This document shows, piece after piece, positions 1 to 64,000 of a DNA stretch of 64,000 bases. The notes beneath the pieces were generated by a model, which was not told where the DNA came from, made no database searches, and saw only the letters and a list, made by a program, of their open reading frames with translations. The number at the start of each line of letters is the position of its first letter. The stretch's first letter is position 1. A program made the position numbers and the translations under genes. Source of the DNA: Pseudomaricurvus alkylphenolicus (GTDB taxonomy: Bacteria > Pseudomonadota > Gammaproteobacteria > Pseudomonadales > Cellvibrionaceae). The stretch spans positions 248,001 to 312,000 of the forward strand of contig NZ_JAAQPI010000009.1 of NCBI RefSeq assembly GCF_011683955.1, written 5' to 3'.

Positions 1-399
1 TTCCGTTGCGTCCAGTACATCCTCTTCGGTGATACCGGGCCCGACCAAGTCCTTTTTTAGCTTGAAAGCAATTTCCCCTTCAGCCTTCGGAGCAATTAAA
101 TTGGCTGATACCGGGATCTCAGTACCATTGGAGTACTCCATTTTGTCGGTCAAAAAACCAAAGTCGGGCTGATCAACTTTAAACATATTTTGAACTACTT
201 CGCTGGTGATTCCGATTTTCTTTCCAACGATTTTTTCGCCATCGTTCACCCGACGGTTAATCATATGAAGCGATATGTAGTAAGCGTCCTCAATAGAAAT
301 TTCGGGAAACTGCTCAGTCAAAGGTGGCATTGTCGTTTGGCTTCGAAGGGCTTCGTAGAGCCTGTCGCCCAATTCGCTGATGGTGTCTCTGTTCATCAT
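1..399 (-). CDS. 2-hydroxypenta-2,4-dienoate hydratase (MhpD family), left copy, 3' part beyond window
   Basis: The frame is open from an ATG at 399 (or a second ATG at 396) to the window edge, so only the first 133 codons are seen. It matches the complete right-hand copy at 20026-20811 almost residue for residue, including KKIGITSEVVQ, VDQPDFGFLTDKM and LIAPKAEGEIAF, which mark the MhpD / fumarylacetoacetate-hydrolase-like fold. Enzymes of this family hydrate the dienoate released by the meta-cleavage-product hydrolase to 4-hydroxy-2-oxovalerate. A GAAGAGAA stretch upstream serves as ribosome site. It lies 16 bp after the hydrolase gene and is the last visible gene of the left operon; an aldolase and an acylating aldehyde dehydrogenase may follow outside the window (inference). 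Confidence 0.9.
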   Translation of the reverse strand, partial: MMNRDTISELGDRLYEALRSQTTMPPLTEQFPEISIEDAYYISLHMINRRVNDGEKIVGKKIGITSEVVQNMFKVDQPDFGFLTDKMEYSNGTEIPVSANLIAPKAEGEIAFKLKKDLVGPGITEEDVLDATE

Positions 400-415
400 T
401 TTACGTAAGTTCTCT

Positions 416-1267
416 TCAACAATGTATTCCCATGAATGCAGTGGCCACCGCATTGAATTCTTCCGGCCTTTCCCACTGTACCCAATGCCCGGTTTTACTG
501 AACAAATACACATCGCAATTTTGCATGCTCTCCTGCAAAGACCTGGCTCCACTGGGTCTGTTGACACTGTCTTCTGTCCCCCATAAAACCAGGCAAGGTG
601 TCTGGCAGGCCTTTAGTCGAGGGTCCAGGACAAAATCTGACTTGTGGATCGCTTCTATCTTCATGCCCAGTGGCGGAGCCGCGATAACTTCAGGATCGAT
701 GCTTGACTGATAGCGCTGCTCTATGACTGAATCGGGCACTTGACTGGAGTCATACACCAGATGATTCTTTATAAAATCGGCGACTTTTTCCCTGCTGGGG
801 CCAGCACCTTTGTAATAATTGAGAAGTTTCTCAAGGCCCTTTGTCGGAGGCTCACTGGAGATATTGATTCCGCCAGGTCCCATAAGGATGAGCGAAGCGA
901 TGCTTGCCGGCTGCTCCAACGCCATTCTTAAAGCCGCAGCACCACCCAGCGAGTTACCAATGACATGGGCTTTTTCGATATCCAGGAATTCCAGCAACCC
1001 CAACATAGTGGAGGCCAGATCGCCAAAGGGGTCGCTGGCGTCTACACCTTTTGTAGACTTTCCATATCCTTGCATATCGGGCACAATTACGCGGAATTTC
1101 TGCGCCAGGATTTCGATATTCCTTGAAAAGTTTGACAGACCCGAAGCTCCTGGACCTCCGCCATGTAGCATAAGTACTGGAAATCCCGATCCCAATTCGT
1201 TGACGAAAATACGACGGCCACGAAATTCTGCGAAATAGCTTTTAAAATTTTCGATTTTAATGTCCAT
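416..1267 (-). CDS. meta-cleavage product (C-C bond) hydrolase, left copy
   Basis: This 283-aa alpha/beta hydrolase of the BphD/HsaD/MhpC family should hydrolyse the ring-cleavage product of the adjacent dioxygenase into a dienoate and an acid. Visible family marks are the oxyanion motif HGGGPGAS (about residues 35-42), nucleophile Ser106 in GNSLGG, Asp233 in the stretch WGTEDSVNRP, and His261 in TGHWVQWE. I chose ATG 1267 because GGAAGGAA precedes it, it sits 13 bp after the dioxygenase stop, and the right-hand paralogue begins at the same place; a longer frame upstream overlaps the dioxygenase. Closely similar to the hydrolase at 19159-20016. Confidence 0.92.
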   Translation of the reverse strand: MDIKIENFKSYFAEFRGRRIFVNELGSGFPVLMLHGGGPGASGLSNFSRNIEILAQKFRVIVPDMQGYGKSTKGVDASDPFGDLASTMLGLLEFLDIEKAHVIGNSLGGAAALRMALEQPASIASLILMGPGGINISSEPPTKGLEKLLNYYKGAGPSREKVADFIKNHLVYDSSQVPDSVIEQRYQSSIDPEVIAAPPLGMKIEAIHKSDFVLDPRLKACQTPCLVLWGTEDSVNRPSGARSLQESMQNCDVYLFSKTGHWVQWERPEEFNAVATAFMGIHC

Positions 1268-1280
1268 GTTTCCTTCCCGG

Positions 1281-2171
1281 TTACAACTGAAATTCATGTC
1301 CCCAAAGGGACATGACGTCATATCTTTCAGGCACCCATGTGTCATCGTCAATATGAATAGCACCAGCACCCAATTCCAAAGCAAAGCCGGAAGGTGTCAC
1401 GACATAAAAGGAAATGTCACGATCGTTGGGGTGTTCACCCAGCGTCAACGCCATGGGGTAATTCGCCTCTTTAAGTCTTGCCTGCGCTCTTAAAACATCG
1501 CTAAGATGTGGAAGCTCGCACATAAAGTGGTTTATTCTCTTGGAGAAATTGGCTTTAACAACTTCTGGAGGAATACCTTCGGCACTGGCGAAAGCAAAGG
1601 TGTGATGGCGTGGATTAAAATGAATGAATGAAAGTTCAACCGTTCCCCCAGCCATGCCTGTATTAATATGATCCGAAATTCTGGCGCCAAGAACTCGAAT
1701 ATAAAACTCCTCACTCTCTCTATTATTGGGAACAGCGAAAGCAATGTGGCCCATACCCAGCTCTCCGGTAACAAACCCCGCGGGAAGCGAGGGCGAAGCG
1801 AATTCGCTATCCGAGTTCTGAGAACCCAAGCAGATTTCAACGGTTAATCCAGCTGGATCTATAAAGCTTACATACTTTTCTACCGCTCTCAGTTTGGTTC
1901 CCTCAGGAGCACCTTGGCTTACCTCTATGCCTTCGGATTTGAGCTCGTCGACCAGGGTCCAAAAGTGATCTTCCGAGCTGGCTTCCAGCCCGCAAAACGC
2001 ATAATCTTCGCTATCACCTTTTACCAGTAGTATCCGTCTTTCCTTTTCATCCATGCGCAGAAATGCAGCATCTTCGGATGTTTCGAATTGATAACCGATA
2101 ACCCTGGAAAACTCTTTCCATTGTTCGAACTTGTTTGTTTCGATTGCGATGTAGCTGAGTTTTAAATTCAT
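1281..2171 (-). CDS. extradiol (type I, VOC) ring-cleavage dioxygenase, left copy
   Basis: A 296-aa two-domain extradiol dioxygenase of the BphC/HsaC class, which opens a catechol next to the diol using Fe(II). Metal ligands are predicted as His142 (GMGHIAFA), His215 (in NHFMCEL) and Glu266 (FALELGAG). The second-sphere His pair in NPRHHTFAF, near residue 190, is also present. N- and C-terminal VOC modules each span roughly 140 residues. It is flanked by the TBDR (21 bp upstream) and the hydrolase (13 bp downstream), so it is translationally packed, unlike its right-hand paralogue. The natural catechol is not deducible from sequence. Confidence 0.93.
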   Translation of the reverse strand: MNLKLSYIAIETNKFEQWKEFSRVIGYQFETSEDAAFLRMDEKERRILLVKGDSEDYAFCGLEASSEDHFWTLVDELKSEGIEVSQGAPEGTKLRAVEKYVSFIDPAGLTVEICLGSQNSDSEFASPSLPAGFVTGELGMGHIAFAVPNNRESEEFYIRVLGARISDHINTGMAGGTVELSFIHFNPRHHTFAFASAEGIPPEVVKANFSKRINHFMCELPHLSDVLRAQARLKEANYPMALTLGEHPNDRDISFYVVTPSGFALELGAGAIHIDDDTWVPERYDVMSLWGHEFQL

Positions 2172-2192
2172 GTTCTCTACCTGCTGGTAAAA

Positions 2193-4676
2193 TCAAAATT
2201 TCAACGAACCGGTCAGGGAAATGCTCCTGGGTGCGGCAAAGCTGGCAAACCTGGAGCCGCCGAACAGAGGAACATCCGCACCGAAGATCATATCGTCATC
2301 CACATCGGTCAGATTTTTGCCAATAATCCCGAGTTCCCAGGTTCCATCGGTCGATTTCAGTCGCAGGGATGCATTGATCTTTGTGGTAGCTGCGGTCAAG
2401 AGCTTTGGATCAAGATCCTCTTCGCGATAGGATTCGTCGGTGTAGATGGCGTCTGTAACAAGCTGTAACTCATACTGACTGCCAAGCTTCCAGACCTGTG
2501 TCGCGGATATTACCGCTGACAGCTCCGGAGTGAAAGCATTGCTTTGACCTTTCAAGTCATTGATGCCAGCTGCTGAACAAACCCCGTTATCAACGAAGGC
2601 GCCCAGTACATTTTCACCGTTGGACCAAATCGCTTCACGGAATTCTTCAAACTGCTGGTTGGTACATGCCTGATTCGGAAAACTCTCAAACTCGAAGTCG
2701 GTCCAACCAATACTGCCGCTCAGCAAAAGGCTGTCGGTAGCCTGCCAGCGTCCGTCTATCTCAATGCCTTGTGTTACAGCTTCGGCCGCGTTAAGCACTC
2801 TGAAGGTGGCCTGCCCGGTAAACACCGCTGCCTGAAGATCGTCGTACTCAGTTCTGAACACCGCCATGTTTAGCTCTGCGGCGCCATTAAGCAGGCTCAT
2901 TTTACTGCCGACTTCAAAAGTGATGACTTCCTCTTCCTCAAAGCCGGCCTCTTCGGGATCGGGGCCAAGCGCGAGTGTGTTAAAGCCCCCGGCTTTGAAA
3001 CCTGTTGATACTGCCCCATAGACCATAATGTCGTTGGTAACATCCCACTGCAGATTAGCTGACCACGTCAAGCTTTCCTCATCGCGAGAAAGGTCACTGA
3101 AGGTATGCGGCGTAAATTCACCAATAAGCTGTGCACTGAGAGCCGTCAACGGGTTAGACGTGACATTGGTGGTATCAGCGATAAAATCGGTTGCGTAGAC
3201 GAATTGATCAACGGTTTTTTCTTCTTCGGTATAGCGCAGCCCCAGGGTGGCGGTCAGGCTGTCACTGATCTGCCACTCACCCTGCGCGAACACGGCCCAT
3301 GTCTGAGTATCCTGCAGTGTCTGCGCATAACGACCGGCACCACCAACTCCAGCGGCGCTGATGGGGGCCAATAAGGTGGCGTCGGCACAAGCCCTCGCAA
3401 CAGCCGCACTCTGGTTTGTATTCAAAGCAGCACCTGTCGCCGCTGCTGCCAATGGGTCATCGGTGGCTGGATTATAGGGAGCCAATACGCCACCGGCGCC
3501 AAGACAGTTGCCGCCGGTCAACATCGCTATGGTATCCACGTTAAACAAGATCAGGGATTCAGCATCCAGCTCTGTTTCCTGATAGTAAGCACCTGCAATA
3601 TACTGGAACGAACCTTCAAGCGTTGAAGCAAATCTGATTTCAAGGCTGTTTTGGCTAAAATCTTCATCATCGTCATAGCGAACCACATCCAGTGGGTTGA
3701 TATCGGCATCCAATCCCCGTTCGAACTCGTATTCGGAGTACGCCAAAATAGCGGTAAGGTTGCCGCTTTCAAATTCACTGTCAAATTGAAGGGAGAGTTC
3801 TTCAATATCCCCTTTCAGAAACTGAGATGTACCCGAATTCAGTGCCGTCGAACTGTTTCCAATGTTGGATTTGTCATCGATTCTGTCTTCTACTCCAAAA
3901 AGAGCAAGAACCCCGGCGTCAATGATTTGATAGGGACTCACTTCCTCATTATCAAACTGTCCCCATTCGTACTTGAAGTGAGCTGTAGTTCTGTCTGAAA
4001 TATCCCATTCCAGTCTGATCCTCAGCGCCTGTTCGTCTTTACCAGGCATATCCTCGTTGTAGTAGACGTTTTCCACCCACCCCTCATGCATCTGACGATC
4101 CAGAACAGCGATACGTCCGCGCAAACTCTCGCTCAACGGTCCAGACAAATAACCAAGTATTTCGGTCTCGTCGAAATCGATATTGTGAGTCAGTGTAACC
4201 GAGCCTTCGACCTCATCCGTCGGCGCCGCTGAACTGATATTGAGTGCTCCGCCTACGGTATTCTTGCCAAACAGAGTGCCCTGGGGGCCCCTGAGTACCT
4301 CCACCATGCCCACGTCGAGAAAGGCAAACCGGGACTGAATGCCTCGTCCCCGGTAAACACCATCCACAAAGGTGCCTACCGACTGTTCAAATCCCGCCTG
4401 GGTGCCGGAAGTGATACCACGAATATTGATGGTGTCTGCGATTGGCTGCTCATTAATAAAGAAGTTGGGGATATAGTCGGCTACGCCGTCCAAGCGCTGC
4501 ATGCCGGCTTCGGCAATTTTGTCACCGCTCATCGCGGATACTGAAATGGGGACGTCCTGCAGACTTTCCGCCCTTTTCTGAGCCGTAACTATCACCTCCT
4601 CCAGCTGCTGAGCCTGCAATTGCGTTGCTGTGGCGGCAATAATTACTGTTAGTGCTTGTTTACTTATTGTTTTCAT
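2193..4676 (-). CDS. TonB-dependent outer-membrane receptor, left meta-cleavage operon
   Basis: An 827-aa TBDR with signal peptide (MKTISKQALTVIIAATATQ, cleaved near LQAQQ), a TonB-box-like LEEVIVTAQKR, a plug domain carrying VEVLRGPQGTLFGKNTVGG, and a 22-strand barrel ending in an aromatic residue (SLKF). ATG 4676 is preferred: CTGGAG lies at good spacing before it and it gives a clean signal peptide, whereas the longer frame adds an unlikely leader. It sits between flavin reductase and dioxygenase genes, so it probably imports the aromatic or steroid-like substrate of the operon across the outer membrane (inference). The right-hand TBDR at 15455-17944 is a close paralogue over the whole length. 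Confidence 0.93.
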   Translation of the reverse strand: MKTISKQALTVIIAATATQLQAQQLEEVIVTAQKRAESLQDVPISVSAMSGDKIAEAGMQRLDGVADYIPNFFINEQPIADTINIRGITSGTQAGFEQSVGTFVDGVYRGRGIQSRFAFLDVGMVEVLRGPQGTLFGKNTVGGALNISSAAPTDEVEGSVTLTHNIDFDETEILGYLSGPLSESLRGRIAVLDRQMHEGWVENVYYNEDMPGKDEQALRIRLEWDISDRTTAHFKYEWGQFDNEEVSPYQIIDAGVLALFGVEDRIDDKSNIGNSSTALNSGTSQFLKGDIEELSLQFDSEFESGNLTAILAYSEYEFERGLDADINPLDVVRYDDDEDFSQNSLEIRFASTLEGSFQYIAGAYYQETELDAESLILFNVDTIAMLTGGNCLGAGGVLAPYNPATDDPLAAAATGAALNTNQSAAVARACADATLLAPISAAGVGGAGRYAQTLQDTQTWAVFAQGEWQISDSLTATLGLRYTEEEKTVDQFVYATDFIADTTNVTSNPLTALSAQLIGEFTPHTFSDLSRDEESLTWSANLQWDVTNDIMVYGAVSTGFKAGGFNTLALGPDPEEAGFEEEEVITFEVGSKMSLLNGAAELNMAVFRTEYDDLQAAVFTGQATFRVLNAAEAVTQGIEIDGRWQATDSLLLSGSIGWTDFEFESFPNQACTNQQFEEFREAIWSNGENVLGAFVDNGVCSAAGINDLKGQSNAFTPELSAVISATQVWKLGSQYELQLVTDAIYTDESYREEDLDPKLLTAATTKINASLRLKSTDGTWELGIIGKNLTDVDDDMIFGADVPLFGGSRFASFAAPRSISLTGSLKF

Positions 4677-4710
4677 AGCATGCTCCAGTTTTATCATTAA
4701 TCTAGATTGT

Positions 4711-5244
4711 TTAAGCGACTTCAATATTTGAGAATCCGGTATCAAAGTAAACAAGCGCACGTTTCTTTGATTCCTGAGTGTATTGAACATCCAGTACGTC
4801 GCAGACGATCATCGAGTGCGAGTCCGCGGGGATAATTTCTCGTGCTTTACAATGCAGGTTGAGGAGCGCCCCATCCAGTGCCGGCGCCTTATCTGCAGAG
4901 TAGCTCCAGGATCCACTCCTAAAACGATCAGAGCCCGACATTTCTTTATACATTCCTGCAAAAACTTTCGCCTGCTCGATCTGGTCCGCGTCCAGTGTGT
5001 TAATACAGATACTGCTGCCAGCTTCAATGAGTGAGTGAGCATAGACATTTTTGTTTATGCAAATCATCACCCGTGCAGGTTCAGCTGAAATTGACATAAC
5101 GGCGGTAGCCGTCAATCCCGCTGAATGATCACCATTAGCGGTAGTGATAATATTGACAGCGCCTGCAAGGTTACGCATTCCCTGCCGGAACCGATCGGCA
5201 CTTACTTCCTTGTCGGTATGTGTATTTTTTGATAATTCATTCAT
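4711..5244 (-). CDS. flavin reductase component of two-component hydroxylase, left copy
   Basis: A 177-aa small flavin reductase of the HpaC/HsaB type (FMN-binding split barrel), which supplies reduced flavin to the partner hydroxylase. Family marks: MRNLAGAVNIITT near the N-terminus, LTATAVMSISAEPARVMICIN for flavin binding, and SHSMIVCDV near the C-terminus. ATG 5244 (MNELSK) is chosen because the right-hand copy begins MNDLSI; a TTG 30 bases earlier is possible. The Shine-Dalgarno sequence is weak. Its hydroxylase partner at 6110-7321 is separated from it here by a GST gene, while in the right operon reductase and hydroxylase are adjacent. Confidence 0.9.
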   Translation of the reverse strand: MNELSKNTHTDKEVSADRFRQGMRNLAGAVNIITTANGDHSAGLTATAVMSISAEPARVMICINKNVYAHSLIEAGSSICINTLDADQIEQAKVFAGMYKEMSGSDRFRSGSWSYSADKAPALDGALLNLHCKAREIIPADSHSMIVCDVLDVQYTQESKKRALVYFDTGFSNIEVA

Positions 5245-5280
5245 AATATTCAGTCTCACATGAGAGCGTTTCAACCTGAT

Positions 5281-6084
5281 TTATGAGTCTAATTGCGAAA
5301 ACATCAGGTTCAGCTTCTGCTTGGATTTTTCAGCAAACGTTGAAATATGGTCCCATTGTTTTTGGGGAACATAAGGCATCAATGCAGGTTCAAACGAAGG
5401 CCGGTCGATGATTCGATTCATCCAATCGTTAAGCTTCGGAAACTGACGAAAGATTTCATCGACTTTCAGATATTTCATGGCATACACATATGGTGCTACA
5501 GCGCAATCCGCCAGGGTGTGCTCGTCACCAGCAAGCCACTCACTTTTTGCAAGCCTGTTTTCAAGCCCAGCAAAGGATCTGTGCCAGATTGCAACGGCGG
5601 GCTTGACATCCTCGGCATCGAGCCCCTGATCGATCATGCGTTCTTGTCGGGCTCTACGCAGCGGATCTGGAATTCTGGAGAGCAGTTCCTTACGCTCTTG
5701 TTCTGGTTTGGCCAACCAGATGTAACGCACCACCGCACCGAACACGATTGGCATCATATTTATGTGAAGCGATTCGTCGACGAGTTTGAGCATATATCGC
5801 ACTTGTGCTCTCTTTATCGGGTCCTCTGGCATCAAAGGATTGTCTGGATAAGCATCTTCGAGATATTCACAAATTACGGTTGATTCAGTGACAACTGTGC
5901 CCTTATCTATCAAAGCGGGAACCAGCCCCTTGGGATTGATTTTCAGGTACTCCGGTTCCAGATTTTCTTTGCTCATCAGGTCGATATGCCGGCCTTCAAA
6001 CGGTATTTTCCGTTCTACCAGCACAAGGCGAACCTTATGGGCACAGGGAGACAGTCCCGCATGGTAAAGGGTGATATCGCTCAT
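5281..6084 (-). CDS. glutathione S-transferase family protein
   Basis: A 267-aa GST. The N-terminal thioredoxin-like domain carries SPCAHKVRLVL (putative active-site Ser/Cys), NPKGLVPALID with the cis-Pro, and ESTVICEYLE for glutathione binding; the all-helical domain follows from about residue 90 and includes the N-capping motif LADCAVAPYVYA. The family includes dehalogenases, isomerases and beta-etherases. It is the only gene of the left meta-cleavage operon with no counterpart in the right one, so it may deal with a substituent or a reactive intermediate particular to the left pathway (inference). Tight spacing to both neighbours (36 bp and 25 bp) supports co-transcription. Confidence 0.85.
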   Translation of the reverse strand: MSDITLYHAGLSPCAHKVRLVLVERKIPFEGRHIDLMSKENLEPEYLKINPKGLVPALIDKGTVVTESTVICEYLEDAYPDNPLMPEDPIKRAQVRYMLKLVDESLHINMMPIVFGAVVRYIWLAKPEQERKELLSRIPDPLRRARQERMIDQGLDAEDVKPAVAIWHRSFAGLENRLAKSEWLAGDEHTLADCAVAPYVYAMKYLKVDEIFRQFPKLNDWMNRIIDRPSFEPALMPYVPQKQWDHISTFAEKSKQKLNLMFSQLDS

Positions 6085-6109
6085 AATCTCTATCCTCAGT
6101 TGCTGGCGC

Positions 6110-7321
6110 TCAGATCAAGACATCGGTTGGGCTGCCGCCCAGAAAGACACCACCAGCACTAATGCTGCCTTTATCAGCATTCAAGGCCGCATGATTCGAA
6201 GCCGCGTGAATATCCCGAAAGAACCGTTGCATAGGGCTTTCATTGCGAATACCACCGCCACCGGAAGCTTTGAAGACAAGATTGGTCGCCTCCATGGCTT
6301 GCTTCGCAATCCAGACAACGTCCCATTTCCATTCGCTTCTCAGTTCAAGATCAAAAGTCCCGCCCGCTTCCGCAATCTTTCGCATGGCGGAGTTTCTTTG
6401 TTTAAAGAAACTGTCTATAGACCGGATCATTGCGTTGGCATTCGCGGTACGCTGGCGCACAAACGGATCGTCTGTTACTTTGGCGCCATCATAAGCCGCC
6501 AACTTGTCTCGCATGCTGTTGACAAAACATTGATTGGCACCGATCGCCATGCCCAGCGTTACACTGACCAGGGCACTGACAAATGTACACCCGAAGGGAT
6601 AGTTATAGGCAGAGCCGTTAAAGGTCTTTCGGCCATGCTCCTTCATCAGCAGCGCCTCCGTGAAAGAGTGTGTGCGATACTCAGGCACAAATGCCTTTTC
6701 AACCACGATGTCTTTACTGCCTGTACCGCAAAGACCAGCAACGTGCCAGGTATCTTCGATGATGTAATCGGTCCTAGGTATCAGGAACGCCAGCTGATCG
6801 GGAGCGCTCTCGGGGTCGTACTTGTCCACGGGCTTCATGCCCCCCAGGAAGACCCAGTTGCAGGGATCACAACCGCTGGACCAGGGCCAGCGGCCGGAAA
6901 TTTCATAGCCACCTTCAACTTTTTTCACTTTACCGAAGGGAGCATAGGAAGAAGAGATCAGCGCATCAGGATCCTCCCCCCAGACGTCCTCTGCGCACTT
7001 GGGATCAAGCAGGGGAACTTCCCAGGAGTGCAAAGCGGTTAAACAGACGGTCCATGCAGTTGACGGGCAGGCTGTCGCCAGTATCTTGGAAACCTGATAG
7101 AGCACTTCGGGATGATGCTCCATGCCGCCGTACACTTTAGGCTTACAAATGTCGTAAAGACCCAGTTTTCTCACTTCTTCAACTGTTTCCGGAAGCGTCA
7201 TTCTGGCCTTTTCAGTGGCCGCAGCCCGCTCCTGCAGCGTCGGCAGTAAGCTCCGGGCAATTGAGTAGAGTTCAGCCTCCGAAGGGCTTCGTGATTCTGG
7301 CTTTAGCATCGATACCGTCAT
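6110..7321 (-). CDS. flavin-dependent hydroxylase, acyl-CoA dehydrogenase fold (HsaA/HpaH-like), left copy
   Basis: A 403-aa group D flavin monooxygenase oxygenase component. These proteins share the acyl-CoA dehydrogenase fold but hydroxylate phenols with reduced flavin supplied by a small reductase. Visible marks: an N-terminal helical domain, SSSYAPFGKVKKVEGGY, SGRWPWSSGCDPCNW (beta domain), HVAGLCGTGSKDI, and the C-terminal RDIHAASNH with the histidines thought to act in hydroxylation. It is the first gene of the left operon, ATG at 7321. It is much less like its right-hand counterpart (14043-15263) than the other shared genes are to theirs, which suggests a different phenolic substrate. 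A true acyl-CoA dehydrogenase is unlikely given the adjacent reductase and dioxygenase. Confidence 0.88.
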   Translation of the reverse strand: MTVSMLKPESRSPSEAELYSIARSLLPTLQERAAATEKARMTLPETVEEVRKLGLYDICKPKVYGGMEHHPEVLYQVSKILATACPSTAWTVCLTALHSWEVPLLDPKCAEDVWGEDPDALISSSYAPFGKVKKVEGGYEISGRWPWSSGCDPCNWVFLGGMKPVDKYDPESAPDQLAFLIPRTDYIIEDTWHVAGLCGTGSKDIVVEKAFVPEYRTHSFTEALLMKEHGRKTFNGSAYNYPFGCTFVSALVSVTLGMAIGANQCFVNSMRDKLAAYDGAKVTDDPFVRQRTANANAMIRSIDSFFKQRNSAMRKIAEAGGTFDLELRSEWKWDVVWIAKQAMEATNLVFKASGGGGIRNESPMQRFFRDIHAASNHAALNADKGSISAGGVFLGGSPTDVLI

Positions 7322-7596
7322 CTGATTATCCGTCCGTTTGGGTTATCTTTCTGATAGTCAACATGTTAGGTACACCCCAAACATCTGTCTAATCGATATA
7401 TTGCATATTGAACATCGGCAAGATCGATACCTTGATGTAATGAGCAAACTGCTTAAACTATCTGATATTCCAGTGGCTGCAGGATTGGAAGAGGTGTCGT
7501 CTGCTTCAGCTTTTTGCGATAGAACGCGCTATCTGGTCTGAATGGCAAGACAGTTAAGGCGGTAGGATAATCTCAGTATCTGGTTGGTTGCCAGCG
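7322..7596. promoter_or_regulatory. upstream region of left meta-cleavage operon with repeated ATCGATA
   Basis: This 275-bp AT-rich gap precedes the left operon and follows the LysR gene on the same strand. It holds two copies of ATCGATA at 7392-7398 and 7423-7429, 31 bp (about three helical turns) apart, which might be regulator contacts. I see no convincing -24/-12 sigma-54 promoter on the minus strand here, unlike the right operon. A 67-codon frame within it has no recognisable features and is not called. Confidence 0.3.
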
Positions 7597-8517
7597 CTAT
7601 GGAGTGGAATTGATTTCTTGTCCTATGTTAGTAATTTGCTCTAACAGCCAAGCGAAAACCGGATCTCGATCCTGTACTGGATTGCGAAGCACTGCCAGCT
7701 TTATGCGTGGATAGCGAACGGGGCTTTCCAATATGCGGACGTTGTATTGCTCTACCATTTTGCTGGCAAGTCGTCGCTGAATCGTAGCTAGATAATTGGT
7801 GTTTTCAATAATTTCCGGCAATAGGTTAAATTGCGGCACCCGAAAAACAATTCTGGGAACCGCATCCAGATTTATCAGCGTCTGTATCTCAAAGCTTTGA
7901 TCGATCTCGACAGACGGCTGTTGCACTACATGCCCTGACTCGATAAAGGTTTTGCGAGTCAGTTTATCACCAATATTTGGGTTATTCCTGGACGCGACCA
8001 CAACAAGCTCGTCCTCCAAAACAGGTGTTACGTTCAATCGGTGTTCATCCAGAATGCCAATCGGCGCCAATACCAGATTGATTCTGCCGGTTTGTAGGCG
8101 CGACTGGATATCGGCCGGAAATTCGACAATCTGTATTTTTATGCCCGGCGCCTGGGCTTCCAGAATCGGCAAGAGCCGCGGAAAAATAAGTTGAGTCACA
8201 TAATCGGCAGTAGCAATAACAAATGACCGATCAACCTGCGACATATCGGTTTCACTGCTGACAAAAATCCGCTCTATATCTGCGATAGCACCTTCCAGTT
8301 CCGGTAAGAGCTGTTCCGCAAAGGGGGTTATCGACATACCCTTACCAGCCCTGATCAGAAGCGGATCATCAAATAGATCTCGCAGTCTTCCCAAGGCGTC
8401 GCTGGTGGCCGACTGGCTGAGATTGAGCTTTTCCGATGCATGAGACACGTTTCTTTCCAGCAGCAACTCATGCAGAATCGGCAGCAAATTGAGGTTAATG
8501 CTGCGTAGCTTTTTCAT
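7597..8517 (-). CDS. LysR-type regulator (NahR/NodD/LinR-like subgroup)
   Basis: A 306-aa LysR-family protein. The N-terminal winged HTH is NLLPILHELLLERNVSHASE followed by LSQSATSDALGRLRDLFDDP; this LNLL...RVS..A..L.LSQ pattern is the NahR/NodD-like subgroup, many of which control aromatic catabolism. The effector domain (about residues 95-300) includes VIATADYVTQLIFPRLLP and a C-terminal part ending near LLEQITN. ATG 8517 follows an AT-rich leader. It is directly upstream of, and co-directional with, the left operon, so it is the likely controller of that operon (inference), whereas the right operon has a sigma-54 activator. The effector could be an aromatic acid or a pathway intermediate. 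Confidence 0.88.
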   Translation of the reverse strand: MKKLRSINLNLLPILHELLLERNVSHASEKLNLSQSATSDALGRLRDLFDDPLLIRAGKGMSITPFAEQLLPELEGAIADIERIFVSSETDMSQVDRSFVIATADYVTQLIFPRLLPILEAQAPGIKIQIVEFPADIQSRLQTGRINLVLAPIGILDEHRLNVTPVLEDELVVVASRNNPNIGDKLTRKTFIESGHVVQQPSVEIDQSFEIQTLINLDAVPRIVFRVPQFNLLPEIIENTNYLATIQRRLASKMVEQYNVRILESPVRYPRIKLAVLRNPVQDRDPVFAWLLEQITNIGQEINSTP

Positions 8518-8726
8518 GACAACATTCTCTTCGCGAGATTTACTTATACCCGACCATAATTATCAACCAGGGAAATAAAGTACTGTTATTTACTGCCGGT
8601 TTTTTCGATAAGAAATAGGAGCAATATCGATTCAGCAGAATTATAGACCAACGCTGGTTTGTAGAGAAGTTAAAGGTAACGAAGGTTTACGGGAGGGTTC
8701 CATTTTTTCAGAGGCACCAAAACCAC

Positions 8727-8748
8727 GGAGGGCGAACTTCGCACCTCC
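8727..8748 (-). terminator. candidate transcription terminator after crotonase gene
   Basis: A stem with GCGAA/TTCGC at its core and GGAGG/CCTCC at its base, with one small bulge, starts 21 bp beyond the stop of the crotonase at 8769-9575. A modest T-rich stretch follows on the minus strand (GGTTTTGG, then a run of A on the other side further on). Rho-independent termination is plausible but the U-tract is poor. Confidence 0.4.
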
Positions 8749-8768
8749 ACAAAGCACAACACCAAATC

Positions 8769-9575
8769 TTAAATTTCCTTAAAGTCTCCATGGCGGCCAG
8801 CACCGGCGCTGAATCTGCCGGCGCCTGCGATACCGTCCTTACGCAGGGTGTCTACGCCATTGTTCCATTCCAGCTTCATGCCATCACGAATGGTCATGCC
8901 ATGCCCTTCGATCACCGACTTGCGGTCGGCGAGCATGGTTGACTGGGGAAATCTGGCGATCTCGTGGGCAATGGCTTCGGCGGCTTCCCGCGCGCTTCCG
9001 GTCGGCACGACTCGCTCGCACAGGCCAAACTGGTAGCACTCCCGGGCATCCACCTTGCGTCCGGTCAACACCAGGTCCATCGCCTTACCCTGGCCGATCA
9101 GACGAGGGATGCGAATAGTCCCACCGTCGATCAGAGGTACACCCCAGCGGCGGCAGTAAACACCCATATAGGCGTCTTCCGCCATGACACGCATATCGCA
9201 CATCACAGCCAGCTCCATGCCACCGGCTACGGCCGGACCTTCAATCGCAGCGATCACGGGTTTATTGAACTCCATTCTCGACATGCCCATCAACGGTGGA
9301 GGTGGTGTACCGGAACCGACGGGGTAACCCATGGTTTCCACCACGTCTGTCTGGAACTCTTCGCTGCTGAGTTGGGAGCCATGCTTTAGATCCCAGCCAG
9401 CGCAAAAGCTGCCGCCTTCTCCACAGAAAACGGCGACCAGCGCGTCGCTTTTCTCGAATGCCTCGAACGCTTCGACCAGCTGAGCCGCTGATTCCGGATT
9501 AACCGCATTGCGTGCTTCGGGTCGGTCGTTAACGATGGTCCAGACGGGACCGTTTTTTTGTATAGTTACTGGCAT
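8769..9575 (-). CDS. enoyl-CoA hydratase/isomerase (crotonase) family protein 1
   Basis: A 268-aa crotonase. The usual substrate-binding start NDRPEARNAVNPE, oxyanion-hole segment GEGGSFCAGWDLK (about residues 52-64) and AAIEGPAVAGGMELAVMCD (about 110-128) are all visible. These enzymes act on acyl-CoA thioesters (hydration, isomerisation, hydrolysis or C-C cleavage); the exact reaction cannot be read from sequence. It shares with crotonase 2 (9744-10508) a peculiar C-terminal AGAGRHG, so the two are probably duplicates. A palindromic repeat element separates the two genes. They sit between the two regulators of the meta-cleavage operons and may finish the CoA-linked part of the same pathway (inference). 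Confidence 0.87.
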   Translation of the reverse strand: MPVTIQKNGPVWTIVNDRPEARNAVNPESAAQLVEAFEAFEKSDALVAVFCGEGGSFCAGWDLKHGSQLSSEEFQTDVVETMGYPVGSGTPPPPLMGMSRMEFNKPVIAAIEGPAVAGGMELAVMCDMRVMAEDAYMGVYCRRWGVPLIDGGTIRIPRLIGQGKAMDLVLTGRKVDARECYQFGLCERVVPTGSAREAAEAIAHEIARFPQSTMLADRKSVIEGHGMTIRDGMKLEWNNGVDTLRKDGIAGAGRFSAGAGRHGDFKEI

Positions 9576-9611
9576 ACTCTATTTCTCGATCTTGTTTAAG
9601 TTCAGTAGCTG

Positions 9612-9720
9612 CGTAGGGTGGATTAGCGTCAGCGTAATCCACCAATGTCCACGGGTAACCAGGCAAGGCCGTATTCACGTTATCCAGACAGTGGATTACG
9701 CCATTGGCAAATCCACTTTA
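9612..9720. repeat. interspersed palindromic repeat (GGTGGATTACGC type), copy 1
   Basis: The left arm starts CGTAGGGTGGATTAGCG at 9612 and runs on to GCGTAATCCACCAATG; the right arm (9691-9720) reads GTGGATTACGCCATTGGC and continues in imperfect complement. Each arm is itself a small palindrome (GGTGGATTA...TAATCCACC). The same arms occur at 15297-15389. This is a repeat of the kind scattered in intergenic DNA of many proteobacteria; it contains no coding frame. Confidence 0.7.
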
Positions 9721-9743
9721 CTCAGAATTGCACTTTTGGCCAC

Positions 9744-10508
9744 TCAGGTCTCTTGACCATGGCGCCCCGCGCCGGCAGCAAAATTCGACGCACCGGATAC
9801 GGACTCACCACTGTTGATAGTCTGCAGGCCGAGGCGCATTTCATTGACATGGGCCTGGGCTTCCGACATGTCCGGTCCTTCCAGCATCGCCTTGCGATCG
9901 TTAACCAGGCACAGCCAGGGGTAAGACGCCAGTTCCTGGGCCAGCTCATGCGCCGCTTTCAAACCCTCGCCCTGGGGAACCACGCGGTTAGCCAATCCCA
10001 TTCGCAGCGCTTCATCGGCCTCGACCTGGCGGCCGGTCAATATCAGGTCAGAGGCGTGGGACAAACCGATCAGGCGGGGCAGATTAACAGTCACGGCGCC
10101 GATCATCGGCACACCAAAACGACGATCGAGCATGCCGAAGATGGCGGTTTCTTCCACCACGCGCAGATCGCACCACAGTGACAGCGCCATGCCGCCGGCG
10201 ACGGCGTACCCGGCAACGGCCGCGATCACCGGTTTGCTGAGTTTCATGCGCACGGGTCCGATGGGCGAGTCGCCCTGCTCTTCCAGGCGCAGGGTTTCTC
10301 CTTTCGACCAGGCCTTCAGGTCCGCTCCGGAACTGAACTGTCCCTCGGCACCGGTAAGGATCGCCACTTTGGCCTGCGGATCCGCATCAAACTCACGAAA
10401 GGCGCGGGCCAGCAGCTCCGTGGTTTCCCGGTCCAGGGCGTTGCGGACTTCGGGGCGGTTAATTATGATCGTGGTGATATCACCACTTTTTTCAACAAGG
10501 ACTTTCAT
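9744..10508 (-). CDS. enoyl-CoA hydratase/isomerase (crotonase) family protein 2
   Basis: A 254-aa crotonase with IIINRPEVRNALDRE at the start, GAEGQFSSGADLKAW (oxyanion hole, about residues 53-67), AAVAGYAVAGGMALSLWCD (about 95-113) and a C-terminal SGASNFAAGAGRHG. The last motif is shared with crotonase 1. It is 40 bp from the truncated crotonase 3 and lies on the same strand as the sigma-54 activator further upstream. In related catabolic islands crotonases of this kind serve acyl-CoA degradation downstream of ring opening; here the role is unassigned. ATG 10508 begins MKVLVEKSG, the standard length for the family. Confidence 0.87.
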   Translation of the reverse strand: MKVLVEKSGDITTIIINRPEVRNALDRETTELLARAFREFDADPQAKVAILTGAEGQFSSGADLKAWSKGETLRLEEQGDSPIGPVRMKLSKPVIAAVAGYAVAGGMALSLWCDLRVVEETAIFGMLDRRFGVPMIGAVTVNLPRLIGLSHASDLILTGRQVEADEALRMGLANRVVPQGEGLKAAHELAQELASYPWLCLVNDRKAMLEGPDMSEAQAHVNEMRLGLQTINSGESVSGASNFAAGAGRHGQET

Positions 10509-10548
10509 CTGTCTACTGCCTCAATCTGCCACTCAGGTTGATATTCCA

Positions 10549-11235
10549 TCAGAACTTGGAAAAGTCAGGCTGCCGTTTTTCCTTGAAGGCGGAGACACCC
10601 TCCTGGCAGGCGGGATGGTTCAACAGTTCGTTAAAGTTCTTGAGTTCATCGATATTGGCCTTCTTGAGCGGCTCGCGGTGATGATCCATCATTAACTTTT
10701 TGGTCGCCACCAGTGACACGGTTGGGAACTGTGCTAGTGTTTGCGCTTTGCGCATGGCTTCGGACAGCAACTCATCATCATTGATCACTTCCATGGCAAA
10801 ACCGATTTCTCTCGCTCGACTGGCATCAACCCATTCGTTGGACAGCAGCGTCCAGAGCGCGTTTTGATTACCCATCAGGCGTGGAAAGGAATAGGTGCTG
10901 GCCGCCTCCGGCACGTTGGATAGAGACGCAAACGGGCATTTCAACCTCGCACCCTCCGCCATCAGCGTGATATCGGCCAGACCACAGACGGTTACACCCC
11001 AACCGACAGCGACACCGTTGACTGCAACGATAATCGGCTTGGGAAAATCAATCAGGGTCTCAAACATCTTGGGTACCGATTCAGCAAACATTGCTGCATT
11101 GACCGGTTCCTGGTGATTAAGGAAGCACTGCACGTTCATACCGGAGGAAAAGATCTTGTCCTTGCCGGTCAGGATAATCACCCGCACGCTGGAATCCTGC
11201 CCGGCCTCCTCGAGATGGGCGATGGTTCTTGGCAT
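10549..11235 (-). pseudogene. crotonase family protein 3, 5'-truncated at a REP-like palindrome
   Basis: A 228-aa crotonase remnant. From VRVIILTGKDKIFSSGMNVQCF onward it aligns with the family, including the second oxyanion segment AVNGVAVGWGVTVCGLADI and a normal C-terminus (PDFSKF). The first 30-odd residues every crotonase has (first beta strands and the NRP..NA motif) are missing. The family-like part starts at MPRTIAHLEEAG, and immediately upstream lies a 30-bp palindrome found again at 19081-19110. The upstream frame stays open but reads the palindrome itself, not crotonase. Its fold probably lacks the N-terminal strands, so I call it a pseudogene; a functional short form starting at ATG 11235 cannot be excluded. 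Confidence 0.6.
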
Positions 11236-11240
11236 TTCGG

Positions 11241-11270
11241 ACCGGTCGCGCTCGGAGCGCGCTGCTATGG
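11241..11270. repeat. REP-like palindrome, single copy
   Basis: ACCGGTCGCGCTCGGAGCG followed by CGCTGCTATGG contains the perfect dyad GCGCTC-G-GAGCGC. Read on the minus strand it has the GTAG-like head and GC stem of repetitive extragenic palindromes. It differs at one base from 19081-19110. It sits between the sigma-54 activator gene and the truncated crotonase, exactly at the point where crotonase homology stops. Confidence 0.65.
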
Positions 11271-11326
11271 GGGAAGAGTTCGGTAGCAGTCTGATGAAGA
11301 AGGTGTTGCAGTGAGATTCGCCCGCT

Positions 11327-13141
11327 TCACGCCGTGGATGTCAGGCCCATCTTCTTCACCCGGTAGGAAAACTGCGACCGTGTCACACCCAGTTTATCAG
11401 CGGCCTTGGAGAGGTTGCCGTCGGCCTGTTTAAAGGCCGCCAGGAACAGCGCATTTTCCACCTCTTCCAGCGACAGGTTTTCACGCTCGATAATACCCTC
11501 CGACCACACCGACAGGGTTTCCTTTTCAATCAGGAGTTCGTCGCTGGTGTCCGTGCCGGCAATATTCTGTGCCGACTCCGCCAGATCGCCCACCTCATTG
11601 AGTGACATCAGCGAACCCTTATCAATCGCCCCATCGATGGTAAACAAGTGATGACTGGACAGCGGCCGGTCGTCGTCTGCCAGGATAATGCCCCGTTCAA
11701 TCACATTTTCCAGTTCGCGGATATTGCCGGGCCAGGAATAATTCAGAATGACTTGAAGAGCCCGCGCGCCGACCCCTGACAACCGTTTATCGTGGCGACT
11801 GGAATACTTGTTGATGATGTACTCCAACAACACCGGAATATCTTCCCGCCGTTGCCGCAGTGGCGGCACCACAATTGGAAAAACATTAAGGCGATAAAAC
11901 AAATCCTCTCTGAATGTGCCTTCTTTGACCCGTTTCATCAGGTCTTCATTGGTCGCGGCGATGATACGAACATCAACGGTATGGGTTTGGGAAGAGCCCA
12001 GGGGTTCAAATTCACCGGTCTGAATAACCCGTAACAGTTTTCCCTGCGCAATCATGGACAGCGTGCCGATTTCATCCAGGAACAGAGTGCCGCCATCGGC
12101 AGCCTGAAAGCGACCCTCGCGGTTGGAGGTGGCTCCGGTATAGGCCCCCTTTTCAGCACCGAACAGCTCCGACTCAATCAGAGTTTCAGGGATGGCTGCG
12201 CAATTCAGCTCAAGAAACGGTTTGTCTGCGCGGCGACTGAGCCTGCAGGCCTCCTTGGCCAGGGCACTTTTCCCCACTCCGCTCTCGCCTAGCAGCAGTA
12301 CTGTCGCACTGGTGGGCGCTACACGTTTGAGTTTGTGCATCAACACATTGAAGGCGGTGGAAGCACCAATTATCTGTGACTTTTGTTCGGTACGCGCAGG
12401 CGCTTTATCTTGGTTATGGGATTGCTTTGACTTCGCTTCACCAGGTAGTGTCGACTTCGCTGCAAGCGTTGGCGAGAAGCTGACCGGATTAAAATAGCTG
12501 AGTTCTTCTTCGACATCGCCCCAATCCTCGACAGGTTTTGCAATACAGCGACAGGCATCAAAACCCTGTGCGCAGCATTCCACTTCCCGTACCAAAATCC
12601 GCTTCCCCATGCAGGTACTCAGAAACCCGGATGAATAACCTGCTTCAGTCCAACAGGCGGGGCTCTCGCCAATACCATAAGCCTGACTGTGAATGCTGGC
12701 TTCAAAACAATTGCGCCAGATAAATTCAACGCTGCAGACTCCCTTGGCGGCATCCACCTCGCCATCGATCAGATCCACAACGGCGATGCCTTGCAGGGCG
12801 TGGAATTTGGGCCCGGTCATCATCAGCTCATTGATGGAGGCCTGGTCTTTATAGAGCTTCATGGCCAGTTCGGCGTCCTTGCAGCCCGCGGCGTAACCAA
12901 ATCGGGTCAGCAATCCCCTGGCCGCATCGATGCCCAGACCCTCAATCAGCTCCTGCCTGAGCGCGCCCAGCACCTCCATATTCATCATCACCATGCGCCG
13001 GTCTTCCAGCCAGATCAGCCCCTCTTCGGTATTGAAGTGCAGGCGCTCGGGTATTTCCTGCAGGTTGATGCTGGTCGATGACAGCAGGGAAAGCGCCTCA
13101 GGAATGGTGCTATCCGTCGCGGAAGATTTGGATTTCGGCAT
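11327..13141 (-). CDS. sigma-54-dependent activator, XylR/DmpR type (V4R sensor, AAA+, Fis HTH)
   Basis: A 604-aa enhancer-binding protein. The N-terminal sensor (about residues 30-210) has the XylR_N/V4R signature, ending in CWTEAGYSSGF, ECCAQGFDACRC and KPVEDW. A linker follows, then the AAA+ domain (about 255-490) with Walker A GESGVGKS (285-292), the sigma-54 contact loop GAYTGA (332-337), Walker B GGTLFLDE (350-357) and the arginine-rich LRQRREDIPVL. The C-terminal Fis-type HTH ends NLSKAADKLGVTRSQFSYRV. Relatives bind phenols or other aromatics and activate -24/-12 promoters. It diverges from the right operon, whose upstream DNA has such a promoter at 13372-13386, so the pairing is well supported although the ligand is unknown. 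Confidence 0.93.
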   Translation of the reverse strand: MPKSKSSATDSTIPEALSLLSSTSINLQEIPERLHFNTEEGLIWLEDRRMVMMNMEVLGALRQELIEGLGIDAARGLLTRFGYAAGCKDAELAMKLYKDQASINELMMTGPKFHALQGIAVVDLIDGEVDAAKGVCSVEFIWRNCFEASIHSQAYGIGESPACWTEAGYSSGFLSTCMGKRILVREVECCAQGFDACRCIAKPVEDWGDVEEELSYFNPVSFSPTLAAKSTLPGEAKSKQSHNQDKAPARTEQKSQIIGASTAFNVLMHKLKRVAPTSATVLLLGESGVGKSALAKEACRLSRRADKPFLELNCAAIPETLIESELFGAEKGAYTGATSNREGRFQAADGGTLFLDEIGTLSMIAQGKLLRVIQTGEFEPLGSSQTHTVDVRIIAATNEDLMKRVKEGTFREDLFYRLNVFPIVVPPLRQRREDIPVLLEYIINKYSSRHDKRLSGVGARALQVILNYSWPGNIRELENVIERGIILADDDRPLSSHHLFTIDGAIDKGSLMSLNEVGDLAESAQNIAGTDTSDELLIEKETLSVWSEGIIERENLSLEEVENALFLAAFKQADGNLSKAADKLGVTRSQFSYRVKKMGLTSTA

Positions 13142-13171
13142 CGATTGGGAACCTCTGTTGAGCGGGAAACC

Positions 13172-13254
13172 AGCTCGGCGTGAGCTTATTCGCTTAATAA
13201 AATTATCACGCTGGAGCGCATTGATACATGAGAAATGTAGAAATTTATTAAATT
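13172..13254. promoter_or_regulatory. inverted repeats upstream of the sigma-54 promoter (candidate activator sites)
   Basis: Three short perfect dyads lie 120-200 bp upstream of the -24/-12 element: AGCTC-GGCGT-GAGCT (13172-13186), TTATT-CGCTT-AATAA (13186-13200) and AATTTA-T-TAAATT (13242-13254). Activators of the XylR/DmpR class bind inverted repeats at this kind of distance. Which dyad, if any, is bound cannot be told from sequence. The rest of the 13142-13474 gap is AT-rich and has no gene. Confidence 0.35.
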
Positions 13255-13371
13255 CCTCTTATCCGTGATTTTCCTGCAGGCACCGTGCAGGTATCGATGG
13301 CGAGCCGTATCTTATTGTTTTTTATAATATTTTCAGAAAATAGCATTTTCTCAATGCTCAAATCCATTAGC

Positions 13372-13386
13372 TGGCACAGCGGTTGC
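13372..13386 (+). promoter_or_regulatory. sigma-54 (-24/-12) promoter of right meta-cleavage operon
   Basis: TGGCACAGCGGTTGC matches the sigma-54 consensus TGGCAC-N5-TTGC at every defined position. Transcription would start about 12 bp downstream, near 13398, some 75 bp before the flavin reductase ATG at 13475. The divergent gene encodes a GAYTGA-containing sigma-54 activator, which makes the assignment firm. Confidence 0.88.
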
Positions 13387-13474
13387 AATTCTCCTGTCAC
13401 AACCTTGCAAAGTTGGTACTTCGCTGGACGCCCGGCGAGCAAAACCACAACCACAAGATGAGAACCAATACGTT

Positions 13475-14014
13475 ATGAACGACCTTTCGATTCAGGCTCG
13501 CATTACCGAAGCCGTCAGCGCTGAACAGTTCCGCAACGGCATGCGCAACCTGGCCGGCGCCGTCAATATCATTACCACGGCCAAGGGCGATCACTCCGCC
13601 GGCCTGACCGCGACCGCCGTCATGTCCATTTCCGCTGAACCCGCAAGGGTCATGGTTTGTATCAACAAGGACGTCTATGCCCACTCGCTGATCGAGGAAG
13701 GTGGCTGCATCTGCATCAACACGCTCAGTGCCGACCAGATTGAACAGGCACAGGTGTTCGCAGGCATGCGCAAGGATATCGCAGCTGCTGATCGCTTTAA
13801 CGTCGGCGCCTGGAATCATGCCGCCGACAAGGCGCCGGTACTGGAGGGCGCGCTGCTCAACCTGGAATGTAAAGTTTCGGAGATTATTCCCGCCTCCTCC
13901 CACTCCATGATTATCTGCGACGTGCTCGACATTCACTATTGCGAGCAAGCTGACAAAAGCGCCCTGATCTATTTCGACTGCAACTTTGCCAACCTACAGC
14001 CATCCATCAATTGA
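13475..14014 (+). CDS. flavin reductase component of two-component hydroxylase, right copy
   Basis: A 179-aa FMN-binding split-barrel reductase (HpaC/HsaB type), closely similar to the left copy at 4711-5244 through MRNLAGAVNIITTAKGDHSAG, TATAVMSISAEPARVMVCIN and SHSMIICDVLD. It should pass reduced flavin to the hydroxylase encoded 28 bp downstream. It is the first gene after the sigma-54 promoter. ATG 13475 (MNDLSI) is preceded by a GATGAGAA-like ribosome site. Base composition is visibly richer in G+C than the left copy. Confidence 0.92.
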   Translation: MNDLSIQARITEAVSAEQFRNGMRNLAGAVNIITTAKGDHSAGLTATAVMSISAEPARVMVCINKDVYAHSLIEEGGCICINTLSADQIEQAQVFAGMRKDIAAADRFNVGAWNHAADKAPVLEGALLNLECKVSEIIPASSHSMIICDVLDIHYCEQADKSALIYFDCNFANLQPSIN

Positions 14015-14042
14015 TTTTTGCTCTGACGATACAGGTATAACA

Positions 14043-15263
14043 ATGACTATTGCTGAAACCGCTCTTGAGATCCCTACTGCCGAGTCACTGATCGCCAAGG
14101 CCGCCGCCATGGTGCCAGCTCTGCGAGAAGGCGCTGACCAAACCGAGGAAGCGCGCAGCGTTTCACCCCAGCGCATCGATGAATTCAGGGCCGCTGGCTT
14201 TTTCAAAATTTTGCAGCCGCGCCAGTGGGGCGGCTATGGCATGAACCCGGAAGTGTTCTATCGCGTATTGATGGAACTGGGTCGCGGCTGCCCTTCCAGT
14301 GCATGGTGCCTGATGATCCTCGGCGTACACCAGTGGGAATTCGGCAAGATGGACGCCCGCGCCGGTGACGAGATCTGGGGTGAGGACAATGACATTCTGG
14401 TGGCCTCCTCCTACGCCCCGGTCGGCAAGGCCGAGAAGGTTGACGGTGGCTGGCAATTGTCCGGTACCTGGCCCACCTCCAGCGGCTCCGACCATGCCCG
14501 TGGCGGCGCCTTCCTGGGTGCCCACGTCATGGGGGATAACGGCTTTCCCGAGGACCTTAAGGTATTTCTGGTTCGCCGCGAGGACTTTGAACTCATTGAT
14601 GACTGGCACGTGGTCGGTCTGGCCGGTACCGGCAGTAAGACACTAAAGCTCAAGGACAACACCTTTATCCCGGACTACCGTACCCACAGCGCCGTCCACT
14701 ACACCCAGCCCGAGGGGGATCTCAGCTACAAACTGCCGTTTAACCAGATTTTTTACGGCGCCGTATCGGCGGTTATTGTCGGCATGGCCCAGGGCGTGTC
14801 CGATCTGTTTATCGAACACATGAAACCGCGCCAGAACGTTTTTGTCGGCGGTCCCGTCGCGGCCCAGAACCCGTTTGTGCAAGAGAAGCTGGGCAACGCC
14901 ATACTGCTGATTCGTTCCGCCCGTGCCCGCCTGCTGCAATGTCTGCAGGAGTCTACCCGGGCGGTGGAGGAGCACGGCAAGGTGGCGCTGGAAGACCGCG
15001 TGCACTATTCCCTGGACATCCAGGCCGTGGCCAAAGACTGCTTTAGCGCCAGCCATATGTTGTTCAAGAAAACCAGCGCCCGCGGTATTTTCCTGTCCAA
15101 CCCCATCCAACGTCAGCTGCGCTCGGTGATGGTGGCCGCCAACCATATTACCCAGAACGAAGACGACACTTCCGCCCAGCTTGGTGCCTACCTGCTTGGC
15201 CAGGGCCTGCCGCCCGGTGTCTATGAGCTTCCCGATGTGGCGGCACTGAGCCAGCAACAGTAG
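14043..15263 (+). CDS. flavin-dependent hydroxylase, acyl-CoA dehydrogenase fold (HsaA-like), right copy
   Basis: A 406-aa group D monooxygenase oxygenase. It has VASSYAPVGKAEKVDGGW, SGTWPTSSGSDHARGG, HVVGLAGTGSKTL and a C-terminal RQLRSVMVAANHI, matching the framework of the left copy while differing at most other positions. The ATG at 14043 (MTIAETALE) is preferred to an upstream in-frame start that overlaps the reductase gene; the ribosome site (ACAGG) is weak. Predicted to ortho-hydroxylate a phenolic substrate to the catechol cleaved by the dioxygenase at 18096-19031. An acyl-CoA dehydrogenase role is unlikely because of the adjacent reductase. Confidence 0.88.
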   Translation: MTIAETALEIPTAESLIAKAAAMVPALREGADQTEEARSVSPQRIDEFRAAGFFKILQPRQWGGYGMNPEVFYRVLMELGRGCPSSAWCLMILGVHQWEFGKMDARAGDEIWGEDNDILVASSYAPVGKAEKVDGGWQLSGTWPTSSGSDHARGGAFLGAHVMGDNGFPEDLKVFLVRREDFELIDDWHVVGLAGTGSKTLKLKDNTFIPDYRTHSAVHYTQPEGDLSYKLPFNQIFYGAVSAVIVGMAQGVSDLFIEHMKPRQNVFVGGPVAAQNPFVQEKLGNAILLIRSARARLLQCLQESTRAVEEHGKVALEDRVHYSLDIQAVAKDCFSASHMLFKKTSARGIFLSNPIQRQLRSVMVAANHITQNEDDTSAQLGAYLLGQGLPPGVYELPDVAALSQQQ

Positions 15264-15296
15264 ATATTCTGCCAGCCGGTATCGAACGGGCAAAAT

Positions 15297-15389
15297 CCGT
15301 AGGGTGGATTAGCGTAGCGTAATCCACCACGGAGTGCGGCAACTAACCAATGAAATGGTGGATTACGCGTTGCTAATCCACCCTACGGG
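15297..15389. repeat. interspersed palindromic repeat (GGTGGATTACGC type), copy 2
   Basis: The arms are almost exactly complementary: left CCGTAGGGTGGATTAGCG running on to GTAATCCACCA (15297-15329), right TGGTGGATTACGCG running on to AATCCACCCTACGGG (15356-15389), with a 26-bp centre. It can fold into a long hairpin in the mRNA between hydroxylase and TBDR. The same family occurs at 9612-9720. The left operon has no such element. Confidence 0.75.
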
Positions 15390-15454
15390 ACCCTTCGTGG
15401 AAAAGTCGAAATAGATTGAAAATGACAAAAGAGCGATAAAAAAGACGGGAGATA

Positions 15455-17944
15455 ATGATGAAAAAAATCAGTGAGAATACACTGGCACTTGTGATTGCCG
15501 CCGCCGTGACAACGCCCCTCCAGGCCCAACAGCTCGAGGAAATTGTGGTTACCGCACAAAAACGCAGCGAGAGCCTGCAGGATGTTCCCATCTCGGTATC
15601 TGCGATGAGCGGCGACAAAATTGCCGAAGCGGGTATGCAACGCCTGGACGGCGTCGCCAACTACATACCCAACTTCTTTGTCAACGAACAGCCCATCGCG
15701 GACACCATCAATATCCGTGGGATTACCTCCGGCACCCAGGCGGGCTTTGAACAGTCGGTAGGCACCTTTGTCGATGGCGTTTACCGGGGCCGTGGCATTC
15801 AATCCCGCTTTGCTTTTCTCGACGTCGGCATGGTGGAAGTACTCCGGGGCCCCCAGGGCACCCTGTTTGGCAAGAATACCGTGGGCGGTGCGCTGAATAT
15901 CAGTTCGGCCGCACCAACCGAAGAGTTGGAAGCTTCGCTGACGGCCACCTATAACGTCGACTTTGATGAGACCGATATCAGCGGCTACCTTTCGGGTCCG
16001 CTGAACGACAGCCTGCGAGGCCGCGTTGCTTTTATGGACCGCCGCATGAAAGAGGGCTGGGTAGAAAACACCTACTACGATGAAGACATGCCGGGCAAGG
16101 ACGAACAGGCCATCAGGCTGCGGCTGGAGTGGGATATCTCCGACAGTACCACGGCTCAGTTCAAAGTCGAGTCCGGCGAGTTTGATAACAAAGGCGTCAG
16201 CCCCTACCAGATCATCGACGCCGGACCGCTGGCGGCCTTTGGTGTGGAAGACACCATGGACGATCGCTCCAGTATTGGTAACCGCTCAGCGGCTCTCGAT
16301 CCGGGCACTTCGCAATTCCTGCAGGGCGATATCGAAGAGATCGCCCTGCAGCTTGACAGTGAATTCAGCAAGGGTGAGTTTACCGCTATTGTTGCGCATT
16401 CAAACTATGAGTTTAAGCGCGGCATGGATGCCGATTTTAATCCGCTGGACGTCGCCCGTATTGACGATGCCGAGGACTTTTCGCAAAACAGCGTTGAACT
16501 CCGATTTGTCTCCAGCCTGGAGGGACCGATCCAGTATATTACCGGCATCTACTACCAGGAATCCGAACTCGAGGCCGAAGCCCTGATGCTGTTCAGCCTG
16601 GATTCTCTGGCCATGCTGTCCAGTGGCGGCTGCCTCGCCGCCGGCGGTGTTCTGGCCGCTTACAATCCCGCCACTGATAATCCCATGGTCGCCGCCGCAA
16701 CCGCCGCAGCGATGAATACCGGTGGCCCCGCCGCCGTTGCCAGGGCCTGCGCCGATGCCACGGTGCTGGCGCCCATCAATGCCGCAGGCGTTTCCGGCTC
16801 CGGCCGCTACAACCGGACCGACCAGGAAACCGAAAGCTGGGCCATCTTCGGGCAACTGGACTGGGAGATCAGCGACACACTCACCGCCACCCTGGGCCTG
16901 CGTTATACCGAAGAGGAAAAAAACGTAGACCAGGTTGTATTTGCCACCGACTTTATCGCTGACACCACCACGGCCACAAGCAATCCCTTGGCGGCGTTGA
17001 GTTCGCAGATTATCGGTGAATTCGTGCCACATACGTTTAACGACCTGTCCCGGGACGAGGAAAGCCTGACCTGGTCCGCCAATCTGCAGTGGGACGTGAA
17101 TGGCGATACGATGGTTTATGGCTCTGTGTCCACCGGATTTAAGGCCGGCGGTTTCAATACTCTGGCGATGGGACCGGATCCAGACGACGCGGACTTCGAA
17201 GAGGAACAGGTTATCACCTTCGAAGTGGGCAGCAAGATGAGCCTGATGGACGGTGCGGCGGAGCTGAACGTCGCGGTGTTCCGAACGGAATACGACGACC
17301 TGCAGGCTGCTGTGTTTACTGGCCAGGCGACCTTTAACGTGCTTAATGCGGCCGAAGCCATCACCCAGGGCATCGAGATTGATGGCCGCTGGCAAGTCAC
17401 CGACAATCTGTTGCTGACCGGCAGTCTCGGCTGGACCGACTTCGAATTTGAAAGTTTCCCCAACCAGGCCTGTACCCACGACCAGTTCGAAGCCTTCCGT
17501 GAAGCCGTGTGGGCGGGCGGCAACAATATCCTGGGTGCCTTTGTGAACAATGGCGATTGCTCGCAGGCGGGCATCAACGACCTTGCCGGTCGCAGCAACG
17601 CCTTTACGCCGGAATTGTCAGCGGTGGTGTCAGCGGCCTATAGCTGGCAGCTAGGTAGCCAATACCAACTGCATCTGGTGACGGACGCCATCTATACCGA
17701 TGAGACCTATCGCGAGGAAGACCTGGATCCCAAGCTGCTGACGGACGCCACCACCAAGATCAATGCGTCGCTGCGTTTAAAGTCGGTGGATGGTATCTGG
17801 GAAATCGGCCTGATCGGCAAGAACCTGACCGATGTGGATGACGACATGATCTTTGGTGCCGATACTCCGTTGTTTGCCGGTTCGCGCTTTGCCAGCATCA
17901 ATGCGCCTAGAAGTATAGCGTTGACGGCATCGTTGAATTTCTAG
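15455..17944 (+). CDS. TonB-dependent outer-membrane receptor, right meta-cleavage operon
   Basis: An 829-aa TBDR, near-colinear with the left one: signal peptide (ALVIAAAVTTPLQAQQ), LEEIVVTAQKRSESLQDVP, plug motif VEVLRGPQGTLFGKNTVGG and a barrel ending in SLNF. A GGGAGAT ribosome site precedes the tandem ATGs at 15455 and 15458. Insertion-like loops rich in Ala/Gly (around residues 390-450) carry Cys residues shared with the left copy and may form an extracellular loop over the ligand. As the receptor is inside the catabolic operon its cargo is probably the operon's own substrate (inference). No siderophore genes are nearby. Confidence 0.93.
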   Translation: MMKKISENTLALVIAAAVTTPLQAQQLEEIVVTAQKRSESLQDVPISVSAMSGDKIAEAGMQRLDGVANYIPNFFVNEQPIADTINIRGITSGTQAGFEQSVGTFVDGVYRGRGIQSRFAFLDVGMVEVLRGPQGTLFGKNTVGGALNISSAAPTEELEASLTATYNVDFDETDISGYLSGPLNDSLRGRVAFMDRRMKEGWVENTYYDEDMPGKDEQAIRLRLEWDISDSTTAQFKVESGEFDNKGVSPYQIIDAGPLAAFGVEDTMDDRSSIGNRSAALDPGTSQFLQGDIEEIALQLDSEFSKGEFTAIVAHSNYEFKRGMDADFNPLDVARIDDAEDFSQNSVELRFVSSLEGPIQYITGIYYQESELEAEALMLFSLDSLAMLSSGGCLAAGGVLAAYNPATDNPMVAAATAAAMNTGGPAAVARACADATVLAPINAAGVSGSGRYNRTDQETESWAIFGQLDWEISDTLTATLGLRYTEEEKNVDQVVFATDFIADTTTATSNPLAALSSQIIGEFVPHTFNDLSRDEESLTWSANLQWDVNGDTMVYGSVSTGFKAGGFNTLAMGPDPDDADFEEEQVITFEVGSKMSLMDGAAELNVAVFRTEYDDLQAAVFTGQATFNVLNAAEAITQGIEIDGRWQVTDNLLLTGSLGWTDFEFESFPNQACTHDQFEAFREAVWAGGNNILGAFVNNGDCSQAGINDLAGRSNAFTPELSAVVSAAYSWQLGSQYQLHLVTDAIYTDETYREEDLDPKLLTDATTKINASLRLKSVDGIWEIGLIGKNLTDVDDDMIFGADTPLFAGSRFASINAPRSIALTASLNF

Positions 17945-17972
17945 CCGCCACAAGTGGCAGTGCCGCGCTTGC

Positions 17973-17989
17973 GCCCGCTTTTTGCGGGC
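17973..17989 (+). other. intra-operon stem-loop between TBDR and dioxygenase genes
   Basis: GCCCGC-TTTTT-GCGGGC forms a perfect 6-bp GC stem with a T5 loop, 29 bp after the TBDR stop. A smaller dyad GCCAC-AA-GTGGC is just upstream (17947-17958). There is no following U-tract, so it may stabilise or separate the mRNA of the receptor from the enzyme genes rather than terminate. The remaining DNA up to 18095 is non-coding. Confidence 0.45.
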
Positions 17990-18095
17990 CCGCGGTACCG
18001 AGCAAGTGGATAAGGCAAGGCCGTCGCCTACTGTTGGAAGCCACAAGGCTGCGGCGGCAACTCTATTTACATCCCCAGCTTAACAGGTGCAAAAC

Positions 18096-19031
18096 GTGAA
18101 CTTAAAACTTGCCTATATTGCGATTGAAACCAACAAATTTGACGAGTGGAGAGAATTTTCCAAAGTCATCGGTTATCAATATGAATCCGCAGGTGATGCG
18201 GCCTGCCTGCGCATGGACAGCCGTGCGCGGCGGGTCATTTTAGTAAAAGGTGACAGCGAGGACTACGCCTACAGCGGACTGGAAATGGACTCGAAAGACG
18301 AGTTCGAGGCCGTCATCGCGCGGCTGAGAGCGGCGGGCGTTATTGTCATGGACGGAACTCCCGAGGGTACGGCACTCAGGGCTGTGGAACAGTATGCCAG
18401 TTTCGTTGATCCGGGCGGTTTAACCGTTGAAATCGCCTACGGCTGCCAGGATGCCGACACCGTGTTTTCATCACCTGTGTTGCCTGAGGGTTTTGTCACC
18501 GGTGAGCTGGGTATGGGGCACATCGCCTTCGCCTCGCCCAATAACCGCGAAAGCGAAGCCTTCTATATTGATGTGCTGGGAGCCCGGCTGTCGGATCACA
18601 TTAACCATAAGATGGCCGGCGGCGAGCTGGAAATTTCCTTTCTGCATTTCAATCCCCGCCATCACACCTATGCCTTCGCCAGCGCCAATGACATCAACCC
18701 CATTGTCGCCAAAAAAGCGCTGGCCAAGAAGATGATTCACTTTATGTGCGAATACCCGGATATCCGCAGTGTGTTGCAGGCCCAGGAGCGGATCAAGGCG
18801 GCCAAGATCCCGTTTGCGTTGACGCTGGGCGAGCACACCAACGACAAGGATGTCTCCTTCTATGTGGTGACGCCCTCGGGCTTTCACCTGGAGGTTGGCG
18901 CCGGTGCCTTGCAGATCGACGACAGCACCTGGGTGCCGCAAAAGCACAACGCCATTTCCATCTGGGGGCACGAGTACCAGCTGGGTGGCGGCCCCATTCT
19001 GGGTGCAGTGCAAAAATGGCTGCTGCGATAA
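18096..19031 (+). CDS. extradiol (type I, VOC) ring-cleavage dioxygenase, right copy
   Basis: A 311-aa extradiol dioxygenase with the same ligand set as the left copy: His142 (GMGHIAFA), His215 (MIHFMCEY) and Glu266 (FHLEVGAG), plus NPRHHTYAF near 190. I use GTG 18096, because the product then begins MNLKLAYIAIETNKF exactly like the ATG-started left copy; a GTG nine bases earlier is possible, and CAGGTG provides a ribosome site. The C-terminus carries 15 residues (GGGPILGAVQ onward) beyond the end of the left copy. Predicted to open the catechol made by the hydroxylase at 14043. Confidence 0.92.
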   Translation: MNLKLAYIAIETNKFDEWREFSKVIGYQYESAGDAACLRMDSRARRVILVKGDSEDYAYSGLEMDSKDEFEAVIARLRAAGVIVMDGTPEGTALRAVEQYASFVDPGGLTVEIAYGCQDADTVFSSPVLPEGFVTGELGMGHIAFASPNNRESEAFYIDVLGARLSDHINHKMAGGELEISFLHFNPRHHTYAFASANDINPIVAKKALAKKMIHFMCEYPDIRSVLQAQERIKAAKIPFALTLGEHTNDKDVSFYVVTPSGFHLEVGAGALQIDDSTWVPQKHNAISIWGHEYQLGGGPILGAVQKWLLR

Positions 19032-19040
19032 ACCCCGCTC

Positions 19041-19110
19041 TGTAGCAGCCCGCTCTGAGGGCGATGGTTTGGGACTCCGTACCGGTCGCGCTCGGAGCGC
19101 GCTGCTACGG
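19041..19110. repeat. REP-like palindrome pair (inverted)
   Basis: TGTAGCAGCCCGCTCTGAGG (from 19041) and its near-complement ACCGGTCGCGCTCGGAGCG followed by CGCTGCTACGG (19081-19110) form an inverted pair about 14 bp apart. Heads resemble GTAG of classical REP units. The second unit differs by one base from the copy at 11241-11270. It sits in the 127-bp gap between the dioxygenase and hydrolase genes. I see no full-length REP-associated transposase in the window. Confidence 0.65.
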
Positions 19111-19158
19111 TGTAATGCAGATCGAATTAAAATTGTTATTTCCAAAGAGGTTTAGAAC

Positions 19159-20016
19159 ATGGCCAATACCCCAGAGGGTGTGAATACCCATTTTGTAGAA
19201 TTCGGCAACCGCCGTATCTTCGTCAGCGAATTGGGCAACGGTTTTCCCGTGGTGATGTTACACGGTGGCGGCCCCGGCGCTTCGGGCATGTCCAACTATT
19301 CCAAAAACGTCGAGGCCCTGGCACAACATTTCCGCGTCATCGTTCCGGACATGCAGGGCTACGGGCAATCCAGCAAAGGCGTCAGTAAAAATGATCCCTT
19401 TGGCGATCTGGCCGACGCCATGCTCGGCATGCTCGACACGCTGGATATTGAAAAGGCCCACATCATCGGCAACTCCCTGGGCGGCGGCACCGCACTGCGC
19501 ATGGCCCTGGAGCAACCTCAACGAGTGGCTTCGCTGGTTCTGATGGGCCCCGGCGGCATCAACATCACCCGCGAACTGCCCACCGCCGGTTTGAAAAAGC
19601 TGCTGAAATACTACAAGGGCTCGGGGCCCAGCAAGGATAAACTCGAAGACTTTATTCTCAATCACCTGGTCTACGACGGCAGCCAGGTACCCGGCGAAGT
19701 GATTGAACAGCGTTACCAGTCCAGTATCGACCCCGAGGTAGTGGCGTCGCCGCCACTGGGCATGAGCCCCAAAGGCATGCTCAATTCGGACTTTACTCGC
19801 GACCCGAGACTGAAGCAGTGTCAGACCCCCTGCCTGGTGCTGTGGGGCGCCGATGACAGCGTTAACCGCCCCAGCGGCGCCAAGGCGCTGCAGAAAACCA
19901 TGCCCAACTGCGACGTATATCTGTTTAGCAAAACCGGGCATTGGGTACAGTGGGAACGTGCCAACGAGTTTAATGCTGTTTCCACGGCGTTTATGCTCAA
20001 CAACCAGGCTGCATAG
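19159..20016 (+). CDS. meta-cleavage product (C-C bond) hydrolase, right copy
   Basis: A 285-aa alpha/beta hydrolase, BphD/HsaD-like. Oxyanion motif HGGGPGAS (35-42), nucleophile Ser106 in IIGNSLGGG, Asp233 in GADDSVNRP and His261 in KTGHWVQWE are present. An AAAGAGG ribosome site lies about 12 bp before ATG 19159. It is closely similar to the left copy throughout, including SSIDPEV and PPLGM in the lid region, so both probably accept products of the same general shape. Confidence 0.92.
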   Translation: MANTPEGVNTHFVEFGNRRIFVSELGNGFPVVMLHGGGPGASGMSNYSKNVEALAQHFRVIVPDMQGYGQSSKGVSKNDPFGDLADAMLGMLDTLDIEKAHIIGNSLGGGTALRMALEQPQRVASLVLMGPGGINITRELPTAGLKKLLKYYKGSGPSKDKLEDFILNHLVYDGSQVPGEVIEQRYQSSIDPEVVASPPLGMSPKGMLNSDFTRDPRLKQCQTPCLVLWGADDSVNRPSGAKALQKTMPNCDVYLFSKTGHWVQWERANEFNAVSTAFMLNNQAA

Positions 20017-20025
20017 AGAGAAGTC

Positions 20026-20811
20026 ATGAACAAAAACATAATTGAACAACTGGGCGATGAGCTCTACCAGGCACTGCGCAGCCAGACTACCCTGCCGCCG
20101 TTTACTGAGCGCTATACCGACATCAGCATCGAGGACGCTTACCGGATTTCACTGCGCATGGTTAAGCGGCGGATCGAAGACGGTGAACGCATCATTGGCA
20201 AAAAAATTGGCATCACCAGCGAGGTGGTGCAAAAGATGTTCGACGTCGACCAGCCGGACTTTGGCTTTTTAACCGACAAGATGGCCTATGCCAACGGGGC
20301 CAAAATCCCCGTGGACGGTAACCTGATCGCACCCAAGGCGGAGGGTGAGATTGCCTTCAGGCTGAAAAGCGACCTGGTGGGTCCGAGCGTTACCGAAGCA
20401 GATGTGCTGGCGGCCACCGAAACCATCATGCCTTGTTTTGAGGTGGTTGACTCCCGCATCCGAAACTGGGAGATCAAAATCGAAGACACGGTCGCAGATA
20501 ACGCCTCCTGCGGGGTGTTTGTCCTGGGCGATACGGAAGTGGATCCACAGGATGTTGATTTGCCGAACCTGAGCATGAAGGTATTCAAGAACGGTGAGCA
20601 GATCAGCACGGGACTGGGGTCAGCGGTGCAGGGCAATCCCCTGACCGCCGTGGCCTGGCTGGCCAATACCCTGGGCCAGTTTGATATCCCCTTTCAGGCG
20701 GGGGATATCATCCTGTCGGGTTCACTGGTGCCACTGGAAGTCGTGGCACCGGGCGACGAAATGCGTCTCGAGCTGGAGGGCATAGGCTCCGCCAGCTGTT
20801 CTTTTGTATAA
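20026..20811 (+). CDS. mhpD: 2-hydroxypenta-2,4-dienoate hydratase, right copy (complete)
   Basis: A 261-aa enzyme of the MhpD/HsaE family (hydratase/decarboxylase group of the FAH fold). It carries KKIGITSEVVQKMF, QPDFGFLTDKMAY, KAEGEIAFRL (putative metal-binding acidic residues) and a C-terminal LSGSLVPLEVVAPGDEM. It starts 10 bp after the hydrolase with a GAGAGAAG ribosome site, and is the last gene of the right operon. No aldolase or acylating aldehyde dehydrogenase follows; these would have to come from elsewhere, for example from beyond the left edge of the window (inference). Confidence 0.92.
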   Translation: MNKNIIEQLGDELYQALRSQTTLPPFTERYTDISIEDAYRISLRMVKRRIEDGERIIGKKIGITSEVVQKMFDVDQPDFGFLTDKMAYANGAKIPVDGNLIAPKAEGEIAFRLKSDLVGPSVTEADVLAATETIMPCFEVVDSRIRNWEIKIEDTVADNASCGVFVLGDTEVDPQDVDLPNLSMKVFKNGEQISTGLGSAVQGNPLTAVAWLANTLGQFDIPFQAGDIILSGSLVPLEVVAPGDEMRLELEGIGSASCSFV

Positions 20812-20837
20812 ACCAAGCGACTGAGGTTTGATATCGC

Positions 20838-21455
20838 TTACATGCTCATCATCAAAAAACCCGACAATGCGGCATAATTGGATGATATAGAGGGATGGAC
20901 ATTTTTCTTTACATCATCCAACGCCTTTTTGTAACCCCGATAGAACTCCCAGGTCGGAGTGGCTGTGTATTGCAGATGATCAAGTTCAAGATACTGAATA
21001 ATCTTCTTCGCAGTAGTGGGCTTCAGGAAAGCCTCCTTGTTCGGAGTCAGATAGTATGGCACCGCTGAGAGAATGGGCCATTTCGCCACTTTATGGGGTG
21101 CCAGCATGGCCTGAATCTCTTCGAACCCCGCCCGTTTTTGACGCCCATAGAGACGCTTTTCAAAAGCCTGGGCCAGAAACTCCTTGTCGTGACTGTTTAA
21201 CAGTTTAACAAAGTCCCGGAACTTAACCTTTTCAAAAACCGACACCATCGAAGAACGAGTGATGACCTTTACAATGTCGTCACAGACCCGCTGGGGTTGA
21301 TTAAACTGCTCTCTATTCAGATTCTCTTTTGCGTATTTGGTCAAGTTTCCCACGTTGTGTTTCTTTCTGACTGAATCCAGACCTGGGTCGGAAAATCCCT
21401 CGGGGAATTGAGCCAGGAATATGGCCTCTGCCTGTTTCAGTTTCTTGAGATTCAT
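20838..21455 (-). CDS. uncharacterised protein, 205 aa
   Basis: I do not recognise the family. The protein is soluble, basic and rich in Lys, with no signal peptide or membrane segment; it starts MNLKKLKQAEAIFLAQFP. ATG 21455 is preferred to an earlier alternative start at 21494. Its stop is 26 bp from the convergent end of the hydratase gene. Predicted to be mostly helical from composition alone. Base composition is more AT-rich than the right operon beside it. No function is proposed. Confidence 0.6.
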   Translation of the reverse strand: MNLKKLKQAEAIFLAQFPEGFSDPGLDSVRKKHNVGNLTKYAKENLNREQFNQPQRVCDDIVKVITRSSMVSVFEKVKFRDFVKLLNSHDKEFLAQAFEKRLYGRQKRAGFEEIQAMLAPHKVAKWPILSAVPYYLTPNKEAFLKPTTAKKIIQYLELDHLQYTATPTWEFYRGYKKALDDVKKNVHPSISSNYAALSGFLMMSM

Positions 21456-21541
21456 TTTGAGCCTACCCTGCGTGAATGCCGATACAACCACCATGTTCTA
21501 CTGCATTCTAACAATCAGCCCCTTATTCTGGCGAGCCCTCT

Positions 21542-23233
21542 TTATACCGTTAACGCATCTGCCATCTGAATACCATAGATCGCCACTAAACCGATAATAC
21601 CGGTAGCAACAAGGTAATAACAGGTGGGAATCACCGTCTTACGCAGTGTAGCCCCTTCGCGCCCGAGAAGGCCCACCGTTGCCGAAGCAGCGACCACATT
21701 GTGAATAGCGATCATATTGCCTGCGGCAGCACCCACCGCCTGAAGTGCAACCACCGTGGCACTGGAGATAGAGAGCGTCTGCGCCACTTCAAACTGGAAC
21801 TGACTGAACATCATATTGGAAACCGTATTTGAGCCGGCGATAAAGGCGCCCAATGCTCCCACCATCGCGCTCACCATGGGGTAGGCTTGTCCCACGAGAT
21901 CGGCGACAACGTTGGCGGCGGTAACGGGCATACTCGACAATTCAGCGCCGTTGACGCTGGAATTGATAAAAATGCGCACCATCGGAATCGTGAAAATCAA
22001 CACAAAACCCGCTCCGATCAAGGTTTTACTCGACTCCCCGAAAGCGTTGACTAACGGTGTCGTAGAGCGGGATTGCAGCAGCACTGCGATCAGAGCGACA
22101 AAGACCAGGATACCGCCCGGCAGATATAGCGGCTGAATCGCGGTGCTGATGCCAGACTCCCCCAGTATGTTGACGAAAGAAAGATTCACATTGGTGAGCA
22201 GCGCTTTGAAATCGTTGCTTACGCGACTGGCAACCAGCAGCACAGCCAGCAGTAGGTACGGCAACCAGGCCAGGAACATGCCAATGGGTTTGCTTTTGGT
22301 ATCCGTTGCATCGATTTTTATTGCCCCCAACCACTCCGCTGGCCAGTTCTTCTCATCGTCAAAATCCCATGTTGACTTTGGCACCAGAAAGCCTTTCTTG
22401 GCCGCGAGCACGACAATCGCCAAACCACACATACCACCGATCAATGACGGAAATTCCGCACCGAGAAAAACACCGGTCAAGGCATAGGGAACCGTGAAAG
22501 ACAGACCGGCAAGCACAGCAAACGGAAGAATATCCAAGCCTTCGGTCCAGCTTTTATTGTTACCGAAAAAACGTGTCAGCATCATCGCCATAAGCACCGG
22601 CATCAGGATGCCTACCGTTGCGTGGATAATGGCAACACTGGAAGTGATCTGCTGCAGGTAGGCTTCCCAGCTGGCGCCCTTGGTGATCAACGCCTGAGTG
22701 ATATTGTGAGTATCAAGCCCGTTGCTGACCCCAACGATGATGGGTGTTCCCACCGCGCCGAATGAAACCGGCGTCGACTGAATCATCATGCCCATCAAAA
22801 CGGCGGCCATCGCCGGAAATCCGATGGCGACCAACAGCGGAGCGGCGATAGCCGCAGGCGTACCGAAGCCGGAGGCGCCTTCAATAAAGGAACCAAAACA
22901 CCAGGCAATGATGATAGCTTGCACACGACGGTCGGGTGAGATATTCGTAAAACCGTTACGGATAGTTGTAATGGCCCCCGTATGCTTTAAGGCGTTCAGC
23001 AGAAAGATGGCACCGAAGATGATCCAGAGCACTGAGGCGGTAATACCAACTCCCTGCAGAGTCGAAGCGAGCACTCTCCGAACGGACATGTCCCAGACCA
23101 AGAGCGCGATAATAACCGTCATACCAAAGGCAACCGGCATGGCGCGTCTGGCGGGCCAGTTCAGACCAACAAGCAAAATGGCGGCGACCAGGATAGGGGA
23201 AAAAGCCACCAGGGCCAGTACAGGTTCACTCAT
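21542..23233 (-). CDS. lctP: L-lactate permease (LctP family)
   Basis: A 563-aa inner-membrane carrier with about 12-14 hydrophobic segments. Family marks include [17 protein letters not shown] near residues 113-129, [16 protein letters not shown] near 155, and [15 protein letters not shown] in the C-terminal half. Members take up L- or D-lactate and glycolate with protons. It is monocistronic here, with two small dyads upstream (23352-23388). A GlcD-like 2-hydroxyacid oxidase with its own GntR regulator lies about 30 kb away at 51836-54115 and could use the same substrates (inference). Confidence 0.9.
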
Positions 23234-23351
23234 AGGTCAGTCCTCGTTCAGAATGACCCAATCTACCCCTTTCTTTTTTCTTGATATACGGAAATAATGA
23301 AAATAATTAGTTCCAAAACTAGCATAATTGGACGCTGGTGGATGACTTGAT

Positions 23352-23388
23352 CCTGTTTTCACAGGTTGTGGTTCTGTTCCCGGAACAG
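23352..23388. promoter_or_regulatory. two adjacent dyads upstream of lactate permease
   Basis: CCTGT-TTTC-ACAGG (23352-23365) and CTGTTCC-C-GGAACAG (23374-23388) lie between the GFA-protein stop (23460) and the permease start (23233). The second is a 15-bp perfect palindrome. Either could be an operator for the permease or a stem at the end of the upstream mRNA; no U-tract follows. Confidence 0.35.
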
Positions 23389-23459
23389 GAGGGCAAAACG
23401 TTGGGGGTGAACGCCGTTTACCCCTTAACCCGGCGATTTCTTATTATTTTGATGGGTCG

Positions 23460-23867
23460 TTATTTGGAACCCGGCATCTTTTCGTAGCATTTTAACGTAT
23501 CCGAAACTTGCGTCCACGGCATGGCCGAAGATGTGTAGATGGCCATGGTGGGCTCCAGGCCGGAAATGTCATCTAGCAGGGGAATCGGTACGATCGCGAC
23601 ACGGGTCTTTGGCGCCAGGCCGTAGACCCGATTGAGACAGTTTTTACAGAAGTAATTTTCCACCGTATTGCCGGACTCGCCCACGCGAACCACTTTTAAC
23701 AATTCTCCGGTCACCGTCAGCTGATCCTGCTTGACCCACAGCGCCTGTAAGTGATCGGACCCCGTCAATTTCTGGCACTCCGTACAGTAACACTTCAATG
23801 AGCGGATCGGGTCGCCCTCAAGTCGAAGAGACACGCTGCCGCAGAGACAACTACCGGATCTAGACAT
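23460..23867 (-). CDS. GFA (CENP-V type) zinc-binding protein
   Basis: A 135-aa protein of the glutathione-dependent formaldehyde-activating enzyme family. Cysteine motifs for two zinc sites are visible: SCLCGS, KCYCTECQ and YFCKNC. ATG 23867 follows AGGAAAG, 11 bp after the stop of the GST gene, and gives the standard N-terminus. Family members are S-hydroxymethylglutathione synthase or, more often, have no assigned function. Partnership with a GST and a crotonase suggests glutathione-linked handling of a small reactive intermediate (inference). Confidence 0.82.
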   Translation of the reverse strand: MSRSGSCLCGSVSLRLEGDPIRSLKCYCTECQKLTGSDHLQALWVKQDQLTVTGELLKVVRVGESGNTVENYFCKNCLNRVYGLAPKTRVAIVPIPLLDDISGLEPTMAIYTSSAMPWTQVSDTLKCYEKMPGSK

Positions 23868-23878
23868 AGTTCGCTTTC

Positions 23879-24613
23879 CTAGTTGGCGGATTGAATACTG
23901 GCATTGGAAGCCATGGATGAGCCCATGCGAGCGTACTGCCGCTTGCGCTCTTCGGACCACTGGTCGATTTCAGTATCGGGCACACCGTAGGACAGGCCCC
24001 GCTCCACCGCCGGTCTTGCACGTACCCGCTCGACCCAGGCCACCACGTTGGCGTGCCCGGTAATATCAATCTTGCTCCACTTCCAGCCACGCACCCACGG
24101 GTAACAGGCGATATCTGCGAGGGTAAAGTTGGCGCCGCAGATATAGGGTTGTCCCTGCAGCTGCTTGTCCAGCACTCGCAAAAGACGCTGCGCCTCACTG
24201 CCAAATCGTTCCAGCGGGTGACTGCGTTTTTCCTCTTCAATATCGGTCAAGTACCGCGTGTAGCTCAGCTTGTTGCCGAACACCGGTCCCAGGTTGGCCG
24301 CCTGCCAGTAGACCCAGGGCAGCACCCGCCAGCGCGCTTCACCTTGCGGCAAGAGACTGGAAGGATACTTGTCCGCCAGATACTGCAGAATGGCGCAGCT
24401 CTCCATCAGTTTGAGATCGCCGTCGACAAACCCCGGAATCTTCTGGTTCGGATTGACGTCAGTGAACTCATCGGAAAATTGCTCGCCATTACTGAGACTG
24501 ATGGTATGAACCTCGATCTCCGGCAGCACTATGCCCGCCTCTTTCAGTTCCTCCAGCAGGATACTGACCTTCCAGCCGTTTGGGGTTGGGGCTGTCCAGA
24601 GCTGCATCGTCAT
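23879..24613 (-). CDS. glutathione S-transferase, YfcG/YghU (nu-class) type
   Basis: A 244-aa GST. It has TAPTPNGWKVSILLEEL at the N-terminus, the Thr/Asn arrangement of nu-class disulfide-bond oxidoreductases, then NPNQKIPGFVD with cis-Pro and ESCAILQYLADKYP. The helical domain contains GANFTLADIACYPWVRGW. Nu-class members bind two glutathiones and have disulfide reductase and peroxidase activity. The gene lies between the crotonase (12 bp) and the GFA gene (11 bp), so the three are surely co-transcribed, divergent from the LysR gene at 25500. Confidence 0.87.
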   Translation of the reverse strand: MTMQLWTAPTPNGWKVSILLEELKEAGIVLPEIEVHTISLSNGEQFSDEFTDVNPNQKIPGFVDGDLKLMESCAILQYLADKYPSSLLPQGEARWRVLPWVYWQAANLGPVFGNKLSYTRYLTDIEEEKRSHPLERFGSEAQRLLRVLDKQLQGQPYICGANFTLADIACYPWVRGWKWSKIDITGHANVVAWVERVRARPAVERGLSYGVPDTEIDQWSEERKRQYARMGSSMASNASIQSAN

Positions 24614-24625
24614 AGTCTTACTCCC

Positions 24626-25303
24626 CTAAAATCGAATCGGTTGATGTTCAGCAATGCGAGCCTTGATAACACCGCGCAGGCGCAGCTTCGCATCCGCAAA
24701 GGCGTCACCATCCAATGAGCCGAAATACTGCAGCAGCCCATTGAGCGTGGCATCAACCATCGACACGGGCACCACCTCGTCGAGATATCCGGCCTCCCGC
24801 GCACCCGCCGGTTGAAAGGGATAGGAACACAGCAACGCCTGGGTAATGGCCCTGGCGGCCAGACGATCACGCGCCAGCTCCACAGCGAATCCCGGCAGTG
24901 GGAACCCGGCGCTGACCTCGTTGAGCACCACCTTGTACGGCTGGTCGACGGCCAGGCGATAGTCCGCCGCCAACAGCAGCAAGGCTCCGGCACCAATTGC
25001 GTGGCCTGTGCATAGGGTCAGCACGGGGATAGGAAAATGATACAGCCGCAACAACAGCTCGCCTCCGGAAGCCACCATCGCTTCAGCGGCCACCGCATCC
25101 GACTCGATGATGCGCAGATCAAACCCGGCACTGAAGAAACCGTCGCGACCACCAATGACCAGAATAGCGGCTTCGGACTCGGCCCGATCCAACCCCTGGT
25201 GAATGGCATCGATCATCGCAGGGCTCAAGGCATTGGCCTTGCCGTCGTCAAGAGTCAGGCGGGCAACCTTGCCCTCTAGGCTGAATTGGATGAGTTCGCT
25301 CAT
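24626..25303 (-). CDS. enoyl-CoA hydratase/isomerase family protein 4
   Basis: A 225-aa, short crotonase. It starts MSELIQFSLEGKVARLTLDDGK, with the oxyanion segments GGRDGFFSAGFDLRI and CTGHAIGAGALLLLAADYR visible; the family-typical acidic catalytic residues near VVLNEV are retained. It is about 30 residues shorter than usual at the C-terminus, where the trimerisation helix is abbreviated. ATG 25303 is preferred over an earlier start six codons upstream. First gene of the crotonase-GST-GFA unit and divergent from a LysR regulator 196 bp away. Confidence 0.82.
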   Translation of the reverse strand: MSELIQFSLEGKVARLTLDDGKANALSPAMIDAIHQGLDRAESEAAILVIGGRDGFFSAGFDLRIIESDAVAAEAMVASGGELLLRLYHFPIPVLTLCTGHAIGAGALLLLAADYRLAVDQPYKVVLNEVSAGFPLPGFAVELARDRLAARAITQALLCSYPFQPAGAREAGYLDEVVPVSMVDATLNGLLQYFGSLDGDAFADAKLRLRGVIKARIAEHQPIRF

Positions 25304-25499
25304 GGATGCCCCCTTGTTCATGGATTAACTCACTGGTTACCCACAGTGTACGGCCGTCAGGGGCCATTGATAATCCATCATCCAATAACAGATTGTTCAG
25401 TATTTTAGACAATGGCAAAAATACGGTGTACGGTTTGTGGTTTCGATACGTTAAAATTAGAGCGAACAGGCACTTCACCTGCCGTCAGGCCAGTGCATA

Positions 25500-26396
25500 A
25501 TGATAACTGTCGAACCGGATTATCCATGGAGTCAGACAGTGCTACTTTACAACCATATGGCCGTATTCTCGGCGGTGATCCAGGCCGGCAACTTTACCCG
25601 CGCCGCCGAGCAGCTCAAATTGCCCAAGTCCACCGTTAGCCTCAAGGTCGCACAGCTGGAAGAGGAACTGGGTATCAAGCTGCTGCAGCGCACCACCCGG
25701 CAACTGACCCTCACCGAGCAAGGCAAGCAGTTTTACCAGCACTGCCGGCGCATGCAGCAGCTACAGGATGAACCCCATGGGATGCTGCGCGTATCGGGCC
25801 CTTTTGGCATGACCTGCTCTCCCCTGCCCGAGATTCTGAGCACCTATTCGCAGCGCTATCCCGGCGTCAAGCTCGAACTGCTTTGCAGCAACGACTGGAT
25901 CGACCTGATTGCCGGCGGCTTTGATGTCGCCCTGCGCGCCGGCCCGCTGCAAGATTCCTCCTTGATTGTGCGGGAGCTGGGTCCCGTGCGGCGTCTGTTG
26001 CGGGCCAGTCCCGAATACGTGCGCGACAACAAACCCCTGCGGGTTCCGGATGATGTGCGCCAGCATCCCTGTATCGTCTCTGCCTACACCACCAAGTGGA
26101 CGTTTGTCGGCACCGAAGGTGCCCAGACCATCACGCCGGAACCCCATGTCCTCAGCAACGACCTGGACATGATACGCGAGCTGCTGGTCAAAGGCGTGGG
26201 CATTGGCACACTGCCGGCCTCCAGTCTGGGGACGGAGGTGGAAGACGGCCTGCTGGTGCCCCTGCTGGAAAACTTCCCGCTGGAGCAGCGCACGTTTAAT
26301 CTGGTTTACCCCAGCCGTAAACTGCAGAGTGTCAACCTGAAGCGCTTTATTGAGATTGCGGTGGCATTGTACGAGCGGTCGGATTTCATTAGGTAA
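25500..26396 (+). CDS. LysR-type regulator with a shortened linker helix
   Basis: A 298-aa LysR protein of the group usually called CrgA/DsdC-like. The HTH is MAVFSAVIQAGNFTRAAEQL followed by LPKSTVSLKVAQLEEELG, and the effector domain has VALRAGPLQDSSLIVRELG. Between the wing (LLQRTTRQLTLTEQGKQFYQHCRR) and the effector domain (HGMLRVSGPFG) only about nine residues are present, where relatives usually have about 22-25, so the dimerising linker helix appears clipped. ATG 25500 is the first start; the conserved part begins near LLYNHMAVF. It probably regulates the divergent crotonase-GST-GFA unit. Confidence 0.83.
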   Translation: MITVEPDYPWSQTVLLYNHMAVFSAVIQAGNFTRAAEQLKLPKSTVSLKVAQLEEELGIKLLQRTTRQLTLTEQGKQFYQHCRRMQQLQDEPHGMLRVSGPFGMTCSPLPEILSTYSQRYPGVKLELLCSNDWIDLIAGGFDVALRAGPLQDSSLIVRELGPVRRLLRASPEYVRDNKPLRVPDDVRQHPCIVSAYTTKWTFVGTEGAQTITPEPHVLSNDLDMIRELLVKGVGIGTLPASSLGTEVEDGLLVPLLENFPLEQRTFNLVYPSRKLQSVNLKRFIEIAVALYERSDFIR

Positions 26397-26790
26397 TTAT
26401 CCCCCGGTAAAGCCGGGGGCTTTAATTGTGAACCGCTCAAAGGGGGCTATGTTCATCTTTAAACCAGCAGTAGCTGGTCTACTCGAATATCTTCTGTTTC
26501 CTGATGGCGAATGTATTCCCTTGTCACCTTTTCATCCCTGCCTACTTTAGAAGCGAAGTAACCTATGACGTTCGATACCGAGTATTTAGGCGGTATCGAG
26601 ATCATCATATGCACATGGTCCGGCATCAGATGCCCTTCCTTGATCAGGCATTCTTTCTGTCTGGCCAACCGATGAAAAACGGCCGGCAGTTCCCCTTTAG
26701 TTTGGCCGAAAAGGGCCTTTCTATGAGACTCCCGGATCTGTCAAACTACGCGTGCCTCCCCGGCAGAGCCGGGGGGGGCTCCTGTTTGGA
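26397..26790. mobile_element. decayed IS200-type insertion sequence
   Basis: Both ends carry the sub-terminal hairpins typical of IS200/IS605 elements: CCCCCGG-TAAAG-CCGGGGG (26401-26419) and CCCCGG-CAGAG-CCGGGG (26758-26774). Between them lies a broken Y1 transposase gene on the minus strand. The whole is about 0.4 kb against about 0.7 kb for intact relatives, so it cannot move by itself. Exact ends are uncertain because IS200 elements make no target duplication. Confidence 0.7.
26459..26740 (-). pseudogene. tnpA: IS200-type Y1 transposase (TnpA), 5'-truncated with internal deletion
   Basis: The readable frame after a TGA at 26741-26743 gives RKALFGQTKGELPAVFHRLA, then GHLMPDHVHMMISIPPKYSV, which includes the HUH-type metal-binding pair DHVH. 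It then jumps from VIGYF directly to VGRDEKVTREYIRHQETED, which carries the catalytic Tyr region. Roughly 30 residues normally lying between two GYF motifs are absent, so the deletion probably arose between these short repeats. The N-terminal beta strand (HVVFIPKY in relatives) is also missing. Both losses make the product non-functional. Confidence 0.75.
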
Positions 26791-26807
26791 CTAGAGAGGT
26801 TAAGACT

Positions 26808-27674
26808 ATGAGTAGTCCTAGGTCAGGTAATACGAAGGTCATTCAAGAGCTATCTGACTCAACCAAGCCGGGAATTAAGGATTCATTCTGCGTGGCTTGC
26901 ACCAAATTGGGATATTTATTATTCGCTCTACTCGCGTTTTCAGGCCCGCAATACGAAGTAAACGCGGCTCCAGGAAACCGGAGTTCAATTCTCTTTGCCA
27001 CCTCAAATTTTCCACCCTGGATCTACGAAGAAGATGGGGAAATTAAAGGGGCAGTGCACGAAATTGTCAGTGGCGCTGCCAACGAAATAGATCTTGGTGT
27101 AACAACGGTATTTTATCCGCTGAAAAGACTCATGGGAGTCCTTGCGAAAGGAGAGGCTGACGCCATCATCTTAATGTCGGTCTCTCAATTGCCGGAACCA
27201 CAATACCCGGAGTCGGTTACACGCGGTCGAGAGATCTTGTTTGATATGGAAATTTCCGCAGCTTCGCTTTCCGAAAGGAATATCCGGATTGACTCAATAT
27301 CCGATTTCAGAAAGCATAAAATCGGCTATCTCCGACTGTCGCGCAAAATGTTGGTGGGGTACGACAGCTTTCCTCAAAAGTTCACTTTCACGAACGCCAG
27401 TGCACTCCAGAAGGCGCTGTATGCAAACCGCATAGACATCTCAGTTCTGGCGCTGCCAACGCTCATGTATTCGGCCAAACAAATTGGCATAGAAAACGAA
27501 ATAGATATTGTATATACCTTTGAGAATCGAACCTCATTGAGGATGGGATGGCACCGGAATTCTGACCTGGCGAAACGATTCGATAATGCACTTCGGAAAA
27601 TAAAAGCGAACCGGGACGTAGAACGAATATTGTCCAGCCACATGAATATAGAGTTCTTTGGCGGATATCAATAA
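26808..27674 (+). CDS. periplasmic solute-binding protein, family 3 type
   Basis: A 288-aa protein with a long N-terminal leader; a hydrophobic stretch (LGYLLFALLAFSG, about residues 34-46) is followed by a possible cleavage site near VNAAPG. The mature part, FATSNFPPWIYEEDGEIKG to the end, is a two-lobed SBP_bac_3 fold. Family members bind amino acids or small organic ions, or serve as enzyme-like sensors. No ABC permease genes adjoin it, so it may act alone or as a sensor (inference). An AGAGG ribosome site precedes ATG 26808, only about 18 bp after the IS200 remnant, so the insertion may have replaced its promoter. Confidence 0.75.
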   Translation: MSSPRSGNTKVIQELSDSTKPGIKDSFCVACTKLGYLLFALLAFSGPQYEVNAAPGNRSSILFATSNFPPWIYEEDGEIKGAVHEIVSGAANEIDLGVTTVFYPLKRLMGVLAKGEADAIILMSVSQLPEPQYPESVTRGREILFDMEISAASLSERNIRIDSISDFRKHKIGYLRLSRKMLVGYDSFPQKFTFTNASALQKALYANRIDISVLALPTLMYSAKQIGIENEIDIVYTFENRTSLRMGWHRNSDLAKRFDNALRKIKANRDVERILSSHMNIEFFGGYQ

Positions 27675-27691
27675 ATCACTCGTAACGGCAA

Positions 27692-27709
27692 ACCCGGCCT
27701 TAACCGGGT
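27692..27709. terminator. candidate bidirectional terminator
   Basis: ACCCGG-CCTTAA-CCGGGT is a perfect 6-bp stem in the 55-bp gap between two convergent genes (binding protein and quinone oxidoreductase). There is no clear U-tract on either side, so termination is probable from position rather than proven by sequence. Confidence 0.4.
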
Positions 27710-27729
27710 CCAAAGCCGCCTTGAAACGA

Positions 27730-28704
27730 TTACGGCTTGAGAATGACCTTGCCGGTAACCTCTCTGTTCATAACCTTGTTCAGCGCATCAACGCTGCCAT
27801 CCAGTGGATAGATCCCATCGACAACCACTTTGACCTTACCGCTCCGATACCACTGTAGAAGCTCCTGCATATTGTCAGCATAATCACTCGGTTGTTTCTG
27901 GGCAAATGTACCCCAGAACACACCGATAACGGCGTAGCCTTTAACCAGTGCCAAATTGACGGGTAATCGCGGGATGCGACCAGAGGCGAACCCGATCACC
28001 AACAGACGGCCATTCCATGCCATACAGCGCGACAAGGCATCGAAGATGTCGCCGCCCACCACGTCGTAGACAACATCAACACCCCGACCATCGGTAACTG
28101 TCTTGAGTTCGGTTTTCAGGTCTTTTTCGCTGTAGTTGATCAGGATATCGGCACCGTTGGCTTTGGCGACTGCCAGCTTTTCATCCGTGGAGCAGGCAGC
28201 GATCACTCTGGCCCCCATGGCCTTGCCGATTTGAACCGCCGCCAGCCCGGTACCACCAGCGGCGCCGGTGACCAACAGGGTTTCTCCGGGTTGTATGCTG
28301 GCCCGCTGCTTTAGCGCATGATGCGCTGTGGCGTGCGCCGTGATCAGGCCTGCGGCCTCTTCGTCGGCAATGTCATCGGGCAAGGACATCAGGCTGGAGG
28401 CCGACGTGACCACTTTCTCCGCGTAACCGCCGAGAAAACAGAAACCGAGCACTCGGTCTCCCAGCACGACACTGGTTACTCCCTCACCAACGGCGCTCAC
28501 CGTACCCGCCACTTCAGTACCTGGAGTAAAAGGAAACTCCGGTTTCATCTGATACAGCCCTTTTACCAACAGCCCATCGGGATAGTTAACACCGGCGGCG
28601 CAGACATCCACCACCACCTGGCCTGGACCGGCCTCCGGGTCAGGGACCTCTTTCACCACCAGTTGATCCAGTGGTGCGAACTTTTCACACAGAACTGCTT
28701 TCAT
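27730..28704 (-). CDS. NAD(P)H:quinone oxidoreductase-like, zinc-type alcohol dehydrogenase fold (MDR)
   Basis: A 324-aa medium-chain reductase/dehydrogenase. GroES-like N-terminal domain with CAAGVNYPDGLLVKG and PFTPGTEVAGTVSAVGEGV; Rossmann domain with LLVTGAAGGTGLAAVQIGKA (about residues 145-164). Catalytic and structural zinc cysteines are absent, as in quinone oxidoreductases and enoyl reductases. It is the last gene of the minus-strand beta-oxidation set and may reduce an enone or enoyl intermediate (inference). ATG 28704 gives a standard N-terminus. Confidence 0.87.
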   Translation of the reverse strand: MKAVLCEKFAPLDQLVVKEVPDPEAGPGQVVVDVCAAGVNYPDGLLVKGLYQMKPEFPFTPGTEVAGTVSAVGEGVTSVVLGDRVLGFCFLGGYAEKVVTSASSLMSLPDDIADEEAAGLITAHATAHHALKQRASIQPGETLLVTGAAGGTGLAAVQIGKAMGARVIAACSTDEKLAVAKANGADILINYSEKDLKTELKTVTDGRGVDVVYDVVGGDIFDALSRCMAWNGRLLVIGFASGRIPRLPVNLALVKGYAVIGVFWGTFAQKQPSDYADNMQELLQWYRSGKVKVVVDGIYPLDGSVDALNKVMNREVTGKVILKP

Positions 28705-28787
28705 GTCTTGTCCTTTATATCGTCAGGGGCTTGCAAACAAGCGCCGGCTAGATCGGCGCCCAGCGTATCTACCAACTGCGGCATCAA

Positions 28788-29999
28788 TTACTCTCCATAG
28801 TGCCTGGCCAGGTTACGTCCCAGCTGCATCATGTGAACCTGATCCGGCCCATCGGCCAAACGAAGGCAGCGGGCAGTGGCGTAGCCCGCAGCCAGGCAAA
28901 AATCCTGGCTCACACCGGCGGCTCCGTGAATCTGTATGGCGCGATCAATCACGGTGCAGGCCAGGCTCGGCGCAACGATCTTGATCATGGCAATCAGGTC
29001 CCTGGCGGCCTTATAGCCTCCCTGGTCCATCTTGTCGGCGGCTTTCTGAGTCAACAGGCGCGCCTGTTCGATCTCACAGGCGGACTTGGCGATGTCTTCA
29101 CGCACTGACTGCAGTTTGCTCATAGGCTGGCCAAATACGATGCGGTCGCAGGCGCGGGCGGCCATCATTTCCAGTGCCCGCTGGGCCTGACCAATCGCAC
29201 GCATGCAAAGGTGGATACGACCCGGTCCCAACCGCCCCTGTGCTATTTCAAAACCGCGGCCTTCGCCGAGGATCAAATTGCTGGTCGGTACGCGCACATT
29301 GTCAAACACAATCTCCGCGTGACCTTCCGGGGCGTGGTCGCTGCCAAACACCTGCATGGGACGAATCACTTTCACCCCCGGCGTGTCCATGGGTACCAGC
29401 ACCTGGGATTGTTGCAAATGGCGATTGCAGTTTTCCGGATCGGTTTTACCCATCACAATCATGATCTTGCAGTGCTGGTTCATGGCACCGCTAATATAGA
29501 ACTTGTGGCCATTGATCACATATTCATCGCCGTCACGGACAATGGAGGTTTCGATATTGGTGGCATCGGATGAGCCGACCTTGGGTTCAGTCATGGCGAA
29601 GGCTGAGCGAATCTCACCGGCCAGCAATGGCTCCAGCCACCGTTTTTTCTGTTCGGCGTTGCCGTACTTGGCCAGGACTTCCATATTCCCGGTGTCCGGC
29701 GCACTGCAGTTAAAACATTCAGCGCCGATCAGGGAACGGCCCATGATTTCCGCCAGCGGAGCGTACTCCAGATTGCTGAGCCCGGCGCTGTATTCGCCGT
29801 ACTCCTTCGGCAGGAACAGATTCCAGAGCCCCTGGGCTTTGGCTTTGGCCTTTAGCTCTTCCATAATCGGCGGCGTATTCCAGGGGTCCCGGGTAATCTG
29901 ATCATGGTAGGTGGCTTCGGCCGGATACACGTATTCGTCCATAAACCGGGTGACACGATCGACCAGTTCCTGAACTTTTGGAGAGTAATCAAACTGCAT
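28788..29999 (-). CDS. acyl-CoA dehydrogenase 1 (ACAD10/11-like)
   Basis: A 403-aa FAD enzyme that introduces the alpha,beta double bond into an acyl-CoA. Visible: [20 protein letters not shown] for FAD binding (about residues 131-150), [16 protein letters not shown], the [19 protein letters not shown] segment and the C-terminal [15 protein letters not shown]. The length and the GPGRIHLCM segment suit the ACAD10/11 group, which often acts on branched or bulky acyl groups. ATG 29999 is chosen; an upstream frame would overlap the thiolase. It follows the thiolase by 54 bp. Confidence 0.88.
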
Positions 30000-30053
30000 G
30001 AATCTTTGTCTCTTGGCTTTTAATAGGGGTGTAGTCGCTCTGGATATAGGCAA

Positions 30054-31235
30054 TCAACAGACTTCAAACAGACCGGCGGCCCCCATACCGCCACCAACGC
30101 ACATGGTAACGACTACGTACCTAACGCCACGACGACGCCCCTCGAGCAGAGCGTGCATTACCATTCGAGCGCCACTCATGCCATAGGGATGCCCCACGGA
30201 GATGGCTCCGCCATTGACGTTGAGGTTTTCGTTGGGAATCCCGAGCCGGTCACGACAGTAAATGACCTGCACGGCAAACGCTTCGTTTAACTCCCACAGT
30301 CCAATGTCTTCCATTTTCAAGCCAGTGCGATGTAACAACTTCGGAATTGCAAACACCGGACCGATCCCCATCTCATCGGGCTCACAGCCTGCGACTGCCA
30401 TGCCTCGGTAGATTCCCAAAGGAGACATATTACGTTGCTGCGCTAACCTGCCATCCATCATGACCACCGCAGCGGCGCCATCGGACAATTGCGAAGCGTT
30501 GCCGCCGGTTATCGTGCCACCATCGCGAACCGCCGACAGCCCCGACAGCGCTTCATAGGTCGTTGCCGGACGATTACCTTCATCTGTTGCCAGCGTAACC
30601 TCCTTCTCGCTCACCTCCTTGGTATCCAGATCAACAACCAGCTTAGTGGCTTTCACCGGAACGATCTCATCATCCAGCAACCCCCGCTCCTGTGCCGCGG
30701 CCGTACGCATCTGGGACTGAAGCGCGTATTCATCCTGAGCCTCGCGGGATATATTGTAACGATTGGCGACCACCTCTGCGGTATCCAGCATTGGCATATA
30801 GATATCGGGCGCATGGCCCCTGGCCAACGGATCCACTATTTTATGGCTGTTCATGTGCTCATTCTGAACCAGACTGATGGATTCACAGCCACCCGCGATG
30901 AGCATGGGTGCACCGTCACAGACAATTTGCTTGGCGCCGGTCGCAATCGCCATCAAACCCGATGAGCACTGGCGATCCAGCGTCATGCCGGATACAGTTA
31001 CCGGCAAGTCGGACGCCATGGCAGCAATACGGCCGAAATTCAAACCCTGGGTTCCCTGCTGCATGGCTGCGCCGAAAATGCAGTCGTCAATTTCCGCCGG
31101 GTCAATGCCTGCACGCTCAACGGCAGCACCAATCGCGTGAGAGGCCAGAGAGGGAGCCTCCAGGTTATTGAAGGCGCCCTTATAAGCCTTGCCAATGGGA
31201 GTGCGGGCCGCGGATACAATAACAGCTTCTTTCAT
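30054..31235 (-). CDS. acetyl-CoA acyltransferase (thiolase)
   Basis: A 393-aa degradative thiolase. The catalytic residues are present: nucleophile Cys in [12 protein letters not shown] (near residue 88), His in [17 protein letters not shown] and Cys in [16 protein letters not shown]. It closes the beta-oxidation spiral by thiolytic release of acetyl- or propionyl-CoA. ATG 31235. It lies between the SDR (54 bp upstream) and acyl-CoA dehydrogenase 1, all on one strand, consistent with a single polycistronic mRNA. Confidence 0.92.
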
Positions 31236-31288
31236 ATGGATTACCTGTAGATTTTCTGAACTTGGTCAATGCGATGCGTTACAACGCC

Positions 31289-32206
31289 CTACCCTTGGAT
31301 TTCCAGGTGTTCAATGGCATTGGTTAAGAATTTTTCCGTTTGCTGGCCACCGGTCTGCAATTCTGATTGCTGCTTGATGTCATTGATCTCGTTCATCCTC
31401 TCGATGACCATCTCCGGAGTTTGTTCTTCCTCTGCCAGGAATATTCCCTCGGTTTCAAACAGTCGAGTACTCGCATAACTGCCTGCCCCGGCGCAGAGAA
31501 TGTAGCGATTTGGGGCGTCCTTATGACACAGCGTCAGCGCACCCGCGGTAACCGATTCGGGGCTGAGCAGAGCCGACACCTCCGCCGGAATCAGCTCCTC
31601 CGTCATTCTCGTCGTAGCAGAAGGGGCAAGAGCGTTGACACGAATACCTTTGGACTCGCCCTCCAACACCAGGGTGTTCATCAAACCAATGACCGCCATC
31701 TTGGCAGCGCCATAATTTGATTGCCCGAAATTCCCGTACATACCGCTAGAAGAGGTGGTCATCACGATACGGCCATACTTCTGCTCACACATGGTTCCCC
31801 AAACCGCTTTGGTACAGTTAACGGTGCCCATCAAGTGAACATCCATCACCAGACGAAAATCATCCAAATCCATTTTGGCGAATGTTTTGTCGCGCAAAAT
31901 ACCGGCATTGTTGATGAGGATGTCGACTCGGCCCCACTTATCCAGAGTTTGGTTGACCATGTCATTGACTTCGTCAAAGTTGGCAACATTCGCTCCGTGA
32001 GCAATGGCCTCTCCCCCCTGCTCTTCAATGTCACGAACCACCTCCCTGGCTGCCTCAGAAGAGGCTCCGCTGCCATCACGTGCCCCACCCAGGTCATTCA
32101 CCACAACTTTGGCACCATACTTCGCCAATGCCAATGCGTGGGATCGTCCAAGGCCGTTGCCGGCACCGGTCACTATCGCGACCTGGCCACTAAGATCAAA
32201 TTTCAT
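31289..32206 (-). CDS. short-chain dehydrogenase, MFE-2 / 17beta-HSD4-like (3-hydroxyacyl-CoA dehydrogenase)
   Basis: A 305-aa SDR. NAD(P)-binding TGAGNGLGRSHALALAKYG, NNAGILRDKTF, and the catalytic Ser-Tyr-Lys in SSSGMYGNFGQSNYGAAKM are visible. VVVNDLGGARDGSG after the second strand is characteristic of the dehydrogenase part of peroxisomal multifunctional enzyme 2, whose members oxidise (3R)-hydroxyacyl-CoA and, in mammals, 17beta-hydroxysteroids. The extra C-terminal 50 residues (EEEQTPEMVIERMNEINDI) also match that group. Together with the MaoC hydratase 55 bp upstream it would supply the R-specific hydration and oxidation steps. Confidence 0.9.
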   Translation of the reverse strand: MKFDLSGQVAIVTGAGNGLGRSHALALAKYGAKVVVNDLGGARDGSGASSEAAREVVRDIEEQGGEAIAHGANVANFDEVNDMVNQTLDKWGRVDILINNAGILRDKTFAKMDLDDFRLVMDVHLMGTVNCTKAVWGTMCEQKYGRIVMTTSSSGMYGNFGQSNYGAAKMAVIGLMNTLVLEGESKGIRVNALAPSATTRMTEELIPAEVSALLSPESVTAGALTLCHKDAPNRYILCAGAGSYASTRLFETEGIFLAEEEQTPEMVIERMNEINDIKQQSELQTGGQQTEKFLTNAIEHLEIQG

Positions 32207-32261
32207 TTTTGTACCTCTATAATGTTAATAACAGCGCATCATACGGCCGTCAGAGCTGTCC

Positions 32262-32723
32262 TCAGGAAACCACCTGCAAAGTCAACCAGTCGGCGATCAA
32301 GGCTGGCTTAACTTCCCCTTCGATCTCGACGGTCACCTCCGTTCTCACTTGATACTGTCCCGGGTTTTTCAGATGTATTTCAATAATCTTTGCGCGCGCC
32401 CTGATGCGGCTGTTGACCTTGACCGGGGCGATAAAACGCACCTTGTCAAAACCGTAATTAATTCCCATAGAGAAGCCCTCAATGAGTACGCTGTATGCGT
32501 CCGCAAAATGTGAGAGCATGGACAGGGTCAGGAATCCATGAGCAATGGTGGAGCCGAAAGGGGTTGCTCGCGCCCTGTCCGGATCAACGTGGATGTACTG
32601 CAGGTCGTGAGTACAGTCCGCAAACTGGTTGATTTGCGCCTGGGTTACACTAAACCACTCGGTGGGTTCAGTTTCAAATCCAGCGTACTCCGCAGTTTTT
32701 TCCTGGCTAATAATGATCGTCAT
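32262..32723 (-). CDS. MaoC-like (R)-specific enoyl-CoA hydratase
   Basis: A 153-aa single hot-dog-fold protein. The hydratase-2 signature is visible as DLQYIHVDPDRARATPFG and STIAHGFLTLSML, with catalytic Asp40 and His45. Single-domain MaoC proteins act as homodimers and hydrate enoyl-CoA to the (3R)-alcohol. Position between acyl-CoA dehydrogenase 2 and the MFE-2-like SDR fits this reaction order. A 138-bp gap with no visible gene separates it from the dehydrogenase gene. Confidence 0.9.
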   Translation of the reverse strand: MTIIISQEKTAEYAGFETEPTEWFSVTQAQINQFADCTHDLQYIHVDPDRARATPFGSTIAHGFLTLSMLSHFADAYSVLIEGFSMGINYGFDKVRFIAPVKVNSRIRARAKIIEIHLKNPGQYQVRTEVTVEIEGEVKPALIADWLTLQVVS

Positions 32724-32861
32724 TGACTTTTATCTCAGAGAGTTAAACATATAGATGCCGTGCACTTACGATTCACGAAGAGCTTAGGTCGTCCGGCTCA
32801 GTCCATCCGGGAATCTCGTACACGACGGAAATAGAATTTCTCCAGCAGCAATGCCGGACGA

Positions 32862-34001
32862 TCAATAACCGTTCAATCGGGCAAAACGATCCAGGTGATA
32901 GTTATAATCACCGCAAGTCTGCTGGGCGACCCGGGCTCTTTTTATGTAGAACCCAAGATCGAACTCATCGGTCATGCCTATACCACCATGTAACTGTATC
33001 GCCTCATTGGTCAGTCGCCTGACGGTTTCACACAGCTTTGCCTTGGCTGCGCTGGCCACGATCGAGACATTGTCATGACCCGCGTCGAGATCGTTCAAAG
33101 CCCTCCTGACGATGGATTTACATAGTTCAATCTGACAGAACATCTGTGCCATTCGATGCTGCAACGCCTGAAAGCTGCCGATATGCACCCCGAATTGTTT
33201 TCGTTCTTTCAGGTAAGACAGTGTCATCTCGAATACCTGTTGAGAAATACCCAACAGCTCTGCCGACAACCCGATCTGCGCGACATCCAGTACGGATTGC
33301 AGCAACTCCTGCCCCTCGTCAATCTCGCCAACAACGCTTTCAGAGGAGACCGTAACGTCATTGAACACAACCGCGCCGGCGTTTCGGGAATCCAACATAT
33401 GAGCTCGCTCTACCGTTACACCCTGCGTGTCAGAATCCACCAGAAAAAGAGATAATCCGGTACAATTGGCGTTTTTTTCAGAGGTTCTGGCAAGGACAAT
33501 AAAGGTGTCCGCCACATGGGCGTCGAGCACGAATACCTTGCGGCCGTTCAGACAATAACCTTTGTCGACGGGGGTTGCCCGCAGTGAGGTTTGCTCAGGA
33601 TTGTGGTGCCGGGTCTCTTCCAGTGCCAATGGAATGATCAGCTCGCCCGTGGCAATCTTCGGCAGCAGCGCTGTCTTTTGCGCTGGTGATCCTCCAAGGT
33701 TCAGTGCAGTGGCGCCCATCAACACAGTCGACACCATAGGCGATACCGTCAGCGTTCTCCCCATTTCCTCAAGGATCAGCCCCAGGCCGGTGTATCCAAA
33801 GTCCACTCCACCGAACTGCTCTGGAATGGTAATGCCCGCCCATCCCTGAGCCGCCATATCCGCCCACAGTTGTCGATTGAATCCGTCTTTATCAGGATGG
33901 TCACGCAGCTCCCTAAAAGCGGATACCGGAGCTTTTGTCTGCAGAAACCCCCTTGCGGAGTCCTGCAGCATCATCTGTTCTTCGTTTAGCGATAACGACA
34001 T
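32862..34001 (-). CDS. acyl-CoA dehydrogenase 2 (FadE28-like half of a pair)
   Basis: A 379-aa acyl-CoA dehydrogenase. It has GWAGITIPEQFGGVDFGYTG, LALEETRHHNPEQ in place of the usual FAD-binding TEP motif, NGRKVFVLDAHVADTF, and a C-terminal NEAIQLHGGIGMTDEFDLGFYI. The stop-to-start gap to dehydrogenase 3 is 12 bp. Adjacent, unlike acyl-CoA dehydrogenases of this size commonly form alpha2beta2 heterotetramers in steroid side-chain catabolism (the ChsE/FadE pairs of mycobacteria). The degenerate TEP motif here supports it being the less canonical partner (inference). Confidence 0.85.
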   Translation of the reverse strand: MSLSLNEEQMMLQDSARGFLQTKAPVSAFRELRDHPDKDGFNRQLWADMAAQGWAGITIPEQFGGVDFGYTGLGLILEEMGRTLTVSPMVSTVLMGATALNLGGSPAQKTALLPKIATGELIIPLALEETRHHNPEQTSLRATPVDKGYCLNGRKVFVLDAHVADTFIVLARTSEKNANCTGLSLFLVDSDTQGVTVERAHMLDSRNAGAVVFNDVTVSSESVVGEIDEGQELLQSVLDVAQIGLSAELLGISQQVFEMTLSYLKERKQFGVHIGSFQALQHRMAQMFCQIELCKSIVRRALNDLDAGHDNVSIVASAAKAKLCETVRRLTNEAIQLHGGIGMTDEFDLGFYIKRARVAQQTCGDYNYHLDRFARLNGY

Positions 34002-34013
34002 CTCTATTACACC

Positions 34014-35189
34014 TTACTCACTGGGTAGACCAAGAACGCGCTTGGCAATGATGTTTAGTTGAATCTCAGAGGTGCCGCCCTCAATGGCGTTACCCTTACT
34101 CCGTAGCCAGGCACGGGGCAAATTGCCTTCGTCAAACTCCTCACCTTCCCAGCCCAAACTGTAGTTACCCGTTACCGAGAGCATCAACTCGAAACGGCTC
34201 ATATTGAGCTCGGTACCGAAGTACTTGAACATTGAGGACACCGCTCCCATTTCCTGACCGGCTTTCGCCTCGTCCGCAGCCCTCTTCAGGGTGTCGGAAA
34301 AGGCCATTTCATCGATGGTGAAACGTGAGATATCAGTACGCAGTATCGGGTCGACCAGCATGTCATTGCGCAAGCCAATGTGCTCCTTGGCAAGCTCACT
34401 CAAACTGACACTCTGCGTTCCCATATCGCCGATCATTTCCCGTTCGTGGGTCAGCAGGTATTTGGCGATTTCCCAACCTCTGTTGATCTCACCGACCAGA
34501 TTCTCCTTGGGGACCCGGACATCATCAAAAAAAAGCTGCGAAAAGGGGGATTTTCCACTGATCAGCGTAATGGGCTTTGTGGTGACTCCTGGGGATTTCA
34601 TATCAAACAACAGAAAGCTGATTCCCTCGTGCTTGGGAGCAGCGTTATCTGTCCGCACCAGGCAAAATACCCAGTCCGCCTTGTCTCCGTAGCTGGTCCA
34701 GATCTTGGAACCGTTGACCAGGTAGTGATCACCACGGTCTTCCGCCCTGGTCTGTAGACTGGCGAGGTCAGAGCCGGAACCGGGTTCACTATAGCCCTGA
34801 CACCAGCGCACCTTTCCTCGCACAATATCCGGTAGGAAACGTGCCTTTTGGGCTTCACTGCCGTACTTCAACAGAACGGGACCCAGCATCCAGATGCCGA
34901 AGCTGAGAAGCGCCGGCCGGGCTTTGATGCGAACCAATTCCTGGTGCAGAATCTCGCTTTGCTCCTTGCTCAATCCACCTCCTCCAATACTTCTCGGCCA
35001 GGCTGGTGTCGTCCAGCCTCGCTCACTCATACGATCCAGCCAGAGTTCCTGAGCCTCATTTTTGAACGTCGGGTACATTCCTCCCCAACAGTCATCGTCT
35101 TCTTCGCGTATTGGAAGTCGCATTTCAGCAGGACAATTCTGTTCCAGCCAATGGCGAGTTTCTCGTCTAAATTCGTCTAATTCCAACAT
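34014..35189 (-). CDS. acyl-CoA dehydrogenase 3 (FadE29-like half of a pair)
   Basis: A 391-aa acyl-CoA dehydrogenase. It begins MLELDEFRRETRHWLEQNCP and contains CQGYSEPGSGSDLASLQTRA for FAD binding (about residues 135-154), GSKIWTSYGDKADWVF, and IEGGTSEIQLNIIAKRVLG at the C-terminus. This is the canonical-looking subunit of the pair with dehydrogenase 2. The Ser-Glu-Pro-Gly-Ser-Gly-Ser-Asp motif and the length match steroid- or terpenoid-type enzymes. SDR2 lies 29 bp upstream. Confidence 0.87.
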   Translation of the reverse strand: MLELDEFRRETRHWLEQNCPAEMRLPIREEDDDCWGGMYPTFKNEAQELWLDRMSERGWTTPAWPRSIGGGGLSKEQSEILHQELVRIKARPALLSFGIWMLGPVLLKYGSEAQKARFLPDIVRGKVRWCQGYSEPGSGSDLASLQTRAEDRGDHYLVNGSKIWTSYGDKADWVFCLVRTDNAAPKHEGISFLLFDMKSPGVTTKPITLISGKSPFSQLFFDDVRVPKENLVGEINRGWEIAKYLLTHEREMIGDMGTQSVSLSELAKEHIGLRNDMLVDPILRTDISRFTIDEMAFSDTLKRAADEAKAGQEMGAVSSMFKYFGTELNMSRFELMLSVTGNYSLGWEGEEFDEGNLPRAWLRSKGNAIEGGTSEIQLNIIAKRVLGLPSE

Positions 35190-35218
35190 TCAAATGTCTC
35201 CGACAATAAGGTGTGTCT

Positions 35219-35989
35219 CTATCTGGGCTGCATTCTGATGCCAGCGTCCAGGCGGACACATTCAGCGTTGATGTATTCGTTCTCGACCATAAATACGGCC
35301 AGACTGGCGATCTCTTCGGGTCGGCCGAAGCGCTTCGGGTGCAGCGTTCCTTGCAGCAACGATGCTTTAACCGGTTCCGAGGCAGCCTGCATTAACGGTG
35401 TTTCAATCATTCCCGGCACAATGGTGTTCACCCGAATCCCGACACTGGCAAGATCCCGAGCCGCCGGCAACGTCAATGCCACCACCCCACCTTTTGAAGC
35501 GCTGTACGCCGCCTGCCCCATTTGCCCTTCGTAGGCGGCAACGGAGGCCGTATTGATGATCACGCCGCGGCTACCATCCTCGTTATAGGGTTCAGTCTTT
35601 GACATCGCCAGCGCCACCAGCCGCAACATATTGAAAGATCCGCTCAGATTCACATCCAACACCTTCTGAAAATCATTGAGGTTGTGGGCCCCATCCCTGC
35701 CGACCACTTTGTGCGCATAGCCGATTCCAGCGAAATTGCAGCAGATGTGAATGGCCCCAAATTCGCGTAAGGTAGATTCCAGACCGGCTTTTACCGATGC
35801 CTCCGACGCGACGTCTATATGCTGGTATATCACGCTGCCCCCGAGTTCCTTAACCAACGCCTCTCCTGCTTCATCGTTCATATCAAAGATTGAAACCATG
35901 GCGCCCATGCTGTGAAACTTTCGCACCGTCGCCTCACCCAAGCCGGATGCGCCACCGGTTATCACTGCCACACTGTTTTCTAATTGCAT
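35219..35989 (-). CDS. short-chain dehydrogenase 2 (type II 3-hydroxyacyl-CoA dehydrogenase-like)
   Basis: A 256-aa SDR with VITGGASGLGEATVRKF, the adenine-ribose Asp in SIFDMND, NFAGIGYAHKVVGRDG and the active site NTASVAAYEGQMGQAAYSASKGG. This pattern is that of HSD17B10-type 3-hydroxyacyl-CoA dehydrogenases, which oxidise short or branched hydroxyacyl-CoA with NAD. It is the second SDR of the set; having one of each stereochemical type suggests two oxidation routes or two cycles. ATG 35989 follows an acyl-CoA ligase by 42 bp. Confidence 0.87.
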   Translation of the reverse strand: MQLENSVAVITGGASGLGEATVRKFHSMGAMVSIFDMNDEAGEALVKELGGSVIYQHIDVASEASVKAGLESTLREFGAIHICCNFAGIGYAHKVVGRDGAHNLNDFQKVLDVNLSGSFNMLRLVALAMSKTEPYNEDGSRGVIINTASVAAYEGQMGQAAYSASKGGVVALTLPAARDLASVGIRVNTIVPGMIETPLMQAASEPVKASLLQGTLHPKRFGRPEEIASLAVFMVENEYINAECVRLDAGIRMQPR

Positions 35990-36031
35990 TGTTTAGTTCC
36001 CGTGTTTCCTGAAAGGACGATTCGAATGTGT

Positions 36032-37735
36032 TCACACTAGAGATACCAGGTACTTTTCCTTCACATCGCGTTTTGAAATCTTTCCTGAGGCAATTCGGGG
36101 CAACTTTTTCTGCTGAAACCAGATGTGCGCTGGAACCTTAAAGGCGGCCAATGTCATCGCCAGGAAATCCTCAAGCGACTCGCGGGCGAGTTGCTTTTCA
36201 GGCCGCAACACAACAACCGCGCCAACCACCTCGCCCAATCGCTCATCCGGCATGCCAAAGACAACGGCCTCTTCAACACTAGGGTGTTCATAGATCGCAG
36301 CCTCGACCTCCAGGCAGCTGATGTTTTCGCCGCCGCGAATAATAATGTCCTTGATCCGGTCTACGATAAAGAGAAAGCCTTCCTTGTCGAGGTAGCCCAC
36401 ATCACCGGTATGAAACCAGCCGTCAATAAATGCTTCTGACGTGGCCTCCGGACTGTTCCAATACCCCCTGACATTGGCAGGTGTTTTCACGCAGATTTCT
36501 CCCGCTTCGCCGGCGTCAAGTGACCTTCCCGTTGAGTCGATCACTTTGATTTCTGTGACTGCCGGAACAACACGACCCACGCTACGGGATCTCTGCTCGT
36601 AGTCCTCACCCCAAATAACGCAACCCAGCGCATTGGTCTCAGTAAGTCCATAGCCTGTGGTGGCCAGCGAGTATCCAAAGGTCTCGATTATCTTTTTGAC
36701 TTGCTCCGGCGGGCGAGCGGCGCCTCCCGATGAGATATTCGAAATACTGGATACATCGTATTGCCCACTATCGACAACAACCTGAAGTTCGGCTGACATT
36801 GTGGGCACACCATTAAAGAATGTGATTCGTTCTCGCTCAATCAACTGAGCCGCGACTTTTGCATCCCACCTGGTCATCATCACCAGTTTTTGTCCGACCA
36901 ACATTGACTGCAAGAACAGGGAGTGACTTCCGGTGACATGAAAGAGTGGTACCGTTAACAAGGCTGCTGGCGGATAAGGTGTCTCGGCGCTCTTCTGATT
37001 TTCGGCCAGTTCTCGCGCGCTTCCCATCAAACACCAGCTCATAATTGCCGAAAGAACAGCACGGTGAGTTGAAACTGCGCCCTTGGGATGCCCTGTAGAA
37101 CCCGAGGTATACATGATGGTTGCGTCGTCCTCTGGATCAACGAGAATCGAGGGAATAGACGCGTCAAAGTGAACTGCCAACAGGTCATCGAAACGAACCG
37201 TCTCTTCCGTCAACTCCTGGTCTGCTACCACTACCAGGGATAACTCCATTTCATCGGCATAGGGCAATATGCGCGTAGCTCGCTGCAGGTCGCAAACAAC
37301 CACCTTCGCATCGCTGTCCTCTAGTCCATACTTCAACTCGTCTCCAGTCCACCAGGCGTTCATGGGAACGACGACTGCGCCGACCAGCAGGGCTCCCATG
37401 TAGGCAACTATCCACTCCGGATTATTTCGCATTGCAATAGCGACGCGATCACCCTTCGCCACAAAATAATCACTCAATAAAGAGGCCGCAAATTGTCTCG
37501 CCAGTTGCATGATCTCTGCGTAGGTGTATCGCCTGTTTTCGAAAACGATAAATGTCTTGTCAGAGTTGTCACTATTCCCTGCTGTCAGCTCAAAGTATTC
37601 CTTCAAGTTTTTTGGGGCATTTTTATAAACCAGGCTGTTTACGCCGTTAATGACACAGTATTCAGTCTCAAACTGCTGACCTTCTCCTGTTAGAAAGTCG
37701 ATGGCTTTTCGGTATTCAACACGTGATTCAACCAC
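36032..37735 (-). CDS. acyl-CoA synthetase (AMP-forming ligase)
   Basis: A 567-aa member of the acyl-adenylate/CoA ligase family. The P-loop-like TIMYTSGSTGHPKGA, the ATP-contact GYGLTETNA, the hinge FHTGDVGYLDKEGFLFIVDR with IKDIIIRGGENISCLEVE, and the C-terminal catalytic Lys in LPRIASGKISKRDV are all visible. It should activate a carboxylic acid as CoA thioester and so starts the set. GTG 37735 is used, with AGGAG about 10 bp upstream; an ATG inside would cut the fold. The acid is unknown; the gene set suggests a bulky or cyclic acid. Confidence 0.9.
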   Translation of the reverse strand: MVESRVEYRKAIDFLTGEGQQFETEYCVINGVNSLVYKNAPKNLKEYFELTAGNSDNSDKTFIVFENRRYTYAEIMQLARQFAASLLSDYFVAKGDRVAIAMRNNPEWIVAYMGALLVGAVVVPMNAWWTGDELKYGLEDSDAKVVVCDLQRATRILPYADEMELSLVVVADQELTEETVRFDDLLAVHFDASIPSILVDPEDDATIMYTSGSTGHPKGAVSTHRAVLSAIMSWCLMGSARELAENQKSAETPYPPAALLTVPLFHVTGSHSLFLQSMLVGQKLVMMTRWDAKVAAQLIERERITFFNGVPTMSAELQVVVDSGQYDVSSISNISSGGAARPPEQVKKIIETFGYSLATTGYGLTETNALGCVIWGEDYEQRSRSVGRVVPAVTEIKVIDSTGRSLDAGEAGEICVKTPANVRGYWNSPEATSEAFIDGWFHTGDVGYLDKEGFLFIVDRIKDIIIRGGENISCLEVEAAIYEHPSVEEAVVFGMPDERLGEVVGAVVVLRPEKQLARESLEDFLAMTLAAFKVPAHIWFQQKKLPRIASGKISKRDVKEKYLVSLV

Positions 37736-37800
37736 GAACCTACATCTCCTGTGTGATTTTCTCGAATTTCTTTATTTGCCACCGCGCCGGATGGCACAGC

Positions 37801-39360
37801 TCAAACCTGAGTCAAACCCGGTTCAGCTTTTATATGAGGTGGAACATTCGAAGATGAGGAGGCTTCTCCCTTTGAGAGACGCTGGCGTTTCGTTTCAAGT
37901 TGTTTACCAACGGATGCATGATCAGCTCGGCTTAACCTGTATCGACCGTAGGCAAAGGTCGCAAACGCGGCTCCAACTACCGCTAGGAAGCCCGACACAA
38001 CCGCCAGCCGGAACAATACATCGTCTGCAACCTCGCCGGGATTTGATCCGACGGGAAACAGGATGTAGTGCTGCAACAACATGCCTCCAACAAAATAGGT
38101 GAACGATGAACTCAGCTTGGAGAAAAACAGTCGAGAAGAATACAGAATACCCTCTTGTCTCAGGCCCGTTTCCAGCTCAAATTGATCAGCAAGGTCTGCC
38201 AACATCGACATCACACAAACATTCAGCCCAGAGACACATGAGGCACAGAGGCCTGCTTGAATCAACAGCAACGGAAGAAGCAGGCTGGAACCATTGGCCG
38301 GCAATATGTCCATAAAGCGGCCAATGACGGGCAATGGAACCAGGAAAGCAAATGTCGCCACCAGAAATACCGCAACGTCGCGCTTTTCAAAGTGCCGTAT
38401 TGCTACTGGTGCAGCACTTGACCCAACCATCACTCCTACGAAGGAGGCTACAGCGAACCAGGCGATCTGTTCGCCGCTCAGACGCCAAAAAAACACTCCC
38501 ATTAAAGGGTTTACGGCTTCCCCGATTCCCGTCGTGAACAACAACAAAAACAGTCCAATCAGCGTCCAGCGGTAGGAGTGGTTCTTCAGGGTGCCAATGA
38601 CATCCTTCCAGGTACTCCATAGACTGAGGGAACGCCCCTTGATACCTGACTGGTGCAAATAGGGAATTCGGTCTTTGGTAAACCAGGCCGTCAGCAGCCC
38701 GCTGACCAAAATCATGATAGCGGCGAACAGCACCAGTGGTTGATAATTCGCGGGATTCAATTGACCGGGAACCCAGGCGTTATCAATTTCTCTGAGCGAT
38801 TCGCCATTCAGGAATATCCTCCACGCAAGAAAACCAAAGATTGAGGCGGAGATCCCGGCGAAAATCGCATTTAAACTGAAAATACTGGCTCGCTCGCAAT
38901 AGTCATTGCTAAGTTCAGCACCTAGTGACAGATGAGGAATATTCTGCATGGTGAGAAACAGTCGGCCCGCGATCATCCAGACGGTCATCCAGGCAAACAT
39001 CATCAACTGACCGGACGTCCCACTATTACCCCCTTCTACTATTAAGTCGGGGGGAGAAAACAGGAAATAGATGGATATTGCCAGCGGCAACGGTGCGAAA
39101 AACAGGAACGGGTGCCGGCGACCCCAGCGGGAACGCCACCCATCCGACAAGGACCCGATGATCGGATCGGAAACCGCATCGGCTATGGTTGCAATCAGCA
39201 AGCCCAAACCGACCAGGTCACCTCGAAGCATCAAACCCTGATTATAAAATATCAGGGTGAAGCCGGCTACCATCGCCGTGTAGAGGCTATCCGGGCCGGC
39301 CCCAACGGCAAAAAACACTTTACTTCGCAATGGCAGTTTTTGGCCTTTCTTTAACCCCAT
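37801..39360 (-). CDS. MFS_2 (GPH/MelB-type) cation symporter
   Basis: A 519-aa inner-membrane carrier with about 12 hydrophobic segments. SDAVSDPIIGSLSDGWRSRWG-like wording (IADAVSDPIIGSLSDGW) and the later ADLADQFELETGLRQEG are diagnostic for the glycoside-pentoside-hexuronide:cation symporter family, which also contains carriers for other organic solutes. ATG 39360 follows AGAGG; a GTG five codons earlier is possible. Its place between the TBDR and the CoA ligase suggests it moves the substrate across the inner membrane (inference). Confidence 0.87.
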   Translation of the reverse strand: MGLKKGQKLPLRSKVFFAVGAGPDSLYTAMVAGFTLIFYNQGLMLRGDLVGLGLLIATIADAVSDPIIGSLSDGWRSRWGRRHPFLFFAPLPLAISIYFLFSPPDLIVEGGNSGTSGQLMMFAWMTVWMIAGRLFLTMQNIPHLSLGAELSNDYCERASIFSLNAIFAGISASIFGFLAWRIFLNGESLREIDNAWVPGQLNPANYQPLVLFAAIMILVSGLLTAWFTKDRIPYLHQSGIKGRSLSLWSTWKDVIGTLKNHSYRWTLIGLFLLLFTTGIGEAVNPLMGVFFWRLSGEQIAWFAVASFVGVMVGSSAAPVAIRHFEKRDVAVFLVATFAFLVPLPVIGRFMDILPANGSSLLLPLLLIQAGLCASCVSGLNVCVMSMLADLADQFELETGLRQEGILYSSRLFFSKLSSSFTYFVGGMLLQHYILFPVGSNPGEVADDVLFRLAVVSGFLAVVGAAFATFAYGRYRLSRADHASVGKQLETKRQRLSKGEASSSSNVPPHIKAEPGLTQV

Positions 39361-39561
39361 AAATCCTCTCACCACAAAATTTTCGCAATCACTTAATTTT
39401 AAAAACTACTGCTAGTTGATAGATCACTCGAACCAGATTGTTCTACCGACCGACGTCGATAAGAATCAATCCTTTTGGTACAAGCGTTCTTCGAACACAT
39501 TCCGACTGCAATCTCAAAAAGATGAGACGCCACATGACGCCTCCCAATCAGGACGTAACGA

Positions 39562-41967
39562 CTACAGTGAATAATTAACCTCTAAGCTATAGGTTCTCGG
39601 GGCATTGATGCTGGCTTCCAATATATCCGGGCCATCGTGTGCGAGCTTGCCATAGCTGACTTTGTCTTCGATATTCTTGCCCCTGAAGACCATATTCCAT
39701 TTCTCGTCAACACTGATCCATCGCAACGAAAGATCTATCCGATCGTATTCATCGGCACGAGTGGTGTCAGTGTCGAAGAGGGAGTACTGAATTTCATCAA
39801 CCCAGGAATAGGTTGCTCCCGCGATGACCTCTCCCCAGCTTGTATCCCAGGAATAGGAAGCATTGAGCGTAAGCTTGTTTTTAGGTGAATAGGGCGTTGG
39901 ATTTCCCTCCAGGCTGTTAAAGCCTGGCCCAAGATCGGCACACTTTGCATCCTCCTTGTGCGGGAACACTTCATCAAAAAGACAGCCGGACTTGGTAAAT
40001 TTACTGTCAATATGACTGAAACCTCCAGTCAGCCGAAGGTTCTCATTAACATGCCACAGAACCTCCAATTCCACCCCGTAGGAATCTACTTCAGGGATGT
40101 TGATCAACGCCTCTGTGGTGACGCCAAGAACCGACTCAAAGGAGACAGTTTGCATGTCATCATACTGGTAGTAGAAAACCGCACCATTTAGCCTCAAGAC
40201 ATCATTGATCAGTGTTTTAACGCCAACTTCATAGCTGATCACTTGTTCCGAATCAAATGAGCTTCCCGCCAGCGAATCCCCCTGCAGAGATCCCAGCTGA
40301 TATCCGCCAGCCTTGTAACCGGTAGCAAGGGAGGCATAAATCAGTGAATCTTCATTCGGTTGATAATCCAGAACCAAACGATATGAAGTATCTCGCCAAG
40401 TATTCTCGTCCTCGCGGCTTTCGTCGATAACGATCAGGCCTATGGCATCGATGTCTGTTTCTTTCAGGTTCTTGAGATCCACAACCGCATACTGGTCTTC
40501 GAATACCGTCTTTTTGTCGACGGAATAGCGAATACCTGCCGATAGTCTCCACTCTTCATTGAACGTATAGTTTGCGTCAAAATAGACGGCGTGGGAGTTG
40601 GTCTCTAGTTCACCGGTTTGATGGTAGGATGTATTCGTACGGCCGGTTCGCTCAAACGAGTCAACCGCGTTGACGAAAGGTGGAGCACCGGCCCCCAACT
40701 GCGCCAGGATGTCGTCCAGTGGCAGAGCGTGATCCAGCCCATCACTGCCCGGCGAGCGCTGCCAATAAGGCTGCGTGGATTCCTCGTGATAAAAATACAC
40801 CCCGGCCACCCACTGAAGTCCACCCTCAGGATTTTCATCGGATGTCAGCTGAAATTCCTGACTGATACTTTCACCGGTTTGTATCAGGTCTACAATGTGG
40901 CGCTGCAGAGGATTGGGATTGGAGCCCCCATCACCGTCACTGCCCAGTACCGCATAATCGATTTTGCGTCCTCCCGTTGATGACACAAACGTCAGTCCTT
41001 CCAGGGGCACGGTTAACTTCGCCGCAAAGCTCAGTGATTCCAGGGTCTCTACACCCACATCATTGAAGTCGACTTTTCTGGGGTTTTCCACCGCAGGATT
41101 GATTTTATCCCAGCCATACAGACCATCCAACACCAGAGACCCCTCGTCATCGGTCACGTATGGGGTGATGACAACTTCAGGCGTATCCGCTTCGTTGGAC
41201 TCGCTGTAGTTCAGCATCAACCACAGATCGCTGTCTCTGAACAGGTTGTCGATTTGCAACTGCGCACGCACGCCAAAAGAATCCTTCTGAGCCATATCCG
41301 TTCCCGACACATTCTCGATATAGCCATCGTGACGACTCTGGGACGCTGAAACCCGATAGCCGATATTTTCGGTAAGGGGGCCGGAAGATGACACCGCCAC
41401 GTTTTTCAACTCATAATTGCCCACCTTGGCACGCACTCTGTGCTCGAATTCCTCTGCGGGTCTTTTGCTGATGATGTTCACGGCACCGCCGGTCGCATTA
41501 CGGCCAAAAAAGGTCCCCTGAGGTCCGCGCAAGATCTCAACCCGATTGACTTCAAAAGAGTCAGTGGAGAGTTGGTCCACTTCCTGCTGATAGATACCAT
41601 CAACATAGACCGCCACCCCGGGATCCAGCCCCAGTGCATTGTCAATACGACCCACCCCACGAACAAACAGCCTGGATGGGGAGTCGCTGTAACTGACGGA
41701 AGGTGTGTGCAGTGCAAAGTCTTCCGCAGAGGTGATGCCCAACTTGTCCATGGATTTGGCATCGAAGGCCGAGATGGCCACTGCAGTGTCTTGCAGATTG
41801 GTCGAGCGCTTGGTCGCGGTTACGATAATTTCCTCAATATCGTACAAACTGTCGGCACCGTAAGCAGCTGCTTCCTCGGCGTTTTCCGCCAGTGGAGAGG
41901 CAGCACAAATTGCCATCGCCAAAACGGATAAGGGTTTTTCGATTTTATATCTTCCAATGCTGGACAT
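39562..41967 (-). CDS. TonB-dependent outer-membrane receptor 3
   Basis: An 801-aa TBDR of a different subgroup from the other two. Signal peptide near SVLAMAICAASPLAENA, TonB-box-like IEEIIVTATKRSTNLQDTA, plug domain with VEILRGPQGTFFGRNATGG and barrel ending SLEVNYSL. ATG 41967 has GAGGAG at good spacing; an upstream GTG is unlikely. The plug and the IDTA-type motif are typical of receptors of unknown cargo near lipid and aromatic catabolism genes. Probably brings in the ester or acid degraded by the adjoining genes (inference). Confidence 0.92.
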   Translation of the reverse strand: MSSIGRYKIEKPLSVLAMAICAASPLAENAEEAAAYGADSLYDIEEIIVTATKRSTNLQDTAVAISAFDAKSMDKLGITSAEDFALHTPSVSYSDSPSRLFVRGVGRIDNALGLDPGVAVYVDGIYQQEVDQLSTDSFEVNRVEILRGPQGTFFGRNATGGAVNIISKRPAEEFEHRVRAKVGNYELKNVAVSSSGPLTENIGYRVSASQSRHDGYIENVSGTDMAQKDSFGVRAQLQIDNLFRDSDLWLMLNYSESNEADTPEVVITPYVTDDEGSLVLDGLYGWDKINPAVENPRKVDFNDVGVETLESLSFAAKLTVPLEGLTFVSSTGGRKIDYAVLGSDGDGGSNPNPLQRHIVDLIQTGESISQEFQLTSDENPEGGLQWVAGVYFYHEESTQPYWQRSPGSDGLDHALPLDDILAQLGAGAPPFVNAVDSFERTGRTNTSYHQTGELETNSHAVYFDANYTFNEEWRLSAGIRYSVDKKTVFEDQYAVVDLKNLKETDIDAIGLIVIDESREDENTWRDTSYRLVLDYQPNEDSLIYASLATGYKAGGYQLGSLQGDSLAGSSFDSEQVISYEVGVKTLINDVLRLNGAVFYYQYDDMQTVSFESVLGVTTEALINIPEVDSYGVELEVLWHVNENLRLTGGFSHIDSKFTKSGCLFDEVFPHKEDAKCADLGPGFNSLEGNPTPYSPKNKLTLNASYSWDTSWGEVIAGATYSWVDEIQYSLFDTDTTRADEYDRIDLSLRWISVDEKWNMVFRGKNIEDKVSYGKLAHDGPDILEASINAPRTYSLEVNYSL

Positions 41968-42099
41968 ATCCAATCTCCTCACGATTTATTGTTATCTCGA
42001 GCGTTGTTTTCAGAGCCGCTTTTTGGTGCGACTCCAGGTGTCCCGTCCGACTGATTCGATGAATAAGCCAAACAGGGCAATAGTGGCTCAGCGGTTGGA

Positions 42100-43749
42100 T
42101 CAGTCGGTCGACTGAGCAGCAAAATTACAATCACAGGGAAGCGACAGGGCATTCATCATTACGTGAAACAGCACATTTTGCTCCATCACACCACCAATTG
42201 CTTTGGATCCCGGCCCGATCGAGTACACGGCAACATCCTCACCCCCATGGGTCTCCAATGGCAGCGGCAGAGTTGACTCTTGCAGATAGGAGTGATGGTC
42301 TGTTTCGGTATGGGTCAGATCGGGACGCCCGCTGGTGATACCCCGGTAACTACCGTAGCCGGGTTTTATGGTCGGTGCATGCGGGTATTTTTTGCTGCCC
42401 TCATCCTGATCCCCCATCAGCTTGCTCTTCGATGCGCCGGTATAACCCGGCCCATTGGCGTAGCTCAGCGTTGTGTAGGGTCTACCGAGATCGTCCAATT
42501 CGTATTTGCCAGTCGGTTCGCCAGTAGAGCGGTCGTTACCTTTAACCTTGCCTAGAATCGGGTTGCCGCGCGTGGGGTAGCCACCCATGGTAAATACATG
42601 GCTATGGTCTGCGGTTACGATAATCAGGGTATCCTTTAGATCCACCTTGTCCAGAGCGACTTGCACGGCGTTGGACAACTCAACGGTCTCGGTCAGCGCC
42701 CGGATTGCACTTCCAAAGTGATGGCCGTGGTCAATCCGACCGGCTTCAACCATCAGGAAGTAGCCATCTTTATTTTTTGAAAGAATATCGATGGCCTTGT
42801 CGGTCATTTCGCTCAGCGAAGGCTCACCGATTGCACCCGGCTTGCTTTCCTTGTACTGGCGCTCCAATTCATACTTCATGTGAGACGATTCGAACAGCCC
42901 GAGCAGGCGCTGGGTTGATTCTGGATTCACAGCTTCAAATTGAGCGCGATTCCAGATGTACTGCCCATCCGAGTGTTTTTCCCGCCACTCCCTGGTCAGG
43001 TCGCGGCCATCTTCCCGCTCCCCCGTTTCGTCGTCTTCTTCAGGATCAGGCTTTGACTCCGGAAGGAATTTTTCCCGGCCTCCGCCCAGCGCAACCTCAA
43101 TACCATCGCCAATGTCAAAATTCACGAACTGGCGGGCGATATCCAGACACCCCTGCTCGATGGCCGCTGCCGGCATATCGGCATCGCTTTCCCAGCCTCT
43201 CTCCGGTGAATGGGCATAGGTCGCCGCGGGCGTGGCGTGAGTCAATCGAGCGGTGGTAACCACACCCGTGGACAACCCCTGGAGCTCAGCGCGCTCGAGC
43301 AACGTTGATTGATAAGAGGCCGCCACGGTGCCGCAATCACCACGAACCGCCTTCTGGTTCAGTGAAATCAGACCGGCCTTGGTTTTCACCCCGGTCATGA
43401 TCGCTGTCATGGTGCCGGCGGAATCCGGCACTTGCTGATTGGTATTGTAAGTTTTTACCAAACCGGTTTTTGGCAGCTCCTCAAAACTCAGCGAATGCTC
43501 CTCACCTGTCGCCCCGGCCTGCTGTCCTGCCAGGATTCGTGCGGCGGAAACGGTCGAAATCCCCATCCCATCTCCCAGAAACAGGATCACATTCTTGGCC
43601 CCGCCGGCATTTGCCTTGCCAACGATATCGGCGACGCTTGTCCTGCCCTCGTTAAACCAGCGACTGGGTGACTCCTCTGCAGCCTTACCGGGGGTCGCTA
43701 ATCCCGCAGTCATGGTCGCCATCACACCTATTGCTAAATTTCGGTACAT
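42100..43749 (-). CDS. alkaline phosphatase (PhoA family)
   Basis: A 549-aa periplasmic phosphomonoesterase. Signal peptide NLAIGVMATMTAGLATPGKA; metal-binding NVILFLGDGMGISTVSA, nucleophile Ser in VPDSAGTMTAIMTG, EAGRIDHGHH and TADHSHVFTMGG, together the three-metal active site. ATG 43749 is preceded by AGGAG and gives a good signal peptide; longer starts (ATG 43785, GTG 43827) lack both. The promoter about 110 bp upstream is flanked by paired TGTATAG operators, the same arrangement as at the esterase gene. I see no PHO box, so control is probably by substrate rather than by phosphate (inference). Confidence 0.9.
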   Translation of the reverse strand: MYRNLAIGVMATMTAGLATPGKAAEESPSRWFNEGRTSVADIVGKANAGGAKNVILFLGDGMGISTVSAARILAGQQAGATGEEHSLSFEELPKTGLVKTYNTNQQVPDSAGTMTAIMTGVKTKAGLISLNQKAVRGDCGTVAASYQSTLLERAELQGLSTGVVTTARLTHATPAATYAHSPERGWESDADMPAAAIEQGCLDIARQFVNFDIGDGIEVALGGGREKFLPESKPDPEEDDETGEREDGRDLTREWREKHSDGQYIWNRAQFEAVNPESTQRLLGLFESSHMKYELERQYKESKPGAIGEPSLSEMTDKAIDILSKNKDGYFLMVEAGRIDHGHHFGSAIRALTETVELSNAVQVALDKVDLKDTLIIVTADHSHVFTMGGYPTRGNPILGKVKGNDRSTGEPTGKYELDDLGRPYTTLSYANGPGYTGASKSKLMGDQDEGSKKYPHAPTIKPGYGSYRGITSGRPDLTHTETDHHSYLQESTLPLPLETHGGEDVAVYSIGPGSKAIGGVMEQNVLFHVMMNALSLPCDCNFAAQSTD

Positions 43750-43859
43750 ACCACTTTGTCTCCTACCTGCTTTTGCCCACCGCATTTCAAAGCCATTGAC
43801 TGCTGAAATGACTTGCTTCCGGGCCACCTGTTAAAGTTGATCGCCATTATCTAGGCTGA

Positions 43860-43913
43860 TGTATAGTTTTACAGCTTGCTGAGCATCAGTCAACCCCAGT
43901 GTATAGATTTATC
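43860..43913 (-). promoter_or_regulatory. alkaline phosphatase promoter flanked by paired TGTATAG operators
   Basis: On the plus strand TGTATAGTTTTACA (43860-43873) and TGTATAGATTTATC (43900-43913) lie exactly 40 bp apart. Read on the minus strand, -35-like TTGACT (43888-43893) falls between them, with TAAAAC inside the nearer operator as the likely -10 at 16-bp spacing. The layout repeats at 46017-46070 base for base in spacing. Binding by the tandem TetR protein would block RNA polymerase (inference). Confidence 0.65.
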
Positions 43914-44257
43914 AAAATGTGGATTGAGCCTGGATCCCAAATCGCACCTCGCTCTCAGTCTGGTGAGAAATTAAAAAATATGCCTATAAATCAATAGTGT
44001 AAGTGATTGGAGCAGGAATAATTCAGTCACTAAAATCAGGTTAATGGCAATATTATGGTAGCCCGGCGATAATTTTTTGGACTTTTTCGGTATAAAAAAC
44101 CGACTGAAAGGAGTAAAAATCTATATTGCCGTAAACTTTTAGGGCTGGTCAGATGCCAGCTTAGGGGGGAGAAGCCCAGGAGATACCGATCACGGCGCAG
44201 CCAAGCACTGGCCACGCGCACCGAGGGGGAGAAGCAGGTCGCATGAGAGAACGCAAG
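43914..44257. other. AT-rich gap between esterase and phosphatase genes
   Basis: No gene is supported. The part nearest the operators is AT-rich. TCGGT-ATAAAAA-ACCGA (about 44078-44095) could form a weak stem-loop. A GGGGAGAAGC sequence occurs twice (near 44165 and 44227), which may be a small direct repeat. The esterase stop is at 44258. Confidence 0.4.
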
Positions 44258-45943
44258 CTATTGCTGAAGACTTTTTTCCAGTGGCGCCAGAAGAAGTTGG
44301 TAGCGGTCCTTTCGCGCAACAGGGCGCATACCCACTCGCTCCCCCAACTCCAGCTCCCGGGGATCAAGCACATCGAAAGGCGTCCACTGCGGCAAACCCG
44401 CCTGATTCGGATTGCCTGACCTGGCGAACTGAACCCAGTAATTCATAACGGCCGCAGATAGAGCTTCATCATAATCTGCTCTTGGGAACAGAGGCACGAA
44501 ACGACCAAAGACAAATTGAATATCCATGGCATGATAAGCGCCGGCCCACTGAGCCGGCGAAGGTGATTTCCTGGTCAGGAAATAGAGAAATGTCGACTGA
44601 CCTGATCGGCTGTGCCTGGAGGCCGCGAACCAACTGTTCATTCCAAAAAGGTGATCTCCCAACAAGCCGCTCATCCCCCTGGTGAGATTCTCGTCACCTC
44701 TCACCGGGTATAACTCCAACACCCTGTCACCCTGCTGCGGATACTCCTGGTGAATCAGAGCTCGGTATTCGCTAGCACTACCCGGACCGGGCTGCCTATG
44801 AACAAAAGGCGAGCCGATGGTCGGTGCAATCAGAGTTCCCTCGTCGGCATTGCTGCCAATAACAAGAGGAATCGGCGCCTGCGCCCCCGAATTAAAAGCG
44901 GCTGCCGTTGACTGAGGTAAGACCCATCCGTCTACAACAGGGTGGGACAAGAGCTCGAACTCGGGCCGACCTGCAAACGCCTCGTGCAATTTTTCCGCGG
45001 GCAGCGCCCGCAATTTCCTCAACTGCCCTTCCCCCCTGACACCCAACTTGTTAGCGAGCCGCAAACCGGCTTTCTCTCCCTGCTCCAGTGTCGCCTGTTG
45101 ATGAGTGCCTATACCGCTCTGGGCGATGGCCCGGTGCATCAGGCCGACCGCCAGCGGAGAAGCCATCAGCTGGCCCACCGAATGAGCGCCCGCCGACTCC
45201 CCAAAAATCGTCACCCTGTCCGGATCACCACCAAAGGCGTGTATGTTCTTTCTGACCCACTTCAGCGCCTGCAGCTGATCCAGCGTTCCATAATTGCCTG
45301 AGCTGCCATGGACCGATGCTGCTGTCAGCTCAGGATGAGCAAAGAACCCCATCACCCCCAAACGATAGTTGACTGACACCACAACAACGCCCAGCTGCGC
45401 AAGCCTGGAAGCATCGAATTCGGGCGAATCACCCGCGCCAAACTTGTGATATCCACCATGAAACCAGACCATCACCGCACGAGGGGCCGATCTCAACATC
45501 CGGAGATCGGCAGGAGTCCACACCGTCAGAGTCAGGCAGTCCTCACTGATGGCCACCTCGTCTTCAAGGCCCGCCACAAATTCCAGAATCGTCCTCTTCC
45601 ACGGGGACATCCCCACACCTTCCGCCATCAACCCCAGGTAAGATTTTGTCGCGCCCACTTCCTGCACGCATCTGGCGCCATGTGAATGTGCGTTTCTGAT
45701 CCCAGACCAGGCATGCGGGGGCTTTGGCGGCGCCCACCGCAGCTCATCGACAGGAGGGGCCGCAAACGGCACACCCTTGAAGCTAGCCACCCCGGAAGCG
45801 GGATCTACCGTACCGCGAAGATCTCCCGATGCAATGGAAACCACCTCGGAATCCCGCAGATCCCTCTCGCCCAAATAGAAAAAAGAAGCCAGTGCCAACC
45901 CGGCGATCAGCGACGTATATACAAATGTCCTCGTAAATCTCAT
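44258..45943 (-). CDS. type-B carboxylesterase
   Basis: A 561-aa alpha/beta hydrolase of the carboxylesterase/cholinesterase family. N-terminal hydrophobic segment (VYTSLIAGLALASFFYLG) acts as signal anchor or signal peptide; oxyanion WFHGGYHKFG, nucleophile in IFGESAGAHSVGQL, acidic residue in GSNADEGTLIAP, and His in AYHAMDIQFVF. ATG 45943 is chosen, with GAAGAG upstream; a longer frame starts at 46054 but overlaps the operators. Family members cleave carboxylic esters; in this setting probably an exported or periplasmic esterase that frees an acid for the CoA ligase (inference). Confidence 0.88.
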   Translation of the reverse strand: MRFTRTFVYTSLIAGLALASFFYLGERDLRDSEVVSIASGDLRGTVDPASGVASFKGVPFAAPPVDELRWAPPKPPHAWSGIRNAHSHGARCVQEVGATKSYLGLMAEGVGMSPWKRTILEFVAGLEDEVAISEDCLTLTVWTPADLRMLRSAPRAVMVWFHGGYHKFGAGDSPEFDASRLAQLGVVVVSVNYRLGVMGFFAHPELTAASVHGSSGNYGTLDQLQALKWVRKNIHAFGGDPDRVTIFGESAGAHSVGQLMASPLAVGLMHRAIAQSGIGTHQQATLEQGEKAGLRLANKLGVRGEGQLRKLRALPAEKLHEAFAGRPEFELLSHPVVDGWVLPQSTAAAFNSGAQAPIPLVIGSNADEGTLIAPTIGSPFVHRQPGPGSASEYRALIHQEYPQQGDRVLELYPVRGDENLTRGMSGLLGDHLFGMNSWFAASRHSRSGQSTFLYFLTRKSPSPAQWAGAYHAMDIQFVFGRFVPLFPRADYDEALSAAVMNYWVQFARSGNPNQAGLPQWTPFDVLDPRELELGERVGMRPVARKDRYQLLLAPLEKSLQQ

Positions 45944-46016
45944 CCAGTATCTCTTCAATATGTGGACAACCCGCCCAATGCGGTCACCCGGTACTCGAAA
46001 GAAAAATCTAATTGAA

Positions 46017-46070
46017 TGTATAGTTTTACCAATGAAAACAAGGATGTCAATCAAGATGTATAGATTTACG
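46017..46070 (-). promoter_or_regulatory. esterase promoter flanked by paired TGTATAG operators
   Basis: TGTATAGTTTTACC (46017-46030) and TGTATAGATTTACG (46057-46070) lie 40 bp apart. Between them, on the minus strand, TTGACA (46045-46050) is a perfect -35, and TAAAAC overlapping the nearer operator, with a TGG extension before it, is the likely -10. Transcription would begin near 46012, about 70 bp before the esterase ATG. Same order, orientation and spacing as the phosphatase promoter. Confidence 0.68.
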
Positions 46071-46266
46071 CTGACCTAACAACAGCATCCACCCCGAAAT
46101 GAGAAAGCCGACAAAAACGCCAGAACATTTACTCCTGCACAACCAGCACCGTCATAACCAACTGTATTTCAAAGAAAATATTAGCATTCACCCACACAAG
46201 CCCAAATGCCGTTCGATTCTTGGCCTGTTCCATACAGGCCTCAACATGGAATTAAACCCAAACTAC

Positions 46267-46302
46267 TTGTGGAAAATTCCAACCTTAATGTATATATTTG
46301 CA
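46267..46302 (+). promoter_or_regulatory. probable promoter and operator of the tandem TetR gene
   Basis: TTGTGG (46267-46272), a 16-18 bp spacer and TGTATATATTTGCA (46289-46302) give a plausible plus-strand promoter whose -10 lies within a third version of the TGTATAG motif. It is a single site, without a partner 40 bp away, and would let the regulator control itself. The stretch 46071-46416 otherwise holds no supported gene. Confidence 0.5.
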
Positions 46303-46416
46303 AAGAGTGGTTGGCTCGTTCCAGGCCAAGCCAATATTGAGATAAACGCAGGTATGCTCCCGGCCCAACGACAGAGCGGGAAATACCCTCCTAAAGTATG
46401 GATAGAACTCGTGAAC

Positions 46417-47649
46417 ATGCCCGCCCAGGAAACGGTCAAACCCGCTCAGTCTCGCCGCGAGCAACGCCGTGAATTAAGAATAGGGGAAGTGCTCGACGCC
46501 GCAACAAGGCGCTTTAATCGGCAGAGCTTTACCGTTGTGACCATGGAGGATGTGGCCGCGGATCTCGATTTGATGCCTGCCACGCTCTACCACTATGTTA
46601 CCGATAAGGAAGACCTGGTATTTCGCTGCTTCGAGCGGGTCATTCAATCCTACCAACAAGAGCTGGAAGCCGTTGACGAGCCCGGGTTTGATGGGCTGGA
46701 AAAGGTCAGGGCCTTCGTACGCAGAAGGTTGTCGTCCACAAGTGGTAATCGCATTGCATTTTCCGACCTCGCCTCCCTGCCCGAAGAAAAGTATTGCGCT
46801 TTGATTGAGGGTCGCAGGCGTAATCTGCACGCACTGGAGAACCTGATCGACCAGGGAATTAATGATGGTAGCATCACCCCGTCCAACGCCCGATGGACTG
46901 CCATCGGCGTGCTCTCAATCGTGGACTGGCTGGCTTTCTGGCTAAGCGGTCGAGCGGGTTACTCCCGCACTGATGCTCTGATCGCCATTGACGACATATT
47001 GACCCATGGGGTTTATCGCCGCGATCGCCCCACTTTTGAGCTGCCTGACAGGGTCAACACACTCGAACCCCAGCCACCCGGCAAGCGCGAACAAAAGAAG
47101 CAAGCGCTGCTGCGCACCGCATCCATTCTGTTTAATCTCAATGGCGTCGCCGCCACATCAATGGATGAGGTTGCCAAAAAAGCCAATGTCACTCGCGCGG
47201 CGCTCTACTATCACGCCAAGGACAAAGCCGAGCTCTATTACCTGTGCATGATGCGTGAAATGAAATTTGTCACCAGCTCTGGCAAGCATGTTTCCAATGA
47301 AACCCCCATGTCCTGGACCATTCAGATTCAACGCTATCTCTTTGAGGGGCACATCAGCGAGATTGGGCCGCTGCCGACCTACAATAACCTTGACTGTCTG
47401 AAACCCGACCACAGAGCAGTGGTGATGGAATACATACACGCGCTGGATGAAGATTTTCGCCAGAGAGTACAACAAGCTATTGATGACGGGTATTACCGAA
47501 AGGTCTCCATCTTCTTCGCCGACAAGGTGCACGCCGCACTCACCAACCGCTTCGCACTATGGTACAACGAACCCAAGCGAGTGACGCCCAAAGAAATTGC
47601 AGATAACCATATGCTTCTCTATCTCAACGGGCTGAAGCGACGCAACTAA
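46417..47649 (+). CDS. tandem double TetR-family regulator
   Basis: A 410-aa protein containing two complete TetR units. HTH 1 spans about residues 20-72 (FTVVTMEDVAADLDLMPATL, YHYVTDKEDLVFRCF) and is followed by its own helical ligand domain to about 205. HTH 2 spans about 225-280 (ATSMDEVAKKANVTRAALYY, HAKDKAELYYLC) and a second helical domain runs to the end (YLNGLKRRN). ATG 46417 is the most likely start; the frame is open upstream to 46099 but overlaps its promoter. Usual TetR proteins have one unit of about 200 aa. It diverges from the esterase, whose promoter and that of the phosphatase carry paired operators, so it is probably the repressor of both. Confidence 0.85.
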   Translation: MPAQETVKPAQSRREQRRELRIGEVLDAATRRFNRQSFTVVTMEDVAADLDLMPATLYHYVTDKEDLVFRCFERVIQSYQQELEAVDEPGFDGLEKVRAFVRRRLSSTSGNRIAFSDLASLPEEKYCALIEGRRRNLHALENLIDQGINDGSITPSNARWTAIGVLSIVDWLAFWLSGRAGYSRTDALIAIDDILTHGVYRRDRPTFELPDRVNTLEPQPPGKREQKKQALLRTASILFNLNGVAATSMDEVAKKANVTRAALYYHAKDKAELYYLCMMREMKFVTSSGKHVSNETPMSWTIQIQRYLFEGHISEIGPLPTYNNLDCLKPDHRAVVMEYIHALDEDFRQRVQQAIDDGYYRKVSIFFADKVHAALTNRFALWYNEPKRVTPKEIADNHMLLYLNGLKRRN

Positions 47650-47673
47650 AGGGCTGCCGCCCCGATGAACCTT

Positions 47674-47850
47674 TCAGCTCACCTGCTCTTCCAGCTCCTG
47701 CTGCAACAACTGCAAGGCTCGTGACGCCGCGTTGAAATCAACACCCTTTTTCGCCACCTGGCCACCGCGTCTTGCGAAGGTCTCCACTTCTATGTCGAAT
47801 ACCCGCTTCAGCCGCTGCGCCCAACGCATGGCTCGCAGCCGCTCCTTGTA
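47674..47850 (-). pseudogene. IS91-like transposase C-terminal relic
   Basis: A minus-strand frame reads RAMRWAQRLKRVFDIEVETF then ARRGGQV before ending at a TGA (47674-47676). As far as I recall, IS91-family transposases near their C-terminus read A-M-T-W-A-Q-R-L-K-R-V-F-N-I-D-I-E-T-C, with cysteines where this copy has Phe and Arg, and a GG.V afterwards. The match ends at GGQV and the last 30 residues are unlike that family. A decayed fragment; alternatives cannot be excluded. Confidence 0.4.
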
Positions 47851-47958
47851 AAAACGCCCTCTGGTTTCGAAGCGGAGCTAGATGCCGAGTGGTATGAATT
47901 GGACACGAACGATCCGGATCGAGAAGTCAAAACCTATGATCGGTTGAGTATTTGGGGA
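47848..47958 (+). pseudogene. extradiol dioxygenase C-terminal relic
   Basis: A plus-strand frame reads VKTPSGFEAELDAEWYELD, some acidic residues, then REVKTYDRLSIWGS. This matches the C-terminal end of type I extradiol dioxygenases: [VK]TPSGF..E, with the third metal-ligand Glu, and a final [ST]-[IL]-W-G. Both intact copies in this window have VVTPSGF.LE and S[IL]WGHE at the same places. The rest of the gene is missing: homology stops at about 47850, where the IS91-like relic begins. No start or ribosome site is present. Confidence 0.6.
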
Positions 47959-49500
47959 TCAATAGCGGGCGCGCCGGGCGGTAACGGCTTTGATCCAGGC
48001 TCGAAACGGCTCGGGATCCACCTGCCGGACAACGGGGTTGGCTAGCAACTCCCGCTGCGGAAACTGCCCGGCCGACTGCCCCTTCAGGTAGATATCGAAA
48101 AACCGCGCCGTCAATTGACTTTGCGCCCGAATGCTCTGTACTCCGTCGACAGGCCCCAATACGGGTAGCAGCTTTGGAAAGAGGCTCTTGCCCAATGGCG
48201 ACAGCGCCAAAGCCAGGTCGGTGAAGTCGGCATGGCCATTGTCCGGAAAGACCAGTCGAGTCACCTCTGGATTACGCCCGAATTCACTGTGCGGCTCGTA
48301 GTATAGATCCTGCGCGCCCAATCTTTTCGGGTATCCACCTTCAAATATCAGCGCCGGGGTTCGAATATGAGCATCGCGGAGAAAAGGCAATCCAAGACCC
48401 CCATCCAGCGCCGCTACCGCAGCACAGCGCGAGTCGGAGTGACAGGCAGCCGTGGCCGAGCCTCCTCCCGCCGACATGCCCAGAAAGCCGATTGACTCAA
48501 AATCTGTGTACTCAAGAATATCGCCAATGTCCCCGTTAAATTCCCCACCTTGCAGGGCGCTGACCACTGACTGAAAGTCGTCCGCCCAAACAGGGAAACG
48601 CTGGCTGACCATCCTGATGGGTTCAAAGGTATCGACCACCCAGGCCATGCGCTCGGCGGTGTCCAGGTAAAAGGCATCAAACAGGTTTGTGGCGGCGTGT
48701 TCGGCCAGTAACTCGCGCCGCTGCGGAGCCTGTGGCATTGGCTGTCCATCAAGATACACCAGGCTTGAGCTTTCGCCCGGGTGAGTAATACTCACCACCA
48801 CATAACCGCGACTGGCCAGCTGCTCCATTAACACTGAGTTGGTCGCCACGTGCCCGCCATAGCCGTGGCTGAATACCAGCAACGGAAAACTGCCCGGCAG
48901 CGGTGCAACATTCCACCAGGCATGGGTGTTCGTATCGAGTAGGGCCTCGCCTATCAGTTTGAAGGGATCGAATCCGCCACCCGACAAAACGCTGGAATAC
49001 TGGCGCTCAGCTGGCGGGTGCCTGTGGTTTGAAGCCGTCTCGGGAATGCTCACCGCCGGATACCATAAGCGGATCAGGATTCGGCGGGTATTGTTGCCGA
49101 CGGCCTCCCAGTCATTACCTCTGTGTATATCTTTGATTTCGGCCGCGCGCACGCCAACCTTATGAGGGCCTTCCAGCGCCGGAAATGTCGGCTTCGAAGC
49201 AAGCATCAATGCGGGCAGTAAGGCCAAGGCAGAGAGGGCAAATACCCCCGCCGCCAAAACAGGACGGCGACGCTCTTCCCTGCCCCTCAAACAGATGCCC
49301 GCAATCAGACAGACCAACGACATCACCAGTATCGGCACAGCAACGCTGCGCCCGGCAAGAACCAAACCCGTGCTTGCGATGACTGCCACGGTGGCCATCA
49401 ACAACGGCAAGCACTTACTGACAGGTTTTGAGCCTGTCGCCACAGACAATGAAAAACCCAGAACACAGACCAGAACAAGAAACTCAATCACAGTAATCAC
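47959..49500 (-). CDS. membrane-anchored alpha/beta hydrolase (PAF-acetylhydrolase / dienelactone-type)
   Basis: A 513-aa protein. The first 110 residues contain three or four hydrophobic segments (VIEFLVLVCVLGFSLSVATG onwards); the rest is an alpha/beta hydrolase with FSHGYGGHVATNS (oxyanion), nucleophile in GFLGMSAGGGSAT, Asp in VAALDGGLGLP and His in FPDNGHADFTD. This order and the long inserts fit platelet-activating-factor acetylhydrolase-like proteins, which cleave short acyl esters. GTG 49500 has GAGGAT before it. The C-terminus runs against the dioxygenase relic. Substrate unknown. Confidence 0.78.
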   Translation of the reverse strand: MITVIEFLVLVCVLGFSLSVATGSKPVSKCLPLLMATVAVIASTGLVLAGRSVAVPILVMSLVCLIAGICLRGREERRRPVLAAGVFALSALALLPALMLASKPTFPALEGPHKVGVRAAEIKDIHRGNDWEAVGNNTRRILIRLWYPAVSIPETASNHRHPPAERQYSSVLSGGGFDPFKLIGEALLDTNTHAWWNVAPLPGSFPLLVFSHGYGGHVATNSVLMEQLASRGYVVVSITHPGESSSLVYLDGQPMPQAPQRRELLAEHAATNLFDAFYLDTAERMAWVVDTFEPIRMVSQRFPVWADDFQSVVSALQGGEFNGDIGDILEYTDFESIGFLGMSAGGGSATAACHSDSRCAAVAALDGGLGLPFLRDAHIRTPALIFEGGYPKRLGAQDLYYEPHSEFGRNPEVTRLVFPDNGHADFTDLALALSPLGKSLFPKLLPVLGPVDGVQSIRAQSQLTARFFDIYLKGQSAGQFPQRELLANPVVRQVDPEPFRAWIKAVTARRARY

Positions 49501-49860
49501 GATAATCCTCAGAGCTCCAATCCCGGGCTGTCGTGCCCGTGAGTATGGTCCGCAAGGGAGATAGTCGACAGCCCCGCAAGCAGAAGAGGCGTTGTGCAGA
49601 CTCTGACTCGAAACCAGATTTTAGTAATAACACGCTGTTTTTGCTGGATTTTCCTAGCTAGCATCTTCTTTCCCGGGAGTTATGGTGAAAGACTTCTTCA
49701 ATTAATCCTGTACTATAGGTTTAACTTTGATATAGGATAACACTCAAGAAAGACGTTTGGTACTGTATTCGCAAAATTATAAGGATGCATATTCGTATTC
49801 TTATTAATCAATGCAGGCACCCCACCATACCTGGCAAAGTGTTTTGAGGTAATGTGATCA
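49501..49860. other. non-coding gap upstream of metallo-hydrolase gene
   Basis: No gene is supported. AT-rich in its second half. CTATAGGTTTAAC (about 49713-49725) and TATAGGATAAC (about 49731-49741) resemble, but do not match, the TGTATAG operator of the tandem TetR protein and lack its 40-bp pairing. GAGG about 11 bp before the ATG at 49861 is the ribosome site. Confidence 0.35.
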
Positions 49861-50874
49861 ATGAAAAAAATAGTCCTGGTTTTCATGCTGCTATATACCG
49901 GGCTGGCCGTCAGCGCCCAAGGCCCTACAACAGAGCAGGAATCCTTCTCGGCAGCAGCCCACGTACAAAGAGCGAAGGAAGTCGGAGGCCCTGAGCTGGC
50001 CTTCCACGCCGAGGGCATCATCTGCCAACCGGCACCGGCGCAGATCCCCTATGCGCTGAACAACATCCCCCACTTCCTCAACCCCAAGGCGCCGGCGGTT
50101 GAACCCTTCGCCGCTTTTGACAATCTCTACTATGTGGGCCCCTACGCCGTGGGCACTTGGATTCTCGACACGGGTGACGGCCTGATCCTGTTCGACGCCC
50201 TTAACAACGAGGGCGAGGTAAAACGCATTTTGCTGCCCGGCATGAAGCAGCTGGGGCTGGATCCCAATGACCTCAAATACCTGGTCATCACCCACGCCCA
50301 TTTTGACCACTACGGTGGTGCACACTACCTGCAGCAGACCTACGGCGTGCGGGTGATCATGTCTGCAGCCGACTGGAAGTATTTTCCCAATGATATTGCA
50401 CTGCCCTGGGCGATGAAAAAGGGGTACCCCGGTGTCACACCTCCGGAAATGGATATGGTGGTGAATGACGGCGATACCCTGACCTTGGGCGACGCGACAG
50501 TGACATTTTGGGTGACTCCAGGACACACCCCCGGCACGCTGTCGCCCATATTCCCCGTGAGGGATGGCGATAACACCCATTTTGTGGGCATGTGGGGCGG
50601 CAACGCCCTGCACGAAAACATCAAAGAACTCACCCAGATGCACGACTCACTACACCGTTTCCAGAGCCTCGCTCGCCAACAGGCCGTCGAGGGCCTGATC
50701 AGCACCCACGCCTGGGTAACCGGCAGTTTTCGGCTACACGCCAAGGGCAGGGTCGATGGCCGCCATCCGATGGTGTTCGGAAAAGACGGAGTCGATCGTT
50801 ACCTGGACGTGATTGATGAATGCATCAGCGCGCAGTTTGCGCGCTCCAATGCCAAGCAATTGTTGGGCAGTTAA
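49861..50874 (+). CDS. metallo-beta-lactamase-fold hydrolase, subclass-B3-like, secreted
   Basis: A 337-aa protein with signal peptide (MKKIVLVFMLLYTGLAVSAQ). Both zinc sites of the MBL fold are complete: His145, His147, Asp149 and His150 in THAHFDHYGG, His222 in TPGHTPGTLS and His283 in STHAWVTG, the B3 arrangement. B3-like folds include beta-lactamases but also many hydrolases of lactones or unknown esters; sequence alone does not tell them apart. The next gene starts directly after the stop, which points to a two-gene unit with the BASS carrier. Confidence 0.83.
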   Translation: MKKIVLVFMLLYTGLAVSAQGPTTEQESFSAAAHVQRAKEVGGPELAFHAEGIICQPAPAQIPYALNNIPHFLNPKAPAVEPFAAFDNLYYVGPYAVGTWILDTGDGLILFDALNNEGEVKRILLPGMKQLGLDPNDLKYLVITHAHFDHYGGAHYLQQTYGVRVIMSAADWKYFPNDIALPWAMKKGYPGVTPPEMDMVVNDGDTLTLGDATVTFWVTPGHTPGTLSPIFPVRDGDNTHFVGMWGGNALHENIKELTQMHDSLHRFQSLARQQAVEGLISTHAWVTGSFRLHAKGRVDGRHPMVFGKDGVDRYLDVIDECISAQFARSNAKQLLGS

Positions 50875-51810
50875 ATGTTTCTAAAGTTATTTCCTGTCTG
50901 GGCGCCCCTTGCGGCGCTTATCGGATTCCAGTTTCCCGAGGTGTTTTCCCAGGGCAAAGGGGCCATCGTGCCGCTGCTGATGGTGGTGATGCTGTGCATG
51001 GGCCTGACGCTGCGTCCGCAGGATTTTTGGGATGTGCGCAAGTATAAAACCGCCATGTTCGCGGGTATGTTGCTGCAATTTTCGGTGATGCCGCTGACAG
51101 CGCTGATGATCTCCAGACTGATGGGCCTGAGCCCGGAGCTGACGGTGGGCATGGTGCTGGTGGGCAGTGTCGCCGGAGGCACCTCTTCCAATGTCATGAC
51201 CTATATCGCCAAGGGCAATGTGGCCATGTCGGTATCCATGACCGCCCTCTCCACCCTGATGAGCGTGGTGATGACACCGCTGCTGTTGTCGCTGCTGGTG
51301 GGTTCTAGCGTGAATGTACCGGCGGTTGATATGTTACTGAGCCTGTTCAAGATGATTCTGTTGCCCGTCGGCCTGGGCGTACTCGCCAACAGCTTCGCCC
51401 ATCAATGGGTGGCCAAGGTGGAGAAGCTACTGGCCCCCATGTCGGTGGTGACCATACTGATCATTATCGCCATTGTGGTCGGGCTGAATGCGGGCAGGCT
51501 GGGGGATGTTGCCCTGGCCGTGGTGTTTGCCACGCTTATGCACAACTGCACCGGATTGACTCTGGGCTATCTCGCGGCCTGGATGTTGCGTTTTGATGCC
51601 ACCGTCTGCCGCACCATCGCCATTGAGGTGGGTATGCAAAACTCGGGACTGGCCACAGCGCTGGCGCTAAAATTCTTTAGCGCCAGTTCGGCCCTTCCGG
51701 GGGCTATTTTCAGTGTGTGGCTGAACATTACCGGCTCGGTGTTTGCGTCAATCTGTATTCGCCAATCGAAAACCGCAGAGCGCCAGGAAGCCGTGAGCGA
51801 ATTGTCCTGA
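50875..51810 (+). CDS. BASS-family (bile acid:sodium symporter-like) carrier
   Basis: A 311-aa membrane protein with about 9-10 hydrophobic segments. The two crossover motifs of the family are seen: VGSVAGGTSSNVMTYIAKG (about residues 102-120) and IAIEVGMQNSGLATALALKF (about 245-264). Members import bile acids, pantoate, pyruvate or other organic anions with sodium. ATG 50875 follows the hydrolase stop TAA with no spacing. It may carry the acid released by the metallo-hydrolase (inference). Arsenite-type members have different motifs. Confidence 0.83.
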   Translation: MFLKLFPVWAPLAALIGFQFPEVFSQGKGAIVPLLMVVMLCMGLTLRPQDFWDVRKYKTAMFAGMLLQFSVMPLTALMISRLMGLSPELTVGMVLVGSVAGGTSSNVMTYIAKGNVAMSVSMTALSTLMSVVMTPLLLSLLVGSSVNVPAVDMLLSLFKMILLPVGLGVLANSFAHQWVAKVEKLLAPMSVVTILIIIAIVVGLNAGRLGDVALAVVFATLMHNCTGLTLGYLAAWMLRFDATVCRTIAIEVGMQNSGLATALALKFFSASSALPGAIFSVWLNITGSVFASICIRQSKTAERQEAVSELS

Positions 51811-51835
51811 ACAGAATCCGGAGCCCGCTGACGGA

Positions 51836-52549
51836 TCAGCTGAACCCCGCCTTGGCCAGCCCGGCGATGGCTACACCAAAGTGAGCCTCCATGGCCTCGC
51901 GAGCGGCATCGGGATCGCGCGCGCTGATGGCCTCGGCAATTCGCTCGTGCAGCTCAACGATCTCCATCTGTTCCGCTTCAGTGCGGCGATAGCGCCAGAC
52001 GATGGGATTGGTCTCACGGATGGCACTGCTGAGCGACAGTACCAACACACCCAGCAAGGGGTTGCGGCTGGCCTCGGCAATGGCGTTATGAAACTGGATG
52101 TCGTATTCCGTGATCGCCGCTTCATCAAGGAAGTGCTCACGCATATCGCGACAAAGCTGCTGAATGGTGGCCAATTGTTGGTCATTGCGGTGCATGGCCG
52201 CCAATTCCACCGAGCGCAGCTCGATAGATCGGCGGGCATCCCACACCTGGTGCACATTGAGCTGATCGGTACGCAAGGCGTGGGTGAGCGTCAGTCCGAT
52301 TACGGAACCATCGAAACCCGAGACCTCAGCCCTCCTGCCGGCGCTCATATCGATGATGCCCAGTGCCACCAAAGATTTATAGGCCTCTCGCACTACGGTG
52401 CGGCTGACCTCCAGCTGTTCGACAAAACTGGCTTCGCTCGGAAGTTTGTCACCCACTTTAAGGTTGTGTCCACGGATGTGTTCGATAATCGCCAGCTTGG
52501 TACTCTGAACCAGAGTTTCAGGCTGTTCGGGCTTGGCACTAGGGGGCAC
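51836..52549 (-). CDS. GntR-family regulator, FadR subgroup (FCD domain)
   Basis: A 237-aa regulator. Winged HTH about residues 15-80 (GDKLPSEASFVEQLEVSRTV then REAYKSLVALGIIDM); FCD ligand domain beyond, with ELRSVELAAMHR, the metal-type motif ITEYDIQFHNAIAEASRN, and HERIAEAISARDPDAAREAM. FCD domains bind organic acids such as lactate, glycolate, pyruvate or gluconate through metal-linked His/Asp. GTG 52549 is preceded by AGGAC. It diverges from the FAD oxidase at 52736 with a dyad in between, so it is likely its repressor. Confidence 0.88.
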   Translation of the reverse strand: MPPSAKPEQPETLVQSTKLAIIEHIRGHNLKVGDKLPSEASFVEQLEVSRTVVREAYKSLVALGIIDMSAGRRAEVSGFDGSVIGLTLTHALRTDQLNVHQVWDARRSIELRSVELAAMHRNDQQLATIQQLCRDMREHFLDEAAITEYDIQFHNAIAEASRNPLLGVLVLSLSSAIRETNPIVWRYRRTEAEQMEIVELHERIAEAISARDPDAAREAMEAHFGVAIAGLAKAGFS

Positions 52550-52631
52550 AATAATGTCCTGATCAGGTTAGAATTCACATAGCGCAGATAATACACCAAT
52601 TAAATTTTGGTTCACACAAGCAAGCCCATCC

Positions 52632-52653
52632 TGTATGATAGGTTAATTATACA
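52632..52653. promoter_or_regulatory. dyad between GntR and FAD oxidase genes (candidate operator)
   Basis: TGTAT (52632-52636) and ATACA (52649-52653) are complementary halves 12 bp apart in an AT-rich stretch, 83 bp before the oxidase ATG and 83 bp before the regulator GTG. Position fits a GntR operator acting on both genes; the half-sites are not the classical FadR core. Confidence 0.4.
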
Positions 52654-52735
52654 TATATGATGACCAGATAAATCACCGTTCCCAACAGTGTGAAAGGTAT
52701 AAAAAGGTATAACCTGAAGATATTGGAGTCTTGCC

Positions 52736-54115
52736 ATGAATGAGCAACCACCCGTAGTCAGCGCCCTGATTAATGCGCTGGGCCCCGATGCCGTTGTCAC
52801 TGGGGAGGCATTGCAACAGCGCGCCACCAGTTATTGGGACGCCTCTCCCACTTATGCACTGGCTCTGCTTAAACCGGCAACCACTGAAGAAGTCAGTCTG
52901 GTTCTCAAAATCTGCCGTGAATGGAATCAACCGGTGGTCACTCAGGGTGGTCGTACCTGCTGCACTCAAGCGGCTGATCCAAGACAAGAGGAGGTCATCC
53001 TCTCCACCGAACGAATGACGGCCATTGAGAAGATTGATGCCCTGGGCGGGACCGCTACCGTCCAGGCCGGCGCCATTTTAGAAACCGTACAGGAGACCCT
53101 CGCGGAGCAGGACTTGTTGTTCCCACTGGATTTAGGGGCAAGAGGCTCTTGCACCATCGGCGGCAACGTCGCCACCAATGCCGGAGGCATTAATGTTCTG
53201 CGCTACGGCATGATGCGAAATCTGGTGCTGGGCCTTGAGGCTGTACTCGCCGATGGCACGGTGGTGTCCTCCATGAACCAGATGCTGAAAAACAATGCCG
53301 GTTACGACCTCAAACAGCTGTTTATCGGCACTGAGGGCACTTTGGGTATTGTGACCCGAGTCGTGCTCAGGCTGTTTCCGCAACCTCGCAGCTGCCATAC
53401 CGCACTGGTAGCCCTGGAGAACTTTGAGCAAACCACCGCACTGCTGCAGCGACTGCAGCGGGATTTGGGGGGCACCCTCAGCGCCTATGAGGTCATGTGG
53501 AATACCTACTACCAAGGCGTTACCGGCGAGAATGCTCATCGCCCGCCACTGGCGCGAGACTACCCCTTCTACGCGTTACTGGAAGCGGAAGGCGCCGATC
53601 CGGAGAGTGATGGCGAACGCTTCCAAAGCGTCATCGAGCAAGCTTTCGAAAATGGCCTGATCGTCGATGCCGTATTGCCCAAATCAGAAAACGAACGCCG
53701 CCAGCTCTGGGACATCCGCGAGAACTTCGAGATGATCACCTTACAGGAACCCTGTTACCTCTATGACGTCAGTCTACCTATCAGTGATATGGAAGAATAC
53801 GCCAACCGGGTCACCGAAGGTGTCAAGCAGCAGTGGCCTAACGGAAACTGTTATGTGTTTGGACATATGGCCGATGGCAACGTGCATATCTTTATCACTC
53901 CTGGCGTGAAGGGAGATCTTCACCAGCTCAGTGATCAATTGGTTTACGAACCTCTGAAGGAATTTAATGGCTCAGTATCCGCAGAGCACGGCATCGGCGT
54001 GGAGAAAAAACCCTGGTTGCAGTACAGCCGCACGGAGGTCGAATTGGCACTGATGAAGTCACTGAAATCCACTCTTGATCCCGCCAACCTGCTCAACCCC
54101 GGGCGGGTGATTTAA
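52736..54115 (+). CDS. FAD-linked 2-hydroxyacid oxidase/dehydrogenase (GlcD / D-lactate dehydrogenase type)
   Basis: A 459-aa flavoprotein. FAD-binding PCMH-type domain with VTQGGRTCCTQAADP (replacing the usual P-loop-like GGGTG), LDLGARGSCTIGGNVATNAGG (about residues 128-148) and FIGTEGTLGIVTRV. The C-terminal cap has FGHMADGNVHIFITPG, carrying the conserved His, and VSAEHGIGVEKKPWL. These enzymes oxidise D-lactate, glycolate or D-2-hydroxyacids and pass electrons to quinone or an Fe-S partner. No GlcE/GlcF partners follow. The divergent GntR gene is its likely regulator. Confidence 0.88.
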   Translation: MNEQPPVVSALINALGPDAVVTGEALQQRATSYWDASPTYALALLKPATTEEVSLVLKICREWNQPVVTQGGRTCCTQAADPRQEEVILSTERMTAIEKIDALGGTATVQAGAILETVQETLAEQDLLFPLDLGARGSCTIGGNVATNAGGINVLRYGMMRNLVLGLEAVLADGTVVSSMNQMLKNNAGYDLKQLFIGTEGTLGIVTRVVLRLFPQPRSCHTALVALENFEQTTALLQRLQRDLGGTLSAYEVMWNTYYQGVTGENAHRPPLARDYPFYALLEAEGADPESDGERFQSVIEQAFENGLIVDAVLPKSENERRQLWDIRENFEMITLQEPCYLYDVSLPISDMEEYANRVTEGVKQQWPNGNCYVFGHMADGNVHIFITPGVKGDLHQLSDQLVYEPLKEFNGSVSAEHGIGVEKKPWLQYSRTEVELALMKSLKSTLDPANLLNPGRVI

Positions 54116-54183
54116 TCCGGAATTCATGTCGCAATGCCCTCGCTTTTATTAACGAAAAGTATGGGCATTGCACTTATATCTCA

Positions 54184-56550
54184 CTATTCACCCAATCGCA
54201 TTGGTTTCCAATAGGTCGATCTTTTTAAAGCACTGCGATCCGGTAAGGCACCCCAGTTAACGGCTTTGGCCTTAAACTCTCCAGGACTATCATGATCAAT
54301 AAGCGTAAGCGACAGTTGCAATTCTCTACCGACCCCAAAATCCTGACCTTTAAACAGAGCCTCGGAAAAAGGCACAAAGAACTCAACCAGATAACCACCC
54401 TTTGTGCGCTGTGCTTTATATTGGTAGACCTTATCGTTAAATACGTCTTTCATAAGAGACAATGCCCGCGTCTTTTCACCAATGGCGTTGGCGTCCTCGC
54501 TGATAATGACCATATAGGCACCGTCGCCGAGTGATGTCGTGTTTCGATTTTCGGGCAAACGGCCATCAATCATAAACGTCATATTATCAAAGCCAAGGAC
54601 ATAGTTATTTGCGGCGGGAAGATAGACATCGTCCACGACAGAAACAGCAAAATACAAGCCTTCAGGAGCCCAGGCCAATTTAAGTTCGGCACCGAGATCT
54701 TTAGAGCCATTCCAGGCTGCATTCATTTTGCTATCTATAATTTGAAATTCTGCTCCCAAAACAATGGCTTCCCCTTGCCACTGCGACCAGTCGTCGAGCT
54801 TGCCATCTACGGTGATGGGGTTACGCGCGCGAGGAATATCGGGACCGAAAGCTTTGTAATTGGCAATGGTCGCCATTGACGGCTGCTCATCCTTGCCTTT
54901 GAAAGAAGCCGCCTTTAAGGAAACAATGTTCGAACCTTTGGGCAATTCAATCGGCCCCTCATAAAGAGGTGAGTCAAGTGTAGGTTCCGAGCCGTCCAGT
55001 GTGAAACGAATCTCGCCACTTTCCCAATAACCTGAATGAGAGAGGCTGACAGCTCCTGCGGGGAAAGAGCCGCCAGCTGGCGTTATCTTCGGTCCTACAG
55101 GTGACCAGGGGTTCTTGACAATTGTTGGTTTTACGCGACCTTTCTTCACCAGGTGAAACTCGTCTATCACTCGCCCGGAAACACCAATGTTTTTGGCCGT
55201 CAGCGTATCGCCTTCGATGTCAATAATCATCGAGCCATGCTCAAGGATTGACTGGCGCATTACAGGCATCGCCCCTATGCGGGCCAAAGGTGCACCGCCA
55301 TGCCCGGTGACGATTTGTGCCGTACCCTCATGCGGATTCAGGCCATGACTCTTGTGATAGGCGCCATCACCGTGCATATGCCCATCGCCATCGTCCAGCA
55401 CAACACCTTCACTGGTTGTCGGTGTATGGTAGGCTTTGTCGATCAGCATTGAGCGCTCATAGACATGGGAGTGGCCGGTGAACACCACATCAACACCGTG
55501 CTTTTCCAAGATCGGCATGATATGTTCCCGCATCTCGATGCCCCAGTCCTGGGTGTCACTGTCGTGGCTGCCTTTGGTATAAGGGGGATGGTGCCAAAAA
55601 GCAATCAGCCACTCAGCTTCGGTAGCCTGCAGGTCGCGCTCCAACCATCGCGCCATTAGCCCATCCGGAAAGCGGTCCAGGTCATGGGAGTCGAGACAAA
55701 TAAAGTGAATATTGCCGTAATCGAAGGAGTAATAGGCTTCGGTACCGGAAGGCACACCTCCCGCTTCACCACCAGTAGGGGTGACATAGGCATCATAGTA
55801 AGGACCATCTGCAGTCTTGCCCGAAGAGACAAAACCCTCGTGATTACCCATACTCGGCCAGACCACGGTATTTTGCAGTGTGGGCTGGTAGATATCGAAA
55901 AAGTTTTTCTGAAACTCCTTGTCTTCACCACTGGTGTAGGCCATATCACCGACGTGAAGATAGAGGTCAATTGGCGCCTTGGTTTTGGCGACATAGTCGA
56001 GAGCGGTTTGATAAACCTTGTGTTGTTCCGGTGTGCCGGTTCCGGAATCTCCCACCACCCAAAGGCGTGTGTTTCTCGACTCCCCCACCGCAGGGTGAGT
56101 TTCAAAAAAACGATTTTTATCGGCATCAGCGAGAGGCTTGTCCCCATCCCAAACCGAGTAAAAATATTTGGTCTCTGGCTGTAACCCGGTCAGCGTCATT
56201 TCATATTGATAAGTATTTGGCTCCGCACTGTGTAAACGTGCGAAGTGTTCAGCGGGCGTCTTATCAACGACCGGGGCTATACGCCGGAACACATTATCCT
56301 CTTCCGTCTGTTCCTGCTTACCCAGCTGCAAGCCATATCGAACCACTGGTTCAATAGGCTTATCAGAACGCCAAACCACAGTAATTGAATCGGGGGTTGC
56401 CATCTGCAGATAGGGGCCACGAATCATAGAGGCCGATTCTTCAGCACCGACACCGGAGCTCAACAAGAAAGCCGTCACCAACACTGACGAACGCAACAAG
56501 CCCATACGGCTTTGTCCCCCGTTGTATCTGCAAGAACACCATAAACTCAT
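54184..56550 (-). CDS. purple-acid-phosphatase-like metallophosphoesterase 1 with CBM9-like tail
   Basis: A 788-aa secreted protein. Signal peptide near GLLRSSVLVTAFLLSSGVGA; an Fn3-like purple acid phosphatase N-domain (IRGPYLQMATPDSITVVWRS, about 43-135); the metallophosphatase domain (about 155-420) with WVVGDSGTG, HVGDMAYTSG, MGNHEGF, FWHHPPYTKG and VVFTGHSHVYERS; a chitobiase/FN3-like segment with FTLDGSEPTLDSPLYEGP; and a C-terminal CBM9-like domain (ITVDGKLDDWSQWQGE). ATG 56550 is used; ATG 56505 (MGLLRSS) also has a ribosome site and gives a tidier signal peptide. Tandem with a close paralogue 50 bp upstream. Confidence 0.88.
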   Translation of the reverse strand: MSLWCSCRYNGGQSRMGLLRSSVLVTAFLLSSGVGAEESASMIRGPYLQMATPDSITVVWRSDKPIEPVVRYGLQLGKQEQTEEDNVFRRIAPVVDKTPAEHFARLHSAEPNTYQYEMTLTGLQPETKYFYSVWDGDKPLADADKNRFFETHPAVGESRNTRLWVVGDSGTGTPEQHKVYQTALDYVAKTKAPIDLYLHVGDMAYTSGEDKEFQKNFFDIYQPTLQNTVVWPSMGNHEGFVSSGKTADGPYYDAYVTPTGGEAGGVPSGTEAYYSFDYGNIHFICLDSHDLDRFPDGLMARWLERDLQATEAEWLIAFWHHPPYTKGSHDSDTQDWGIEMREHIMPILEKHGVDVVFTGHSHVYERSMLIDKAYHTPTTSEGVVLDDGDGHMHGDGAYHKSHGLNPHEGTAQIVTGHGGAPLARIGAMPVMRQSILEHGSMIIDIEGDTLTAKNIGVSGRVIDEFHLVKKGRVKPTIVKNPWSPVGPKITPAGGSFPAGAVSLSHSGYWESGEIRFTLDGSEPTLDSPLYEGPIELPKGSNIVSLKAASFKGKDEQPSMATIANYKAFGPDIPRARNPITVDGKLDDWSQWQGEAIVLGAEFQIIDSKMNAAWNGSKDLGAELKLAWAPEGLYFAVSVVDDVYLPAANNYVLGFDNMTFMIDGRLPENRNTTSLGDGAYMVIISEDANAIGEKTRALSLMKDVFNDKVYQYKAQRTKGGYLVEFFVPFSEALFKGQDFGVGRELQLSLTLIDHDSPGEFKAKAVNWGALPDRSALKRSTYWKPMRLGE

Positions 56551-56600
56551 TACACTTATCCTTTTTTTGATATTGAAATCATCTTTGCACCTCCCACTAA

Positions 56601-58988
56601 TTATTCGGCGAGACGCATGGGCTTCCAGTAGGTCGTACTTTTGATAATGTCCTCTGCGACAAGTGCCCCCCAGGCCATAACATTGGCACCGTCACTGTCG
56701 GGGCCGTCCTGGTCGATTATGGACACTGCCAACTGAATTTCACGCCCTGCCTTAAACCCTTGATCGGGAAACAACTTCTCAGAAAAGGGCACAAAGAATT
56801 CAGCCACATAACCCCTTTCAGTACGCTGTGCCGCGTAGGTGTAGTTATCGAACATAGGCGTGTAGCTCAAGGAGCGATGCCCCTCGCCACTGACATCGGC
56901 GCTGACTATAGTCATATAAGCGCCCTGCCCCATGGTTGAATCGGTACGATTCTCCGCCCCACGACCATCAACCATAAAGGTCAAGTTATCGAAGACGATG
57001 ACCATGTCATGCTCAGCGGGAAGATAAACATCGTCCGTTACCGTCACCGCAAAGTACAAACCTTCTTTTCGCCAGGCCAGTTTGATATCGGCGCTCAGGT
57101 CATCCGGTCCACCCCAGACACCGGTCTCCTCACCCTCGTTCAATGTCGTTTCGTCCAATACAATCGGCTCCCCCTGCCACTGAGCCCAATCGTCAAGTTT
57201 TCCGTCCACTGCAATCCGGTTTCGCGCAAGCGGAATATCGGGGCCAAATGCTTTGTATTTGGCCGTGCTCGCCAATGACGGCTGTAATTTCTTACCCTTG
57301 AAGGAAGCCGCCTTCAGGGTCACCAGGCTTGCGTCCTGGGGCAATTCAATCGGGCCTTTATAGCGAGCCGATTCACGCGTGGGCTCGGTGCCATCGAGTG
57401 TGTAGTGAATCTCGCCATCTTCCCAGTATCCGGAATGAGCAATGGCTACCGGCACCTCAGGGAAGGGACCTCCTGCCGGAGTCACTTCGGGTCCCACTGG
57501 TGACCAGGGCTGTTTCACAATTTTTGGCTTTACACGACCTTTTTTCACCAGGTGGAATTCATCGCGAATCTGACCGGAACCTCCGATCATTTTCGCGGTG
57601 AGCATATCCCCTTCAATATCAACAATCACCGAACCATGCTCCAGCATCGACTGACGCATGATCGGCATAACGCCACGACGGGCGCTGGTAGCACCGCCAC
57701 CGTGACCGGTGACAATATGAGCGGTGCCCTCGTGCGGATTCAAACCATGACTCTTGTGGTAGGCACCATCACCGTGAATGTGCCCGTCACCATCGTCCAG
57801 CACAACACCTTCGCTGGTAGTTGGCGTGTGATAGGCCTTATCGACCAGCATGGAACGTTCGTAAATATGAGAATGACCGGTCAACACCAGATCAACACCA
57901 TATTTTTCCAGTATTGGCATAATCTGCTCGCGCATTTCAAGCCCCTGCAATTGGATGTCGCTATCGTGACTGCCCTTGGTATAGGGAGCATGGTGCCAGA
58001 ACGCGATCAACCAATCCGCCCGGGTAGACTGTAGATCTCGCTCCAGCCACTGCGCCATGAGTCCATTGGGGAAACGATCCAGGTCGTGTGAATCGAGGCA
58101 GATAAAATGAATATTGCCGTAATCGAAAGAGTAGTAGGCTTCGGTACCCGAGGGAACGCCCCCTGCCTCGCCGCCGGTGGGGCTGACATAAGCATCATAA
58201 TAGGGGCCATCGGCGGTGATGCCGGTGGAAATAAACCCTTCGTGGTTACCCATGGTTGGCCAGACTACCGTATTTTGCAGTGTAGGCTGGTATATATCGA
58301 AAAAGTTTTTCTGAAACTCGTCGTCTTCACCGCTTTCGTAAGCCATATCACCCACGTGAAGATAAAGGTCTATGGGATTATTGGTTTCTTTAACAAAGTT
58401 GCGCGCCGCTTCGTAAACCTTATGCTGCGTTGGCGTGCCATTGCCGGAATCACCCACTACCCACAAACGTGTGGCACGAGAGTCACCCGCTTGCGGATGG
58501 GTTTCAAAAAAGAGATCCTTGTCGGCCTCTACCAGCGGCTTGTCGCCATCCCAAACAGAGTAGAAATATTTTGTCTCCGGTTCCAGGCCTGTCAACGTCA
58601 TTTCATACTGGTAGGTATTTGGTGCCGCACTGTGCAAACGTGCGAAGTGTTTATCAGGCTTGCTGTCCACAACCGGCGCTATTCGCTGGAAAACATTGTC
58701 AGATTCTTCCTGTACCTGTTTATCCGCTTTCAGGCCATAGCGCACAACCGGGTCAATTGGCTTGTCTGAACGCCAAACCACGGTAATGGCGTCGGGGGTT
58801 GCCAGCTGCAAATAAGGGCCGCGAATCACGGCCGCCGATTCCTCAGAACTTACCGGAGAGCTGAATAGGAACATGGACGCGAGAGCAGCAGAGACCAGCA
58901 AACGCTTATGACTGTTCCCCTCAAGAATAACGCGATTGCCAGTGGCTGGCTCAACTCTGTTTTTTGTTTCGGACGTTAACAATGACAT
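56601..58988 (-). CDS. purple-acid-phosphatase-like metallophosphoesterase 2 with CBM9-like tail
   Basis: A 795-aa paralogue of the preceding gene with the same four-part plan: Fn3-like N-domain (IRGPYLQLATPDAITVVWRS), metallophosphatase (WVVGDSGNG, HVGDMAYESG, MGNHEGF, FWHHAPYTKG, TGHSHIYERS), YTLDGTEPTRESARYKGP and CBM9-like IAVDGKLDDWAQWQGE. The signal peptide (RLLVSAALASMFLFSSPVSS) follows an unusually long, about 28-residue, polar leader. The N-terminal and catalytic parts are more conserved between the two copies than the C-terminal CBM9-like part, which suggests that the binding module is what has diverged. Confidence 0.87.
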   Translation of the reverse strand: MSLLTSETKNRVEPATGNRVILEGNSHKRLLVSAALASMFLFSSPVSSEESAAVIRGPYLQLATPDAITVVWRSDKPIDPVVRYGLKADKQVQEESDNVFQRIAPVVDSKPDKHFARLHSAAPNTYQYEMTLTGLEPETKYFYSVWDGDKPLVEADKDLFFETHPQAGDSRATRLWVVGDSGNGTPTQHKVYEAARNFVKETNNPIDLYLHVGDMAYESGEDDEFQKNFFDIYQPTLQNTVVWPTMGNHEGFISTGITADGPYYDAYVSPTGGEAGGVPSGTEAYYSFDYGNIHFICLDSHDLDRFPNGLMAQWLERDLQSTRADWLIAFWHHAPYTKGSHDSDIQLQGLEMREQIMPILEKYGVDLVLTGHSHIYERSMLVDKAYHTPTTSEGVVLDDGDGHIHGDGAYHKSHGLNPHEGTAHIVTGHGGGATSARRGVMPIMRQSMLEHGSVIVDIEGDMLTAKMIGGSGQIRDEFHLVKKGRVKPKIVKQPWSPVGPEVTPAGGPFPEVPVAIAHSGYWEDGEIHYTLDGTEPTRESARYKGPIELPQDASLVTLKAASFKGKKLQPSLASTAKYKAFGPDIPLARNRIAVDGKLDDWAQWQGEPIVLDETTLNEGEETGVWGGPDDLSADIKLAWRKEGLYFAVTVTDDVYLPAEHDMVIVFDNLTFMVDGRGAENRTDSTMGQGAYMTIVSADVSGEGHRSLSYTPMFDNYTYAAQRTERGYVAEFFVPFSEKLFPDQGFKAGREIQLAVSIIDQDGPDSDGANVMAWGALVAEDIIKSTTYWKPMRLAE

Positions 58989-59014
58989 AGAATATTACCG
59001 TAATTGACAGAAGG

Positions 59015-59239
59015 TCAGAATATTTCCAGCAGCTGATCGATAATTGAGAATTTCCGACCAACAAATATCTCATAAGTATTCATTTGCTGATGCATCAGGG
59101 TTAGCATGGCTATGATTTCCAGCATGGCCACTACTCCCAAAAGAATAACCACAAATTTTGTCACAACTGACCCATAGGAAGATTTTTCCTGCTTTTGAGA
59201 GTTTTCTGTTTTTTCCATAGCGAAGGAATCCGTTAGCAT
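59015..59239 (-). CDS. small single-pass membrane protein
   Basis: A protein of 67-74 aa with one clear transmembrane segment (VVTKFVVILLGVVAMLEIIA) and short polar tails. ATG 59239 or ATG 59218 could start it; neither has a strong ribosome site. It begins 5 bp after the permease gene ends, so it is the last gene of the ABC operon and perhaps an accessory subunit (inference). I do not recognise the family. Confidence 0.5.
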   Translation of the reverse strand: MLTDSFAMEKTENSQKQEKSSYGSVVTKFVVILLGVVAMLEIIAMLTLMHQQMNTYEIFVGRKFSIIDQLLEIF

Positions 59240-59244
59240 CGGAA

Positions 59245-60243
59245 TTAAATTTCGAAACGGTTATTGCGCAGCCAAACTGCCGCCGCCAGAAATACGCCAG
59301 CGACAATGAGTCCTGTCCAAAACGCCGCAGACGACGAGTGACCGAACAGGATTTCGCTATAGCGCTCAAAATGGAAACCCGGCTCTTTGATTCCGACAAC
59401 ATCTCCCGGCACACGCGCATACAGGCTATCAAGCAAACGATGACTGCCCAGTAGCCAGCTTTCAATCATTACCACAACCGCCGGTGGTATCACCGCCATC
59501 ATAAAGGGTGAGCGTTTTGCTGCCGCCGATGCCAGCAAAAGCCAACCGTATATGGGCGCGGCCCAGAGACCAATAACAAACATCAACAGTAGATATTGCA
59601 GCGACATTCCGATAACACTGGCGTTCGCCCACACGGCGGCGATGCTGGTAGAGCCTGTTTGTGACACAAACAACATCGCCGCCAGCAGGTAAACAAAACC
59701 ACTGACAATCGCCGCGACAAAAGCAACCAGTGGTAGAGCGAAAACAGCCACCACAAATTTGGTTAACACGGTTTGGGTTTCCGATATAGGCAACGACTTC
59801 CAAAAAAGCACACTGCCATCCTTTCTGTCGTTAAAGAGCGACCCCAGCAGGTAATAGAGAGCCACCAAAATCGCTACCACCACAAACAACAGATTTACTC
59901 CCATCAAAGCACCCCGGGTAATATCTCCGTCACTGGTGCCAAGCACGCCCTGCTCAATAGGCTCCCAACCCTGGCGGTCGGCTTCCGCATCATCACCAAG
60001 CAGGATACGGACTTGTGAATCCATATCAGTCGGTGCGACATTAGAGGACGACTCACGCTCTCCGAACTGAAGTTTGTCGCCACTGATCGAGATATTGATA
60101 TTGCCACTGATTGTAATCAACAGACCTGCGCCCATCGCCACCAGTAACAACCCGGTTAAGACAGCGGGCAGCAGCAGAAAAAGAGCGCGGTGTTCCCAAA
60201 ACTCTCTTTTGACCGGCATTATAAGAGCGCTGAATGTATTCAC
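59245..60243 (-). CDS. ABC-2 type transporter permease
   Basis: A 332-aa membrane protein with six to seven hydrophobic segments: LFLLLPAVLTGLLLVAMGAG near the N-terminus, then a soluble loop of about 70 residues, then VNLLFVVVAILVALYYLLG and further ones to the end. GSVLFWKSLPISETQTV is the coupling region common in ABC-2 permeases next to YtrA-type regulators. It overlaps the ATPase stop by 4 bp (ATGA). Export of a lipid or peptide, or a role in envelope stress, is the usual guess for this class. Confidence 0.85.
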   Translation of the reverse strand: MNTFSALIMPVKREFWEHRALFLLLPAVLTGLLLVAMGAGLLITISGNINISISGDKLQFGERESSSNVAPTDMDSQVRILLGDDAEADRQGWEPIEQGVLGTSDGDITRGALMGVNLLFVVVAILVALYYLLGSLFNDRKDGSVLFWKSLPISETQTVLTKFVVAVFALPLVAFVAAIVSGFVYLLAAMLFVSQTGSTSIAAVWANASVIGMSLQYLLLMFVIGLWAAPIYGWLLLASAAAKRSPFMMAVIPPAVVVMIESWLLGSHRLLDSLYARVPGDVVGIKEPGFHFERYSEILFGHSSSAAFWTGLIVAGVFLAAAVWLRNNRFEI

Positions 60244-61148
60244 TGGCTGACCTCCGCCACATTTAGCGCTAAGCCCGTTTTGCCAGGGGAAGCTTTCATT
60301 TTGGCCACAAACAGATCGGTAATGCCTGGCGTATGTAACTCACCGAGCTTTGCCAAAGTTTCGCGGTCAGCGTTTTCATAGATCAGTGCGCGCGACCCGA
60401 GCAGTGAGCGCTCCCCAATAGGGTTTAACGCCCGAGCCTGATCCAGCTCCGTGTCGCGTACTTTCAGTTCCAGATAGGTGTTCGACAAAGTATCCATTGC
60501 GGTGTCCAGGACTATCTTTCCGTCTTTGATAAAAATCAGATCGGTAAGAATATGCTCTATCTCCTCAACCTGGTGTGTAGCGATAATAATGGTTTTGTCG
60601 TCATCGAAGTAATTGTTCAGCAAGGTTGTATAAAACTGTTTGCGATAGAGAATATCCAAACCAAGCGTGGGTTCATCGAGAATAAGCAGCTTAGCGTCAA
60701 TCGCCATCACCAAAGCCAGGTGCAATTGGGTAATCATGCCCTTCGACAAATCCTTCACCCGGCTGTTAAAGCGAATACTGGTGGTTTGCAAAAAAGCCGC
60801 TGCGCGGCTGCGATCAAATTTCGGATGCACACCTTCGAGATAATCCAGTGACTGCGATACTTTCATCCAGCGCGGCAAAATGGCGGTATCGGCAATAAAA
60901 CACACATCTTCCAACAAGGCGGTTCGCGCCTGTCTCGGATTTAAGCCCAGCACCATTAACTCACCTTGGGCAGGCGCCAGCCCCAGCAGACATTTAAGCG
61001 CCGTGGTTTTACCGGCACCATTGGGACCTATCAGACCCACTATTCGTCCCGGCTGAATATCAATATCCAGATTATCGAGGGCCAACTTGCTGCCATAACG
61101 TTTACAAAGCCCGCGCGCCTTGACCAGGCTGCTGGATTGCTCATTCAT
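60240..61148 (-). CDS. ABC transporter ATP-binding protein
   Basis: A 302-aa ATPase. Walker A GLIGPNGAGKTTALKCLLG, Q-loop region at FIADTAILPRWM, signature-like DLSKGMITQLHLALVMAID (LSKGM in place of LSGGQ, a known variant in this group), Walker B AKLLILDEPTLGLD and switch His in IIIATHQVEEIEH. The C-terminal 80 residues are a domain typical of ABC-2 partners. ATG 61148 is chosen since it overlaps the regulator stop by a few bases and starts MNEQ; an earlier start at 61163 is possible. Confidence 0.88.
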   Translation of the reverse strand: MNEQSSSLVKARGLCKRYGSKLALDNLDIDIQPGRIVGLIGPNGAGKTTALKCLLGLAPAQGELMVLGLNPRQARTALLEDVCFIADTAILPRWMKVSQSLDYLEGVHPKFDRSRAAAFLQTTSIRFNSRVKDLSKGMITQLHLALVMAIDAKLLILDEPTLGLDILYRKQFYTTLLNNYFDDDKTIIIATHQVEEIEHILTDLIFIKDGKIVLDTAMDTLSNTYLELKVRDTELDQARALNPIGERSLLGSRALIYENADRETLAKLGELHTPGITDLFVAKMKASPGKTGLALNVAEVSQ

Positions 61149-61521
61149 CAAGCGCCCCTCCATCCAGTTGCTCTAACAGCTTGATCAATTCTTCTTTATC
61201 TATACCGAGTTTCCGCATTCGAATGACAAATTCCGGTAGTTCAGCGTTTAAGAATTTGTTGCGTTCCAATTCACGTATCATGTCTTTCGCTCCAGGTATC
61301 ACAAACATACCCAAGCCCCGGCGCTTTTCCACCAGACCCTGATCGACCAATTCCTGATAGGCTTTGGATACCGTGAGATGATTAATACGAAACTCGCCGG
61401 ATACCTGCCGCACTGAGGGTATGGCCTGCCCCTCCGGATAGGCGCCCTCCATGATCAGTGCTGCCACGCGATCGCGGAGTTGCCGATAGATTGGCTGATC
61501 GTCTTTCCAATTTTCCTGCAT
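61141..61521 (-). CDS. GntR-family regulator, YtrA subgroup
   Basis: A 126-aa protein: winged HTH with PIYRQLRDRVAALIMEGAYP, AIPSVRQVSGEFRINHLTVS and KAYQELVDQGLVEKRRGLG, followed by a short helical dimerisation tail, as in YtrA. YtrA proteins repress their own ABC-transporter operon until envelope-active antibiotics or lipid stress arrive. The stop overlaps the ATPase start. No GntR dyad is seen in the 31-bp gap upstream; the nearest is at 62588-62611 before the GIN-domain gene. Confidence 0.88.
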   Translation of the reverse strand: MQENWKDDQPIYRQLRDRVAALIMEGAYPEGQAIPSVRQVSGEFRINHLTVSKAYQELVDQGLVEKRRGLGMFVIPGAKDMIRELERNKFLNAELPEFVIRMRKLGIDKEELIKLLEQLDGGALDE

Positions 61522-61552
61522 TGAACAATTATCCAGCTTTCAATATTGGCAG

Positions 61553-62452
61553 CTAAGATCTCGGTTTGCTGAGAGAGATCACTTTACTGGCACCACTGGT
61601 ATGAGCTTCAACACGTGGGGCACCGTAATAACGTACGTCCGCCGCCCCGCTGGCTTCAACCTGTAACTCTTCGGTCACGTACACCACTACATGAGTTGAA
61701 CCGCTGATTTCAATATCGGCAAACCGACTCTGCAAACCTGGGGCTGAGTACTTGCCCGATCCGTTAATCACAATGTCCTGCTCAACCACTTCTCCCACAT
61801 CAGCGATCTCAACATTGCAGGCACCTGCCAGCTCAATTTCCAATTCATCGCCACTGAAGCGATTCAAGTTCAGGTCGGTCGTACCGGCCATTTCTATGTC
61901 CAATTCGTCTGCAATCACGGTGTCAATGGCAATATCACCCGAACCTGCGGCTTCCAATTCAACTTCCTCCGCCGTCATTTTCTGCGCAGAGAAATCACCC
62001 GATCCCGCCATTTTCAGCTCCAATTCCTTCACAATAATGTCTCCCAGGGACATAGCACCTGATCCAAGGTGTTTTAAGGTAATACTGCTGCCTTGGATAT
62101 CCGAGACACTAACCGGTCCGGAGCCGTAAGCGCTGATGGCTTTAATTTCGCTCATAGTCACTTCAAAACGCACGCGTGTATCAAAGTCAAAAAAGCCCCA
62201 CAGCGCCTCTCGGGTTTCGAGGCGCAAGCTACTGCCCTTTTGCGCCACATGAATCCGATCCTGCATCGGTTTTGAAGCGGTAATGACCAGAGATTCCTTA
62301 TCGCCCTGACTAACGACTAATTCAGCGGCACCGTTAAAGACAATTCGCTGAATGCCTTCCAAGTCCACCACCTTTCTCAGAAGATCTTCCGCATAACTGC
62401 CCACCGCCTGCATTGCCAACAACAGGCCACACAAAGCAATTTGGGGTCTCAT
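61553..62452 (-). CDS. GIN-domain (DUF2807) secreted protein
   Basis: A 299-aa protein with signal peptide (MRPQIALCGLLLAMQAVGSYA). The mature part is a right-handed beta solenoid of short repeats with the pattern [LI]xxxGSGD[IF]: SGPVSVSDI, GSGAMSLGDI, GSGDFSAQKM, GSGDIAIDTV and so on, followed by a final GASKVISLSK. This is the head-GIN type found in many bacteria, with unknown ligand. ATG 62452 has GAGGAG upstream. It is 31 bp upstream of the YtrA gene on the same strand, so it probably opens that operon. Confidence 0.8.
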   Translation of the reverse strand: MRPQIALCGLLLAMQAVGSYAEDLLRKVVDLEGIQRIVFNGAAELVVSQGDKESLVITASKPMQDRIHVAQKGSSLRLETREALWGFFDFDTRVRFEVTMSEIKAISAYGSGPVSVSDIQGSSITLKHLGSGAMSLGDIIVKELELKMAGSGDFSAQKMTAEEVELEAAGSGDIAIDTVIADELDIEMAGTTDLNLNRFSGDELEIELAGACNVEIADVGEVVEQDIVINGSGKYSAPGLQSRFADIEISGSTHVVVYVTEELQVEASGAADVRYYGAPRVEAHTSGASKVISLSKPRS

Positions 62453-62587
62453 CGCGTCGCTCCTCTGTGGGCGGGCCTGAATGAAAACTTGACGTGACAT
62501 TTACCTATCGCATCTTCGATCACCACCAAAGCTGCAACACAAAAAATGACTTAGCCTGTACCAGTGGAGGCCACACTAGGTCACTGC

Positions 62588-62611
62588 GGTGTTATGGTCA
62601 ACTATAACACC
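62588..62611. promoter_or_regulatory. 24-bp dyad upstream of the GIN-domain operon
   Basis: GGTGTTAT (62588-62595) and ATAACACC (62604-62611) are perfect complements separated by 8 bp. It is the only strong dyad in the 387-bp non-coding stretch 62453-62839. Position suits an operator for the YtrA-type regulator or for the divergent binding-protein gene; no U-tract, so a terminator is unlikely. Confidence 0.45.
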
Positions 62612-62839
62612 ATAACCAAGACGACAATTGGAAGGTTGAGATAACAAACTGGATACCTATGGACAAATGACTCTGGTACGAAACTCTAAAAGATATTGAC
62701 GACTGTCAGCTGAGGACAATAGATTGGACGACACAGGGAATTGCGACCAACCCCCTAAAGGATTATCGTAAAAACCAGAAGAGGCAACAAGAAATAATCA
62801 AGTAGCCAATCCGACTATAAAATCCGGCAAATCGCGATC

Positions 62840-63706
62840 ATGTATTTTCTGGCAACTCGTCGAGCCCCTGTCATAGCACTGAAGCTTTTGATCCTGCTGT
62901 TCGCAGCCCTGATCTGTTTATCTCTGGTGCATCCGCGGCTGGGTGAAGTCTCACTTTCGGATTACGCCAGTTACACCTGTATCAATGAAAATGCTGATCA
63001 GAACAGGCCGGACTTTTCTATTCTTACTCCAGCCTACCTGATGGCTGCTGAACTGGCCCGAAACTTTTGCTACCCTTCGGCAATCAACGAATATTTCAAT
63101 CAGGTCAATATCCACTGGAAACACCGTGGCGAAATCTCTGCAGAGGCAATCCTGGAGCAACGTTTCGATCTACTCTGGAGCCGAGATTATATCCTGCGAG
63201 CGCAAGTGCCCCACTTTGAAGACCTCTATGAAAATTTGCAGGTACTGCAGCCCTACTCTGTGCACTGGTTCAGCCTCACCCCGATACAAAGCGTGGATGC
63301 CAAATGGCTGCAAGGCAAACGAATCGGGCTGAGCAATGACAAAAAGAGCCAGTCAGGTTATTTGCTGCCAATGGCGGCATTAACAACCACAATAGACGAT
63401 ATGTCTAGCCTGAAGATTGAATATGCAGACAATTTCGCCGAACTGGCGCTACGCCTTAAAGCGGGTGAGCTGGATCTGATCAGCGGCGCGCTCGAAGGCC
63501 AGCAATCCTTCACCGCTGCCGAACTGGAAAGTTTATACACATACCCGATCATGGAAGATGAAGAAAGTGGCGCCTGGTATGTTCGCAAAAACCTGCCCCA
63601 TGGGATTTCACATTGCAACCTGAAAAAAGCGCTACGAGTAGATCTGGTATTGGCCGGGACATCCTTCTACACCAAACAACTGGAACCAGACGCCGAATGC
63701 CACTAA
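62840..63706 (+). CDS. periplasmic binding protein-like (PhnD/SBP type)
   Basis: A 288-aa protein with an N-terminal hydrophobic anchor (ALKLLILLFAALICLSLVHP) and a two-lobed binding-protein-like body. SILTPAYLMAAELARNFC, KRIGLSNDKKSQSGYLLPMA and LRLKAGELDLISGALEGQQS are similar in layout to phosphonate-type binding proteins. No transport genes follow; instead its stop overlaps by 10 bp the start of a membrane protein, so it is probably the ligand-sensing partner of that protein (inference). Confidence 0.65.
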   Translation: MYFLATRRAPVIALKLLILLFAALICLSLVHPRLGEVSLSDYASYTCINENADQNRPDFSILTPAYLMAAELARNFCYPSAINEYFNQVNIHWKHRGEISAEAILEQRFDLLWSRDYILRAQVPHFEDLYENLQVLQPYSVHWFSLTPIQSVDAKWLQGKRIGLSNDKKSQSGYLLPMAALTTTIDDMSSLKIEYADNFAELALRLKAGELDLISGALEGQQSFTAAELESLYTYPIMEDEESGAWYVRKNLPHGISHCNLKKALRVDLVLAGTSFYTKQLEPDAECH

Positions 63707-64000
63707 AACTTACCGGACTTCGGCAATGGATACTAACCTGGCTGGTTATGGTATTAGTGCTCGGGCTCGGCGCTGCCACCTATGTTTCAATCAGCATCAA
63801 GCACCAACTCAAGAAAGATGTGATTCCCCTGCTGGAGGCACGATTGAGTGAAGCCTTCACACCGTATCCCGGTACAGCAGATTATACCGTGGTTATCCAG
63901 GGGAAGCTTGCTAAAGACTTGTCCACACTTCCCTTAACACAAGTGGTATCGACTTTTGCCTCCTGCCATGGGCTGCCAAGCAAAAATATCAAATCCGATA
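63697..64000 (+). CDS. membrane protein, 5' part only (cut by window edge)
   Basis: ATG 63697 overlaps the end of the previous gene. The first 101 codons are open to the window end and encode MPLKLTGLRQW, a transmembrane helix (ILTWLVMVLVLGLGAATYVS) and the start of an extracytoplasmic domain. Such an N-terminus is common in sensor histidine kinases and diguanylate cyclases; the cytoplasmic part is outside the window, so the class is not known. Confidence 0.6.
   Translation, partial: MPLKLTGLRQWILTWLVMVLVLGLGAATYVSISIKHQLKKDVIPLLEARLSEAFTPYPGTADYTVVIQGKLAKDLSTLPLTQVVSTFASCHGLPSKNIKSD

Follow-up and report, generated by a model that had tools for sequence, protein, structure and literature searches.

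The window, by which we mean the whole 64-kb stretch of DNA that was analysed, carries two sets of genes for the meta-cleavage of phenols, which on balance appear to form two operons under separate regulation, each serving a different substituted phenol and both sharing a common chassis for uptake and meta-cleavage. In five of the six gene pairs shared by the sets the left and right copies are sisters with 66-79% identity, whereas the hydroxylases are only about 35% identical and fall into different clades, and the regulators that adjoin the two sets are of different classes. The presence of a different hydroxylase in each set, and of a different type of regulator beside it, suggests that the pathway was assembled from modules and did not arise by a simple recent duplication.

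Gene content and order of the two sets

Each set comprises a flavin reductase, an HsaA-type hydroxylase, a TonB-dependent receptor (TBDR), an extradiol dioxygenase, a C-C hydrolase and a hydratase. The left set lies on the minus strand and the right set on the plus strand; between them lie a LysR-type regulator, three crotonases and a sigma-54 activator, all on the minus strand. Every named gene in the sets and the centre has Pfam support, and most have NCBIfam support as well; these calls bear out the layout described in the initial annotation, together with its conserved block of TBDR, dioxygenase, hydrolase and hydratase, the order of which is identical in the two operons.

1..396, minus, plus 390 bases past the left window edge (261 aa in total): left hydratase (2-oxopent-4-enoate = 2-hydroxypenta-2,4-dienoate), FAA_hydrolase PF01557
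416..about 1267, minus: left meta-cleavage-product C-C hydrolase, BphD/HsaD-like, with Ser, Asp and His motifs retained
1281..2171, minus: left extradiol dioxygenase, BphC/HsaC-like, with active-site motifs retained
2193..4676, minus: left TBDR
4711..5244, minus: left flavin reductase, with RutF and HpaC as its top-scoring models, both below cut-off
5281..6084, minus: glutathione S-transferase (GST), left operon only
6110..7321, minus: left flavin hydroxylase, HsaA-like (NF045629 HsaA, 354 bits, cut-off 450)
7383..7397, minus: first ATC-N9-GAT copy, a putative LysR box, within a direct repeat of 24 nt
7414..7428, minus: second ATC-N9-GAT copy, also a putative LysR box, 31 bp away from the first
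7597..8517, minus: LysR-type regulator, with LysR domains
8769..9575, minus: crotonase-fold protein 1
9744..10508, minus: crotonase-fold protein 2 (41% to crotonase-fold protein 1)
10549..11235, minus: crotonase-fold protein 3
11327..13141, minus: XylR/DmpR-type sigma-54 activator
13372..13387, plus: sigma-54 (-24/-12) promoter motif TGGCAC-N5-TTGCA, upstream of the right operon
13475..14014, plus: right flavin reductase
about 14043..15263, plus: right flavin hydroxylase, HsaA-like
15455..17944, plus: right TBDR
18087..19031, plus: right extradiol dioxygenase
19159..20016, plus: right meta-cleavage-product hydrolase
20026..20811, plus: right 2-oxopent-4-enoate hydratase, which scores 389 bits with the DmpE model (cut-off 408.8)

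The remainder of the left hydratase, which scores 381.8 bits against the same DmpE cut-off of 408.8, was read in a flanking stretch (L009). Internal stops occur in none of the 12 paired genes, and motif checks and alignments indicate that the catalytic motifs are retained in the copies of both operons. All catabolic enzymes tested, left and right, stay below the NCBIfam cut-offs set for named pathways.

Relatedness of the sets and of their regulators

The view that the operons are paralogous stands for five gene pairs, which are sisters in their trees: the TBDRs (79% identical, support 100/100), the extradiol dioxygenases (100/99), the hydratases (77% identical, 99/98), the C-C hydrolases (92/97, not starred) and the flavin reductases (70% identical, 95/98 in a seven-row tree where long branches meet). 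Over about residues 42-161 the TBDRs are 93-100% identical, and their alignment contains a single gap of one residue near the N terminus. That view does not extend to the hydroxylases, for which a sister tree is rejected by the AU test (p-AU 1.45e-88); duplication of a whole operon, in which all corresponding genes would be sisters, is therefore not what the trees show, the hydroxylases being the exception. The left hydroxylase pairs with a 40% homologue from genome G600, and the right one belongs to a clade with homologues of G812, G094 and a Diaphorobacter plasmid (47-53%). For the reductases, the closest relatives of the window pair belong to right-type clusters (G094, G812), and the dioxygenase nearest to the window pair by path comes from a left-type cluster (G600).

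The trees contain only homologues inside the fetched loci, and for this reason many places in which the left hydroxylase has a match are absent from the hydroxylase tree. Alignments were kept at a query coverage of at least 75% (at least 60% for dioxygenase, reductase and TBDR); the trees leave out loci of the same genome in which the window copies recur (L011, L012, L071, L075, L076), identical ORFs, and near-duplicates where overlapping loci contain the same gene. The searches used single genes rather than the block: the right dioxygenase in the order and class samples, and the right TBDR and left hydroxylase in the order sample. The overlapping samples for the dioxygenase search held 390 genomes of the order, 369 of the class, 398 of the phylum and 6 of the genus. 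Because only some candidates were scored per genome (up to six for the dioxygenase, up to four for the left hydroxylase, two for the TBDR), the numbers of matching genomes are minimum values. Every scored match to the right dioxygenase apart from the window's own pair has at most 42% identity, and a weak scan of genome contigs, made with two short patterns for the dioxygenase pair, yielded one distant locus, in Acinetobacter (32%). The nearest TBDR relatives in three genomes lie close to dehydrogenase genes; no ring-cleavage gene was found among the 10 neighbouring ORFs scanned, which weighs against the preferred reading, and these neighbours name no substrate.

The activator beside the right operon has XylR_N (110 bits), V4R (48), Sigma54_activat (227) and HTH_8 (36) domains, all over cut-off, and thus combines the XylR_N and V4R sensor, sigma-54 AAA+ domain and Fis-type HTH of the XylR/DmpR subclass. 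Among solved structures it is most closely related to 6iy8, titled 'positive regulator CapR', which we take to be DmpR. The His and Trp that position phenol in DmpR and its zinc ligands Cys, Glu, Cys and Cys are named in the available text of PMC7264223, and alignment to 6iy8 and motifs place identical residues in the activator. The number printed there for the zinc-ligand Glu is off from the alignment count; the motif agrees.

The -24/-12 motif listed above is the sole exact match in the 64 kb, and looser matches are not above chance (28 found vs 39.9 expected). The gap beside the right operon holds six imperfect inverted-repeat pairs, none of them clearly of the upstream-activating type that lies 100-200 bp from the promoter. 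An exact motif lies in a comparable place in the Diaphorobacter plasmid cluster, which has a right-type hydroxylase and a divergent sigma-54 regulator; at the right-type clusters of G812 (L103) and G094 (L102) no site with one mismatch or fewer was found, and near the G812 cluster there is a LysR gene. A site is thus seen in one of the three further clusters with a right-type hydroxylase that were read, which counts against the preferred reading.

The solved chains nearest to the LysR protein are 1uth, 2uyf and 1utb (1uth with 98 bits, titled 'LysR-type regulatory protein'), presumably DntR, of the NahR class; its LysR domains and this nearest relative, presumably of DntR type, fit the NahR/DntR class. 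Between its gene and the left operon, ATC-N9-GAT, which we assume to belong to the LysR binding-box motif class, occurs twice vs 0.13 times expected, for a motif counted after it had been noticed. The idea of separate regulators thus holds at the level of class, with an XylR-type protein and a sigma-54 motif on the right and a LysR protein and tandem boxes on the left; the links between these regulators and their targets are predicted ones.

The intervening genes had been regarded as a shared regulatory centre, which the base composition does not support. GC3 is 0.44-0.57 in the left operon and LysR gene and 0.63-0.70 in the crotonases and activator, and the tetranucleotide closeness of the latter is 0.870 to the rest of the window and 0.867 to the right operon. 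The centre looks not to be shared: by GC3 the LysR gene goes with the left operon, and the crotonases and activator stand apart from it. The composition gap between the left unit and the rest is not proof of a different origin.

Proposed pathway and competing explanations

The gene identities support the proposal that phenols are the starting compounds of a meta-cleavage chain. The TBDR would import a phenol or its precursor across the outer membrane, and the reductase would feed reduced flavin to the HsaA-type hydroxylase of its own operon, giving a catechol that is most likely 3-substituted because the enzymes that follow are BphC/HsaC-like and BphD/HsaD-like. Ring opening by the extradiol dioxygenase would come next; the hydrolase would cleave the opened compound to 2-hydroxypenta-2,4-dienoate and a carboxylic acid, and the hydratase would convert the former into 4-hydroxy-2-oxovalerate. 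Neither operon contains the finishing aldolase and acylating acetaldehyde dehydrogenase. The most likely candidates are two genes at C70:319.6-321.8 kb (L091), some 51 kb beyond the right operon on its right side, whose products score over cut-off. Both operons probably drain into this lower pathway, to judge from location, the one tie to a gene pair that lies beside an IclR-type gene of its own and lacks a sigma-54 site. The right operon would be turned on by the divergent XylR/DmpR-type activator through the -24/-12 promoter, and the left operon by the co-oriented LysR protein. The notion of two related substrates under separate regulators is thus upheld as regards the related sets and the differing regulator classes, with substrates that are themselves predicted.

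A recent local inverted duplication, in which one operon was copied in place and the copies diverged, would explain why the sets are adjacent and opposite, why five pairs are sisters and why the sampled genomes gave no close third copy, but we hold it to be highly improbable. The five sister pairs show saturation or near-saturation at synonymous sites (pS 0.75-0.85; dS 3.7 for the TBDRs and beyond estimate for the other pairs), so the duplication is not recent; GC3 in these pairs is 0.44-0.54 on the left vs 0.68-0.72 on the right, and hydroxylase clades, adjoining regulators and gene order all differ. Saturation and composition strongly disfavour this origin. Use of both copies for a single substrate, for dosage or for differing conditions and with no specialisation, would suit the likeness of the TBDRs, with their one-residue gap and nearly invariant stretch, and the close lower enzymes; it is unlikely given that the hydroxylases, the first enzymes to meet the substrate, come from different clades and that the adjoining regulators differ in class.

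The nature of the substrate could also be read differently. Among the NCBIfam models, HsaA ranks first for the hydroxylase, HsaD ranks first for the hydrolase, and HsaC is second to BphC for the dioxygenase; these ranks, and the TBDR-mediated estrogen uptake described in the available text of PMC7793797, would suit duplicated Hsa genes for steroid (9,10-seco) ring degradation. Every window score, however, lies well below its Hsa cut-off (left/right bits: HsaA 354/295, cut-off 450; HsaB 63/73, 230; HsaC 182/193, 450; HsaD 223/240, 400), and a set on contig C23 is nearer to Hsa, with an HsaA-like protein of 405.8 bits (though also below 450), reductase, hydrolase, hydratase, dehydrogenase and aldolase. 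In the trees the C23 hydroxylase and a C1 dioxygenase group with homologues of G254, G151 and G274, away from the window copies. The unmet cut-offs and the separate C23 set disfavour a steroid pathway, which seems very doubtful. We would give hardly more weight, and still regard as quite unlikely, a para route from a substituted phenol to a substituted hydroquinone followed by BphC-like cleavage, as for ipp of Rhodococcus sp. D-6. According to the available text of PMC12442392, IppA1 is a distant HsaA relative, IppB is BphC2-like, IppA1A2 yields hydroquinone that a BphC-like enzyme cleaves, and HsaA-like hydroxylases can act para. Against this route, both operons contain a C-C hydrolase and a 2-oxopent-4-enoate hydratase, as fits catechol meta-cleavage, and the ipp table in that text lists an FAA-hydrolase-family protein and, among the rows other than orf2562, no C-C hydrolase.

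On the preferred reading of two operons for two substituted phenols, the operons would be old relatives, one of which had its hydroxylase exchanged, and which now lie adjacent with different base composition, the origin and order of events being conjectural. This reading leaves room for a more specific and more tentative one, a possibility to which we give somewhat less than even weight: a natural hydroxylase-swap pair, with a fixed cassette of aromatic-specific TBDR, reductase and meta-cleavage genes that takes up different two-component hydroxylases, the reductase being kept and the oxygenase exchangeable, each copy having its own sensor class and the TBDR serving as importer of substituted phenols. 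If so, phenol uptake through the outer membrane would be a heritable part of the pathway module and not an add-on. Catabolic pathways are thought to evolve through module exchange, and both versions side by side in one genome are a useful object for testing it, since five genes have stayed together and the first enzyme to meet the substrate and the adjoining regulator differ.

Comparison with known systems

The window TBDRs are testable candidates for TonB-driven uptake of phenolics. FyuA of the opp operon is presumably a TBDR too. The initial annotation knew of no described example with a TBDR in each copy; for a TBDR in an operon of this kind, two precedents exist: fyuA, listed as 'pesticin receptor precursor' between an XylR_N sigma-54 regulator and catabolic genes in Table 1 of the 2-phenylphenol study (PMC5527002), and EdcT, the TBDR of the estrogen edc cluster, a mutant of which has a growth defect in the available text of PMC7793797. 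Two receptor-bearing copies side by side were not found reported in the open-access literature.

As far as the available text of PMC5527002 describes it, opp operon 3 of Sphingomonas haloaromaticamans P3 resembles the window in its XylR_N sigma-54 regulator, FyuA-annotated receptor, flavin monooxygenase, extradiol dioxygenase, meta-cleavage hydrolases and hydratase. It differs in that the monooxygenase is annotated as 2,4-dichlorophenol 6-monooxygenase and is not HsaA-type, the dehydrogenase and aldolase lie within the operon, transposases flank it, and the set is single, operon 4 having only a second monooxygenase gene (oppA2) and a hydratase. The edc cluster of Novosphingobium (Caenibius) tardaugens likewise has a TBDR and an extradiol dioxygenase in a catabolic operon, and two divergent operons, but its hydroxylase is a P450, a ferredoxin oxidoreductase step follows ring cleavage, and the portion of PMC7793797 available does not describe the operons as duplicates.

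The hbpCAD/HbpR system of Pseudomonas azelaica HBP1, for 2-hydroxybiphenyl, shares a divergent XylR/DmpR-class activator and the enzymes of the first three steps for an ortho-substituted phenol; it differs in having one regulator for two promoters, a single set and no receptor named in the available text (PMC3040749). The right operon has the hbp/opp-type combination of hydroxylase, extradiol dioxygenase and C-C hydrolase beside an XylR-type regulator; the left one adjoins LysR. The aph genes of Rhodococcus EP4/RHA1, for 4-alkylphenols, share a two-component alkylphenol hydroxylase, extradiol dioxygenase, hydratase, aldolase and dehydrogenase, but they are actinobacterial (a TBDR is not expected), use a tautomerase and decarboxylase route and have the lower pathway in the cluster, according to the available text of PMC6710988. 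The hsa steroid ring genes resemble the window, by NCBIfam models, in HsaA-type hydroxylase and reductase, extradiol dioxygenase and hydrolase, but all window scores are below cut-off and contig C23 carries a closer set. The cluster on the Diaphorobacter sp. HDW4B plasmid (NZ_CP049906.1) has, besides its divergent regulator, exact -24/-12 motif and right-type hydroxylase (48%), a hydrolase, VOC protein, FAA hydrolase and flavin reductase; it differs in being a single set with another gene order and no TBDR in the stretch shown. Every element of the window's arrangement has a precedent in hbp, opp, aph, hsa or EdcT.

Gene content and relationship of the two operons

All of the genes named in the initial annotation have Pfam support, all ten of those run against NCBIfam match a model there, and the 12 paired genes contain no internal stops. 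The left hydratase gene crosses the window edge and encodes 261 aa once the adjoining stretch is included, and the catalytic motifs of the dioxygenase and hydrolase are kept in both copies. As annotated, the order TBDR (TonB-dependent receptor), dioxygenase, hydrolase, hydratase is common to both operons, and the upstream order differs, being hydroxylase-GST-reductase on the left and reductase-hydroxylase on the right. The window also contains the following:

20838-21494, minus strand: 218-aa reading frame immediately beyond the right operon, with no Pfam match at 0.001
46099-47649, plus strand: 516-aa protein in which TetR_N and TetR_C_24 stretches each occur twice, apparently a TetR regulator fused in tandem, adjoining a carboxylesterase gene; NCBIfam gives no match at 1e-20
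54184-58988, minus strand: two neighbouring genes, probable tandem paralogues, sharing metallophosphatase, purple acid phosphatase N-terminal, chitobiase C-terminal, Fn3-associated and CBM9-like Pfam domains

The window occupies 64 kb of contig C70. The genome (completeness 99.59%, contamination 2.1%) measures 8.88 Mb, compared with 4.0-5.7 Mb in five other searched genomes of the genus, and a TBDR query returned 346 first-look candidates in it versus 49 in one congener.

The claim that the two sets are paralogous holds for five of the six shared genes. Left-right protein identity is 79% for the TBDR, 77% for the hydratase, 74% for the hydrolase, 70% for the reductase and 66% for the dioxygenase, and maximum-likelihood trees recover each pair as sisters: the TBDRs at 100/100 (17 rows), the dioxygenases at 100/99 (48 rows), the hydratases at 99/98 (15 rows), the reductases at 95/98 (7 rows) and, with weaker, unstarred support, the hydrolases at 92/97 (16 rows). 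The hydroxylases, at only 35% identity, are the one gene for which the trees separate the sets, an outcome that the initial annotation had counted against its reading. In the 27-row hydroxylase tree the partner of the left copy is a homologue of 40% identity from genome G600 (95/94), and the right copy falls in a five-member set (100/100) with homologues from genomes G812 and G094, a Diaphorobacter plasmid and, on a long branch, contig C45 of the same genome; constraining the window hydroxylases as sisters costs 73.5 log-likelihood units (p-AU 1.45e-88). Two-component flavin enzymes hand reduced flavin from the reductase to the oxygenase, and retention of the reductase while the oxygenase was exchanged fits such a system.

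An alignment of the two TBDRs spans 828 residues, contains just one gap, of a single residue, and shows an almost identical plug, which suggests that both would take the same class of ligand. Two further TBDR genes lie left of the window on the same contig (L009 12192-14696 and L010 16345-18789); the tree joins them as sisters (100/100) and places them, together with the window pair, in one wider starred clade.

In the five sister pairs synonymous sites are at or near saturation (pS 0.75-0.85; dS 3.7 for the TBDRs and beyond estimate in the other four), and the small protein divergence despite this indicates that selection has acted on both copies for a long time.

Base composition and regulation

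The left operon and its LysR gene have a third-position GC of 0.44-0.57, compared with 0.63-0.70 for the crotonase genes and activator gene of the centre and 0.68-0.73 for the right operon. Relative to 196 mechanical ORFs of at least 250 aa from stretches of the same genome, the window included (mean 0.587, s.d. 0.061), the right operon ranks within roughly the highest 6%; the left genes mostly fall in the lowest quarter, with the hydroxylase at about the 39th percentile. Tetranucleotide correlations are 0.53 left-right, 0.60 left-centre and 0.87 centre-right, and those with the rest of the window are 0.87 for the centre, 0.84 for the right and 0.77 for the left. These data together place the clear compositional boundary between the LysR gene and the first crotonase gene. 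The simplest reading is that two anciently related units meet at one locus; composition alone does not prove that they came from different donors. The centre is tied to the right operon more by its divergent activator and by the promoter motif than by composition.

The activator combines XylR_N and V4R domains with sigma-54 and Fis-type ones, and its closest solved chain (430 bits) is 6iy8, named CapR in the database, which we take to be DmpR. The alignment shows identical residues at the zinc ligands and at the DmpR positions whose His and Trp grip the hydroxyl group of phenol; opposite the pocket residue Phe93 of DmpR stands Met, which could make the pocket roomier. An exact TGGCAC-N5-TTGCA, the single exact match in the window, lies 87 bases ahead of the right operon. 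The Diaphorobacter plasmid cluster, which has a right-type hydroxylase and a divergent sigma-54 regulator, carries an exact sigma-54 site at the equivalent position; the clusters in G812 and G094, which are also right-type, showed no such site at up to one mismatch.

The closest solved chains to the LysR protein are 1uth, presumably DntR, and its like. Between the LysR gene and the left hydroxylase gene are two ATC-N9-GAT motifs, putative LysR binding boxes, 31 bp apart and inside a 24-nt direct repeat; 0.13 would be expected in this gap from the window's own frequency, in a count made after the motif had been spotted.

Distribution and proposed pathway

The genome samples for order, class, phylum and genus overlap, and few candidates were scored per genome. 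The right dioxygenase has matches at E 1e-40 or better in 49 of 390 order genomes (its own included), none above 41% identity beyond the window's own pair; the best outside match is 42% in the class (G600; 369 genomes) and 40% in the phylum (G812; 398 genomes), and the best in the genus is 36% (6 genomes). At E 1e-20, 105 of 72,556 plasmid records match the dioxygenase, all below 60% identity and at most about 39% among the matches listed. The right TBDR has matches at E 1e-135 in four of the 390 order genomes including its own, the other three at 47-52% with two candidates scored per genome. Closer hydrolase relatives (63-71%) adjoin other dioxygenases in three genomes, and closer hydratase relatives (66-70%) occur in genome G192 and on contigs C45 and C23 of the same genome, which points to module shuffling beyond this operon pair. 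More ring-cleavage genes of this genome lie on contig C45 (loci L067 and L068), where two dioxygenases and a 40% relative of the right hydroxylase occur with a TBDR and a hydratase. Others lie at 141-161 kb of the window's own contig (L093): two hydratases, together with a second relative of XylR and a sigma-54 site with one mismatch.

From what is known of these protein families, the TBDR of each operon would import the substrate, the hydroxylase would make a catechol, the extradiol dioxygenase would open its ring, the hydrolase would yield an acid and 2-hydroxypentadienoate, and the hydratase would hydrate the latter. The genes for an acylating acetaldehyde dehydrogenase (468 bits against a cut-off of 282) and a 4-hydroxy-2-oxovalerate aldolase (594 bits against 286) lie side by side some 7.6 kb past the right end of the window, at a distance of some 51 kb from the right operon, and both operons presumably drain into this pair; just one other aldolase genome-wide exceeds the cut-off, in the Hsa-like, steroid-type set on C23.

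Assessment and known systems

The operon pair is real and well-ordered, and its mechanism is of a known kind. The best explanation, held with moderate confidence, is that two separately regulated operons on one chassis serve different substituted phenols; our confidence is slightly reduced because the sigma-54 site is missing in two of the three related right-type clusters, and because the composition of the centre fits the right operon no better than the rest of the window.

The initial annotation knew of no described example with a TBDR in each copy; for a TBDR in such an operon, precedents exist in opp (PMC5527002) and EdcT (PMC7793797). No report of two TBDR-bearing operons of this sort side by side was found in the literature outside most subscription journals. 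What is surprising is the mosaic history, in which one cassette is combined with two hydroxylases, two regulator classes and two base compositions. The best solved-chain sequence match of the right TBDR is the pesticin receptor, over residues 26-210 only, about the plug, a likeness shared with the FyuA-annotated receptor of the opp operon for 2-phenylphenol. That operon already combines an XylR_N sigma-54 regulator and this receptor with a flavin monooxygenase, an extradiol dioxygenase, hydrolases and a hydratase (PMC5527002). The enzyme logic of the window operons is covered by hbpCAD/HbpR (PMC3040749), aph (PMC6710988) and ipp (PMC12442392), and the role of the receptors has its counterpart in EdcT (PMC7793797).
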